Source: Branchiostoma floridae
Taxonomy: Eukaryota > Chordata > Leptocardii > Amphioxiformes > Branchiostomatidae
Direction of reading: 5' to 3'
DNA length: 64,000 bases
NCBI RefSeq assembly: GCF_000003815.2
Contig: NC_049991.1
Coordinates: forward strand, 6,601,964 to 6,665,963
Part shown: positions 1 to 64,000 of the stretch, in pieces
Layout: each line of letters opens with the position of its first letter
Numbering within the stretch: position 1 is the first letter of the stretch
Translations under genes and position numbers: made by a program
The notes under the pieces: generated by a model
Database searches by the model: none
What the model was told of the DNA's origin: nothing
Seen by the model: the letters and a program-made list of their open reading frames with translations, nothing else

Positions 1-100
1 CATACCTCCTCGTAATTTAGAGCTCGCTGACAACTCGGCCGAGCTAAATTCTTGATTTGTAAAGGGGGCTTTAACTGACACTACGGCGAAAGGTCAACAT

Positions 101-478
101 GGGTAAACGACCGCTAGGTTGTTTCAGACCTGTCGTACTCAGGTGTGAAGAAAGAAAACATGGCGGTTGTTCGTCTTCACATGTTTTGCCTTATTGTCAG
201 GCATCTGGGTGTGTGCTTCTTCTTGTGGTAAGTCGGCTCAGCTGTTATTGTTCTTAAATGTTAACAATTACTGGTGATTCAGTATTGACTAGGGTCAAAA
301 GATAACATCAATGACATAACTTGGCCTACCCCACCCCCTCCCCTAAACCGACGCATGCAAGCATTACTGTAAATAAATGGGGAGGGGGAGGGTTATAACA
401 ATAAGTTAATTTTCGTCTTGCTCATTAGCAGTGGTTTTCTGAACTAGTACTGGTTATTGTACAAGGTAGTATTGCCAG
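101..478. repeat. Direct duplication, copy 1 (empty-site copy), with leader-exon-like ORF
   Basis: This block aligns with 553-803 continued at 2944-3072. Shared landmarks include gggtaaacga, tgtttcagacctgtcgtac and ttcagtattgactag. At 160-227 it carries an ATG followed by 22 hydrophobic-rich codons (starting MAVVRLHMFC) ending at a good donor (gtaagt), phase 2. This resembles a signal-peptide exon. Its phase does not fit exon 2 of the downstream esterase (phase 1), so no gene is assigned. The block lacks the LINE found in copy 2 and so shows the pre-insertion site near 342-356. Confidence 0.6.
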
Positions 479-803
479 GGACATTTTGACCCCTGTAGAA
501 GACAAACACGCTATCAAATTCCACCGTAACTGTAGACAAAGGGTCTACTTTGGGGTAAACGAGCGCCAGATTGTTTCAGACCTGTCGTACTGAGGTTGTC
601 GGAAGAAAGCGAACATGTCGGTTGTTCGTCTTCACATATTTTCCATTTATGTAACCATCGTCTGTGCCTCTTAAGCTTCTTGTGGTAAGTGCTCAGCGTT
701 ATTGTGTCTAAATGTTTACGATTACTGATTCAGTATTGACTAGAGTCAAAAGGTGACAAACTGTCAATGACATAACTTGCCCACTCCCCTATAAACTGAC
801 GTA

Positions 804-2932
804 ATGTAAAGGCACTCGTCGGTCTCGCAGGACCATGAGTAGTACTACATATAATTTCTACACAATGTACTTATTGTTTGTTTTTGCGTATACGTTTTGA
901 CCTTTTGTGTTCTGATGCATGTCTCTGCTTTTCTTCCCCCCGTTTTAGTCCCTCCTTGACTCCCTGTTTCCAACCAGTTCTGTTTGCTGCAAGTGTCTCC
1001 CAACTGTCAATGTTCATGTCGAGGGCTTTCAAGTCCCGTTTGATAACATCCTTAAAGCGTAGGTGGGGACGACCACGGGTTCTTGTCCCAGTAGCCAGTT
1101 CACTGTACAATAAGTCCTTTGGGATCCTCCCATCTGGCATACGGCACACATGACCAAGCCAGCGAAGTCTTCGCTGCGTCAGCAGCGTGAACATACTAGG
1201 AATATTAGCACGTGTAAGTACATCTACATTGGTGACATAATCACTCCACTTGATATGAAGAATTCTACGCAAGCAATGCATGTGAAATGTGTTAAGTTTC
1301 CTTTCCTGACTTGTGTATAGGGACCATGTTTCGCTGCCATAAAGCAGAACACTGAGCACACACGCCCTATAAACAGCAATCTTTGTGTGTATTGTAAGTT
1401 TCTGATTTCCCCAGACTCTCTTTTGTAGTCTGGCAAAAGTAGTTGCTGCTCGTCCTATTTTACAATTTATTTCAGCTTCCAGGGAAAGGTTGTCTGTCAC
1501 GGTGGACCCTAGGTAAGTAAACTTGGGAACCACTTCCAACTCATAATTGTTGATGGTGACTGCTGGGGGGTGGTCGACTCCCTGGCCCATCACTTGTGTT
1601 TTCTTTATACTTATGGTCAAGCTGAAGTCCTGACAGGCAGCAGAGAATTTGTCCAACAGTGTTTGTAGCTTGTTCACAGAGTGAGCTGCCAGTGCAGCAT
1701 CATCTGCAAATAGAAGGTCTCTGATAAGTACTTCACGGACTTTGGTTTTGGCTTTAAGTCTGGCCAAGTTGAAAAGTTTCCCATCTGACCTGGTGTGGAG
1801 ATACACTCCTTCAGTTGAAGAGCCGAAAGCATGTTTCAGCATTACTGCAAAGAAAATTCCGAACAGGGTTGGGGCCAATACGCAGCCCTGCTTTACCCCA
1901 CTGCGAATGTCGAAAGCTTCAGAGGACGATCCATCAAACTGGACAACTCCTTTCATACCTGTGTGAAAGGACTGGATCATCCTGAGAAGTTTCGGAGGGC
2001 ATCCGATCTTGACAAGTATTTTGAATAGGCCATCTCTGCTGACGAGATCAAAAGCTTTTGTTAGATCTATAAAAGCAATATAAAGAGGTTGTCTCTGTTC
2101 TCTGCATTTTTCTTGTAACTGTCGTAGGGAGAATATCATATCAATGGTGGAACGCTCTGACCTGAAGCCACATTGGGACTCCGGATACACTCTGTCAGCA
2201 AGTCGCTGCAGCCGACCTAGGACCACCCGTGCAAAGATTTTCCCCACAATACTGAGTAAGGAAATTCCGCGATAATTATTACAATCGCTTCTATCTCCTT
2301 TATTTTTGTATAATGTGACAATGTTTGAGTCTTTCATGTCCTGTGGTATCTCTCCCTCCTCCCAGCATTTACACAGTATATCATGCAGTTCAGGCAGCAG
2401 TACACCTTTAGCACTCTTGATGACCTCAGGAGGTATTCCGTCCATACCAGGTGCTTTACCTGAGCGCAGGCTGTCGATGGCTTTGCTCATCTCCTCCAAT
2501 GTTGGTACCGCATCCAGTTCCCACAAAACGGACAGAGTCTCGATGCTGTCCAGTGCTGTCTCATTTATGGCATTTTCCCTTGCATACAGCTCTGAATAAT
2601 GTTCTAGCCACCGTTCCATCTGCTTCCCTCTGTCAGTAATTGTTTCACCGGACAGAGACTTAAGAGGTGCGGAGCTATTTTGGGTTGGTCCAATGGCTTT
2701 CTTTATCCCCTCGTACATACCGCGGATGTTGCCTGTTTCCGCTGAAGACTGAATGCTTTTGCAAAGATCAAGCCAGAATTTGTTTGCACACTGTCGAGCC
2801 ATGCGCTGGACTTTGCTCCTGGCAGTTCTCAGGGCCTGCAAGGTTAGCTGACTGGGTGCGCGCTTATGCTCTAGAAGTGCTGTACGCTTTTCTTCAATGA
2901 CCACATTTAGTTCACTTGCGTACTCCTCAAAC
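804..2932 (-). mobile_element. 5'-truncated non-LTR retrotransposon (LINE) with target-site duplication
   Basis: The element lies between direct repeats of aaactgacgta at 793-803 and 2933-2943, read as a target-site duplication. It is minus-strand: the 5' end (high coordinates) is truncated within the coding region before the reverse transcriptase, and the 3' UTR is only about 67 bases with no poly-A. A short UTR without poly-A fits RTE-like elements, but the clade is not settled from the sequence alone. The intact duplication and open reading frame suggest a fairly young insertion. Confidence 0.8.
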
Positions 2933-3006
2933 AAACTGACGTAGGCAACTGTAATCAAATAGGAAGGGGGAGGGGTATAACTATAACAGTAAGCTAATTT
3001 TCTCAA
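871..3006 (-). CDS. LINE reverse transcriptase ORF (truncated, no endonuclease)
   Basis: A 711-codon open frame. The first ~21 residues (start MRKLAYCY) come from host DNA outside the element; element-derived sequence starts near VSLFEEYASEL. Reverse transcriptase motifs appear in order: APGMDGIPPEV (finger region), NYRGISLLS, FIDLTKAFD, SGVKQGCVLAPTLF and the catalytic FADD box at residues 433-436. A C-terminal region follows with LLYGSETW and RRLRWLGHVCRM, typical of RTE/CR1-like elements. The upstream apurinic endonuclease domain is absent, as expected of a 5'-truncated copy. The frame has no stop or frameshift, so the enzyme part could be intact, but the apparent start codon is accidental host sequence. 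Expression is unlikely without a host promoter. Confidence 0.8.
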   Translation of the reverse strand: MRKLAYCYSYTPPPSYLITVAYVSLFEEYASELNVVIEEKRTALLEHKRAPSQLTLQALRTARSKVQRMARQCANKFWLDLCKSIQSSAETGNIRGMYEGIKKAIGPTQNSSAPLKSLSGETITDRGKQMERWLEHYSELYARENAINETALDSIETLSVLWELDAVPTLEEMSKAIDSLRSGKAPGMDGIPPEVIKSAKGVLLPELHDILCKCWEEGEIPQDMKDSNIVTLYKNKGDRSDCNNYRGISLLSIVGKIFARVVLGRLQRLADRVYPESQCGFRSERSTIDMIFSLRQLQEKCREQRQPLYIAFIDLTKAFDLVSRDGLFKILVKIGCPPKLLRMIQSFHTGMKGVVQFDGSSSEAFDIRSGVKQGCVLAPTLFGIFFAVMLKHAFGSSTEGVYLHTRSDGKLFNLARLKAKTKVREVLIRDLLFADDAALAAHSVNKLQTLLDKFSAACQDFSLTISIKKTQVMGQGVDHPPAVTINNYELEVVPKFTYLGSTVTDNLSLEAEINCKIGRAATTFARLQKRVWGNQKLTIHTKIAVYRACVLSVLLYGSETWSLYTSQERKLNTFHMHCLRRILHIKWSDYVTNVDVLTRANIPSMFTLLTQRRLRWLGHVCRMPDGRIPKDLLYSELATGTRTRGRPHLRFKDVIKRDLKALDMNIDSWETLAANRTGWKQGVKEGLKRGEEKQRHASEHKRSKRIRKNKQ

Positions 3007-3072
3007 AGCTGATTTAAACTCTCAGCGTTGGCAGCGGTTTTCCTAACGAACTAGTGCTGGTTATTTTTGGAC

Positions 3073-3309
3073 AAGTTATTGCAAATATCTGTAGTGTTTA
3101 CGGAAGTAATTATTTGCGACGCCTCAGGGGTGAGCCAAACGGTAAAGTATTGTGTTCAGTCTGCAAGAATTCTAGGTATTGTACAGGAATGTGTCTACAG
3201 GAATGCTGGTCAATATTAATGTTGGAATTCCTGTCAGGGAGCCAGCCAGGGCAGGGCTGCTGGTAGCCTGTGTTTACACAATCTCTCGCTGGCTGGAGTT
3301 AATTACCCC
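3073..3309. other. Non-coding spacer
   Basis: Unique-looking sequence between the duplicated block and the foldback element. Short ORFs are present but show no recognisable domain. Confidence 0.4.
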
Positions 3310-3473
3310 TAATCTCCAAGCAGATCCTACAATGGCATAAGATAGTACCAAACTGGCCAAGGAGTGTAGACAGTCCATTTGCCATGTAGCAAAACTCACA
3401 CCTAACCCAGCTTCACTCCTCTGCCAGCTTTTAATACTATCTTATGCTACCGTAGGATCTGCTTGGATATTAA
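3310..3473. mobile_element. Foldback/MITE element, family A copy 1
   Basis: About 38-bp terminal inverted repeats: ccaagcagatcctac and gcataagatagta on the left match the reverse complement of tactatcttatgc and gtaggatctgcttgg on the right. It encodes nothing. A second copy with the same ends lies at about 43423-43647. Confidence 0.75.
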
Positions 3474-3509
3474 TCACCCCCTCCCCTCTCCTAGGGCGGC
3501 GGCAATTAT

Positions 3510-6500
3510 GGTCGCATAACACAGTATTTATGGGCGACCCCCGTGGACATAAGTAGGTCGGGCACAAAATAGGGCGTCGCAGTTCTTGAAAAGCCATAGA
3601 AATTTTTCTGTGCACGTCAGCGAGTCGGAAACTGTGGTGGATAGTAGAGTAATGTGTAAGTTTTGAGGCCATATGAGTTGGGTTACGATGTTTGTTTGGC
3701 TGGGTAGAATTTCGCGCACGAATCCGGTTCCCGCTACTTCCGTGTGTCGGCTGCAGTATGGTGACCTCCGCTGGGGGTCATTTCAAAGTGTTCTTTCTGG
3801 GAAAACGAGCAGGCAAACTTCATCTCATTTTCAAATATGTTGTAGATTATACCCTCAACTCCAACATATCGAATTCTTGTTAATTACTTTTGCACCCTGA
3901 TATATTTTTTGAGTCGTCGAACCACCTCACTTTGGGGTCCTTAACTATAGAAATCCCCATAGGCGAAAAACTGTGTTCTGCTACCTTTAACCACAATGGG
4001 AATTCCCCAGGGACGGGCAATAGCGTTGAATTTGACTGATATGTTAGGTACTGATGTCGGCTGACTTGAACTGTAACATTTTTGTTACCGTCAGACCCGC
4101 CGTTACCATGGCAACGGCCGCCATGACCGCGCCCTATGCTTAAGTATAGGACTTAGTGTGAGCCAATACCCGCTCTACCCCCCCCCCCTTTTTTTCGCCG
4201 AAAAAAAGACTAAACCCCAACCCCAATCACTCAGAACGTTAGAATAAGGTCTGGCAAGCACATTGTAGAAGAAAAAGTCAGCCAGAATATTACATTTGTT
4301 GAGATAATGAGACCAATTAGCGGTCCCTCAGATAGCCCTTGTACGGGGCCGACACCTGTGCTAGGCGTCGAAGTGCAAAGTTGGCCATATCTCAGGCACC
4401 ATTTGGATTTCTGTTCTAAAATTTGGTAGGGTTTTGTATCTTGACTAGTTTTATCGTATGAGCGAAAAAAAATCCAAGATCAAGTTTGCTTAAGGTCGCA
4501 TAACACAGTATTTATGGGCGACCCCCGTGGACATAAGTAGGTCGGGCACAAAATAGGGCGTCGCAGTTCTTGAAAAGCCATAGAAATTTTTCTGTGCACG
4601 TCAGCGAGTCGGAAACTGTGGTGGATAGTAGAGGAATGTGTAAGTTTTGAGGCCATATGAGTTGGGTTACGATGTTTGTTTGGCTGGGTAGAATTTCGCG
4701 CACGAATCCGGTTCCCGCTACTTCCGTGTGTCGGCTGCAGTATGGTGACCTCCGCTGGGGGTCATTTCAAAGTGTTCTTTCTGGGAAAACGAGCAGGCAA
4801 ACTTCATCTCATTTTCAAATATGTTGTAGATTATACCCTCAACTCCAACATATCGAATTCTTGTTAATTACTTTTGCACCCTGATATATTTTTTGAGTCG
4901 TCGAACCACCTCACTTTGGGGTCCTTAACTATAGAAATCCCCATAGGCGAAAAACTGTGTTCTGCTACCTTTAACCACAATGGGAATTCCCCAGGGACGG
5001 GCAATAGCGTTGAATTTGACTGATATGTTAGGTACTGATGTCGGCTGACTTGAACTGTAACATTTTTGTTACCGTCAGACCCGCCGTTACCATGGCAACG
5101 GCCGCCATGACCGCGCCCTATGCTTAAGTATAGGACTTAGTGTGAGCCAATACCCGCTCTACCCCCCCCCCCCTTTTTTTCGCCGAAAAAAAGACTAAAC
5201 CCCAACCCCAATCACTCAGAACGTTAGAATAAGGTCTGGCAAGCACATTGTAGAAGAAAAAGTCAGCCAGAATATTACATTTGTTGAGATAATGAGACCA
5301 ATTAGCGTCCCTCAGATAGCCCTTGTACGGGGCCGACACCTGTGCTAGGCGTCGAAGTGCAAAGTTGGCCATATCTCAGGCACCATTTGGATTTCTGTTC
5401 TAAAATTTGGTAGGGTTTTGTATCTTGACTAGTTTTATCGTATGAGCGATACAAAATCCAAGATCAAGTTTGCTTAAGGTCGCATAACACAGTATTTATG
5501 GGCGACCCCCGTGGACATAAGTAGGTCGGGCACAAAATAGGGCGTCGCAGTTCTTGAAAAGCCATAGAAATTTTTCTGTGCACGTCAGCGAGTCGGAAAC
5601 TGTGGTGGATAGTAGAGTAATGTGTAAGTTTTGAGGCCATATGAGTTGGGTTACGATGTTTGTTTGGCTGGGTAGAATTTCGCGCACGAATCCGGTTCCC
5701 GCTACTTCCGTGTGTCGGCTGCAGTATGGTGACCTCCGCTGGGGGTCATTTCAAAGTGTTCTTTCTGGGAAAACGAGCAGGCAAACTTCATCTCATTTTC
5801 AAATATGTTGTAGATTATACCCTCAACTCCAACATATCGAATTCTTGTTAATTACTTTTGCACCCTGATATATTTTTTGAGTCGTCGAACCACCTCACTT
5901 TGGGGTCCTTAACTATAGAAATCCCCATAGGCGAAAAACTGTGTTCTGCTACCTTTAACCACAATGGGAATTCCCCAGGGACGGACAATAGCGTTGAATT
6001 TGACTGATATGTTAGGTACTGATGTCGGCTGACTTGAACTGTAACATTTTTGTTACCGTCAGACCCGCCGTTACCATGGCAACGGCCGCCATGACCGCGC
6101 CCTATGCTTAAGTATAGGACTTAGTGTGAGCCAATACCCGCTCTACCCCCCCCCCCCTTTTTTTCGCCGAAAAAAAGACTAAACCCCAACCCCAATCACT
6201 CAGAACGTTAGAATAAGGTCTGGCAAGCACATTGTAGAAGAAAAAGTCAGCCAGAATATTACATTTGTTGAGATAATGAGACCAATTAGCGGTCCCTCAG
6301 ATAGCCCTTGTACGGGGCCGACACCTGTGCTAGGCGTCGAAGTGCAAAGTTGGCCATATCTCAGGCACCATTTGGATTTCTGTTCTAAAATTTGGTAGGG
6401 TTTTGTATCTTGACTAGTTTTATCGTATGAGCGAAAAAAAATCCAAGATCAAGTTTGCTTAAGGTCGCATAACACAGTATTTATGGGCGACCCCCGTGGA

Positions 6501-8109
6501 CATAAGTAGGTCGGGCACAAAATAGGGCGTCGCAATTCTTGAAAAGCCATAGAAATTTTTCTGTGCACGTCAGCGAGTCGGAAACTGTGGTGGATAGTAG
6601 AGGAATGTGTAAGTTTTGAGGCCATATGAGTTGGGTTACGATGTTTGTTTGGCTGGGTAGAATTTCGCGCACGAATCCGGTTCCCGCTACTTCCGTGTGT
6701 CGGCTGCAGTATGGTGACCTCCGCTGGGGGTCATTTCAAAGTGTTCTTTCTGGGAAAACGAGCAGGCAAACTTCATCTCATTTTCAAATATGTTGTAGAT
6801 TATACCCTCAACTCCAACATATCGAATTCTTGTTAATTACTTTTGCACCCTGATATATTTTTTGAGTCGTCGAACCACCTCACTTTGGGGTCCTTAACTA
6901 TAGAAATCCCCATAGGCGAAAAACTGTGTTCTGCTACCTTTAACCACAATGGGAATTCCCCAGGGACGGGCAATAGCGTTGAATTTGACTGATATGTTAG
7001 GTACTGATGTCGGCTGACTTGAACTGTAACATTTTTGTTACCGTCAGACCCGCCGTTACCATGGCAACGGCCGCCATGACCGCGCCCTATGCTTAAGTAT
7101 AGGACTTAGTGTGAGCCAATACCCGCTCTACCCCCCCCCCCCCTTTTTTTCGCCGAAAAAAAGACTAAACCCCAACCCCAATCACTCAGAACGTTAGAAT
7201 AAGGTCTGGCAAGCACATTGTAGAAGAAAAAGTCAGCCAGAATATTACATTTGTTGAGATAATGAGACCAATTAGCGGTCCCTCAGATAGCCCTTGTACG
7301 GGGCCGACACCTGTGCTAGGCGTCGAAGTGCAAAGTTGGCCATATCTCAGGCACCATTTGGATTTCTGTTCTAAAATTTGGTAGGGTTTTGTATCTTGAC
7401 TAGTTTTATCGTATGAGCGAAAAAAAATCCAAGATCAAGTTTGCTTAAGGTCGCATAACACAGTATTTATGGGCGACCCCCGTGGACATAAGTAGGTCGG
7501 GCACAAAATAGGGCGTCGCAGTTCTTGAAAAGCCATAGAAATTTTTCTGTGCACGTCAGCGAGTCGGAAACTGTGGTGGATAGTAGAGGAATGTGTAAGT
7601 TTTGAGGCCATATGAGTTGGGTTACGATGTTTGTTTGGCTGGGTAGAATTTCGCGCACGAATCCGGTTCCCGCTACTTCCGTGTGTCGGCTGCAGTATGG
7701 TGACCTCCGCTGGGGGTCATTTCAAAGTGTTCTTTCTGGGAAAACGAGCAGGCAAACTTCATCTCATTTTCAAATATGTTGTAGATTATACCCTCAACTC
7801 CAACATATCGAATTCTTGTTAATTACTTTTGCACCCTGATATATTTTTTGAGTCGTCGAACCACCTCACTTTGGGGTCCTTAACTATAGAAATCCCCATA
7901 GGCGAAAAACTGTGTTCTGCTACCTTTAACCACAATGGGAATTCCCCAGATTTTAGTCAGGCTAGGCTGCTGACTGATATGTTAGGTACTGATGTCGGCT
8001 GACTTGAACTGTAACATTTTTGTTACCGTCAGACCCGCCGTTACCATGGCAACGGCCGCCATGACCGCGCCCTATGCTTAAGTATAGGACTTAGTGTGAG
8101 CCAATACCC
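3510..8109. repeat. Tandem array of ~985-bp units (4.67 copies)
   Basis: Units start at 3510, 4494, 5478, 6463 and 7449 (ggtcgcataacac), giving periods of 984, 984, 985 and 986. Units are nearly identical. Differences include agtagagtaatg in units 1 and 3 versus agtagaggaatg in 2, 4 and 5, single-base changes, and poly-C tract length. Unit 5 stops after about 661 bases, and a ~21-base patch near 7950-7970 is replaced by unrelated sequence. Short ORFs (75 and 63 aa) recur in every unit, but no domain is recognised and they are probably incidental. The array ends 49 bases before exon 2 of esterase gene 1, so it probably sits in that gene's first intron or promoter region. Confidence 0.95.
4102..4115. 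promoter_or_regulatory. X-box (RFX-type) palindrome, repeated in each array unit
   Basis: GTTACCATGGCAAC matches the established RFX consensus of two GTNRCC half sites in inverted orientation with a 2-base gap. The identical motif recurs in every array unit (here in unit 1; also within 5086-5099, 6070-6083, 7056-7069 and 8040-8053). The match is visible; RFX binding and function are inference. Confidence 0.5.
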
Positions 8110-8158
8110 AACAGAATGTTAAGATTAGACATAGTAAACACATTTTCTTTCCCGATAG

Positions 8159-11100
8159 GTGCCTCAGCTGGCCAGGATGCGGGACCAGTTGTGTCCACCG
8201 TGAGTGGAAAAGTTAATGGAATGATCACACACACAACCGACCTTCCCGACAAACCGATCTACACTTTCCTGGGCATCCCGTACGCAGCGCCCCCTGTTGG
8301 AGACCTCCGGTACCGCCCGCCCGAGCCTGCCCCCCCGTGGGAGGGGGTCAGGGAGGCCGTGGAATATGGTCCTTACTGTCCGCAAAATCTTACCATGCTT
8401 AGCCAGCTAGAAGCACCTATCGCGTTTGGAGAGGACATGACCATGAACGAGGACTGTCTGACGGCCAACGTTTACACTCCGACTGTAGATCCAGATGCCA
8501 GTTTACCGGTAAGTTCTGACAGTACCTTATATATCAACTTCCTATCAACTATACTTGCCTTGGTAAAATCCGATGATCAATAGGGCCTTCATTTGCGTAT
8601 GTCAATCAAAAGCAAAACAGGAACAAAATAGGAATCGTTATTTGTGAAAAAAAATGGTAGGACACAGGTTGGTTAGTCATTGAATAACGAGGTTCTTTGT
8701 ACACAGCCAACAAACCATATTCCACCTATGTTAAATTTTCCTCTTGGGTATTACTAATATTGACTATTTAACATTACACTGCAGCAAAGGTGTCGCTTCT
8801 TACAGATACGGTCCCAAACGTCAAGGTTCTTTGTTTTATTTTGCTTAATCATTCTTGTAAACTGCACATAAACTGGATCTTTAAAATCATTATGTTTTTT
8901 TCTCAAACGTAACTTTTCTCTGACCCAATCGAACTTGTAATATTCTTCGCAGGTCCTTTTGTGGATCCACGGGGGAGGTTTAATGTGTTTTTACGGTTCA
9001 CCTCCTGGATGGGAGGCCATTGCTGCTTACCAAGACGTCGTGGTGGTCTCCTTCAACTACCGTCTCGGTGTGCTGGGTTTCCTCAGTACGGGGGACGAGA
9101 ACATGCCAGGAAACTACGGATTCCTGGATCAGGTCAGTGGGTTGTTCTGCTAAAAAAGTATAGATTGTGACATTGTAATTAAATTAAAGACAATATTGCA
9201 AGCTTTACGGTGAAACAAGCATCACTTAAGACATATACGTACCAAATATTTTTATCATTTGTCAACTCCTTCTTGGTGTGATTGTTTCGTCAGTACGGGA
9301 GATTAAAGAATTCCAGGAAACTTCTGCTTCCTGGATTAAGTCAGTGGCATCAAAATGGTGCAGTTAATTTAATACAAACCCTTTATATTCTTATTGTGTT
9401 CTATTACGTCATTGTTTTATAACATGTGGACTAACTTCTAACAATACAGGTCCGTGCCATGGAATGGGTGAAGGAGAACATCCAAAACTTCGGTGGAGAC
9501 CCAGAAAGAGTCACCATATTTGGAGAGTCGGCAGGCGCCATCAGCGTTTCCTACCAACTCCTGTCACCCCTCAGTAAAGGTCTGTTCCAAAGAGCCATCT
9601 CACAGAGCGGTACCTGGAAAACATTCCCCGTCAACCCCCAGCCACTCGCAGTCACTAAGATCATCGCAGAAAACGCCGGTTGCGAGTCGACAGAAGACAC
9701 GGCAATCCTAACGGCCTGTCTGAAAGAGAAGTCACCTGAAGAGCTTCTTGATGCATTCCAGGCCTTAGGGCCAATGGCGTATCTTGTACCGGTGGTTGAT
9801 GGAACATTTCTGACGACTGACCCCTCGGATCTGATGAAGAATGGAGAAATCAACACAGCAGACTATCTTCTTGGATTCAACAACCACGAGGGTGGCTGGA
9901 TGGGGCTCTCAAGCTTTCTTGAAGGGGACCCTCACGATGGCATAACTCAAGAGGAATTTGTGAAACTCCTCAAAACAACAATGTCATTTATCCACCATGT
10001 GAGTACGCAACACGTTTGATTAATTTGCAATACCCTTAATTAACTACTCTTTTGCTCTTTTGACCCCCCCCCCCCCCCTTCGTAATTTAAAAACGTCTTG
10101 GGTTACGCCCTTCGTAATTTAAAAACGTCTTGGGTTACGATCTCCAACTTTGGAGGGGTAATGTACTGGTATAGTTTATATTTTCTGTAATTTTGGTATT
10201 GTTATGACGTTATATGACGTAATTATGACTTCATGATGTCATATTTTGGGCTAAAACCGTGTGAAAGGGAAATTCCGCCATGAAGAGTACCTTTTTGGAA
10301 TCTGATTCTGCCAAGTCTTTTGTTGCCAACGATGTCATTTCTCCGCCATCTTGGATCGACAAGCATGAATTTTCTAAAATACGTTTTTTGTCTACACATT
10401 ACCCCAAAACACAATAGAAATGGACTGAAAGGGTTCAATTGAATGTGTTTTGTAAAGAACTCTAACATTGTATGCTTATTCTCATATATGCTCCTTCTGA
10501 TATCACGATCAGAGCAATCCAAACTTGGACAAGATGGTGGATGCCGTTGTCGCGGAGTACAAACCGACTAATCCCGACGACCCGATGTCAATCCTGTACC
10601 AGTTTACACACACCTCGGGAGATTCCTACTTTGCAGCTCCCACAATTCTTGTCGCAGAGAGTCATACCGGTGAGTATATAGCATTTCTATACACCTCACT
10701 TTTATTAACTTGAAAGTTCATCTGTGTTGGTAAAAGTCATTCTTGAAATAGTTGAACTGTAATTTCCCACACAAAAATTTGACTCACCCAAATTTTCGAC
10801 TTCACGTTGTCAAGGAATAAACAAACCACTGCTGTCGTGACGTCACGTTATGCAGATAGAACACGTGACTCAGCGAGCAGTGGATCATAGGTTGCAGGGA
10901 TTAAAGACGCTATCTACATCAGAGCTTCACAACCATCCCTGAATAGAGACGGTGGGCGCCATAGACTTCCTGCAACCTATGATCCGCTGCTCACTGGGTC
11001 ACGTGTTCTATCTGCATAACGTGAAAGCGGACCTCAGTTTTGTATTGCTTTACAGGTCGTCATGCTACATTGCTAGTTTTCGTTTTTCTCTTGATGAACT

Positions 11101-12186
11101 GATAGCAATAGAAACCTTTCTTCTACAATAACTTACGTATTTATGTCAATACATGAAATCATATATTTGCCCTAGCTATCCATATGTCAAAATGGCGCAC
11201 ATGTCTTATCTTCGGGAAGATGTCTCGAGCACGTAAACAACCTTATTACTCAGATGGGTACCAGCCGTCTGTAGTAATACAACAGCAAGGTGAATTTACA
11301 GTTGACCTTGATTCTTGAATCCTCACCAACAGATGCCGGTAGTCGTGTCTTCCTGTACGAGAACCAGTACCGACCCTCCATCCACCCGAACAAACCCGAC
11401 TGGGTGGGATGTGAGCACGGAGACGACCTTTTCATGCTGTGGGGGTTCCCGTTCCTCGAGGCAACTAGAACTGTCAAAGCAATAAACTACAGCAAAGAAG
11501 ACGAGGAGGTCACCCTCGAGATGATGGCGTACTGGGCAAACTTCGCACGAACCGGGTAAACAGTTATCACTTGTTTACTTCGACTGAAAACTCATCTGTG
11601 TTGGTAGAATGCATAGTTACAAAGATTGAGCTTTCCGAAAACACTCAATGTGAACTTTTAGTCGATTTCGCTGACTATTATCAGATGAATGATTCACTGC
11701 GCTGACATTTCGGAAGTCGGAAGTGTGATGACGTCATCCCGCCACTTTTGATTCGCCCTTGACGTCATCGCATTTCCAACTTCCAAAACGTCAGCCGAGT
11801 GAATCATCTATCTGATGAAGGCCGGCGAGATTAACTGAACATTCATGGCGAGTATTTTCGTTTTGTCGGGGCAAAACTCAAACTTTGTAACACTTGTTTA
11901 TTTGTTCGTGTGCCTTGGCATCTATTTCTACCGTTATATCCTTTAGGATCTTGCTTCTTTAAGTTCCACTGTTGAATTGATGCTTTTCAGCGACCCGTCC
12001 GACTCCACCGGCGGCCCCACTGACAGCCCCTCCCTGCCGACCTGGCCTCAGTACACACCTGACAACCCGGTCTACATGAAGCTGGACGTGGTGCCGACCA
12101 CAGAAGTGGGGTACAAGCCAGAGAAAATGAAGCTCTGGAACGAAGTCATTCCTCAAATAGCTGCTGAGAAGAAAGATGAGCTTTGA
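8159..12186 (+). CDS. Carboxylesterase (type-B), gene 1, ER-retained; 5' exon not found
   Basis: Serine hydrolase of the carboxylesterase/lipase family, predicted to cleave ester or amide bonds of lipids or xenobiotics in the ER lumen. Visible exons: 8159-8508, 8953-9132, 9450-9998, 10513-10669, 11333-11555, 11991-12186, all with GT-AG ends and matching in phase the exons of gene 2. About 550 residues are encoded after the missing first exon. Using gene 2 numbering: oxyanion-hole WIHGGG near 143-148; nucleophile Ser226 in GESAG; acid Glu346 in NNHEGGW; His in GCEHGDDLF. Two Cys pairs (YCPQ/EDCL and AGCE/TACL) match the family disulfides. An NLT sequon follows YCPQ. The protein ends in KDEL, whereas vertebrate enzymes usually end in HxEL. 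Exon 2 begins in phase 1, so a signal-peptide exon must lie upstream, perhaps beyond the 985-bp array. The gene is in tandem with gene 2. The subfamily is not assigned. Confidence 0.9.
8678..8822. repeat. Dispersed repeat, family B (intron 2 of esterase gene 1)
   Basis: Shares cattgaataac, gttctttgtaca and a block around cactgcag, ggtgtcgc and cccaaac with copies at about 16976-17115, 25574-25730 and 36100-36320. It is non-coding. The 36.1-kb copy has inverted ends and suggests a foldback element. Confidence 0.55.
9261..9348 (+). pseudogene. Decayed second copy of esterase exon 3 (ghost exon) in intron 3
   Basis: The stretch cttggtgtg...tcgtcagtacggga...ccaggaaact...cttcctggatta...gtcagtgg aligns with the 3' end of exon 3 (9045-9139), including a remnant of its donor region. 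Substitutions have removed the reading frame and the donor is degenerate. This indicates an old internal exon duplication whose second copy decayed. Confidence 0.75.
10062..10280. repeat. Dispersed repeat, family C (intron 4 of esterase gene 1)
   Basis: Begins with a C15 tract, then two tandem copies of ttcgtaatttaaaaacgtc (10079-10138), then a block with gtaattatgac and tgggctaaaacc. The same sequence recurs at about 40690-40893, again next to a long poly-C tract. It is non-coding. Confidence 0.6.
10843..11025. mobile_element. Foldback element in intron 5 of esterase gene 1
   Basis: Long inverted repeats of about 60 bp: cacgttatgcagatagaaca on the left is the reverse complement of tgttctatctgcataacgtg on the right, and ggatcataggttgcagg matches cctgcaacctatgatcc. 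The loop between the arms is about 60 bp. It encodes nothing and is probably a non-autonomous DNA element. Confidence 0.8.
11681..11815. mobile_element. Foldback element in intron 6 of esterase gene 1
   Basis: Inverted arms: tcagatgaatgattcact with gctgac, gaagt and tgatgacgtca on the left pair with tgacgtcatcg, aactt, gtcagc, agtgaatcat and tctga on the right. Weaker pairing may extend to about 11650-11855. The sequence is unrelated to the intron 5 element. Confidence 0.7.
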
Positions 12187-12332
12187 TGTCAGTTTAAGGA
12201 TAGATGTCAAACCAGTAACTATAGCAAGTCTTTGAAAGTCAACCAGATTCTTGTAGTCTATGTTTACTCTATTGCAATTGAGTACACTTTTAAATGAGTC
12301 GATCTTGCAGTCTCTTTACCACTTGTTGTGTC

Positions 12333-12338
12333 AATAAA
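12333..12338 (+). terminator. Polyadenylation signal of esterase gene 1
   Basis: AATAAA lies 147 bases after the stop codon of esterase gene 1, followed by a T-rich/GT stretch, a reasonable poly-A site. Confidence 0.65.
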
Positions 12339-12439
12339 GCTTTTGTGCTTTTTATGGCTTATGATTTGTGTGTACATCATTGCTGCTCTATTTGTATTCG
12401 ATTTCTAGTCTTCGCCTAGCCCGATTAAAGTACGTAGTG

Positions 12440-13740
12440 GTCCGCCTAACATACCCCCCCCCCCCTAGAGGGGTCAGTTTCATCCCCGAACAGAGGAATT
12501 TGTTTAACACAGACACAGTCAGTCAGTCATAGCCATACGGTGTATTACAGCACCGTTGGGGTTATACCGCCCCTTATACGGGGTGGCATACCCTTTCTTT
12601 TTCCAACTTCAGATCGACGATAATATTCCACTGTCAATTCGAAAGAGCACTTGTACTGATCTAACTCATTCTTATATTATTAATTTTGAAAGGAGAACAG
12701 ACAAAGACATGTTTTTAAGACATGCGTCAGGGCTTTATCTAGAAAAGGATGATTTTTCAATCGATAACACACGCCTCCCTTTAGATATACCGGAATTTGA
12801 CATACTCGACACACGTTTTCAAAAATTTCTACTTGGTGTTCATTCAAAATCATCTAACGACGGCGTGCGAGGAGAGTTAGGAACTTTTCCAATTATAATA
12901 TCTACTAGAATTCAGCTCATTAAATACTGGCACCGTTTGGTAAACTTATCTGAGGACTCTCTACTTCGCGATGCATACAACACTGTATTTACTGATAATC
13001 AAGACTGGATTAATCATGTTAAGGGCATTCTCTGTTACCATGGCTTGGGACACATATGGATGAAACCTGAGGCTTATAATGTAGATTATATTGTCAACCA
13101 ACTACGCCTCCGGCTACAAGATACATATATACAGTATTGGTTTAATTCTATTGAAAACAATTCAAAACTGTCTTTTCTGAGCAAGTCAAAAGAATGTTAT
13201 GAACAAGAAAGATACCTTTATGATATAGATAATTTTGAAATTCGAAAAGCGATAACTCAGTTAAGAATCAGTAGCCATAAATTGAATATTGAAACAGGCA
13301 GATATTACAATGTAGCCCCTGACCAAAGGTTCTGCCCTTTCTGTCCAAAGCATATTGAAGATGAATTTCACTTTTTAATGGAATGTTCTAAATAAACTAT
13401 TTTACGTAATGAGCTATTCACATTTCTAGAATCTATTACAGCAGATATCAAGAACCTCGATGCTAAAGACAGATTTGTATATATCTTTAGATGCCACAAC
13501 TCCCATAATGCAAAGTTAGGCAAATATATCAAAGTAACAAAGCTTTGTTATTAGAAAGAATAATGAAAGCCATGATTAGCCCAACTCGATTGTAACATTA
13601 TATCTTGTTTTAGCCCTTTTTGCTATGTTAATAAGGACGTTAATTCTTATTCTATACACCTATTTTGTACTTTGTGTAATAGTTGTTGCCATACAATTGT
13701 ACCATGTACAAATGTCGTGCAATAAAGTTCTACTTTTAGC
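12440..13740 (+). mobile_element. 5'-truncated L1-type retrotransposon, 3' end only
   Basis: Contains the C-terminal part of a retrotransposon ORF2-like protein, a short 3' UTR and AATAAA at 13721-13726. The exact left edge is uncertain; the coding frame is entered near 12556. It lies between the two esterase genes. Confidence 0.65.
12556..13554 (+). pseudogene. Retrotransposon ORF2 C-terminal region with one in-frame stop
   Basis: Frame opens at 12556 and runs 279 codons to TAA at 13393-13395, ending in RFCPFC...EDEFHFLMECSK. This is the terminal Cys-His zinc-knuckle region seen at the end of many L1/Tx1-type ORF2 proteins. The same frame continues beyond the TAA for 52 more codons (TILRNELFTFLES and onward) to TAG at 13552-13554. 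A Tyr or similar codon therefore probably mutated to stop. No reverse transcriptase or endonuclease motifs remain. The identification rests on the C-terminal motif and is moderately secure. Confidence 0.65.
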
Positions 13741-14060
13741 TGGATACGAGACGTGGATGCGCCAGGTCTCCCGTCCGGGTGAATGATGTAAATCACCGTG
13801 TGGCTGATACGGTATGGAGGTTTGCCAGCAGTTTAATCAAATATATTCACATTTTACAGCTTGAAAACAAGAATTCTCAAGAATTATAGCTATAAGTGGA
13901 CGGTGTCTTTCTTGTAATCGTTTTGACCTCCAAAACACACGTTCGAGAAGTCAAACAAAGCTTAGCCAGTGTCACTAAGTAAACATCACCGATGCTCTCG
14001 ATAACGACGTATGACTAGTCGGTGTTCTTGCAACAGTGGAGGGCGTGACATAGGCTTAGC

Positions 14061-17000
14061 ATGGAGGCAAGAGGAGTTGATGTGTTTTACGCAGTTGTAG
14101 CCACATGGCTCTTTGTTTCGTCTTACGGTAAGTGTTTAAAGAATATCGTCATTATTCTTGTGTTTACATCCACCATAACGATAGTGTTGATATACTAGTT
14201 TGTTCATACATGAGCACTACACTGTGTCAGGTTCAAACCTTAAAGATTTTTCGTGCTAATCCGTATAAGCTAACATCGAAGTAAATTGGAAGACTTTCCC
14301 AAAGTTTCCGTATGATTTTGTGTTACTTCTACTAAAAGTGATTTACGTCAATTGGCTCTTTTGTGCAGGTGTCTTTACCTTTATGCAAACATTTTACCGA
14401 TAAGAAAGTTAAAAAATTTACAGACACATTGAGACTATGAACCTAAGAGTTTATTTGGTCAAAGGTCTCCGAATGAACCATTATCGGGTAGGGTACCCCT
14501 GATGCTCAAAATATTGTTATGATTTTGTGTAAATTTGATGACAATAGCCCATTATAATAGCCACAGGCTAGTTGGGCACCCCTGACTGTATGGTTGAACA
14601 ATTAAACCATTACATGAATTTGAAAATAGAAATAAATTTTGACGACCCTACTTTTGCCTTTGGACTACCCCATGTGCTGTAGGGAAGCTCCAAGATACAT
14701 TTTTCAATGGATTGTTGGAGGGGGGGGGGGTGATTTGGCATACTCAATAAAGAGAATGTAATCTACATTTTATTCAATTCAAGGTGCCGAAAACGATCAA
14801 GATGAAAGTCCAGTTGTGTCCACGGTGACCGGACAAGTCCGTGGAACAACCGCACACACAACCGACCTTCCCGACAAACCGATCTACACTTTCCTGGGCA
14901 TCCCGTACGCAGCGCCCCCTGTTGGAGACCTCCGGTACCGCCCGCCCCAGCCTGCCCCCCCGTGGGAGGGGGTCAGGGAGGCCGTGGAGTATGGTCCTTA
15001 CTGTCCGCAAAATGTCCTGCATTTCAACATGATTGACTTTCCTATTAAGCTTGGGGTGAACATGACCATGAGCGAGGACTGTCTGACACTCAACATCTTT
15101 ACTCCAACTGTAGCAATGGATGCCGCTTTACCGGTGAGGCATAGAAACACACTACAAGAGATACATACTATTAACCTGAAGCCAGCTATTCTTCCTGGTT
15201 TGTCATTTTCTTTGACATTCATGTATATTCGTCAATAAACGCCAAAAAGGGACAGAGATCGCGGTCAGCCAATTCATACATGTTCTATAATTTACAAAAG
15301 CTAAGATTTTTATTGTAAGATAAATATTGAACATAAAGAATTAAACTGTTACGCATGGTGAGAAGCGTTCAGAAGGCATATCAGCCATCTTTCTTCAGCG
15401 TAGTAGACATAGTAGTCATGTGACCTGGGGTGAAATGTGATACAAGTCACGTGAAACAAGTCTGTTCTTTCGTTCATTGTACAGTATTTCTTACGTGATA
15501 CACTGGGTATCTTGGACTGTGATACTTTCTCTAGTTTACAGTCATGAAAAATGCTAAAGTTATACATCAACGAATATTACATACAGGTTCTTCTGTGGAT
15601 CCATGGAGGTGCTCTGTCCGTCGGGATGGGGTCTTTTCCCGGATTTGAGTCTCTTGCTGCTCACCAAGACGTCGTGGTGGTCTCCTTCAACTACCGTCTC
15701 GGTGTGCTGGGTTTCCTCAGTACGGGGGACGAGAACATGCCAGGAAACTACGGATTCCTGGATCAGGTCAGTGGCAATTTTTTCAAGTTCGACACGAACT
15801 ATGGCATAATTTTTCTTAGTGTAATATGTTCTGCTTTAGTGTGCCGCTGCCACCCTCTCATTTTAAACCACCGCTTGTTGAAAATGTCAATCAACGACCC
15901 TGGAGTACTGGCCTGTAAGGTGTCCTCATTACCACATTAGTGCTGACCAATCACATTGCTCCTTACAAATAATAGACAACGTGATTGGCTGGCACCTTTC
16001 ACTAAAATCTAGGGAGGTGGAGTACCTGATTGGCCGAAGCTGGCCAGTACTAATACAGGAATGAAAGGGCCAATCGCAGACCTGTACTAGGGACCTTGCT
16101 TAGGCTTAGGTCCCAATTTCCAACTCGGGGCCCGGCCAGGTAGCTATCGGTTAACGAAAAATATAAAAAGGCAACAAAACACACAAAATGTAAATCCGCA
16201 AACATCTCGGCCGGGCCCCGGGTTGGGAATTAGGACCTAAGCCTAAAGGAATAAAAACGTTGGGCCTGGTATGAGAGAATAGCGACTTATATTGTTTCTT
16301 GAATGACACATTTCCCTTCATTTATAGGTCCGTGTCATGGTCTGGGTGAAGGAGAACATCCGAAACTTCGGCGGAGACCCAGAAAGAGTCACCATATTTG
16401 GAGATTCTGCAGGCGGCGTAAGTGTGTCCTATCATCTTCTCTCACCCCTCAGTAATGGTCTGTTCCACAGAGCCATCTCACAGAGTGGCGTGGACAAAAC
16501 GATGCCGATCAACCAGCAACCACTTCTGATGACGAAGATGTTGGCGGAAGCTGCCGGATGCGATACGGAGGACACCTCATCCATTGCCGCCTGTCTGAAA
16601 GAGGAACCAGTTGAGGAGCTTCTGGAAAAAGTGGCTCCCATTCAGCAAATGCTAGGTTTAATGACCTTTCTACCAGTTGTGGATGGAGTATTTCTGAAGT
16701 CTGACGCCATGGACCCAGAAACAGAAGTTAACAAAGCGGAGTATCTTCTAGGAGTTAACAACCACGTGTTCGGGTGGATAATGCTACCCACAACACAAAG
16801 GGCTCCTCTTGTTGGGATGTCCAAAGAGGACTTTATCAATTTTGTGAAGGTGGCAACTTTAATACCTTACAAGGTACGCTTACCATCCTGAAGTCTTTAT
16901 GATTATTGATCTGTCAATTTTCATTTTCATTATCTAATCAATTTGCGTTATTGTTACATCTTCTTGTTTCTACTCACTGAATAACCATGTTCTTTGTACA

Positions 17001-19251
17001 AATTCACCCAAGAAGTTTGTTTAGTGACCGTCTGTGACATTTCTTAGAGCATTTATGACTATTTCACATTGCACTGCAGTATAGGTGTCGCTGCTTACAG
17101 ATGAGATCCCAAACAAATTTACATATATACGTAAAGAGTAATGTGTTGTTTACAATGCCGTCCCAAACGTACAGGAGTTTGATATATACATTTTCAAGTA
17201 AATATTATAAGTGTAACAATTATCGTCTAATTCTTGAAAATACGGTCCAGTTGAAAAAAACTGTTGGTGGATCTTGCTATATAGTTACTTTCAAAACTGA
17301 TGATTGGATGATTCTACTTAATTTCAGGATAATCCAAACTTGAACAAGATGGCGGACACCATCGCCGCTGAATATCAGCATCCGACAACGCCCGACGACC
17401 CAATTGCGATCCTGTGCCAACTGTCACATGCGTTTGGGGACTACATGTTCGTGGGCCCCACAAGTCTGGCGGCTGACAGGCATACTGGTAAGATCATCAA
17501 GTTAGATGCAAATAATATATCATGCCATAGGTTCCTTATGAATTTTGATTCGTGTCGTAACCTTTGTGTATGCGTCTTTTACACTCAGGGATTGCCATTC
17601 CATAAACATATCTAGTTGAAGATTAGTCATTAGTTGTTTTTCCTTGTTCAGCTTTATGTCTTCAGCAAACATTTGTTGGTAATGTATAGTATTATCAAAT
17701 TATTACAATAATATGAACATTAAATGTTCTTCTCCTGAATTGTTAACAAACTAAAGAAATCCATTACAATTTTAGTATAACTTTTAAAATTGTGTGATAA
17801 ACACTGATGGACCAAAATTCACATCAAAATTGTGCCCCAACGTCACCAAACTGCAATCTTTTTTCACGTGAAAAGAATACAATAGTTGTTGACAATTATC
17901 ACAAAAAAGAATATGAAATATTATTTAATATCATTTATATTTACAATTGACCGACTAAAAAGGATGTTTGCTTACGGATCGGTCAAGTAACCAGAAACAA
18001 AACATTATTTTGACTGATCATAGGTATTTTTATCCCTTATTTACAGCCAGTGGAGGGCGTGTCTTTCTCTCATTGGCTATTTTGTTAGTCTATATACCGC
18101 GCTACTAATTCTGTGTGTACACAGAGAAAACGTGATTGAACAAGCATGAAGTAAGTCTTTGCGTGTATTTTGATTGTCAGTCGCTGGAGGGCGTGTCTTC
18201 CTCTACGAGAACCGGTACCGACCTTCCATCCACCCGAACAGACCCGACTGGGTGGGGTGTGACCACATGGACGATCTGTTCATGGTTCTCGGACTACCGT
18301 TCGTGGACGTTCCTGAAACCCCCATAAACTACTCTAAGACGGACGAGCACGTCAGTTTGAGCATGATGGCGTATTGGGCAAACTTTGCACGAACTGGGTA
18401 AGAACTAACCAATGTCAAACACATTCTCATAGTATACAAAGATTTTCAAATCTTTTTTTTTTTATTGCAACATATGAATGTTATACAGTACACAGTGGTG
18501 CGGCATTCAAGCAAACTGGCTTGTATTAACGGCACCACTAGACAGAACATAACACATTGAATACAACATGTAGACATTTGAATTACAGCGAAAAAACAGA
18601 TCATACTGGTTTTGATTCTTGATAATAGTTGTAAAAAGTACCGGTTGAAATATGAGATAAATCAGATTTTCGTCGGGGTAAATATACCTTGGAAGACTTG
18701 CTCGACTGGGCTGAGGTTTCCACTTTTGTGTCTACCCTGCGTCATCTCTTAGCCAATCAGAGCGTCACCTGAGTAATCTCTTCAGATAAAGCCAGTTCTC
18801 TGATTGGTTAACAGCTGGTTAGAGGCCATGCCCACAAAATGGGAAAACTCAACCTGGTTAGCTAGGCAGGGCTACCTAAGGTATATTTATGACAGGGCTC
18901 TGTATGGGGGTAATTTGTACATTGACTGATACATGGACAGATATTAGATTTAGACGGCAAAATATAGCATATTGGGTAACATCCTTTTATAAAGTGGTAT
19001 CTTTTAGGATATTGCAACTTTGAGTTTTCACTGAATCTGATTTGATGCGTTCCAGCGACCCGTCCGACTCCGCCGGCGGCCCCACTGACAGCCCCTCCCT
19101 GCCGACCTGGCCTCAGTACACACCTGACAACCCGGTCTACATGAAGCTGGACGTGGTGCCGACCACTGGCGTTGGGCTCAAGTCAGAGAAAGTGAAAGTT
19201 TGGAACGAAATAATCCCAAATTTAGCTGCTGAGAAGAAAGATGAACTTTGA
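14061..19251 (+). CDS. Carboxylesterase (type-B), gene 2, complete, ER-retained, catalytic Glu replaced by Val
   Basis: Seven exons: 14061-14127, 14784-15133, 15587-15766, 16328-16873, 17328-17487, 18181-18397, 19056-19251; all GT-AG with matching phases; 571 aa. Exon 1 encodes a signal peptide ([20 protein letters not shown]). Domain landmarks: oxyanion-hole WIHGGA at 143-148 (Ala replaces the third Gly); nucleophile Ser226 in GDSAG; His463 in [10 protein letters not shown]-terminal KDEL for ER retention. At the acid position (residue 346), where gene 1 has Glu in NNHEGGW and vertebrate carboxylesterases have Glu in a similar motif, this gene has Val (NNHVFGW; GTG at 16774-16776). The codon could arise from GAG by one change. 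The frame is otherwise intact, so this is not an obvious pseudogene; it may be a weakly active or non-catalytic binding paralogue. Two family disulfide Cys pairs and an NMT sequon are present. It is in tandem with gene 1. Confidence 0.92.
16101..16245. mobile_element. Foldback element in intron 3 of esterase gene 2
   Basis: Arms of about 37 bp: taggcttaggtcccaattt and ggggcccggcc on the left pair with ggccgggcccc and aattaggacctaagccta on the right. The loop is AT-rich and about 70 bp. It is non-coding. Confidence 0.8.
16976..17115. repeat. Dispersed repeat, family B (intron 4 of esterase gene 2)
   Basis: Matches the copy at 8678-8822: cactgaataac, gttctttgtaca, cactgcag, ataggtgtcgctgcttacag. 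Confidence 0.55.
18452..18600 (-). mobile_element. Retroposed 3' end fragment in intron 6 of esterase gene 2
   Basis: On the minus strand this reads ...catatgttgcaataaa followed by an A-rich tail (the T-run at 18452-18463), i.e. a poly-A signal and tail. It is therefore a LINE 3' UTR or retroposed transcript fragment. No coding frame is visible. Confidence 0.5.
18679..18889. mobile_element. Imperfect foldback element in intron 6 of esterase gene 2
   Basis: Left end aaatataccttgg...gaggttt pairs imperfectly with right end aaactcaacc...aaggtatattt. CCAAT-like attggtt/agccaatcagag pairs lie inside. It is non-coding. Confidence 0.65.
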
Positions 19252-21300
19252 AAAAGATAACCAACACTTTTATATTGTTTTTTAACGCAACTTACAGACA
19301 TCAAACAACTGTATAACGTACACGCGTTAGATCTTGTTACTACTCGCAATTCCACACATATGAAAACTGCACTTCCATAGGATCTCGCAATGCGGCGCTA
19401 CCGCCTATATTCTATTGCGTTTCTTTACTCAGGTGAAAATGAGTAGAAAGCTGTTGTTGGTGACGTCTCTCGGATAGGACGTTAAATTGAGAGTCACCCT
19501 ATGAGTACATTTAAAAACCCACCACACTTCTAATTCTGGGAAAGAGTAGGGGGTCTTCCCGGTGTGAGTGGATCAAATGAATTTGTCCGGATATGCAGCT
19601 TGTACTGTTCATTTACAAACTTTTGTTATGTACCCCATTAGTCTGTTTACCGAATACAAAATACCAACAAACAAACAGACAAGCAAAACAATATGAATTT
19701 CCTTACGATCCTTTGCAGGCAACAAGCATGTTATGTGTTCATAAAGAAAGCTTTCCTACTCTTCACTGAAGTATTTCATTGTGACAAGTTGAAATCGGTT
19801 TCCCCTAAGATTGATTTCAAGCTTTGAAATTCATCATATCCAGCTTAGACAAGACAAATGCAACGACAAGTCGGTAGGCACTGGATATATCGAGAAGCTC
19901 AGTTCAACTACGCTATACCTGTGACAGCCGACATCAATTTGAATATCGCGCACCGTATTGCAACAGTGGGGAAACGAATGGAGTTGTCAACGACGGAATA
20001 GTTTCCAATACGTCCGAGACGTCAAAATGCGAGTCCTCGTGTAAAACACATCGGTAGACTGAAAGGAGTATCTTATTCGTCGTGATTAATTCGAATCCTG
20101 GGGGAGCAAAGACACGTTTTTTGGTGACGTATTCGGCTTTTAGGTTGCCACTTAATGTTTAAGATGGCCACGCAAAAATGTGCTAAAGAACAAATCAAGG
20201 CCTTAGAGAAAGTAGATAAATAGAACCTTGACACTTCTGTTCAAGTTTGTTTGAAAGAACAAGCGTGGTAATTATTTCTACCGTTCCCGTAAGCCCCCCC
20301 TCCCCCTCTCTAGATTGCCATTGCAATAGTAAGGTAACAGACATTGGCTTTTTATTATGTTTTCCCGAAGGAGAAAACAAACTGCTTTGCTGTGTACTTT
20401 TTCTTTTTCCTCCTAGCGGAAAGGGTTTACGGAAAAGGCTAGGCTGTGCATCAGGCCTGGCTACCTGGACTGTCTATCTGGACTAGCTATCACGTCAGGC
20501 CACTCAGATATCCCCATTCATAGCCCTAATTATTTTCACTCGCGCACAAAACTTTGGAGCAAGCATAATGGTATTGTATTGTATGCGAAAAGCTTGACAC
20601 AAGGCTAGAGGGAAAACATTCTGCATTTGTACAAAAATGTTGCTAGTGACGCTTGAATCTATTTATGGAATATAATACACGATGTGAAAGGACGGTTTAC
20701 GAGGCACGAGACACACTAAACGGAGAAAAAAAATCGTTCTTCATCTACAAAATTCGCCAGTGGAAAGAAGGTGTAACGATAGTTAGAATGTGCGCAATAT
20801 CTGGTACTCCGGAAATCCACAGCATGTTCAGGACAAAGGGTAGAAAAAACTGAAGTTCTGCTGCAGTACCAAGGTCACACACCAGGGGGCCAAAATTGAC
20901 TTTCTTACCTCTTCCCACATACCGAATATCATTACAATTTGTCCAGAGGTTCTAGAATTCAACTTACCACAAATATCCGTAAACACAAACACACACATGG
21001 ACAGACAGACAGGTCAGTCACAAGCAATAACAGAAACAATTGTTTTTATGGGCGGAGGTAAACGCTTGGTGAAGTCATACCGTGTGTCAGTAATAAAAAA
21101 AAAGATAATGGTGTTGAACATCCCATTCTCGTAAAGCACAGTAAAATTGCTTACATTTGAAGTGCATTATTTTAATTGCTAAACGCCATTTTTATTGCCG
21201 GTAATGCCACTATTAAAAGATATCCGATGTGGGGTGCTGAAAACCACAGATTTGCGAAAGGTCATTTTTGCAACTAACTTAACAAATCATAATGTAGTAC
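19252..21300. other. Intergenic stretch without a gene; SINE tail near 19425-19650
   Basis: No ORF shows a recognisable domain. Around 19541-19620 the text tgtgagtggatcaaatgaat...tgcagcttgtactgtt matches 52630-52690, marking a shared SINE tail. The rest looks unique and AT-rich. Confidence 0.5.
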
Positions 21301-21309
21301 CTACTATGG

Positions 21310-21400
21310 TGGTGTCATGTGTGGCACTTTACACGACCTTCCTCACTTCACCCAGGTGTAAAAATGGGAACCTGACTTCGTTCGGGGAGGTAAAAGGAAA
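21310..21400 (+). repeat. SINE body fragment
   Basis: gtggcactttacacgacctt...cctcacttcacccagg...gaacctgacttcg...ggggaggtaaaagg. The same text recurs at about 24985-25070, 37575-37645 and 44395-44465. Confidence 0.6.
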
Positions 21401-22573
21401 GACTATCTTTACCATCTGTCTGTACTGTGTATGTGGCACTGTTAATATAAGTCACTAACCTGCAGTGCAATTCCACATCGTCCTTGTCTGTCCAAAACCA
21501 AATAGACAAAAAAATTCCGACCATAAAACTCCGCACGTCCCAGATTCCACATAACATCACACAAAGAAAGGGTTTAACGATTACATACATAAGTACTTTT
21601 ATTCGCAGGCGCCAACCGTTTGTTCATCCCTAAATTAAAAACAAAACGTAAAATAAACTTTAAGGTTCTTGTGTCCAACAGATCGTTTTGTGCCATCGCA
21701 TATAATGGTATTGCTAGCCAGCCTTACAACGCTTCTATAAAGTTTAACATTATAGGGGATATAGATGCGCGTTATTCAAAATGGAGTCCATGCCGCCATT
21801 TTGTGTGGATTATCCTCGTCCGTTCGAGACGTCAATCATTCCCATACAAGGTTTCCACGGCGTCCTCCCATTGGTCGAATAGAGTTTCAGATAGATCACA
21901 GTATTACTACCTACAGCCAATGATTCATCGTCACAATTCGTTCTCGTTGTTAGAAGCCAGACGGGGACTTCAAAGAGTTTCTCCCCTTCTTGAGATGCTG
22001 TAACGAACTTCATGCTGACTTAGCCGTGACACTGTAAGAACATGATTTAAAGGAACTCCAGTCGATCTCAGCGGTGGTTCGATACAAAGAAACCCCATTT
22101 GGCGGGACAAGGGTATGGCGAGGTCGTTAAGGTAGGGGGGCCAAGAATTGATTCCAATTTGCTGCAAACTATCCTTGAAATTCTGCCAGTCGCCGGAAAC
22201 CCAACTTATAACATTAAAGGCTTCTCTAAATGTTCCTTAGAAGTGCAATGAGCGTATACATTATTTATATGCGTGCACGGTAAAACGACTTAGCGGCCTA
22301 AACTTATGACATGCTTATTACACCTTTGTGTAATAAAAATCGAAGTGAATGCATGCGAAAGTATGGGGGGACATTTTCCCCTTCACTTATCGGCGTTCGC
22401 TGCTTTTTGGAGATTCTTCAAAGCGTCATTGACTGGCGTTATGCCGAAGAAGGGAAACAAAGGCCTTCAATCAGGCGCACCGCGGCGTATTGATTTTTTC
22501 ATCAGGGAAGTGAAGTCAGTGAGTTGGCTGGGATGATGTGATCAAGACAAACGCGGGCATGATGAAAGTACGG
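21401..22573. other. Intergenic stretch, nothing recognised
   Basis: Several ORFs under 130 codons, none with a recognised domain, splice context or codon pattern that supports a gene. Confidence 0.4.
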
Positions 22574-23640
22574 AAGTTTCCCAAGGGAAAAGGCGGAAAG
22601 CTCTGTGCGACCTATTTTTAAGGATACTCCGAGATGAGTTCTTTTCTCCTTGTACTACATGTTAGACAGCAAAGAACTGTGTTACGGCGAAGCTTAAGCC
22701 GGCAAACTTGAGGGCAGACATCACAGTTGCGTTGCAAGATTATAGTGCCAACGATAATTCTTGAAACTTCTCCTTTCTTTTAGCCAAATCTGTAGGGTTT
22801 TTGTGTCCGAAGGAACAGGTGGGGTCTAAGCTTTCCCATTTTGGTCAACATTCGTTCAATTCATCATTTTAGTTGACTTTTTAGGTGTCGGGTGCCTTGG
22901 GTTGAATCCGGAGATATTTGGGGTCAAAGGTGAGATTTCTTTCGTAGCTGTATATGGCTTTCTTCTGAGTTTGAGCATGTTAACACCCCGTTTTCTCTAA
23001 TTGTGTATAAAGAAGACCCTTGTGAATTTCTGTTGTAGAAGAGTTTTTAAGATCATTGTAATTGGGGCTATTACTTCAAATTTATGAAGACTTGTTAAAG
23101 GTGTATTTTAACATGCTTCCATATGGACAGTCTATCTAAAAGTATATGGTAAGCCAAGTTTTCGAGGCAAGTTATAGTTTGGAGTACAAAGAACAGGATA
23201 AGGACAACGCAATGTGACCTATTTTCAAGGATACTCCAAGATTCTCGGCTACGAAATGAGTATACAATGCTTAAGCCAGCAAACGTAAGCCACGATGGTT
23301 CTCTCCATTGCCGTAGTTTGGAATACAATGATGCCTCAAGTTTCCTTAGAGAGAAGAAAATTCAGAACGACGAAGTCTCTTGTACTAGCTACAGACAACA
23401 AGACAGAAAGCAACTGTGGCATAGAAATGAGTTCATTCCAGCAGTAGCAAACTGAAGAAAAAATTTGGTTGAACAATTTGTTTAAAGCAATGCTTAGCTG
23501 CTATACGTTTCCTTAGGGAAATGAAAAACACATTTAACCTATTTTCAAGGATACTCCTAAACGTGATCTTTTTCTTGCACCACTTCTAGTATTATAACAG
23601 CAAACAACAAAACCAAATTATCAATGCAACCATTCGCTTA
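22574..23640. repeat. Three diverged copies of a repeat sharing aaggatactcc
   Basis: acctatttt(c/t)aaggatactcc recurs at about 22611, 23217 and 23541, each with shared flanks (cttgtac, agcaaa, cttaagcc(a/g)gcaaac, tttcct/ctta/agggaaa). The copies are old and interrupted by indels. It is non-coding. Confidence 0.55.
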
Positions 23641-24221
23641 AGTACCTAGCTACGGCTCTGCATACTCGTACACTCCAAGTGTATTTGATATTCCATTAGG
23701 CAAAACCTACCTTGTGGATGTATCCTGTCGTAGCCATGTTTGTCTAATTTGGTACAGTCTGTCAAGAATAATCTTCTTTTACTTAGAATGCAGCGGCGTA
23801 TGCCTGGAGTAAGAGCATTATCACTACTTCAGTTAGGGTAGCTTGGAGCTGGCGTCATTTGTGCTTAAGATGAAGACAGTAAAAGCACCCGGACGCCGCT
23901 CAACTAAAAATGCAAGAGACAATCTTTAGACAAGAACTTCCGTCTTAAAAATCATAGTTGACAGTAGTATTTCTGTCGGAGACCTTTTTATGTTGGTTTT
24001 ACTTCAGATTACTAAAAAAACATGACTTACTGTGAGCCACTCAAATATTTTAGGTCGAACTAAGGCCATGTTGATTTAACCAATATGGATGACATCCTTT
24101 GGGAACCTCGTAACTGGTGCGAGCGTGCATTTGAAAAAAATATTGCCTTCATTATAAATTCTCAGAGTGGCCAGGATGGTTGAACAAATGATGAAACACA
24201 CAGCGTATCTGCCGTCTCATA

Positions 24222-24613
24222 TGCTAACAGCATCCTCCTACGCACGGTCCCCAACGGCTGGCTGACTCAGCCTATGGGGCTCTGCTATCTCATGGCCTAC
24301 CAGCAGTTACTATGATTGTCGCCACAAACCAGCTGTCAGTCAATCAGAGAATAGGCATTTCTTGAGCTTTCTGTTTACGAAAGCCATCTCGCAAAGGCCG
24401 CTGGAAAGCTATCAGCCAATCATGTTACGTCTTACATAGCACCATCCTCCTACGCCCGATCCCCAACGGCTGACTGCCCATATAAGGGTAAGCTCATTAA
24501 TATTTATAAGCAGGGCGGCTAGGAACTTGTCTGAGTGCGTCAGATAGCAGAGGTGCCCCCAAGGAGTTTGGACACGACTGTGGGTCCCTCTGCGTAGGAG
24601 AATGGCTAACAGC
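24222..24613. mobile_element. Foldback/duplicated element
   Basis: tgctaacagcatcctcctacgc near 24222 pairs with the reverse complement of gcgtaggagaatggctaacag near 24589. catcctcctacgcc...tccccaacggctgactg repeats directly near 24443. It is non-coding. Confidence 0.6.
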
Positions 24614-24984
24614 AGATTTTTCATTTCGGTTCTTTCACATCTTCTACTTTGACTTTGGAATTTATTTTGCCACGAGCAAGCTTGTTCTATAAACAGTTCT
24701 AGGACAGGAGCTTCCAGCACAAAATGTTTATCCAAAATGTAGAATTAATGGAAGAGGAAGGGATGATTTGCTTCAGTGCATTCTGGCAAATTTCCTTCAA
24801 GCTGGGAAATATCGGAGTGGTTGTATAAGTGATAGAATCACTGCGTATAGCAAATGGATAGCTCGGTTCATACTTTCTTTGACAAACTTCGTAGAATGAC
24901 AAGGTGGCAACGTGCTAGCAGACACTAAATCTACGTACATAGTATGATCTACAGCTCTGGTATTAATGGTTTGACTTTGCTGTG

Positions 24985-25070
24985 TCCTTGAGAAAGGCAC
25001 TTTTATACGACTTTCTTAACTAGACTCATGTATAATAACTTGTACCTAACTTCGGTAGGGGAGGAAAAAG
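24985..25070 (+). repeat. SINE body fragment
   Basis: ccttgagaaaggcactttta, then cgactttctt, gtacctaacttcggtagggg and aggaaaaagg, as in the copies at 21.3 and 44.4 kb. Confidence 0.6.
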
Positions 25071-25184
25071 GCAGTGTGAGGACAGGGATAAGCTGAGTCT
25101 TCCAATATCGTATATGACATTGATATTCCACTATCTCTATCCCACGACCTCAATAAGGCTAGGGGACTATTTTGTTGTACCTTT

Positions 25185-25191
25185 TCGCGCG

Positions 25192-25227
<36 letters not shown>
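25185..25227. repeat. (CG)n(AC)n microsatellite
   Basis: Alternating CG (25185-25200) followed by (AC)13. Alternating purine-pyrimidine sequence of this kind can adopt Z-DNA, an inference only. Confidence 0.95.
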
Positions 25228-25351
25228 TCTTAAGTTCGCAATGTTGTGAACAGAATCATAAAATACTATCGATCGGAAACTTTACGGCGTAATTGAGTTC
25301 TATCCGGGATTCAAAACAAGTACGAGAGGCACTGCACTACCTTTGACGATT

Positions 25352-25487
25352 ATCAGGTTTGTCAGGCATGGTTTTAGTGCAAGATATTTTAGATGGAAGC
25401 CACGACTCTCTGGTATTACAACAGGTTTGTCAAACATGGTTTTAGTGCAAAATCTTTTATTTGGAAGCCACGGCTCTCTATATTATT
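25352..25487. repeat. Tandem duplication, ~72 bp period
   Basis: aggtttgtcaggcatggttt...tggaagccacgactctct is followed by aggtttgtcaaacatggttt...tggaagccacggctctct. Confidence 0.8.
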
Positions 25488-25573
25488 ACATTGCCGTCTT
25501 AAAAAGGACTATTTATAGTCTTTTAACCACCTGCGTTCTAAAATGAATCAAATCTAATCCGGGAATTGCCAAG

Positions 25574-25730
25574 TCACTGAATAACATGTTTCTTTTTACA
25601 TAACAAGCGATTCATTCAAGTGCCATTTTTGTGACTGGTGTACAGATGCAATCCCTAACGTAAAGTCTTTATCTAATAAGATTAGACTCGAACTCAATGT
25701 GGTGTTTACAATGCGTTCCCAAACGCAAAT
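25574..25730. repeat. Dispersed repeat, family B fragment
   Basis: cactgaataacatgtttctt and the tail region with cgttcccaaacg match the other family B copies, although the central block has diverged. Confidence 0.4.
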
Positions 25731-26119
25731 GAGTGTATCGTATCTATAAATACTGTCAAATATTGTTTTTCTATTTCATGATCACTCAAATTAATTTTAA
25801 CCTTGAACTAAGAAATATCCTAAGATATAGCAGAAGGTATTTTAGGTTTAAAGTCGGTCGCCCATAGCTTTTGACTTGTAACTAATATAGTTTCCCACTT
25901 CGTCTTTGGCTATACAGCTTAAAAAGACCCGTCGGCGTGACAAGAAATGGTCTAGATGATGGTGTGTTTGTGTTTTTGTGGAATCTTTCTGAAAGAAAGA
26001 GAGGGACAGAGATAAGAAAGAGGGTAGAGATATGTCCCTAAGAAACATTATATATATTCATGAATGCTGTATAGTCGAAAATAAATTTTTGACCGTTTTC
26101 TTGACTAAAGTTTGCTCAA

Positions 26120-26310
26120 AGATCTGACCCCTGTTCGCCATTTTGACCTGTCCGGTTCTAGTGCTCATGCGCAATCCATGTAACAACAAACTTTCCAGCA
26201 TCTGAATCTATCTGACCCCTGTCCACCATTTTGACCTGTCTGGTTCGAATGCGCATGCGCAATCCTGAACTAACTCCCATGCAACAACAAACTTTCCAGC
26301 ATCCGAAAGG
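26120..26310. repeat. Tandem duplication, ~95-105 bp period
   Basis: tctgacccctgt(t/c)c(g/a)ccattttgacctgtc...catgcgcaatcc...caacaaactttccagcatc occurs twice in direct order. Confidence 0.85.
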
Positions 26311-26473
26311 TCATTAACCTCCCATTCGCCGCTCCCTTGGAGTCAGCCTCTACTCTACGATTCCACCCCTGTAGGAGAGCCCTATTCTGGTGCAATTACT
26401 GGCATCAGTACCGCCATTAGGGAGATGGTCGGCGGCACGCGAAGCGTTCCGCACCGCTGCCTTCATCACAGAC

Positions 26474-26825
26474 CAGGGCTTGAAATACCACCTGCATATG
26501 CAGGTTAGTGCAGGTAAAATTGGAGCTGTGCAGGTATTACTGGTGTCTACCTGCACCTAACCTAAACTTGTCTATGAACTGGGTTTTATACATAAATTTC
26601 CTATGATGTAGGATTGTAGGTGCATGTGGACTGTTCTTAGCTGCATTGGCTGTTACCACCTATTAAGTATAAAAGGAAAAAAAATAGCAATGGTTCCTGA
26701 ACAATTTTAGTATGATCCATACTTCCTAAATTCAAAGTGGTGCATGTAAATTTGTCTGGTGCAGGTAATTTTCCATGTTACCTGCACGAGTGCAGGCATA
26801 CAGAAAAAAAGTATTTCGAGCCCTG
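26474..26825. mobile_element. MITE with cagggctcgaaatac ends, family D copy 1
   Basis: Left end cagggcttgaaatac is the inverse of right end gtatttcgagccctg. Sub-terminal gcatatgca/tgcaggt blocks also recur. A second copy lies at 45886-46265. No ORF. Confidence 0.8.
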
Positions 26826-26887
26826 CAGACGTACGGCCAATTTTGTAGGAGACACGCGTCTCTCTCTCTCTCTCTTACTCTCTGCCA

Positions 26888-27080
26888 AATTGAAAGTGCA
26901 CATTAGGCCCGTGTTGGGATACAAGGCGTCCAGTCACGCGGAATACTGTTGTTTTCTAAGTTCTTTCTCACGAAAAACCAAAATACAAAATTGAAAGTGC
27001 ACACTAGCTCCGTGTTTTGATACAAGGCGCCCAGTCACGTGTAATACTGTTTTTCTCAAGTTCTTTCTCACGAAAAACCT
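26888..27080. repeat. Tandem duplication, 102-bp period
   Basis: attgaaagtgcaca...gatacaaggcg(t/c)ccagtcacg...aagttctttctcacgaaaaa occurs at 26889 and again at 26991. Confidence 0.9.
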
Positions 27081-28690
27081 CTGTGTACACCAGTTTTGAT
27101 TAGTAAAAATAATATACTACTTCACCTTAATCCGTGGGGTAACCTAGATTCGTTGTTTTAAAATCTGAGTATTTAGAGATTTCAGGTCAACGACTTGGTT
27201 TCAAAAGTCAACATTTTCAACATATTGCATTGTGAAACTACCTTCCATCGACTTAACGATGCCCAAATACCATATTTTTGTATACAACGGAAATAGGTTA
27301 CCCTACGGATAAAGGTGAACTTAAGTTAATAAATGAAAGGTGTTAAGAATTGCAATTGGGAGACCAGAATTTGACGTGATTCATTTTACCCCTATGCCTT
27401 TTTGGTGCAACGAGTTTAGATTGTAATACTTAAAAAAAAAAACTACCTGTAATGCTAGAGATTTTCAGGTGCTTAAACAATCAGTTGTAAACCTGTCATA
27501 TTATCTTCGTACGATCGCAAATAGGGCATTCTATGTGTCGTACAGACTTCGGGTGTCATGTGTCGAAAAATGCGATGTTGTATCCGTTAGTTCTGTCGCA
27601 GCCGGCTTAAAAATCCTACGACGATCGTCCAACGAACTACGACAAATGTGGATAAAAATTGCTTGAGAACGCGACTTGCATTTTAACTAGCATTTTAATG
27701 CGCCATTAATTCGGTATTATAATTGGGCTGTCTGGATCTAGGGTTCCTCAAGCTCAAGACAGAGTATCTGAACTATAGTAGGCCTATATCCAGAATTTAA
27801 AGTCTGATCAATCTTAATTTAAACCTGAGTAAAAACATTCCTCTTTCTTAAAGACTTCGTCGTCAGTTGAGCTATACCACGCAACGTGAATATTAGGGAG
27901 AAAATTACACGAGTGACAAGAATGCTGCCTTGGGCGGAAACTGTAAGATATATTCTGAAACAGTTTTTCTGTAATAATCTTTATTACATATGACGATTTA
28001 ACAACCCTAAAAATTAATGTCATAAAACAAATGTATTCTGTGAGAAAAATATAAAAGGAATATTCATTTTCTACTACCACTTATATACGGAAAAAATGTC
28101 TTAAACATTTAAGTTACAATAAAAGTAAATAAACAAATATTATATTATTTTTAATCTTGCTGACTGCCATACCATAGTAGAATTACATCTATTTGAAAAT
28201 TGGACGAAGCTGTAAGTCATGTAGTGTGTTTAAGAAATTCGCTCACGAGAGCTTGTTACATGAAATTTTTCTGTCGTGAGCCGTGGAAACGAAACGCCCT
28301 TCGATCAGAAAGAGGTTCGAGCGGAACGTAATAAAATATTCATCGCTACTATTTGATTTAAAGCGCATATCATAAGCCCCGTGAAGTGGAATACTTCCGC
28401 CGTAAATCCTATATAAAACCACCCTTTCAGTTTGTATATTGATATGAAGGTAATACGTGTATACAAAAGAGGCAAGAATATACGTTGTAAAATAGGTTCT
28501 GCTTTCAAAAGAACGCTTTAGCGAATATGATTTTATTATTTTGTTGCAAGGCGTTATGGTTAGTTATGGATTGTTGTTGTTGAATGATATGTTGTAGGGG
28601 TATTACGTCTCGTGGTCTAGTCACCGAGGCAAGGTCGTTTAAGGTCGTTCGGCAATTGTTCGTGGCGAGAGAAGAGAATTAGAGTTTTAT
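27081..28690. other. Intergenic stretch, nothing recognised
   Basis: AT-rich sequence with only short ORFs. No domain, RNA gene or clear repeat seen. Confidence 0.4.
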
Positions 28691-28697
28691 GTGGGGT

Positions 28698-29060
28698 CCA
28701 CAGGGATACGCGGGGATTGTTTGACGTTAGATTTTTAATCTGTGCACTAGGGACTAGTGAATTAAGAAGGGAAAGGGGGGGGGGGGTGAAATTGAAAATT
28801 GTATCGCGAATCTAGTATAAGAGAAACAAGCATACACACATTCGGACTACAGGAAGAAAAGTGGTACAATATGACTAAGGGACACGCAAGGATTGTTTGA
28901 CGTTGGATTTTTAATCTGTGTACTAGGGACTAGTGAATTAAGAAGGGAAGGAGGAGGGGAGGGGTTGAAATTGTATCGTGAATCTAGTGGAAGAGAAACA
29001 AGCATACACCCATTCGGACTACAAGAAGGATATACAGTATCACTAAGGGATATCCTAATA
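28698..29060. repeat. Tandem duplication, ~180-bp period
   Basis: ggattgtttgacgtt(a/g)gattttt...tagggactagtgaattaagaa...acaagcatacac(a/c)cattcggac occurs twice in a row, with a poly-G tract of different length in each. Confidence 0.9.
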
Positions 29061-29087
29061 AAACAAACACAAGGACATACGCACACA

Positions 29088-29352
29088 AAACTAATACACA
29101 CAAAAGCGAAGTTGAACACACAGAGCAAAAATGCAGACACACACACACACGCAGTCACACATACACATGCACACATACGTATGCACATACGTTCATACAC
29201 CCCAAACGCACAAAAACACACATAAAATTAATCATGCACACACATGTACGTACGCATACGCTCACACATACAGTACAAGCGCGCCTACACACACAGGCAC
29301 ACATACACGCGCACACACACACACTCACACACACACACACACACACATACAA
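29088..29352. repeat. CA-rich microsatellite
   Basis: Imperfect (CA)n with embedded (ACGT) steps, ending in a purer (CA)n run. Open frames on both strands here are products of the repeat, not genes. Confidence 0.95.
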
Positions 29353-31108
29353 TAATTAATAAGAGTTTCAAAACTTTACATAACTGAGAAATGTCTTTTC
29401 GGACTAACTACCCTATTTCAAACTCAAGTGATCTGTAATGGTAGTCTGCAAACTTGCTCTTACCTCATTACAGTAATTGTCTGTAACAGAAAACGAGAGA
29501 TTAAAACAGAATGGAAAGTCACTCGAGTAATAAGGTACACTGCAAAGTAAAAGCCTCATTTGCCCTAATGCCAGCCTAAAAGGCCTTCATTTTCCAAACT
29601 ATGCATTAAGCTAATGGTGAGGTAGGGCCGTCGCTAAATGAAGTATAAGGACCATCAATTCTGATAATACCTCAGTCTTCTCTTCCTCATTGTCAGCTTG
29701 GGTGTCTTTAACACGTTATCACCATTCTTCTTCAACATCTGGCGAAATAGACACTTTTGACGAATAGAACCGCGTATAATCTTTTTCAACAGAGCATGAT
29801 TAATTGTGTGTGAATCTTTTTTTAGTCGTCGCAAGGAAAGCTGTAGTTTGATGGGCCTTTAGTAAGGAGAAATAGGGTTACCGTAATGATTTCTTAATCA
29901 ATAAAAGGATAAGTGAATGTAGAGAAACTAATAAATAAATGGATACGTATGAAGTAGATTATAATGTATGGTGGAGAAGAAAATGGGAGTGAAACTACGT
30001 GTTGTTTTATGTATTGTAAATGCTGTATTTGGAAGGATATATCATTTCTTGCCATTTTTCCTGTTTACTTCAGAATCTTTAAAATCTAGAATATTCGTAT
30101 TTGGATTATGTATTTTGTACGAAATATTACAATTAAAATATTTCGAAATTTCAGTTTTGTTTAGCATTATTCAAATCGATTTACTTGTTGCCATGTTGGT
30201 TGATTTTATGTATAACATCTAATTGTGCGAGCGTGCAGATACATTTTGAAATTCACATGGTCAGGAAGGTTTAACAGAAATATATAGATTATTAATTTTT
30301 GCTCTTCCACATCTTTTACTTTGACTTTAATATGGGCTATGGCCTTTTACAACGTTGGCATCGCTTTTTCAGCATTCAATTTTTAATATATGGCACAAAT
30401 TTACAGCTGCTTTGTACGATGTTCAAAAGCTTTTTGAAAATAGAAGAAAATGGAAGCACTGCTGGCACATTTCTTTGTCTATGGCGTTTGCATCGCTTTT
30501 CGGACATTCAATTTCTAATCTACGGCATAAATTTGCTCATTTTCAGCTACTTTGTACGATGTTCAAAAGCTTTTTGGAAATTAAAGAAAATTGATGCCAT
30601 CCATATAATGGAACCAACATGGCCTAATGAGTATATGATTTAAGCGAGTCTTGAAAATAAACGAGCATTCTATTCAGCTGTAAATGGAAACGCAAACGTG
30701 TACGTGTGCTTAATTGTTTAATGGGCTACGATTTGACTTCGACGATCATTTATATCTAATTCTGGCGTGGTACAGGGGAGGTTTCCATTAACGGAGAAAG
30801 TTGCTAGTTTCTCTCGTTGTATATAATTCTTCGCCTGCTCTTGAGAAATTAGTTTTTAAATGCTTTTTAGTCTTAGAGTTTAGAAACGTATTTTCTGGAA
30901 AACAAAGTGTATTTTTTGCTCATTATTTAAGGGTGTTTCTTTTATGTATTGTAAGTTTCTATCAAATCATACAGAAAAATTAATAACGATTTTTTGTTTG
31001 AAATGGAATAAATGACAAAATTCAGATTTGTGAAATGGTGTATTTTATCAAATGATCACAAATTAAAGGAAAAATCTGCATTTTACTAATCTTTATACTT
31101 TAAAACGG
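29353..31108. other. AT-rich intergenic stretch with one ~130-bp tandem duplication
   Basis: At 30345-30595 a block with gttggcatcgctttt...cattcaatttttaat...tttgtacgatgttcaaaagc is duplicated in tandem, so the open frame there is a repeat product. Nothing else is recognised. Confidence 0.5.
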
Positions 31109-31361
31109 TGCATTAAGCGAGTGGGTAGAGTATTCGCCTTGCAGTCGGTAGGCCGTGAGTTCGATCCCCGGCGGTGTCATACCAAAGGCTCTGTACTAGT
31201 ACTGCTTTCTCTACTTTTCTCTGCATTTGGGAAAAAGTATCGGAATTGAACACACCACTACCAGCGGACTAGCCCCCTGCTGTGGTGACTGCACAAAGTT
31301 GTGTGGCCCTGGGCTACAGAAACAAAGATGGCCGCCGACCTATGCACCGTTTCTTACAGGA
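31109..31361 (+). repeat. tRNA-derived SINE
   Basis: The head resembles a tRNA with internal Pol III promoter boxes: A box aagcgagtgggtagagt and B box gagttcgatccccgg. A non-tRNA body follows (gtgtcataccaaagg...cccctgctgtggtgactgc). It does not fold as a clean tRNA, so it is called a SINE. Confidence 0.75.
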
Positions 31362-32085
31362 AGTATTTTACATAATCTTAAACATGTGCATCGTATTTCG
31401 GCTCGACTAGAAGTTGGTCATACAATGCGCAGTGTTATTCAATGTATGTTTTGCACGGCGAATACGTTAAAATTCTATTATCACTTCATTTTGATTCGGT
31501 TCACGATAGACTAGATCATGACCTTGATACTCTAACCTTTATGGCTAAGGTTGGTGACCTCTACTAATTGGTGGAACGACCTTGTAGCGATACGGTCTTC
31601 GATAAAACTTCACTTCTTTCTTTTCCCTCTCCTTCAAATACAATCATTCTTGTTGTTCCTTTAAGTCCCAAAAGCTTTACATAAAGGGTGGTCAATTCTC
31701 CTCAAAGCGTAGCCGATAGGAAGACAAGCTTGCTATCTATTCCTCACAGAGCTGTTTTCGTTTTATCGCATCTATGTCTGTACAGCCGGGGATTTTCGAA
31801 CGCGCCGCACATCTGGACCGTTTTGATGATGATCCTATTAGAGGGATTTTGCCATGTCCATTTACGGCGCTGTTCGGTAGTTTTCTAGCGGTACGTTCGG
31901 GGGAAAAAGAGATTAGAGTCAAATCTCCTGCTGGGTCTAATCTATGTGTCGTGGCTAAATGGGAGAGGGGGATGGGCCCTCATGCACATTCCCTGAACGT
32001 TCTCCATGTTCACGGTGATGAGCGTATGAATAAGATATGAGCAAATGCGTATTTTTAAGGATCGAATATCGGACTTGCTTTTTTT
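31362..32085. other. Intergenic stretch, nothing recognised
   Basis: A few ORFs of 60-90 codons without recognisable domains. Confidence 0.4.
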
Positions 32086-32089
32086 TACA

Positions 32090-32515
32090 ATGGTTTTCCT
32101 GGGGGACAGTCGTTGTTTCCCGCGCTTAAACTATCGTTTGGCGGTGTGTTTTCCTGAGGAACAGTTGTTTTTTCCCGCGCTTTTATTGTCGTTTGGCGGT
32201 GCGTTTTTCCTGAGGAACAGTCGTTGCATTTCTGTGCTTTTATTATCGTTTGGCGATGTAGTTTTCCCACACTTCTATTACTATTTGGCGGTGTTTTTTT
32301 CTGAGGAACAGATGTTGTTTCCCGCGCTTTAACTATCGTTTGGCGGTGTGTTTTCCTGAGGAACAATTGTTTTTTTCCCGTGCTTTTATTGTCGCTTGGC
32401 AGTGTGTTTTCTTGAGGTACAGTCGTTGTTTCCAGCGCTTCTATTATCGTTTGGCCGCGCTTTTATTATCGTTTGGCGGTGTGTTTCCTGAGGGAGAGTC
32501 GTGGTTTCCCGCGCG
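32090..32515. repeat. Minisatellite, ~62-bp unit, about 7 copies
   Basis: Unit core: cgtttggcggtgtgttttcc, tgaggaacagtcgttg, tttcccgcgcttttatt. Units are 80-95% alike by eye; one lacks its middle and one is shortened near 32455. The overlapping open frames on both strands are repeat products. Confidence 0.95.
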
Positions 32516-33540
32516 CGGTAAAAATTTATCATGCATTCCGACACATGTAGGAAGTGGTGATTACCCGGTTAATAGATGGATGGCGGATTATTGGCGGAGG
32601 AAAAAGATGGATGGGAAATATCTTTTTTTATTACGAGCCGCGGATTCCCCCAGCCGCCTATTCATTACCGTAGTAAAGCGAGCTGAACCCGCGGCCGCGA
32701 ATGAATAAATGACTTTAATACCGCCGTGTCTTGGGACTTTGGCGGGAATGATCGAAGGTAGTTATGAAATTTGTAAAACGCCTGCGCGATGTAGGAGCCA
32801 AGTTGGCATGAAATCGGCGGATCGATCTTTTCCCCCTCCCCTGGACCTATTATATACATACCTAAAGAACCATTCAGATATAGTCCCGCGGTCTGTATGG
32901 GGCTAGACCGAGCGTGGCGTGAATACGAAAATGTTTGGAGAGAGTTTGCAGGGCCGGGATTGGGTATTTCACTCCATCCGGGCTACGGAAGCTGCCGCAT
33001 GTCAGTTGACTACAAATTGACGCCCTCGCGAAGGGTTCTACATATAGTTTCCTGTCGGCACGATACGGAGAGGATTGACGAGTTGGAAGCCGTAAAAGGG
33101 TTTATGAACACGCCACAAGGAAGGGGCATGGGGGGATCCCACGTTTGGATCGATGAACCCAGACCGCAGAAGGGAAAGACGGACGCCACACGTGAATGTT
33201 AACTAGAGGGAAAACAGATCCACCACGGGACTGCCGAGGGTAATGACATACGGTGTACGGCCTTGCTCGGCCGCCTGGCATCGTTAACTCTCACGGTACA
33301 ATCCGTGCGGACGTCCGTAAAAAAAAAGGCGGGAATCGGATTTGGCAGAACAGATTGCACAAGATCGTCTGACGATGGATGGGCGGGCTTAGCGGCGGCG
33401 GAAAGAAGTATTGACACGGGGAAGACGTCAGGTCAGTGCCGATTCGTTCTCACTAGTGCGAAGGACTCCACAGAAGAAGCTTTGCTGCGGCGTCGTGACT
33501 TTGAACTTTTTCAAAAATTAACCGTCGCTGAAGGACGCGT
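32516..33540. other. GC-richer intergenic stretch upstream of a RING-like gene
   Basis: No recognised coding sequence, though ORFs of 101 and 127 codons exist. It may include distal promoter sequence for the gene at 33911. Confidence 0.4.
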
Positions 33541-33543
33541 TGC

Positions 33544-33551
33544 TATAAATA
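33544..33551 (+). promoter_or_regulatory. TATA box of the RING-like gene
   Basis: TATAAATA, 360 bases before the start codon. This implies a 5' UTR of roughly 330 bases starting near 33575, in which upstream ATGs occur (for example near 33733). Confidence 0.5.
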
Positions 33552-33910
33552 GACGAGTTGGGCGTTATTTTAGTTCAAGCACTACATCGATCTGCGTAAG
33601 GAGACCGTCACCTTTGCTCGGTGAGGCTAAGGCTCGAGGTTTCTAACGAGGGACAAGGGAGTGCTCATCAGTGCCCGGCGGTCGACAGGTGGTTTGAAGC
33701 GCGGCGGGGCAAACCAGAGAGCCCGCTGATTGATGTTCAGAGCACAGGTGGACAGGACGGCGTGTGAAAACCCCCCATCACGCTTACAGAGACAATCTTT
33801 TAAAAGCTCTGCGTACAGAATTCGTCATATGTCCACTTTAGATATTTTGTAGAGGACAGAGGAGCACTTAGACTTTAGAATTCTTTGATTGAAGAAGGCG
33901 GGCTAGCACC

Positions 33911-34402
33911 ATGGACAAGGTACGCTATTGTATGGAGGCGCTCGCTGGTAATTATTCACCATTTGAACAACGCCCGGAGAGTCGGCTCATGCATAGAAAG
34001 ATAGACATGTGTGCGTTTGACAGCAGCTCGGACTCGGAGGGAGGCGGGAATTCTCCCGGGCCGCCCTCGCCGACGTCCCCGGCCACTCTCCGCCAGCTGT
34101 ACGACCGGCAGGTGTGCGCGGAGTGCGCGGCGCTGCTCCACTCCTCCAAGCCGCCCGCCTGTTGGAACATCATCCACCTGTTCTGTGCCGGCTGTCTGGA
34201 GCGGATGCCGGCACGGGACGCCCTGAGAGCCCGGATCCGGATCGACCTGGGCCTGAAGCTGGTGTGTCCGGACTGCGGGGGGACCGAGGAGGCGCCCGGG
34301 GAGTGGGTGGACTCGTACAGCGTCACCAGCCGGCTGCCCAAACTGCACGACGTCTCCCCGCCGGGACTAGGCAGAAGAAAGCGCTTCTTCCGTCGCCGTT
34401 GA
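33911..34402 (+). CDS. RING-like C3HC4 zinc-finger protein A, 163 aa, intronless
   Basis: Start chosen at ATG with good Kozak context (caccATGG). Cys/His ligands follow a RING-HC order: C69-x2-C72, C84, H89-x2-C92-x2-C95, C119-x2-C122. The spacing fits C3HC4 except for 4 residues between C84 and H89 (usual 1-3); HLFCAGCLERM resembles the second half of TRIM-type RINGs. RING proteins usually act as E3 ubiquitin ligases; that role is inferred. The N-terminus has an acidic/Ser motif (DSSSDSEGGG) then a Pro/Ser linker. The C-terminus is very basic (GRRKRFFRRR), like a nuclear or RNA-binding tail. The core (34104-34351) is 100% identical in DNA to the paralogue at 57.7-57.9 kb. ATGGACAAG is followed by gtacgc, a possible donor, but the frame runs on without an intron. 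Confidence 0.75.
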   Translation: MDKVRYCMEALAGNYSPFEQRPESRLMHRKIDMCAFDSSSDSEGGGNSPGPPSPTSPATLRQLYDRQVCAECAALLHSSKPPACWNIIHLFCAGCLERMPARDALRARIRIDLGLKLVCPDCGGTEEAPGEWVDSYSVTSRLPKLHDVSPPGLGRRKRFFRRR

Positions 34403-35100
34403 TTCAACACAAAATAACACCCGCGTGTAACGAAAAGAGACATTCGTCAAGATAGACTTTATGGACGTTTAGAAACGGGTTTCAGAACGATTATCAATGC
34501 TTCTTCTTCTTCTTTTCTCACCGGATTGGAGATAGAACATTGATTAGAGCAGATGGATCGGTGGGTACAAATTTCATTACCACTTGCTGACAGTGACTGA
34601 TGCAGGTAACATTGTTCTCTGTATAATTTACTTTTGGTTGATGTGGCAGAACAGCCGACAAGATCACGTTAGTAGGAAACAAATTGATTATGATAGATCC
34701 CCTGACATCAATTTGATCACATTTTCTTTGGAGATCTGTTTGTTTGACATGTTGCAGTACGTTAAGTTGTCTATATTTTGTATTAAAGATTTTTTTCTTA
34801 TCTACATTTGATAAGGATTACTTGCGCTGAAACTGTAGATACTTTCAACGGAAATGATAATGTAGTGTGCCAAAATTTATGAAAAAGGTGACAGAAGTAA
34901 AATAGATATTAAGCTCTACTGGTACGTACTTAAAGAAAGCAATTGGAAAACAGGGTATTGTGAGTCAATGTTACATAGAGAATCGTCTCAAAGCGTATAT
35001 TATCACTGCAAGAAATCTGATCTTTAACCACCTTAAAGAGATTCGTAAAGGATACCGCAAAATACTTTCATGAAAAAACGCAACCTTTCCGCAGGTGCTT
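34403..35100. other. Intergenic stretch, nothing recognised
   Basis: 3' flank of the RING-like gene. No AATAAA lies within 200 bases; gtattaaag near 34780 is the nearest candidate. Confidence 0.4.
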
Positions 35101-35483
35101 AGACCTAGGAAAAAATGTTGCGTTTCCTGTTTCCCTGCCTACCCTAGAAAATCCTGCCGACCCTGGACTTTTTTGGGGTGGGCAGTGGAGTTACATAGCT
35201 TCTAGGTAGAATTCTTATTTAGCCTGCTTCCTATTGAAATAAAACACTGCCTGTCCTATCTAATGAAGGATAAATGCATCTTTTAATCGCAACATTCCAG
35301 TATGACGTTGAAAGACACTTATCGTTATCATGCATTTCAATTTACTTTGTTCAACTGGATTGTAATATGTCATACTAGAGTTTGGACCAGCCTAAAAAAA
35401 ATACAAGAAAAAAAAATCCCTACCTACCGTCCCTGATATCTTCAGGACTGAAACAGGAAGCACAACATTTTTTTCTTAGGCCT
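35101..35483. mobile_element. MITE-like element with ~33-bp inverted ends
   Basis: Left cctaggaaaaaatgttgcg...tcctgtttc pairs with right gaaacagga...caacatttttttcttagg. It is about 380 bp and has no ORF. Confidence 0.75.
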
Positions 35484-36099
35484 TATAAAGATTGGGCTTC
35501 GTACAGTGTATAGAATAGAGGCGAAGACATTTGTATTCATGTAGCGTTTTGTCCATTGTAAGTGAGGTGGCCAGTAACTAATTGCAGGAATTGTCGTCCT
35601 TCAATAACGGCTGCGTGGTGTAATGAAAAAGGAGTTCCTCTGTTATACTGGAGAAATGATAGGTTCTGCAATTGGTGTGACCTCGACCGCCATTGTCTCG
35701 ACACTTTGGAAAAACGGTCAATATTGGAGACTGACACGTTGCCAAAAAAGGATATCACACCATACCGTGTGAAAGTTTACGGTGAACTATAATGTGACCT
35801 GAATGTAAGTTCATCTGTGACTGTAGTCAACATTATGTTACAATTTTAAGACTTCATATCCGTGCACAAAATAAAGCGCTTACCAACATTTACATCAGAG
35901 CTCAACCGAGACGGGGGCCGATACCGACTGCCAAGCACCTTTGACTGTTGGCTGACGTCACGTTTCCATTCCGGATGTGTGACTTAGGTTTTGGGTCATT
36001 TCTACGTGTTGATCAAAAGCTTGTTGGTTAGCGCTTTTTTGTGTGCACGGATATAAAATCTTAAAATTGTAACATAATATGATGTGACTAGCATTGTAA
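35484..36099. other. Intergenic stretch, nothing recognised
   Basis: Only short ORFs. A CCAAT-free, mixed-composition region. Confidence 0.35.
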
Positions 36100-36320
36100 G
36101 AGAGAGGAAATTTTGAATAACACATGTTTTGTTCACAACCAAGTGATGTATTCTACAGACGTTTTGTTGACAGTCTGTCACCTTCCTCAGGGCAATTCGG
36201 ACTGATTCATTGTACTGCAGCATAGGTGTCGCTGCTTAAAGATGCGATCCCAAACGTAAGTGCAACGCTTACAGGTCAGAATTGTCCTGAAGAAGGTGAC
36301 AGACGGTCACAGAAAAGTCG
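36100..36320. mobile_element. Family B repeat with inverted ends
   Basis: gacagtctgtcaccttcctc...gggcaatt pairs with aattgtcc...gaaggtgacagacggtc. The centre holds gtactgcagcataggtgtcg and gcgatcccaaacg, as in the esterase introns. Confidence 0.65.
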
Positions 36321-37190
36321 GTTGACTAAAAAACTTGGTTGTAGACAGATAATGTTGATTCTAGGGACTTTCCAACTTAAAGAAATTGTTCAGTAAGAGA
36401 AAGTGTTATTGTAAAAAAGAAAGAAATACGTAGTATATGTGTCTTTCTGTGAAATGTGAAAAATTGTGAGATACATGAGCAATAGTGCTGCTAGACAATG
36501 CATGCTGCAGTAGTATGTGTTTGAGAACAAAGTTCTGTGTATTGAGATATGTGATAGAATTTTAATACACAAATAAGAACCTACACATTTGTGATCCTTA
36601 TGCTTTTTTACATGATAAAGTTTATTTTCATTTTTTTTAGAGGCACCATTATTTTTTGCTCTTATGTTGTTTAACCAGCATAAAAAAATTAGCTAGAAAG
36701 CTATCCTTGTAAAAATTTCCTTTTGAGTTTGTTTCAAAAACACTTCTTCCTTTCACATGTCCTTTACTCAAAATTAATCTTACGATAAGTTCTTCCCCGA
36801 AACTCAAAATGGTTTAGTCCTGTACGGACCAATGGAAAATTCCAGTCCTCTTTCAATACTCATTTTTCCGAGCTGAGACGTCTTGAAAAATCGTCTTCGC
36901 ACCTGCGTTGATAAGACTGCTCTTTCTTGAAATATATAACCTGTTCCACTTTAAATGACAGAAGACACCGCGAATTTATTGAAACGAACGACGTTTGGCA
37001 GTTACAGAGGCGGTGAGCCATTCATTTTAAGGTGCCAAGGATGACTTGATAACACCTTTATAATGTTTTATTCACATGTAATAAATGTCTTATCATCCAG
37101 AGATGTAGTTCATTTAAGGTCTTTAGGGGAAGCATACTAGAAACGTTCAAATATTTATTTGAACGTCCTGTGGCGGCATTACGTGGTGAC
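36321..37190. other. Intergenic stretch, nothing recognised
   Basis: AT-rich, with only ORFs of 60 codons or fewer. Confidence 0.35.
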
Positions 37191-37645
37191 ATGTTGGTGT
37201 AGCGGTTAGGGTATTTGACCCCAAACCTAGAGGCCAACACCTTATATTTGCCCTTGTCAACCGCACCGATGTCCGTCAGGGATGTAGCCTCGACCCGGCT
37301 CCGAAGTCACAAATTTGTCCCGTAGAGGACTGTCGGATACCGGGGACACCCCTCAGTGTTCCCCACGGGTAGATCACGGCGTCTATTTGTTACGGGGTGC
37401 CGGGCCGGTTTTGACTCCGACTTAAAATGAACCCGGGACATGGCCGTACTCAAAGTTTCCCCGGGAGCCGCAGGACATCCCACGGGGTCACGTAAGGGAC
37501 ACGCCTGAAAGTGCAAAAAAAAAAGCCCATGAACTGTTTGGCAGGGCACCTTTTTCCAATTGGGACCTAAGCTTTAACGTGACTTTCCTCACTTCACTTT
37601 AGTTAAAATGATTAGGCGACTTCGGTTAGGGAGGTAGACACATCA
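37191..37645 (+). repeat. SINE with GC-rich internal segment
   Basis: tRNA-like head (tggtgtagcggttagggtat) and the shared SINE tail (actttcctcacttcact...gacttcggttagggaggta). Between them is about 300 bases of GC-rich sequence that other copies lack, possibly an insertion or a different SINE subfamily. Confidence 0.5.
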
Positions 37646-38940
37646 GATACCAATTAAGTACTTTGTGGCTTCCTGTACGTTATTAAGCTTATTGTTTTTT
37701 GCTTTTTTATAATTTTATTTTGGCATTTTCTTATTCATTAACTTAGATGCAGTGCCCCCTCTTCTTTTTTTTCTCCAAAAGCAAATATAAAAATATTCAT
37801 TTTAAAAGAATCTTTGAAAAGTACTTTGAAAAGTACGTTCTATCAACAGGACAACAGTTTTTGTAAGAAACTACGCTTTACTGTAGTAGTATGTTCACAT
37901 ATGTACATCTGTAGATAGCAAATATTGAACCAGAGTCGCTAGAGTGTCCGTGCATACGTTATGTGAGTCGTTATATGTGATATACGGTGTGAGTATACGT
38001 GCCAAACGACTGTGTAACCAAGTATCTCTATATTTGTATTGTAGGTTATTAAATATACCTTCTATGAAGGGCAAGAAACGAATATATTCGTTTTTTTTCA
38101 TTGTGCGCTATTGTATGGTTTGATTTGATTATTGAATTCGAAATCACCGACAATGGAATACATGGCTAATATAGGGATTAACATTTGTGTGAAAGTACGT
38201 TTAACGCCCCTCCCAATAAGACTAAAAAAACATGTTCAAACACCACATATATACCTAAAAGTTTTATTGTCTGGAAATGTAGTAAGCTGGTCTTAGGTAC
38301 TACAGTTTACTAATGTAGCATAAGAATGAAAAAAGAGGCACTCTGTTCTCACGAGATGTACATAAGATGTACATGTGATGTACGATACATCTGGGAACTC
38401 TTACTTGTTAACATGCAATTGGACATGCGAAACCTTAGGTTTAGTTTGGTTTAGTTTGGTTTGGTTATACAGATCTCCATTAGTGACTGATATGTCACTA
38501 TTCTTCCTGGAGTCCGGGTGATTTGTAGAGAATCACCAATTCTAGACGGAAGGATTTTGCACCATCACACACCGCACCATCGCACCATCGCAGGTAATAG
38601 CCTGAGAGTAACGTTCACTTTTCATAGTCTTGCCACTACTATATATAAGCCCAAATACAGCCCTATCCCCAACTGCGTTCTCACGAGATGTTTATATGTG
38701 CGAGAGTTTGCGAGATATCCAGGAACTCTTGTTTACAACTCTATCCGTTGAGACTTGGCTCCAAGAGAGTCATATGTCCTTTTTTTATACCTCTTGCCAC
38801 TTCTACGTACACCCCATATAATCCAATCCCAAACTTGCTATGAGTTGATCATCATAAAAACATAAAACCACCACCCAACCGATCGTAATGAATGTACAAT
38901 CTGTAGCACGGAGGATTGTAAAAGTGTATAGCTCCCAAGC
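37646..38940. other. Intergenic stretch with two related blocks
   Basis: tgttctcacgagatgtacat...tctgggaactctta near 38345 is echoed by cgttctcacgagatgtttat...ccaggaactcttg near 38675. No gene seen. Confidence 0.45.
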
Positions 38941-38946
38941 CTCTGG

Positions 38947-39570
38947 TATAGCTATCTACTGTGCGGTGTTCTTCAACGAAGCTTGACCATACTTAGTAAT
39001 TAGGCCACAGCAAGTAAATTCCATGGATGACATACTATGCAGAGTGCAAAAAAAAAATGAGAAAGGGCGAAATAAAACAAGATGGGTAGAAAGGAAACAA
39101 GATGGCTAAATTTTCAAAATAGACAACATTAACGTCGTAACGTGATTTGAAGTGACAAAACGTGGCATTACATCTAAGAAGGCATTCATTCCTGTATTAA
39201 AGAAGTGAACTACTGTAGTGAAATACTAGTGTGGTACACTGGTATCAATTGCCAAGCCTGCGACTACAGTCATGGCTTCCATATTGGGACAACTTTTACA
39301 ACTACCTACTAAATTCTTAGTTTCACCTCTACAGCCACGGCTACCTGGCTAGTGTCACTTCTACAAGTACAACCATTAGCCTATAACACAACATATTTGC
39401 CCATTTTGGCACTTTCTCGTCATGTTGACCATCCCCGAAGAAAAAAAAATCTTGTTTTTTTTTCTGAAATCAGGCAAAAATTAATGCGCGCGCTGATGTC
39501 ATCCATAAAATTTAAATGCTGTGGCCTATAGCTATCTACTGTACAGTGTTCTTTAACGAGGCTTGACCAT
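38947..39570. repeat. Direct repeat pair
   Basis: tatagctatctactgt(g/a)c(g/a)gtgttctt(c/t)aacga(a/g)gcttgaccata occurs at 38947-38991 and at 39526-39570. Between the copies, sequences such as gctagtgtcacttctaca resemble the minisatellite at 63.3 kb. Confidence 0.7.
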
Positions 39571-40188
39571 AATAAGCTCGGTCCACGACTTGGAACGATC
39601 ACGACAGGGAGCAATCTTCTCACTTTAGTCACTTCTATTTGGGAAAGCAATTTGATACATACGCGCTAAGGCGTAAATTGCCTTTTTTTCATTTTCACCC
39701 AATAGGGTTGGTATTGAGTGCAACGTTCCGAAGATAACAGTATCGGGCATATTGAGTGGTATTGTCGGGATGTTAGCACTAACAAAATCGATATTTGTGT
39801 TACTTGAAGCTAAAAAGAAACATTGCTACCCAATGCTTGAATATGAAATAAGTAAGAAGATACAAGCAAGGAAACAAATACAAAATGTAGATGTAAAGAA
39901 AAACAAAATCCAGTATGAAGTACTTTTTGGCTACAGAGATTACTATTTAAAGCACAATTTGACAGAGCTAAAGAGAAAAAACAACAAAAGAAAATATCTT
40001 ACTGAAAAAATTTTAGGCTAAAAACCTGCAATTTAATATTTCTAACCGACCCTTCCTGAGAACTGACTTCCGAAATTTTTATTGCAACAAAAAAAAAGTG
40101 TTTGATAACGATTCTAAAACATTTTGATCACTCGATGTCTGGTAAGTCGGGTGACCGAAAATGCTACATAATTTTTTTTCCCAAAGTT
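39571..40188. other. Intergenic stretch with a Lys-rich ORF
   Basis: An 89-codon ORF at 39752-40021 is rich in Lys/Asn because of A-rich DNA. No domain recognised and not supported as a gene. Confidence 0.35.
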
Positions 40189-40438
40189 GGTATCTCACTG
40201 CACTTCGGGCACTGGTACGGCACTGCGGAGTTGGAAAGATTACGAATTTCAGAGATAAAGAACGATTTTTTTACGCGTTTTGCGTATTTTCTTGTCTTCT
40301 AAAGTCATACCTTTACGTACTCGTATTGCGCAATATTTGGATTATGAAAAATAGGCGAAAGTATTATAACACAACCGTGCCGCAGTGAACGAACCCCGCA
40401 GTGCCGCACCAGTGCCCCAAGTGCAGTGAGATACAACC
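40189..40438. mobile_element. MITE with ggtatctcactgcac ends, family E copy 1
   Basis: Left end ggtatctcactgcacttcgg and gtacggcactgcgg pair with right end ccgcagtgccgcacc and gtgcagtgagatac. Copies 2 and 3 lie at about 41846-42060 and 46905-47137. No transposase. Confidence 0.85.
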
Positions 40439-40689
40439 GTAAGCCTTGAGCGCTGATGCCATGTAGTTCCTGTGAGAGAATGCACTATTAAATGTATGCG
40501 TGAGCACAAACTCCTTCCAGGGCCTGCAATAACATCAAGGAACTGATTGCCATCCAAATGTTAACCCGTAAGATTTATATTACCACGACGGAAACTTCTG
40601 CGTGAACAAGAATAGTTTTACTTTTAAACCTATCTAGATCGACCTTTTGGGGGGGATTCCTGAAACGGGGTGGGGGTGGGGGGCTCATT

Positions 40690-40893
40690 TGGTCCCGACC
40701 TCGTAATTTCAAAATGGCTTAGGTTACGATCGCTCCAAATTTCCGGGAATGATGTACTAGTAGAATTTTATTACTTTCTGTAATTTTTGGATCGTAATAA
40801 CGTAATATGGCGTAATTATGACGTCATGGTAAATTTTTTGGGCTAAAACCATCTAAATAGGGAATTTATGTTATGTTAGCCCCCCCCCCCCCC
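40690..40893. repeat. Dispersed repeat, family C copy 2
   Basis: cgacctcgtaatttcaaaat...gtaattatgacgtcatg...gggctaaaaccat and a C15 tract match the copy at 10062-10280. Confidence 0.6.
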
Positions 40894-41845
40894 TCTAGAT
40901 AGAGTTAACTGTAAGAAAACACTAGTGATATAGATTGAAGTACATCCTATATCTTTACATTGCTTTTCCCTTTTTTATGGTATAGATTAAATTTAAACAG
41001 TAGCTTATATACCCCCCAAAACAGGTCTGGACAGTGGTTGTATGCCCATTTATATATTTGCAAACAACATTCTTCCCGCTTTAACATGCAGTTCTGTTCC
41101 GTTTAAAAATCTAAAACGTCACACCACATTACGCACACTACCTTTTTAATACTACACGAAACCTTCAGAAACATAATATTTTTCACTATTTAAAATATCT
41201 AACGCAACCATCTATATCTATGCCATAGTCTTCTCCTACCATGTACCGTATGACGATAACGATATTAGTAATGGTATGGCCGCCTACATTTTTGGATTAA
41301 TAAAGGAACATTAGGGAAGAGAAATTGCGCAAAATTCAAAGCAATCTTAATAAGATCTTGCCTGTACTAAAGAACGCTGCTGTTGCATGACGCCCAAGGC
41401 TACCAGGCGTATATCGTCACGAAAATTATGGTCCGTATATTCTCCACCCAGCCAAATAAACGTGCCACAGTAATAGCATCAACTATATTCATTTATGATT
41501 GACGTACCTTCCCGTAAATCATGAAACAGCATAAACTTTATACGTTGATGATTGACGTACTTTCACGTAAAATATCAAAAAGTCGACGTCAAGACAATAT
41601 TGTTAGCGTTTACCTTCTGATAAGGTATTAACAGTGGCTACCTAAAGATCTTATTCATTAAAGCTATTATCTTCTAAAACATGAAATGTTGTCGTTCGTA
41701 GATCATCTGAAGTGCAACGTTATTGTTTTTTCATTGACCTAAATAAGTTAGAATATCCTTGTGTTGTATAGAGACTTGACACGAGAATTTTTTTTCCAAA
41801 CAAAAATGGAAATTGAAAATACTACGACAGCGGCAATCACTAAAG
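40894..41845. other. Intergenic stretch, nothing recognised
   Basis: gattgacgtac(t/c)tt(c)ccgtaaa occurs twice near 41500 and 41548, a small local repeat. No gene. Confidence 0.35.
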
Positions 41846-42060
41846 TACGGGTGCGGCACGACGGGGTTCACTCACTGCGGCACTGTGTGTTATTTTCGCC
41901 GATTATTTGTAATCAAGATATTGTGTTGTACGGAAAAGTATAACTTTGAAGACAATACACAAAACCTACAAAAATTCGTTCTTTATCTCTGAAATTCGTT
42001 GAGTTATCTTTCGAACCCCGCAGTGCCGCACCGGTGCCCCAATTGTAGTGAGATATAACC
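41846..42060. mobile_element. MITE family E, copy 2 (left end degraded)
   Basis: gtacgggtgcggcacgacgg at the left; aaccccgcagtgccgcaccg...agtgagatat at the right. Confidence 0.7.
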
Positions 42061-43422
42061 TTAAGAGCCTGGTCATACAAGTTCGTTTCACAATTGTCGC
42101 ACGATCAAAAACTGAGGGAATTCTTAAGCTAGCCGTAATTCCTACGACGGATGTAACACCGCCGTTAAGATTTATGCACGACAAGAAACCGAAAACGACC
42201 TCCTAAATTTACAGTGTTCAGCGCATACATCCGCATCGCTTCCGGCTGAGCAGCTATTTTAAGTCAAACCCCTAGACGCCTCCCAAGTTGGAGGATAAGG
42301 GATTCCGTGCCGCATCTCTTGTGGCCGTTTGCCCGACTTACGACCCTAATGTGTTGGTGAAATTGATGACTGCATTATCTCGCCAAATCTCGCGTGAATA
42401 CAACACCGCGAGACTTTGCGAAGCCTTATCCTACTAATCTTCCAGAGGAAAATAATTTTCTTTCGCTAAATTCTCGATTATACGAAAAAATATCTTCAAA
42501 AACAAATTGTGCAAAAAAAAAGGAACCAACCTTTAAAAATTACCTGCACGAATTGTGGACTCGTCCGGGTGATGTTCGGGTCAAGTCGGGGATTTCCGAA
42601 TTTTACCGATGATGAAGTGGGTTGGCTACAGTTCACGACCTATCCGTCACCTATACGGAGCGGTTATTACCGAGGATATTGGGAAGGATTGAAGGGGCAA
42701 ATGAGGTGGAAACGAGGAAAGAAATTGCTCCCCTGTTGAAGAAGACGTCCCGAACACAGTAACATGTAAGGTCACAGGGTAGGGGAATTGAGGTGAGAAT
42801 AAGTCTTCTCGAATAAGCACTGAGGTGTTACTTGATTAGCGAATACCCGGTCAGTGACTCTAGAAAAATACACACGCATTTCTTATAAGATATTACATAA
42901 TAGAGAAGAAAAGTAATATGATGTTCAATAATAACTTGTAAACGTCGTGAAAAGTTGAGGTACAGTTACCATTTTGTGTTGGGAATTTCAGTACACCTTT
43001 TCTACAGAATGATATAATTGTTTGTTTGTTTTGTTTGTCTGTCTGTATTGTTTGTGTGCCCGTGTACTTTGTAGGAAGTAGACCTTTCCATTATTATCTT
43101 TTGTCGTGAGCATACTATGGTCTTAAATTTATGCTTTCAATGTTCTTGAAAGAAACAATCTGAAAGGGCCATGACTAAGGAAAGTTACTGGAAATGTAAA
43201 AATTACAACCAATGCATAGTTTTTGAAGTTGTAAATGTAATTCAATGAATGTGGAAACTAAAGTCTAAAACATACCGAAAACAATACCTCCATTTTCATG
43301 AAGGTAACCACCAGTTCAAAATATGCATAACACGCCAAATGGTACACCACTCACTCTAGATCTGTTATCAAAAACTATATCTCCGTGAATAGTTTCATCA
43401 GGTTGGTATATATGACACGTTT
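42061..43422. other. Intergenic stretch, nothing recognised
   Basis: Only short ORFs without recognisable domains. Confidence 0.35.
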
Positions 43423-43647
43423 GGGACTAATTTGCAGATTAACCAGTGGCATAAGATAGTTTCAAAGGTGTCCAAGGAGGACAGCTGGTCAAAGGGAGTG
43501 ATCAGCAGCTGGCCAAAGGGAGTCATCAACAGCTGACCATAGGGAGTCATCAGCCACAAGCCAAACACACTCCTAGGCCGGTTTCACACCTCTGGCAGCT
43601 TTTGATACTATCTTATGTTACCGTAGGATCTGGTTGAGGATTAGTTT
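43423..43647. mobile_element. Foldback/MITE family A, copy 2
   Basis: Ends gtggcataagatagt and actatcttatgttacc...ggatctggtt match the element at 3310-3473. The inside carries three diverged direct copies of agctg(g/a)cca(a/t)agggagtcatca. Confidence 0.7.
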
Positions 43648-43689
43648 CAAATAAAGTCTCACATTCTGAAGTAGTAGGAAGAATTGTAC

Positions 43690-43930
43690 CTAGTCCTGAT
43701 CCTCTGGACCTGAACCGTCCCTGGACCTTATCCTCTGGACCTAGACCGTACGATGACCTGATCCTCCTGACCTGAACCGTACCTGGACCTGATCCTCTGG
43801 ACCTGAACCGTCCCTGGACCTAATCCTCTGGACCTAGACCGTACGATGACCTGATCCTCCTGACCTGAACCGTACCTGGACCTGATTCTCTGGACCTGAA
43901 CCGTACCTGGACCTAAATGTTCTGTACCGG
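43690..43930. repeat. Minisatellite of tcctctggacctgaaccgta units
   Basis: Units of about 30 bases (gatcctctggacctgaaccg, tacctggacct) are arranged in a higher-order repeat of about 95 bases. A related inverted short copy is at 54905-54990. The minus-strand ORF here is a repeat product. Confidence 0.9.
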
Positions 43931-44394
43931 TACCCAACCCTAGTCAGAAGTGAAAAGACACTTGCTAACCTTAGGGCAAGTCAGGCTAGGGTTGTCACTT
44001 ATCCAATTCATTTCCAGTAGGTCAATGACCTCATTTAAACACAACAAACCACCTGACACAGGTTGATGGAGGTTTATTGACGTGGCACGTTGACCTCTGA
44101 CCCGTGGGCTCTTATTTTCCTGAACACATTTTGCCTGGAAATCGACCGTATGGCGGGTTGGGTGAATGAAATGTCTTCAGCTAGTGTTAAACGCTGTCAG
44201 ATCCTTATCGTGTTAACGGTCAATTTTCAAAATACACTTTGAATGCAGCGATTGGTAGATTTGTACAGCGATGGCCCTAAGCATTTTGGCATTGAGGCAC
44301 CGAATAGCCGTTGGTGGCTAGGTTAAATGACATGAGACAATAGTTCATTGCTTTTATTCTCGGAGCTCTTGCCTAGACATTTTGTCCTTGAAAA

Positions 44395-44465
44395 AGGTAC
44401 CTTACACAACTTCCTTCACTACATCCAGATGTAAGAATTGGTACCTGACTTCGGTTGGGGAGGTT
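44395..44465 (+). repeat. SINE body fragment
   Basis: ttgaaaaaggtaccttacac...ccttcactacatccagatgt...gtacctgacttcggttgggg. Confidence 0.6.
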
Positions 44466-44960
44466 TGTTTGTTTGTTTGTTTATTCTTTATTTAACCAGG
44501 GTAAAGCATGTCGCCTGATGGCGTTTTTCAAAGCCCCATGGGGGGAGAACCCCGAACATAAATCATACATTAAATTCAACAGAACCAAATCAACTTCAAT
44601 AACATAATCATACATAACGTTCTATGAAACCAAGTTACTTAGGTAACATAAACATAAAGATTGTACAAAATCAGATATAACTTAGATAACATAAAATAAT
44701 GCCAAACGAGTGAAACAAAATATTAGCCTTAACGTGACATAACAGAGGAAACATAACAAAAAGAAGTCAAATTTAAAATCAGGATTGAATCAGGTAAAAG
44801 ACTGTAGAAGGAGAGGAATGGACCCCAGCTTTTCAAAACTGTGTTCTGCACACAGTTGATAACAATCCTGAGGTCTCAAGAAAAGGCTATGGGACTACCC
44901 TTACATTTGTCTTTGTCTGAATAAGTGCGGGACTTTCTATTTTGCTGTATAAAAGCTCCT
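44466..44960 (-). mobile_element. LINE-like 3' UTR fragment with (TTTG)n tail
   Basis: A (TTTG)5 run is followed by tttattctttatttaaccag, the usual look of a minus-strand LINE 3' end. No coding frame remains. Confidence 0.5.
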
Positions 44961-45242
44961 TGGCTGTATGAATGGGTTTATTAGAATAATGGGCAGAAGT
45001 AGATTGAAGATGTCAAAGAAAAAAAAGGAACACAAATTATCAACTCGGAAAAGTGCAAATATATTGAATTTTCCGTTCCAATTCACAATTTTCAATCATA
45101 TTTGCGTGATAATAAACAGAAACATAATATTTTCACATTTCCAGCGCTAGTCTTTATCACCAATGCAAAAATGCAAAACGCAAATCCCATAGTTCTCAAG
45201 CAGAAGCGGATTTTTTGCAGGATAGGTCGCGCTGTAGGTTAT

Positions 45243-45345
45243 AGCTAATACGAATTATAACCTAACACTAACCCTAAGACCCTTACCTTAACCCTATGAC
45301 CCTAACCCTAACCCCTGACCCAACCCTAGCCCTAACTCCAAGCAA
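45243..45345. repeat. Degenerate telomere-like (CCCTAA)n block
   Basis: cctaacactaaccctaagac, cttaccttaaccctatgacc, ctaaccctaacccctgaccc. This is short and degenerate, an interstitial telomeric-type repeat rather than a chromosome end. Confidence 0.8.
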
Positions 45346-45457
45346 GAGAACTACCCCGCAGAGCAAAAAATCTACTGGGACAGAAATTAGGCTTCCCCTA
45401 GGAGGCAAATTTCGCATTTACGTGACCGTACGTACGTACTGACATTTGGACGTACCC

Positions 45458-45610
45458 CCTCAGGTGTTCACTATGGATTTAATGACTTCATCCCGGTGAA
45501 AACGTCGGCCGGGATATGTCGTCGTCATGGCAACAACGGACGCACAGGAGGAGACCTTTACGTGGGATAACGTGCAATTTGCGCTAATTGTCAAGACGGT
45601 TCTATCGTAC
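45458..45610. repeat. Diverged repeat, family F copy 1
   Basis: tgacattt...ctcaggtg...gatttaatgactt...catggcaac...gcaattt matches 51990-52170 in the same order. Old copies of an unknown element. Confidence 0.5.
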
Positions 45611-45642
45611 CTTGCTGTGCACCTTCTATGTGCGTCCGACTT

Positions 45643-45794
45643 AAGCCCCCTTCACACGAGAGCACGAATGAGCCGGAATGCCGTCCGAATGAAAATTCTT
45701 TTCTATTCCTGGCAATTCCTGGCAATTTGTAGTGTGTTCATTCCGACTGGTTCTGCTTGATTCCTGCTGATTCGGTTTCAGTGTGAAGGCCCTA
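45643..45794. mobile_element. MITE-like element with cccttcacac ends
   Basis: agcccccttcacacgagagc and gaatgagccggaat on the left pair imperfectly with attccgactggttc and cagtgtgaaggccct on the right. Confidence 0.6.
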
Positions 45795-45885
45795 TTACAG
45801 ATGTCGCGTTCTGTCGTCGTCAACAATGTCTTCTAGTCGTACGGCATTAGCCACCCTCCCCAGAATTTGTGAACATGGCCCATAA

Positions 45886-46265
45886 GGGCTCGAAATACAC
45901 TTTTCAGTCAACTTGCACAGGTGTGGATACACGAAGACCACATATTTGGATATTTGTGTTTCCGTAGAGCATTTTTATTCTTGGTTTCAAATTGTACAAA
46001 GCAGTTTCATAAAGAGGTGAATTTAGGCTTAATCAAAGAGATATTGTTTACCTGGATGTCTAACCTCCATGAATAAATTTTTTTTTTCAGCGTCATTTTC
46101 TTTTACCTTTCAATATTCTCGGTGTGTGTAAGCTTTTTTCCAATGTCAAAAGTGGATAAAAGCAACTTGCACTTGTTGTGGATAGTTTGTTTGGTCTAAA
46201 CTTACCTGCACCAAACCAATTTTACGTGCACACACTTGCATATGCATGTCGTATTTCGAGCCCTG
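45886..46265. mobile_element. MITE family D, copy 2
   Basis: Left agggctcgaaatacac and right gtatttcgagccctgc, with gcatatgcatgtc next to the right end, as in 26474-26825. Confidence 0.8.
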
Positions 46266-46904
46266 CACATATTTATTATTATTATATATTACATATTTAT
46301 TATATTGAAAATCACAAATCAGCGCTCCCTGCAAAAAATAACTGCACGCCCTACTAGACAACTAGTTCCACCGGACACACTGCACACTACTCACAAGACA
46401 TAAAAGAATTTGAATAGTACTAAAATCAAAAGCCGGTTTTCCATCAAAAAGTTGTTATTAAAATCGTTTCCGTTGAAGGAATTGCCTTTATCCTGTACCC
46501 GACAATTGCTTATCCCCTAATTGGTAGAAATTGGTCGCCGGCGGTCTTTTGAACATCCCTTAGGACGTAGTTAACGTATCCGGACGTCGTGACCGCTTGA
46601 GTGACTCCCACGTCGCTTGTTATCTTCACGTTCTTTGTGTGACAGCCGCGTCCGGACGTCGGAGGATAGCAGATCACGTCTTGAACTGACAGTGACAAAG
46701 ACAGTTTCAGAAACGTTGTTACATCGCAGAAAAGGGTTCTACAGGAACCGTTTTTGTCAGAAATTTATATCACTTCCCAGTTACAATTAAATAGCTGTAG
46801 ACATGCGTTACAGTTACAATAACACATGTACGCTTTCCTAAAGGAAACTTTTTTTACATTTTACTCTGTGGCACTTGACTGAGCTCTGTATAATCACTAA
46901 AGGT

Positions 46905-47137
46905 GGTATCTCACTGCACTTGGGGCACCGTTGTGGCACTGCGGGGTTCGTAGATGACTCAACAAATTTCAGAGATGAAGTACGAATTTTCTGACGATCT
47001 GTGTATTCTGTTGTCTTCTATGTCATACTTTTATTACGCAATATCAAATTATCTCAAAATGGTGGAAAAAACTCAGTGCCGCAGTAAACGAAACCCCGCA
47101 GTGCCGCACCGGTGCCCCATGTGCAGTGAGATACCAC
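46905..47137. mobile_element. MITE family E, copy 3 (best preserved ends)
   Basis: ggtatctcactgcacttggg...gttgtggcactgcggggttc pairs with gaaaccccgcagtgccgcac...gtgcagtgagatacc. Confidence 0.85.
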
Positions 47138-47144
47138 ATTTGCA

Positions 47145-47650
47145 TACTGAACTGACACCTGCTAATTTTCCAGGACAAGAAGAAATTTAATAAAGAGATG
47201 TGTCAAGATGTCAGAGAATTTAACCCAACAGCTTGAACTGAAACTCATTTTCCAGGGAGAGACACAGGCGTCTCCTGATGTTATTTGTAACAGGTGCATC
47301 CAGAAATCAGAGAATTGAAGCTGATGGCTTGCACTCACACCAGCTAATTTTCCAGGAAGAGTTACAGACGAGTCTTGGTGTTATTTGAAACAGGTGCATC
47401 CAGAAGTAAGATTATCAAAGTTGACGGCTTGAACTGACACCTGCTCATTTTCCAGGAAGACCTACAAAAGACTTTTTTGAATTAAATGTACCATGTGAGT
47501 CCAAAAATAATTCGACAGCTCGAACTGAATTTCAGGACAGCTCGGACTGTAATTCAAAGAAGAGTTACAGACAAGCCATGAAGTCAGATTACTAACTCTT
47601 GTTGATGGCTTGAACTGACTCTTATTCATTTTCCAGGAAGAAGTGGTGAA
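47145..47650. repeat. Tandem repeat, ~97-bp unit, 5 copies
   Basis: Core gcttgaactgacacctgct, cattttccaggaagagttac and atttgaaacaggtgcatcca recurs with spacing near 97 bases. The last units are diverged. Confidence 0.85.
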
Positions 47651-47959
47651 AATGGCTGACATTTTATTATCTGTCAAATCGGTCGGTCGAGTAGGGGTCG
47701 TCCGGTTTGTGGCTTGACTGTCGTCTAGGTTACGGCCAACTGATCTCCCAGCGGACGCCTGAATAGAAATCAATTGTAGCCATCTAAATTATTTGGCTTT
47801 CAAGCCCATGTCATACAGTTGACGAGATAAGTTTGGTTCTGCTGCTGCGCTCGGTTCTGCTTCGTTCGCTTTTCCGCTGCAGCACTGATTGCTATAATGT
47901 CAAAAATCGTCAGTGAATCGACCTTATGTTTTAAACACGTTGAACGGGACTTGTCAAAA

Positions 47960-48245
47960 AGGGAGGGAGAGAGAGGGACAGACAGACAGACAAACAGGCA
48001 GACAAACAGGCAGTCAGACAGAGAGAGACAGACAGACACAGGCAGAAACAGAGAGAGAGAAAGGTATGGAGATAGAGAAAGAGATGGCGATGGAGACAGA
48101 GAGAGAGAGAGACAGAAAGACCGTGTGAGAGATGCAGAGAGAGTCTGAGAGAGCTAGAAAGTAAGAGAGAGAGAGAGAAAATGAGTCAGTAACAGAGACA
48201 ATGAGAGAAAGATACAGACAGAAACAGAAAAAAAGAGAGGCAAAC
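47960..48245. repeat. Purine-rich (GACA/GAGA)n low-complexity tract
   Basis: Almost pure R-rich strand abutting the assembly gap. ORFs here on both strands are artefacts of composition. Confidence 0.95.
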
Positions 48246-48308
48246 ATAGAGACAGAGTGCGTGTATATGTATGGCGTGCTCCGCTGAATGCACCGGAAAA
48301 TTATGGAC

Positions 48309-48525
48309 NNNNNNNNNNNNNNNNNNNNNNNNNNNNNNNNNNNNNNNNNNNNNNNNNNNNNNNNNNNNNNNNNNNNNNNNNNNNNNNNNNNNNNNNNNNN
48401 NNNNNNNNNNNNNNNNNNNNNNNNNNNNNNNNNNNNNNNNNNNNNNNNNNNNNNNNNNNNNNNNNNNNNNNNNNNNNNNNNNNNNNNNNNNNNNNNNNNN
48501 NNNNNNNNNNNNNNNNNNNNNNNNN
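48309..48525. other. Assembly gap (217 Ns)
   Basis: Run of unknown bases directly after a low-complexity purine tract, so the join and its size are uncertain. Confidence 1.
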
Positions 48526-48961
48526 TTCATCAAACACGCTTATCGAACGCCTTCGTGAAGTATGGAAATGTCGATTTATGCACACTGCTGCATACTTTTT
48601 TAATCGGACTTACAAACAAGGTAAAGAAGTTACAAGGTTAAGTAGTCATCCTTTTTTGGTCACCCTTATTCTTCCAGATAAGTGTTTTTGCTTATTTTGT
48701 GCGCAGAGGTGTGACACTTGATGCTTACACTTTAATTAATTAGCTCCCATGTGCATGGAGCTGTCGGCTTTATGTCACCATTCGAAATATTAATAAAAAT
48801 GCAATAAATTACAACATGTCCTAGCTGGAATCGACCCTTGACATTGCTAGAATTGAACTTCGGCCCACGGATTCACAGTATTTGAAGACAATGTCTCGGA
48901 AGACAATGGTAGGCAGACAGGGTGGGTTTTAAGGCGACCCGTCTGCCTGGCCTGCACGTAA
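48526..48961. other. Stretch between gap and LINE, nothing recognised
   Basis: No ORF or repeat with support. Confidence 0.35.
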
Positions 48962-49212
48962 GTTTTCATTTTCTTTCTTTCTTTCTTTCTTTATTGACGA
49001 TGAGACAAGTCATTACAAGGGTCTGCCTAGGCAGCTTTGGGCTGGTAGCGGCAGAACCTACAAAAATGCGGACGAACATACAAAGAATTCATACAATATA
49101 ATACAATAAAATAATCAATAATTAAAAGGTGTCATGCAACTATACGATATAGCAATAGCTTACTTAAAAGATTGGAGTAGGTGGAAGGTCAGTATGCTAT
49201 CATACAACGAGT

Positions 49213-51116
49213 TTAATATTTAAATCCTGACAGAAGGTGGCTTCTGCAACGAGCTTTGAACTGTGGGAAAGTGGTGGAGTCGGTGATGTGGTTTGGTAGG
49301 TTGTTCCACAGTCTGGAGGTGTATGGAATGAAACTGTTGTTGTATGTTGTAGTTCTGCAGCGAGGGATATGGAGGTGTGAAGAGTTTCGCAGACGAAGCT
49401 GGGTTTGGGTTTGTCTTGTTTGAGGGATGAGTGGTTGGAGGTGAGGTGGTACAGTGCCAGTGACCAGTTTGTACATGATGACTACACGGTGGTAGTCTCG
49501 CCTAGTTGAGAGCCTGTCCCATCCGAGCTCTTGAAGCACGTCCGAGTAGGGTGTCCTTGGCGCTGCACCTGTAACTAGGCGGCCTGCATGGTACTGTACG
49601 CGCTCTAGTACTTTGGAGGCGGCTACACTCATGTTGGTGAAGAGGATGGAGGCATATTCCAGCCTAGGTCGCACTAGGGTAAGGTAAGCCAGTTCCAGTG
49701 CTTCCTTGGACAACTTGCCTCGCAACCTCCAGAGGTATCCAAGTACCTTTCTGGCCTTACTGGAAGTATTCTGTGCGTGCTCATTCCAGCCCAAAGCCTG
49801 GTGTAAGGTGACACCAAGATGCGAGTAAAAGGGAACCTGTTCGATGAGCTGGCCTGAGATGTAGATAGGAGGAAGTACTACTCTGCTTCGTGCAGACTTG
49901 ATGCAAATAACCTTGCACTTCCCTGGATGCAGTTCTAGACCCCAGACATCAAACCAGTCAGAAACAAGCTGTAAGTCGGAGTTTGTGGTGCTGGCTACCT
50001 GCTCGACCGTCGGTCCCGAGTTTGACAGAGACGTATCATCAGCAAAACTGTTAATGTCCGATGTACAAGGTAAGTCCTTGATGTCGTTTATGTAGACTAA
50101 GAATAACAGCGGGCCGAGGATACTGCCCTGTGGGACGCCCGCGTACGTGTGCCTCCAAGACGACGTAGCACCATTAATGACCACACGCTGCTGGCGGCCT
50201 GTAAGGTAGTGATTAAACCAGCCGAGGAGTGGTCCACTAACTCCGTAACGCGATAGCTTGTAGGTTAATCCATCGTGCCACACAGTATCGAACGCTCTAC
50301 GGACGTCCAGAAAGACGGCGGCCGTACAGGAGACATTCGAGTCATCAATGGACTTGGCCCAGTCGTCAACCAATCGCAGGAGTTGTAAGACTGTCCCATC
50401 CCCTTTTTTGAAACCAGACTGGTTGACGTTTAACAGATTGTTGACGGTAAGGTAAGTGTACAGGCGGTTGTGGACGACTCTCTCCAACACTTTGGCCACG
50501 GTAGGTAAAAGTGCGATCGGTCTGTAGTTTGATGGATCAGCCCGGTCACCCTTTTTGTATATTGCCGACACGTTTGACTGTTTCCAGTCTTTTGGTATTT
50601 GTCCTGTAGCGAGTGACAAGTTGAAAAGCTGACAAAGGGAGGCGCTGATGGCTGGTGCTCCCTCCTTAAGGAGTCGGTTGGGTATTCCATCGGGGCCTGG
50701 AGCCTTGTTAGGATGTAATCCTTGCAGCACACCCAGGACTTCTTCCTCTGAGACGTGAATTGTAGAGAGTACTTCGTCAGTGAACTTAGGGAGCCTGCTT
50801 GTAAAGTTTGGATGCGTAGCTTCCTTAGTGACTCTGACAAAGACGTCATTAAGGGTTTCTGCCTTATCTTTGTCTTTGTCCAGGACGATGCCATTTACGG
50901 AGAGTGCAGGAATGCCGGATTTACTCTTCCCTGTTGCTTGTTTGAGTACAGACCAGAAGGCTCGGGCGCCTTCAGCAGTTTTCAGTCTGTCACTAACAGT
51001 AGAGTAGTACTCAGCCTCCGCTCGGCGTAGGTCTTTCGTTAGGCGGTTCTTGGTTTGAGTGTAGTTTCTCCAGTTCTTTGGTGTTGGGGAGCACTTGAAG
51101 GTGTTGTAGAGTTCCG
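49213..51116 (-). pseudogene. LINE reverse transcriptase reading frame
   Basis: An ATG-started reading would begin late; the frame is in fact open from about 51116, through LKTAEGARAFWSVLK and EEEVLGVLQGLHPN, into the reverse transcriptase. Motifs: KAPGPDGIPN, NYRPIALLPTVAKVLE, AAVFLDVRRAFDTV, AGVPQGSILGPLLFLVYIND and the catalytic FADD box (about 50035-50046). The C-terminal region has LAYLTLVRPRLEYAS and YTSRLWNNLPNHI, typical of CR1/L2-like elements. The frame ends at TAA near 49213. Called a pseudogene because it is separated from its endonuclease by a frameshift. Confidence 0.85.
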
Positions 51117-51844
51117 TTTTTTTGACTGATTGCCTCCAGTAGTTCGGTCGTAATCCACGGCTTTCGTGCAGTTACCACCTTTTTTGTTTTGTTTGGGACA
51201 ATGTTTTTGGCAATGTTTAAGAACTTAACCTTCCAGCTATTCCATTTCTCGTCAATTGTAGGACCACACATACAATTATTCCAGTTGACTTTACCTAGTT
51301 CAGCCCTAAACCTATCAAAGTCTGCACGATTGTAGTACCATACATGCTTCTTGATGTGCTTTGTTGAAACAGAAATGCCCAGCTTACATATAACAGTAGC
51401 ATGATCGGAATTTCCTACAGGTGCTAGAGTAAACATTTCATTGATTCTGGATGGGTCAGACAGTATGATCAAGTCCAGGGTACTTTGCCGCGTCAGAGTG
51501 GAGCGGGTTGGCTGGTGTTGGGACTGGTGCAGACCGTATCTTTCGATGATGTCCGCCAGCTGTAGTGCGTGGTTGTCCGTGGACGAGTCCCCCCACTCGG
51601 TGTGGTGGCAGTTGAAGTCCCCAGTAATGACGGTTAATCCTTTCTCGGAAGCAGCTTTGGAGAGGCTGTTTTCCAGCTGATCGTAAAAAGGTGAAGGAGG
51701 GGTGTGCACTTCCTTCTCCACCCTCTCGTCAACTGGCGTACAGGGACAAGAACTGCATGCCACACGTAAGACAGAGCCCCAACAGATGCAGGTTTGTTGT
51801 TGGGAGTTTCTGTCTCCTAGGAAGACTTCCGACCAAGGATGCAA
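51011..51844 (-). pseudogene. LINE endonuclease (EEP) C-terminal half, frameshifted
   Basis: Endonuclease/exonuclease/phosphatase fold signatures: VITGDFNCHHTEWGD and GNSDHATV near the end of the domain. The N-terminal half is missing. After AISQKNGTLQ the frame shifts relative to the reverse transcriptase. A run of seven T at 51117-51123 (A7 on the coding strand) is the likely site of a one-base indel, since reading the other frame from that point gives continuous sequence into the reverse transcriptase. Confidence 0.75.
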
Positions 51845-51989
51845 GGGGTTCCTCCTACCCCTGACTCGTGTATAGTGGGTGCGTCATGCCCGAACATGGC
51901 CCTAAGGTCTGCCACAGCCACAATGTCTGTATGCTCTAAAGAAATACTGCCGGAAGCAAAGCTTCACATTCACGTAAGCCATACGGGCT

Positions 51990-52170
51990 AAGTGACATTT
52001 ACCTATATGTTAACCCTTTGCCTCAGGTGGTCGTTACAGATTTAATGACTTCTCCAAGGAGAACAGGCCCGTGTTTATATGTCATTGCCATGGCAACTAT
52101 ACGTGGACGTTGGATCAGAACTTATATGTTTAATGGAAATGGTTCGCAATTTGAAATAATTGGTGACAAT
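51990..52170. repeat. Diverged repeat, family F copy 2
   Basis: gtgacattt...ctcaggtggtc...agatttaatgacttc...attgccatggcaac...gcaatttga, same order as 45458-45610. Confidence 0.5.
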
Positions 52171-52555
52171 GTATGTGACAGGTTTAATGGCAATTCCATT
52201 ACGAAGACACATGGTTTTAGCGAGAGCAATGCCCCCAAATATTTTCGAGCTGTCACAAGGTTGGTCTGGGAAATTTTTAAATCTGGCCACTCTGAAACGC
52301 CATTCTCTGTACTTTGAGGGACAAATCTTGTTGGCAGACTATGCTAAATTCGATGTCATTTACATGTTAAAAGAAACATATTTCAGGGCAATTTGCCACG
52401 TCCAAAGTACGCTGTGAGCGCCAGAGGCGCAAGCTGTCTCTATGAAGGTCTGGAGAAAAGTTTGAAATCTTGACCTCTGAATTTCCTGCATTTAAGGGGC
52501 ACATTCTGCTTCTAAACTAAACTAAGTTCGATGGCAAATTTGCCCCCTAATAGAC

Positions 52556-52752
52556 TTAGGTGTAAATGAGTACCTAGCTTCATGGGGTCCTGTATTTCAG
52601 GACGTTAAAGGAACCACTGGCACCCTTTTCTGTGTGAGTGGATCAAATAAATCTGTCCAGATGTGCAGCTTGTACTCTTCGTTGCAAAAACCACGACATT
52701 TGGTGGTATAAAATACAATACAATACAATACAATACAATACAATGCAATACA
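52556..52752 (+). repeat. SINE tail with (AATAC)n microsatellite
   Basis: taggtgtaaatgagtaccta...gtgagtggatcaaataaatc...gcagcttgtactctt, then (aatac)8. The tail matches 19541-19620. Confidence 0.7.
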
Positions 52753-53104
52753 ATTGGTCTCACAAGACCCATGCGATTGTAACTCGCCGTTAAGTACGTC
52801 TACAATGTATATGACAAAATGATATTCAAAAATATCAAATTTGTGTAAAATTATGCTTTATTTCCTTTATGCTAAAAGCCCATTCATCTTGCTAAGAACT
52901 GACAGCATCTCCCTGATGAAGCCGGCAATGAAATATGAACTAATTTGGACAAATTGTTTGCTGGAGTACGCGTTTAAGTATTGCCCACTGACGTAATTGG
53001 CGTAGGCGGCCTACGGTTGATTGTTTAGCTTGCACGTCAGATGTTTGACGTTACGTCCGGCAGGAGCAGCAGTCTGTACTTCTTGACGTTCTTGACTTTA
53101 AATT

Positions 53105-53236
53105 AGGGGGGGACATTAATACAAACTTTTTGAAATACGCATTTTAAAATATGGAGATGATCTATATAAACACAGAAATCACAAAATTTAGGCAATTGTA
53201 AAACTCTAACCCCCTGTACATACCCCCTGAAGTTTG
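53105..53236. repeat. Inverted repeat arm, left (pairs with 55513-55660)
   Basis: gaaatacgcattttaaaata...caattgtaaaactctaaccc...tgtacataccccctgaagtt is the diverged reverse complement of the arm at 55513-55660. The arms may bound an element of about 2.5 kb or be two opposite copies of one repeat. Confidence 0.7.
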
Positions 53237-54904
53237 GATAGCCCCCTCGCCATGTACTTGTGTGACGTTGCTAGGATCTACAAGCACTCACTACATTACT
53301 TCAGTTCTTTTTGCACATTTTGTGTGATTAAATGATACATTATACTCCAAGATACTTTTCTACCAGGTTTTGGCTTAATAATCTTGGCTTCCATGGCAAC
53401 AGGGCAGCAAGTCTTGGGGCGAATTTCCATTATTTGGCCCAAAACAGGGAAGTCACGGCAGGGCAGTAATTCGACAATTGCTGAGAATAATAAAGAGTAC
53501 CCAGATCAACTACAAGTGTATTAAGCTTCACAAGAATAGTGGTAAAAGTTTCAGAAACTGGATGCCAAGGAATTGGGCAACTTCAAAAAGAATCATTGTT
53601 TCAAGGTAACAAAAACACAGTTTTTTTTTGCCAAGCTTAAAACCAGTGTTTTTATAAGTGTCGTGAAGTATGGACAGAAAAGCAACAGTTGACTTATTCC
53701 CAAGCTCTCCCCCTGTACATGTACATTCTATATCTCTCATTGTAAGCAAGATGCCTGCGATAATGAATTTCAACAATGTTTTATTGGTACCTGTATTTAC
53801 AACAGAAACAAAAGAACCATAGTCAAATTTACACTCATTGTAGATGGTGTCAATGGAATGTAACATATTTTTTGCAAGTACAATTTTAGGTTGATCGCAG
53901 ATGGGTGTTGCAGATGGATTTTTTGTGGTTATCGGTAGTGGCAGTGCTGTGTTCTTGAGTTGGGCCAGCTTTACACTTACATATCAACTTCTGCTGCTGA
54001 TGTTAAAAATCCATGTTGGGTTTCAGGGTTTGTAAGTCTTTGTCTCTCTTCCAATCAACAGCAATGTTTACAATCTCTTTCTCATTGAGTCCTTGCTTCT
54101 TAAGCCCCTGTTTTCTCTACCAAGCTATTAGACTCTCTAGTACCCTGCGTCCTTTATTTATTCAATATTCACATACATTTTGAGAGTATGGGGCAAAAAG
54201 CACAAATTGCTTATATTAAGCCTTCTACTCAAGAAACAAACCACATACATACATATGTACAGAATGGATAACAGAAAAGTAAATTTAGACAAGACAAAGT
54301 TGGTGCTGCATCAATTAGGAGAACCTGCCTGTGCAATGGATATAAGTATCGACAAAATCAAAAATATTACAGGTTTGTAGATGTGAAAGAGAAGTTGATC
54401 CTGATAACAGCAAAGAACATAAAGTAGTGTCGTTGAGGTGCTTTAGGTCTACTATTATATTGGAGACAGCCGATAACAAACAACTTCTTTGGCTGGTATA
54501 GAGTGTGCAGTGTAGGAGATAATGTCCTTTCCTGCCTTCTCTACTGTACTGTCTAAACGATACAGGTTCTCTTTTCTTTTTCAGTACCCTTGTAACTTCA
54601 GTAATTGTGGTTGCCACTTGGACAAAGACACTACAGACTTCTTCGTCTTTCCTTGTCTGTTAAAACATCTCCTTAGAGATAAACCCGAAGGCTGTATCTT
54701 TTACCTGCAGCAACTGAGTGCTCTAAATATCCACCTTTACATTTGAAAATGCATTTTGGTTGGCGCAACGTAATTCTTAATCCAAGTAACGCAGTGCGCA
54801 ACCTGAATTTTTTTCAGTTAGAACACCACTTTCCCCCCACCTACATGCATAAGTATTTATTTCTTGATAGGATAAAACATAAGTTACATGTAACTACAGG
54901 GGTG
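53237..54904. other. DNA between inverted arms, no gene supported
   Basis: ORFs of 112 (minus, 53528-53866), 66, 100 and 74 codons occur but none shows a transposase or other domain. Confidence 0.35.
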
Positions 54905-54990
54905 CCTAATAGGGGTGGGTGACGGTACAGAAAATCCAGATCCGGCTGAGGTCCAGAGGATCAGGTCCAGGTCCGGACCTGAACCTGATT
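54905..54990. repeat. Short inverted relative of the 43.7-kb minisatellite
   Basis: gggtgggtgacggtacagaa...gaggtccagaggatcagg...tccggacctgaacctg is the reverse-complement form of the units and edge sequence at 43690-43950. Confidence 0.7.
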
Positions 54991-55512
54991 CAGTATGTGA
55001 AAACTTGTGATACTCAAAACAATGGTCCATTTCGCTACAAAGAAATCTGCTTTGCGGGGTATTTGACCACCAATGGCGTTTTAAAATCCTTTAAGGCTAA
55101 CTGCCTCTGTGCGATTGACTGTAAAAATTGATAGAAATGACTACAGAATATGCTATACTATACTTCACTCTTGTTATTTTATTCTACGTAAAGGTAAGTC
55201 TGAAAACGTACATGATTTCAAAATTTGTAGAGCAATCACAAAGAAGAGAATGATATGTGACCAAATGTTTTGCCCATTCTGTGATAGTGTAGCCCGTTTC
55301 GTCCAATTTTGAGTTTGGACCAGTCCATTTTGCCATGGGGGTGACTTTGGAATAGTCCATATTTACCTAGGAAATACATTTAGAGGTTCAGATATCCACA
55401 GTGATCTCTCTTGAAGTCAAATATTGTGCCAAGGATGCCAAAGTACAATTTCTAAGGCATTAAGCGTGTTGGGCAGTATAGCGTTATACTAGCTCAGTAC
55501 ATTGTCAACTTA

Positions 55513-55660
55513 AAAACTTCAGGGGGTATGCACAGGGGGGTTAGCAATTAAAGATTTACAAAATTTTTACATTTTCATATTCAGATGGACCGTCTCCATA
55601 TTTCTAGGTGCGTATTTCATCAAAAACTGCATTTTTTCAAAATAGTGTCCCCCCCCTATT
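55513..55660. repeat. Inverted repeat arm, right
   Basis: acttcagggggtatgcacag...ctccatatttc...gcgtatttcatcaaaaactg...gtcccccccc; partner of 53105-53236. Confidence 0.7.
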
Positions 55661-57540
55661 TAAATGCTGTTTGTGTAACCTTAAGAACTGGCGTAAATGG
55701 CGTACTACATCAATCTTATACAATAACGTATCTACAAGCTGTGTTGGTTTGATACGTTTTATTCACGCACAAAGGGACGGATTTCTGTGCTCATATATTT
55801 AAGGCCTTGTGAAAAAATTATGTTTTCTGTTACCTAAAGAGACATCCCCAGCCCTTATCATCTCCATGCAAAAGGAAGATATAGTATTGGATGAGCATAA
55901 CTCAAGAACCACTAAATGGATTACAATGACATTTGGTATGTGGGTAGGTGTTGGAAAGACAAAGGTGAAGTTCAATTTTGAGCCCCCTGGCATGTGACCT
56001 TAGTACTGCAGCAGAAATTCTTTTTTTTATCTTTTTAAACTAGATGTGTTATGGTCTTAATTCTTAAATGGCAGATAGCTTGTGACATAAGGGAGTAATG
56101 TGTGTGCATATTTGAGCCCCCTAGCAGGTTGCTATGGAACTGCAGTAGGATTTTCGGACTAGTTTTCATAATCATGGTAAAGAATACCGAATTCCTAGCT
56201 ATTTGTCACCCTAGGGGAGGTAGTTCGACGATAGACTCCATAAGGTGATGTTTCCACTTTTTTCATAGTCACCATCAATCGTCACACTGGCTTACATAAC
56301 AGAGCATAACTCAACAACATTTAGCTCGAGATCTTTCTCCCTTTTATTTGAAACAATGACAAAATCAGTTTGCTAACGCTCGCTTGTTAAGAACATTTCT
56401 TGAAAAATTTTCCAATCTTACACAAGACACCATTTCTAACTAGAACAAATTTCTTGACACAGTCACATTTCTTCAAGTTTGTATGGCTTTAACTACCCTA
56501 GTAGCACGTTCGTCTAAAAGTTAGCAAGACCGTCACTGTATATTTGTACACCACCCGCATACCCCAATACATTTCTGCCTGATAGCTAGGTTATTAAAGT
56601 TGGTCTTGTGTATCCAATCTTGTCTACCTTGTGCCCCTCATGAGGAGAATTGCACATAATCACATCGCAGTCTTGCACTTTCGTATCCAATCATTGTCAG
56701 TCCTTGTCATGTATAACAGAAGTGCAACCTTATTTCAGTCTTTAATGAGTTGGTGATGAGTTTCGGCGTCTATCAAAAATGTGGCGACCTTCTCTGATTG
56801 AACAACACAAAGGACACCATCAACTCGGCTAACCGAATTCGCACACAGTCATTTGGAAATCACTGCGTTCATCACCCACTGTTAGCGTGATAGGAATCAA
56901 AATGGCGCCGTCGAATTGCATCACGGGAGTTACGTAACCCAACAAATTAAAAGTTTAACTTGAACTTTCAGGAAAGTTTTGGTTCTGAAACGCAAAAGGG
57001 ATGCAGCTTTCTGAAACACGGTGTCTGAAAAGCTCAGATTCTGACAAAATTGTAAATCTAAAATGTGATTTTAAATCTTAGTTCAATAATCATAGTTCAA
57101 TAGTTCATTTGTTTAAGACAACATGGCACTAGAAATTATCAAGTTGCAAGATACATGTACAACCTAACTTGTAATATAGCCATTTCTTCTGCCACACATC
57201 CACCTAAAACTCAGAAACACAATACACAAGTCCAATTCTTAAAGCAGTGTAGTTTTTCGATCACATAGTTTTAGATGGTTGAAACAAAACTAACAGCTAT
57301 GATACCTACTCAAAAAGATACATTACCGTAAACCACATACTTTACAATGATATTTTTGTCAACGGTAGATTGAACCAATCATCCTATCGTGTCCAGTCCA
57401 TTTCTGTTCGATTCGTCTACTGCAGCCAGTTCAGCAATATTGTCGAGTATGGCATCTACTCCATGTAGTTCTCCTATATAAAGATATAACGGCTAGTCAC
57501 AATTGGACTTGCTATTGAAGTATCAGTCTAGCAGCATTGC
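55661..57540. other. Intergenic stretch with a ~125-bp near-duplicate
   Basis: gagccccctggcatgtgacc...actgcagcag near 55980 is echoed by gagccccctagcaggttgct...actgcagtag near 56113. No gene recognised. Confidence 0.4.
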
Positions 57541-57612
57541 GTGCAAATGGCAGTCCGTGTCTTATCACTGATGTATTACAACACGTTCACATGTCGTTGC
57601 TTTCTCACTCCG

Positions 57613-58014
57613 TTACCATGGGACAAGCCGTCCTCTCAGACTGCTGTTGTTGTTGTTGCTGTCGTCCTGTCCGGCTGCTGCTGCCTTCGGGTCGTGCAGT
57701 TTGGGCAGCCGGCTGGTGACGCTGTACGAGTCCACCCACTCCCCGGGCGCCTCCTCGGTCCCCCCGCAGTCCGGACACACCAGCTTCAGGCCCAGGTCGA
57801 TCCGGATCCGGGCTCTCAGGGCGTCCCGTGCCGGCATCCGCTCCAGACAGCCGGCACAGAACAGGTGGATGATGTTCCAACAGGCGGGCGGCTTGGAGGA
57901 GTGGAGCAGCGCCGCGCACTCCGCGCACACCTGCCGGTGTAGACTCCCTGCCGCCGGCGGGCTTGCCTCTCTCCCCGCCCCGTCCGAGTCCGAACCGCTA
58001 TCCCCTCGGACCAT
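57613..58014 (-). CDS. RING-like C3HC4 zinc-finger protein B, 133 aa, intronless
   Basis: Paralogue of the gene at 33911. Start chosen at the first in-frame ATG (58014) with Kozak-like context (aggATGG); the frame opens slightly earlier without ATG. Residues C30-x2-C33, C45, H50-x2-C53-x2-C56, C80-x2-C83 repeat the ligand set of protein A. The DNA from 57691 to 57938 is 100% identical to the reverse complement of 34104-34351 (checked base by base). Outside the core the proteins differ: B starts MVRGDSGSDSDGAG, ends in an Asn/Ser stretch (SNNNNSS) before LRGRLVPW, and lacks A's basic tail. Just upstream lie short out-of-frame ATGs (a uORF ending TGA) that could reduce translation. The E3 ligase role is inferred from the fold only. 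Confidence 0.72.
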   Translation of the reverse strand: MVRGDSGSDSDGAGREASPPAAGSLHRQVCAECAALLHSSKPPACWNIIHLFCAGCLERMPARDALRARIRIDLGLKLVCPDCGGTEEAPGEWVDSYSVTSRLPKLHDPKAAAAGQDDSNNNNSSLRGRLVPW

Positions 58015-58095
58015 CCTTCTCACATCACCATCCGCCTAACCATTGCATCCAATCCACTTAACGTATTGTGGCTAATTTTCTAAATCACTCCACAG

Positions 58096-58101
58096 TATAT
58101 A
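58096..58101 (-). promoter_or_regulatory. Possible TATA box of RING-like gene B
   Basis: TATATA (in ggttatatactg on the minus strand), 82 bases before the start codon, implying a short 5' UTR. Confidence 0.4.
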
Positions 58102-58119
58102 ACCCCATACTACCGCCGC

Positions 58120-60339
58120 CAGAGTACCACACAGGCTGTTCACTATAAATCACTGTCAATGAGCCTGCGAGAAACCGATCCCTCACGCCGAACATCCGAG
58201 TTTCACATGTGGTTAAACAAATAGAACACAGCAAGAACTTAATCCTTTTTACTCCCCCTCCCTCTCACTCAATCCTTTTAGAGATAGGCACGGTGCAGAT
58301 TGTTGAATAATTACTCATGGCGTATGTCAGAGGGTGGCTCTTTCATACTCTAATACCTTCTCAACTCTCGTCCTTGTATCAGGCTCTGTTGTGTGTGATC
58401 GCACAGAGTTTGAGCCAAAACACGACCTTCAATTTGCTTAATGGTCCTCCGTACTTGAAAGTTTATTTTGCAAGTGAGGATTTGTAATTTGGTACTGACC
58501 TGCCTATGTCAATGTGTAATTAATCTTGTAGTCTTTTTTTTCGTCTGAGGGGGACAAACCAATTGCAATTGGCAATGCGATAACGAAAATCGAACATCTT
58601 GTCCATGGCAAAAGTATGATTATATGCGTTGTTGTACGTCAACTTGAACTAGAATTCCGTGACTCAAAATCCTATTTTACAATTCCCCCGATGAAATCAT
58701 ATTTCTTGGTACTATCATCATTTTCTTCGCATTATAGCTGAAATGACCAAACCTCAGCCATTGGGAACCAATGAAATCAGATATGGAAACGCTTAAACTG
58801 AAAAATATGTGTCCACAGCAAGTTTAATTACATGCGGTGTAACACTACAGCTTGAACAAAAATTTCATGTCTTTGATCGCATTTTCCATAACTAAAAATC
58901 ATATTTAAAATTTTCCGGCACTGGGGTAATTTTCGTGGTGTGTTATTACAATTCATTCCGCAATACAGTTGAAAATTTCAAATCTCAACAAGAGTTCGTA
59001 AACCTCAGGCCTGCATGAAATGTATTGGGTTTCTGTAGACCTATTGTGTATTTTTGCCTTTTTGTCTGTGGTACGTGGTTGGAAAAATGAGCTTTTTACT
59101 GTGTTGGTTGTGCACCATGCAAAAGTCTGACTCTGAAATTCCATTTTCTGAATTTGTAAGTTTGGACAGGGATGAACATTACTTATTTTGGATTTCTTAA
59201 GTATGTAACCAACCACAGTACTTTGAAGTTGTTGAGACGCTACCTTTTTTTGTCTCAGATGGCCCATGCACATGTAGTTACTCTGTCACATGATATACTA
59301 ATATCTTCCTATTTCAATGTACTGACCTAATGCAGCTGCTAAATCTCCTTGGTTTGTGTTCTTCCAATGATATTCATTAAAGATTTATTTCTGGGGTGTT
59401 ATTCACTTGACATCGGAATGTTACTCGCATAATTTGACCAATGATACTTTTATCTGTAGTTCCATAGACATTAGACAACATGAATAGTGGTAGCCCCCAT
59501 GCAGCAGCAACAGTTAGTCCCCAGGGTGGTATGATATTTTCATTCAATCCATCCAACCCAAACCTAAATCTCCTGTAGTATCTAAGCCAAATTTAACAGC
59601 ATAATTTACTATGAAAAATGTCCTTGTCAATCCCATTTATAGATGGCAAGCTGCTGGCAATGGAAGCTTTGAAAAGTTCAGAAGCTGTTGTAGTCAAAGC
59701 AAACACCCAGCAAACATCCCCGCAAACCAATGAGCAGTTGCTTAGAAGGGGAATTTCATCATTATTTGCCGCGACAAAATGCAACAAACGATACTGAATT
59801 TAAAACAGAACAAAGCTAAGCCTCCACCACTTAACCCTGCCTGTACCATAGATTAAGCAGGCCCAAAAACCAAGCGAATATGACTAGCCCAAAACAACAA
59901 ATTACATGTATACAGTATGGAAATGGCATTACCAAAGAAACAAAAAGAAACACAGGACAAATCATACACATACCTTTCTCTTATGCCCACACTCTATACA
60001 GTTCTCCTCCACATTAGAAAATTGCATCTTCTTCTGTTTCAGTTCAAGTTCAACCATGATTGCCAACAGGGTAAAGGAACTTGTACCGGAACTTAAAACT
60101 CAGTACTATACAGCTCTAGAAACACCACAAAGAGTAATAAGCAAACTTCAATTATACCTGACCAACAGATATATATTCTTGTACACTCCCGTCATCTGGC
60201 AAACTGTCAGTGCCACTAAGTAACCTGATACATTGAAAGTGGCCCAGGCCAGATGATGGTTCTACACCCAACCATAATCTGTTTTTAAAACCAAGCAGAT
60301 ATTGGGAGGATGCCCCAACCACACTAAAACAGGGTCAAC
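58120..60339. other. Intergenic stretch, nothing recognised
   Basis: ORFs up to 106 codons without domains. AT-rich. Confidence 0.35.
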
Positions 60340-60960
60340 CTATACAGTATCAAGTTCAAGCACTAGGAGGCCCAAAATCAAACCTGACCACCAGGACACC
60401 ACAAACAACTCACGTACCAAATGGCAACACAATGGCACCTTGCGTTCCGGAGATACAGCGCACGCCCCGTGCCCGCACAAAAGGTAACCTAAAATGTCAA
60501 GTTCAAGCACCAAGGGCGCCAAAATCAAAATTGAGCATTATTCAGCCACCGCCGACACATGTGCCAAATATCATCGCGCCAGCACCAGCCGTTCAGAAGA
60601 TATAACTCCGGAAACACCCCTCCCGGACACAAAATTCGACCTGCCGGGTCAAGTTCAAACGCGACAAGGCCCAAAGTCAATCCTAGGCAACAGGCAACAA
60701 CCCCCCACCCATGCACCAAAAATCGTCGCAATCGCGCGTATCGTTCCGGACACACAGCGCCAAAAGTGCCCCAAAAACACAAAAAATGCCACCTTCAATG
60801 TCAAGGTCAAGCGCCAGGAGGCCCAAAATCACACCTGAGTGTCAGGCTACCATCCCCAACCCACGTACCAAAAATCGTCGTGCTCGCACCATCCGTTCAC
60901 GAGATACAGCGCCCTACATCCACGGCTACCGAAAAGTTCCCACCAGCATCAAAACCATAC
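60340..60960. repeat. Tandem repeat, ~150-bp unit, 4 copies
   Basis: Unit starts caagttcaagcac(t/c)a(g)gaggcccaaaatc near 60350, 60500, 60648 and 60801, each followed by cacg/catg-taccaaa, cgtcgc/atcgc, gttccgga and gatacagcgc. Units are diverged (roughly 65-75% by eye). It is open in several frames, giving ORFs of 114, 139 and 115 codons that are probably repeat products. Confidence 0.85.
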
Positions 60961-62789
60961 CTGCATACATGCAGGTAACAAACAGAGAGCAAATCTACTG
61001 TGATAGGGAAAAACTGAAACAGAAAAATGTCCAAAAGGATAATCATATGCAATATTAAGCTACAACGTGGACTTAGGTTCTTGTGTTTGGTCGTAATTTC
61101 CACAGCTAAATCAGATAAACAACTAACACAAAACATAGTTTTCTGACTCACCTTGAATTGTAAATGCATTCAATATACATACTGCAGTCACATCGAAAGT
61201 ACAAGCAAAGAATGTCTTTTCCTCTACAATGACTTTTTCAATATCAAACCATGCCTTAATCTTATAACATGCATAAAGGTTCCATATTTTCACTGAAGTA
61301 TAGTTCTTATGCATGTTTTAAGACTTTATTTTTAAAAAATCAGATTTTATGCCATATGCTGTGTTTTCGTCTAATATATATTTGTATCCATTACAAAGTC
61401 GCCATGCATATATTTCGGCACAAATCTCTCGCAGCAGAGACGTGCTCCTAAAGTAAAACCTTTTTACCTTCTCCATCAAAATTATAGCCCCCCAGATCCT
61501 TCAATTTGCCAAGCAGTCACTTTTTTTTAACACTGAGATCTAGCAAGACTAGGATTCATGGACATCAAGCGACTCTGCGTGACTGCACTAGATACCTAGT
61601 GCGTTCCTCAAGCTTTCATGGTAAAAGAGGAATACTAAATGGGAACAAAATTGGAGCTTCAGAGATCGTAGCGCGGACCAAAGGGGCTTATCTGGTAGAT
61701 TACAGGGGCGGACTATCTTCTTAGAAGTTGGACATATTCATTCTGTTGGATCTAGTGCACATCAAGCGAGGAGATCCGGCGCACACGATGAGAATAGAGA
61801 AAAGAGACGTTGTAAACTTTATCAAGCCATATGGTCTGTCTAGTCTGTAGAATACGTTACACTTTACTGCGTATAAATAGTTGTAGTTCTTTTGAAGAAA
61901 GTGAGCTACGTGCACATTGTAAGATAAAGAAATAAAGAAATAAAGAAATAAAGAAAAGAGAGCATAAAAAATCCCACAGTTTTTGTGCGAATATTTCTTA
62001 GGCAAATAGATATGTTATAAGGCACGTTGACTTAGCATTGCTTATTCTTCGCTTCTTGGTTTGTATTATTATTTTCCTACTTGGTATGACTCGATTGATA
62101 TTTTTGGATTACCTTATGGGAATACATGGGGAAGTTGAACACACATCAAAAGCCAAATGGCCAAGCTGTGTGGCCTAAGGGCAATAGCAACGGACGCCAT
62201 TATATACGCTAAATGTCGTGCGGAAAGGGCGTAATAATAAGTACCCTAAAACACTCATTTAACCTGAATTGATCAAGAGTCGCTTACAACAGTCAACACC
62301 TAACGACAAGTTCACGCAATATGCGGTGTGTACCGCAGGGATCCGTTATCCTTTCTCGGCCCACTTCTCTTGAGATCATTGCAATGTGCTTCCATGCATT
62401 TCAAGTAGGCTTTATTTCAAACCGGTTAAGATCATGCCTGGAGATATAGGAAGAAAGATGAATTCTCATTCCCGCCTGTCAAGCTTCAATGTTTTTTTTG
62501 CCTATCTTTACTTGAGATGGCATTTTGGGAGGGCTCCTATCTCTGTGGCGTGATTAATAGAGTGATTTTTCCTCTGATGGAGGATGAAAGGTGCGCAGGG
62601 TTTCACTTAAATGCGGCGTCTCCGGGTTGTCAAGTTAAAGTGGTGATGCACTGGAGTAACGCTGGTGGGGGTACGGCAAAAGGCAATATGTCAGATGTAG
62701 AAATGTTAGCACATTGATGCACCATATCCGTGTGTGGTTTTTGGTACAATTTTTGACAGACAAGCCCAGTTGCACCACTCAAACGTCAG
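60961..62789. other. Intergenic stretch with an (aaagaaat)n microsatellite at 61923-61955
   Basis: ataaagaaataaagaaataa marks a short A-rich microsatellite. No gene seen. Confidence 0.4.
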
Positions 62790-62935
62790 TGAAAAAAACT
62801 GAAAACGTTGTAAAGTTGTAAAGTGCCTTTTCGCCGGGGAATGCTGGCGATTATAGAACCTGGGACCAATTGTTTCTGAGTCAAAAGCTCTAACCATTAG
62901 GGCCACACTGAGTACGTTTTGCTAAGTCTGTTCTG
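62790..62935 (-). repeat. tRNA-derived SINE, head part
   Basis: On the minus strand: A-box-like tggccctaatggttagagc and degenerate B box caggttctataatc, then attccccggcgaaaaggcac and tttacaac, which leads into the SINE body seen at 24.99 and 44.4 kb. Confidence 0.7.
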
Positions 62936-63290
62936 ACATTGTAACGGGAATTTTTCAGTATGTAAAATAAAATCACCTATACGTTTGCATTGATCAAAAT
63001 ACCTCGCAACCCAGTATTTCTGGCTATTTTGTATTCAATACCAGCTTAGATCTTGAAAACTTAATTTAGTCAAACATTCAAGAAAGTGCAATTAAAAATA
63101 TCCGTTTTTTTAAATCCAGTTGTACAGATTGAATTGTATTTAAATATGTTCAAGATGGTGTGGATTGACTTTCTATCTGTTAGATATCACTCCGTTCGCT
63201 TGCTATTGTCAATGGCGTGCGTATTTGCGGTGACCGTGGACAATGATTTTGTTTTGTCGAAACACACTCATGGTAAGGAGGTTTCTTTTT
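62936..63290. other. Intergenic stretch, nothing recognised
   Basis: Short ORFs only. Confidence 0.35.
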
Positions 63291-63299
63291 CAACCTCCT

Positions 63300-63440
63300 T
63301 GCTCATGGCTACCTCACTAGTGTCACTTCTACAACTACACCCAATTCTACCTCACTGGTGTCACTTCTACAACTACTCTAATTGATACATCATGATCACT
63401 GGTGTCAGTTCAACAATTACACTCAAGCTACTTCGCTAAT
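63300..63440. repeat. Minisatellite, ~40-bp unit
   Basis: ctacctcactagtgtcactt, ctacaactacacccaattct, then a second and third diverged unit. A related single unit is near 39345. Confidence 0.8.
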
Positions 63441-63945
63441 GACATATCTTCCCATTGTATTTTCTTGCCATTGAAACTTTCAATGGATGGGAGCTAAATT
63501 TCCGTTGTTGTATTTTCCAACTCAGGTAAAAACCAATACCGGTTGATGCCACCCATAAAATATACTACTTGTGGTCTTAGTATTAGCACACACGTCTCCC
63601 GTGAGGTCCTCACTGTCTCAAGTACGTGCTCTTGTTAGTATTCTTGTCTGTCAGCCCCTTAAAACTTAAGATAAGGCAAACCCTGGCGCCAACGTGAAAC
63701 ACTCATAATCCTTGAATACAGACCGGGACAAGCCATGCATAGTTTCATGATTGTAGACTCTACAACCCGCATCGTATTCATAAATCCCTGCCAATATATC
63801 ATGATCAATTTTCATATCTTAACCCTATTCAGACGGGGCGGTGGGCAAATTTCATGTCGCATAACATTAGAACATCTTACGCCACAGCCACAAAATTGGG
63901 TGAATTTTCCTAAAATTTAGTTGGCAACAGTTTCCAATTTTTCTT

Positions 63946-63959
63946 GTTGCCATGGCAAC
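63946..63959. promoter_or_regulatory. Perfect X-box-like palindrome
   Basis: GTTGCCATGGCAAC, a perfect 14-base palindrome matching the RFX consensus. Related to the motif in the 985-bp array. Function not shown. Confidence 0.4.
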
Positions 63960-64000
63960 CGTTTGTTGCTAATTTCGGATCTAGCAATGTCTTTTTCAAA

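Follow-up and report, generated by a model that had tools for sequence, protein, structure and literature searches.

Interlocus (ectopic) gene conversion shows itself as a sharply bounded stretch, identical even at synonymous sites, between paralogues that are otherwise diverged. Passages of PMC3966223 report such conversion for the inverted orientation too; for C. elegans, they describe a conversion frequency that drops with distance over 1-8 kb and suggest that paralogues in the same orientation are favoured. In Branchiostoma floridae, allelic non-crossover tracts have a mean length of 99 bp, with 90.9% being shorter than 200 bp, and show a GC bias in most classes; maternal multi-SNP tracts have an AT bias (passages of PMC12500494). 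Among the amphioxus VCBP genes, VCBP5b was most likely homogenised by gene conversion according to the authors (PMC2632668, in part). No literature on amphioxus RING finger genes with inverted gene conversion was found.

The locus described here lies in a stretch of 64,000 nucleotides of the B. floridae genome (NC_049991.1, positions 6,601,964 to 6,665,963; hereafter the window), in which 164 stop-to-stop frames of at least 75 aa were found. Two small genes, A and B, lie 23 kb from each other in inverted orientation and share an identical core; a third gene, C, is located outside the window. As in interlocus gene conversion, an abrupt tract of identity that includes the synonymous sites is embedded in otherwise diverged paralogues. 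The 23-kb inverted spacing of A and B differs from the 1-8 kb range described for C. elegans, and we count this departure from the C. elegans trends against conversion (passages of PMC3966223). VCBP5b is alike in its most likely homogenisation; it belongs to a different gene family, and the inverted repeats of the VCBP region were described as haplotype features (PMC2632668, in part).

The shared core of genes A and B

Bases 34104-34351 (+) equal the reverse complement of 57691-57938 at 248 of 248 bases, which confirms the exact inverted identity, synonymous sites included, that had been claimed in a preliminary description. The features of the two genes are as follows.

33544..33549, +, TATA-like motif upstream of gene A (pattern match alone; putative promoter role)
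34007..34402, +, gene A, open frame of 131 aa in the conserved-start reading; start aligns with those of B and C
34019..34048, + (versus 57974-58002, -), N-terminal stretch still homologous between A and B, 25 matches in 30 columns
34104..34351, +, core copy A, RING-like Cys/His part; 248/248 to copy B, 245/248 to copy C
34352..34402, +, basic tail of gene A, ending GRRKRFFRRR, and stop; common to gene C, no similarity to the B tail
57613..58014, -, gene B, open frame of 133 aa with an in-frame stop upstream; ATG at 58014, stop end at 57613
57613..57690, -, specific tail of gene B, Asn/Ser run, and stop; unlike A and C
57691..57938, -, core copy B, identical to copy A
58096..58101, -, TATA-like motif upstream of gene B (pattern match alone; putative promoter role)

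The core contains 82 whole codons (45 fourfold degenerate) and ~63 synonymous sites, with its 5' edge within a codon and its 3' edge at a codon boundary. Its GC3 is 0.91; the flanking coding parts of A and B have values of 0.63-0.81. A survey of the window for exact matches of at least 60 bp, in which direct copies needed a separation of more than 60 bp, returned five matches, the A/B match being the longest. A tandem array at 3.4-8.2 kb of the window was excluded from this survey.

Comparison of codons between A and B gave 79 same and none different in the core, and 6 same and 7 different outside it. The corresponding Fisher value of 2e-7 is too small, as the core was picked for its identity (post hoc). 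None of 10,000 permutations, which take no account of uneven constraint along the protein, reached an identical run of 248. Chance was rejected as the origin of the identity. Two alleles of a single locus were also rejected, since the flanks have nothing in common.

An upstream in-frame ATG at 33911 would extend gene A to 163 aa with the same stop end (34402). When read from 34007 and 58014, the N-termini of A and B both follow the pattern M-x3-DS-x-SDS-x-G-x-G. Their best local DNA alignment scored 33 (25 matches in 30 columns), against a maximum of 32 in 5000 codon shuffles (0/5000) and of 26 in 41 GC-rich control stretches, and at the protein level none of 2000 shuffles scored as high as the N-termini. 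The C-terminal tails of A and B could not be aligned (0.83 of 2000 shuffles scored as well), and no alignment was found between their non-coding flanks. When 28-42 kb was compared sensitively against 50-64 kb, three further weak matches emerged, all outside both genes; the nearest (E 0.031) lies ~0.6 kb beyond the end of gene A. The earlier claim that the flanks do not align thus holds for the C-terminal tails and the non-coding flanks but not for the N-termini, which are weakly homologous. The tails themselves were described correctly, as basic in A and Asn/Ser-rich in B.

The third gene and the case for gene conversion

A third copy of the core was located at C13:6699719-6699966 on the minus strand, 34 kb beyond the window. 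Gene C is paralogous to gene A over its full length, including the basic tail, and the A-C alignment covers the whole coding part. The tail of B is unlike that of C and is the odd one; the basic tail is common to A and C, so that the earlier description of one core with two tails comes down to a departure of B from A and C. Compared with A, the core of C is identical at 245 of 248 positions. All three differences are synonymous and fall within the first 41 bp, a clustering suggestive of a tract edge; from base 42 to base 248, the cores of A, B, and C do not differ.

Among the degenerate codons shared by A and C, 76 were the same and 3 different in the core, compared with 11 and 10 in the N-terminus and 8 and 6 in the C-terminus. 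Differing codons thus amount to 3/79 in the core and 16/35 outside it (Fisher 1.7e-7), and this test is not post hoc, because the core limits were taken from A-B. The longest identical runs were 209 for A-C and 207 for B-C, each reached in 0 of 10,000 permutations, in which constraint differences along the protein are again ignored. Synonymous divergence is lower inside the core than outside it for both A-C and A-B.

Gene conversion within a three-gene family is the best explanation of these observations, with a probability of about 0.84. The identities, the lower synonymous divergence in the core, and the paralogy are observed; the conversion itself, and with it any direction, number of events, or age, is inferred. 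A, B, and C are paralogues, each a small, apparently single-exon gene whose product begins with an acidic Ser/Asp stretch, continues into the RING-like core, and ends in a tail. The non-coding flanks of the three have diverged past alignment and their coding ends strongly, but the constrained core would have stayed similar enough to serve as a substrate for homologous repair. Recent conversions would then have spread the core, over at least 248 bp between A and B and over at least bases 42-248 with C. Conversion between inverted paralogues had already been proposed; it remains the best supported account, though for three genes and not for a pair. Its support comes from the A-C comparison, which is independent of how the tract was chosen, and from comparable tracts in a neighbouring esterase pair (see below). 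The high GC3 of the core, and the GC bias and short length of allelic non-crossover tracts in B. floridae, were also counted in its favour; the AT bias of maternal multi-SNP tracts was counted against it, as was the length of 248 bp, which exceeds most measured tracts (passages of PMC12500494).

An assembly or polishing artefact, in which differing cores received a common consensus or genuine copies were joined to the wrong flanks, is improbable and has been weakened by the three-way comparison: C retains three core differences of its own, so the cores were not simply merged, and the three loci have distinct flanks with the frame kept on both sides. A consensus error would also require cores that were near-identical already, and may hide a few differences but cannot create the pattern. 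Still, the sequence between A and B contains a gap of 217 N at 48309-48525 (one of ten gaps in the surrounding 264 kb), and an exact repeat of 248 bp defeats any shorter read. A mis-assembled gene duplicate, VCBP1/4, is also known in the B. floridae reference (PMC2632668, in part).

Capture of the domain, in which only the core was recently duplicated and inserted into an unrelated open frame at B, would account for a B tail and non-coding flanks that cannot be aligned with A, and for a B tail that is also unlike C. It is nevertheless very unlikely, as the N-terminus of B aligns with that of A from the start codon (at best 25/30 columns), the reading frame is maintained across both edges of the core, no direct repeat adjoins the core ends in A or B, and the A-C pattern would be left unexplained. 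Carriage by a transposon was considered as well, and within 20 bases on each side of the core the shared words were at most 5 bases long. For a moved exon, no AG was found before either copy, and only copy A is followed by a GT. Selection fixing the synonymous sites, e.g. by way of an RNA element or of an antisense frame that overlaps the core, has equally little to recommend it: the 82 encoded residues are the same in A, B, and C and long antisense open frames do run over the A and B cores (33952-34446, -; 57572-58036, +), but such frames are unremarkable in GC-rich coding DNA and here extend into unrelated flanks, no Rfam family reached the gathering score within the window, and the three differences of C are confined to 41 bp instead of being spread.

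With gene conversion as the preferred reading, the process in A, B, and C would be an ordinary mechanism, and the family a small, clear case of concerted evolution confined to a single domain. If genome-wide, such short tracts in conserved exons would distort paralogue dating and orthology in B. floridae, and would offer natural markers for tract length and for the amount of homology needed. A far more speculative idea, to which we give very little credence, is that the inverted identical cores serve as a site of reversible exchange: a crossover joining A with B, or A with C, would invert the intervening DNA and swap starts and tails, giving a population with several start-tail combinations around a RING-like core kept identical by conversion.

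The RING-like nature of the core

The core has the Cys/His pattern C-x2-C-x11-C-x4-H-x2-C-x2-C-x23-C-x2-C, which resembles that of RING-HC zinc finger proteins. In the RING consensus, the C3-H4 spacing is 1-3, whereas the core has 4; the strict RING-HC ligand pattern accordingly fails and passes if a spacing of 4 is allowed. In a Pfam search covering 30 stretches of the window, zf-RING_5 aligned over profile positions 2-42 of 43 (E 0.17), with 12.3 bits against a curated cut-off of 27.9, and the best match in A was the archaeal zinc finger model HVO_0758 (E 0.16). The core is RING-like, as the preliminary description has it, but scores below the Pfam cut-off, and a RING function would be putative. 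The best NCBIfam match (E 0.024) was far below its cut-off, and PDB sequences gave three weak matches, an archaeal small zinc finger (E 0.2) followed by TRIM2 (E 0.31 and 1.1). Among viral contigs, 15 pattern matches were obtained with no relative among them. A predicted structure with three helices had a mean pLDDT of 47, a confidence too low for use of the fold.

The carboxylesterase pair

Two carboxylesterase paralogues in the window display the same mosaic, and are likely a second case of conversion in another family. Three tracts were identified.

8228..8322, +, esterase tract 1, 95 bp, identical to 14853-14947
9029..9140, +, esterase tract 2, 112 bp, identical to 15663-15774
12008..12101, +, tract 3, 94 bp, identical to 19073-19166; esterase by position only

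In three of the five exon alignments, the identical runs (95, 103, and 94) were reached in 0 of 5000 permutations. Exon E4 showed no excess (2230/5000) and exon E3 a weak one (11/5000); for exon E1, a post hoc codon test was not significant (0.12). Tract 2 extends 8 bases beyond the apparent end of its exon, where a donor-like GT is present at 9133.

Three genes with a shared core

The preliminary description had reported a 248-bp core identical between two inverted genes of the window, A and B, which lie 23 kb apart, and had proposed recent gene conversion between them. The identity was borne out: bases 34104-34351 (+) match 57691-57938, once the latter is reverse-complemented, at all 248 positions. 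This is the longest of five exact-match diagonals of at least 60 bp in the window (direct copies were counted when separated by over 60 bp, and the 3.4-8.2 kb array was excluded). The others are three stretches common to two tandem gene copies and a minisatellite at 43.7 kb (43686-43916; 31-bp units with a higher-order period of 93 bp, 96% matches). A whole-genome search with the core (513,431,437 bases, 431 contigs; the window corresponds to C13:6601964-6665963) revealed three places: A, B and a third gene, C, located outside the window, 40 kb past B, and examined in the region C13:6697000-6702500.

34007 (or upstream ATG 33911) to 34402, + strand: gene A, open frame
58014 to 57613, - strand: gene B, open frame
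C13:6699719-6699966, - strand: core of gene C

With tblastn over 264 kb (C13:6521964-6785963, 5199 N), A, B and C were found as family members, and the sole other match covered 13 residues (E 0.49 with A as query, 0.22 with B). The N-terminal coding parts of A and B, previously described as not aligning, are related. With 34007 and 58014 taken as the starts, each carries M-x3-DS-x-SDS-x-G-x-G, and their best local DNA alignment (25 matches in 30 columns) scores 33, against maxima of 32 in 5000 codon shuffles and 26 in 41 GC-rich control stretches. The tails (C-terminal coding ends) and the non-coding flanks showed no alignment, in line with the earlier claim. The in-frame ATG of A at 33911 has a good start context (CACCATGG) and would add 32 residues without counterpart in B.

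The open frame of C reads MSGSDSSSDSEGSGNSPG...LYDRQ-core-VSPPGLGGRRKRFSRR. C is a full-length paralogue of A, with a like start and the same basic tail, and the Asn/Ser tail of B is the odd one of the three. In the untranslated flanks, A and C could not be aligned: shuffled sequence did equally well in 224 of 500 trials on the 5' side and in 489 of 500 on the 3' side. The duplication behind A and C is thus probably not young.

The core encodes the pattern C-x2-C-x11-C-x4-H-x2-C-x2-C-x23-C-x2-C, which has the ligand order of a RING finger, with the C3-H4 spacing one longer than in the RING consensus. Pfam zf-RING_5 aligned over nearly the full length at 12.3 bits, below its cut-off of 27.9, and archaeal zinc finger models scored similarly (Pfam HVO_0758, E 0.16; NCBIfam HVO_0416, E 0.024). 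The best PDB match was an archaeal small zinc finger (E 0.2), followed by TRIM2 (0.31), and the AlphaFold model has a mean pLDDT of 47. The product can fairly be called zinc-binding and RING-like; to call it a RING ligase would be an inference.

Evidence for a probable conversion between the cores

The core comprises 82 whole codons, 45 of them fourfold degenerate, with ~63 synonymous sites. Its GC is 0.70 and its GC3 0.91, compared with a GC3 of 0.63-0.81 for the flanking coding sequence in A and B. Between A and B, shared degenerate codons are 79 same and 0 different in the core and 6 same and 7 different outside, for which the Fisher value of 2e-7 is too small, since the core was picked for being identical. 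The cleanest test is A against C, where the coding flanks can be aligned and the core limits were set by A and B. Here, the core has 76 same and 3 different, the N-terminal part 11 and 10, and the C-terminal part 8 and 6 (Fisher 1.7e-7 against both flanks, 4e-6 against the N-terminus alone, 3e-4 against the C-terminus alone). The longest identical runs, 209 for A-C, 207 for B-C and 248 for A-B (372 columns, 70 differences; 247 in the three-way alignment), were each reached in 0 of 10,000 permutations. Relative to A and B, C has core changes only at positions 14, 32 and 41, all of them synonymous, and bases 42-248 are the same in all three. The confinement of these changes to the first 41 bp fits conversion tracts with different ends.

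As a mechanism, a break in one core would be repaired from another, and the tract would stop where homology stops. Repair bounded in this way would fill just the constrained part with identity and leave the coding ends different. If A were to cross over with B or with C, the intervening DNA would be inverted and starts and tails exchanged. It is possible that an assembly error smoothed a few core differences, as a 217-base gap, one of ten in the 264 kb, lies between A and B; however, a simple merging of the cores would not have left C with core differences of its own.

Age and length of the tract

Under gene conversion, zero differences place the last A-B homogenisation within ~1.0 million generations (95% bound) if all 248 sites are free, or within 4.0 million if change is tolerated at the 63 synonymous sites alone. 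Both bounds assume that the animal is B. floridae and rest on the mutation rate of that species, 5.89e-9 per base per generation, taken from the abstract of PMC12862219, one passage of which gives a different exponent. Alleles coalesce in 2Ne ~3.4 million (Ne 1.7 million), a similar order, so the tract may be polymorphic; synonymous diversity is 0.0397 in the same source. For B. floridae, PMC12500494 reports non-crossover conversions in 104 offspring, 9,992 of them paternal and 5,850 maternal, with a mean tract of 99 bp and 90.9% below 200 bp, GC-biased except in maternal multi-SNP tracts. A single 248-bp event would exceed most of these lengths, and overlapping events would do.

Carboxylesterase copies and other elements

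8127-12186: first carboxylesterase copy
14751-19251: second carboxylesterase copy, in direct order

Pfam PF00135 was matched on four frames of this pair. The exons are mosaics with identical tracts of 94-112 bp, likely a second case of gene conversion. Among the exon alignments, E1 (overall identity 0.78, identical run 95), E2 (0.83, 103) and E5 (0.85, 94; assigned to the esterase by position only) had runs reached in 0 of 5000 permutations. The longest run of E3 was reached in 11 of 5000, and E4 had no excess run (2230 of 5000). Alternatively, the protein may be under strong constraint in these parts, but the codon counts speak against this: shared degenerate codons are identical at 91 of 91 in the three tracts and 59 of 81 outside them in the same alignments (post hoc Fisher: E1 0.12, E2 4e-6, E5 0.002). 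The E2 tract extends 8 bases beyond a donor-like GT at 9133, a weak hint, as donor sites are constrained too. Short conversion tracts thus seem to recur in the window.

A tandem array (3506-8109; ~985-bp units, ~4.7 copies, 97-99% alike) immediately precedes the first esterase copy. Reverse transcriptase frames (PF00078) at 871-3006 (-) and 49213-51844 (-), the latter stretch with an endonuclease frame (PF14529), mark retrotransposons. At 63065-63382 (+), the C-terminal region of GREB1 is weakly matched (E 0.0033, 17.6 bits, cut-off 25), and this stretch may be an exon belonging to another gene.
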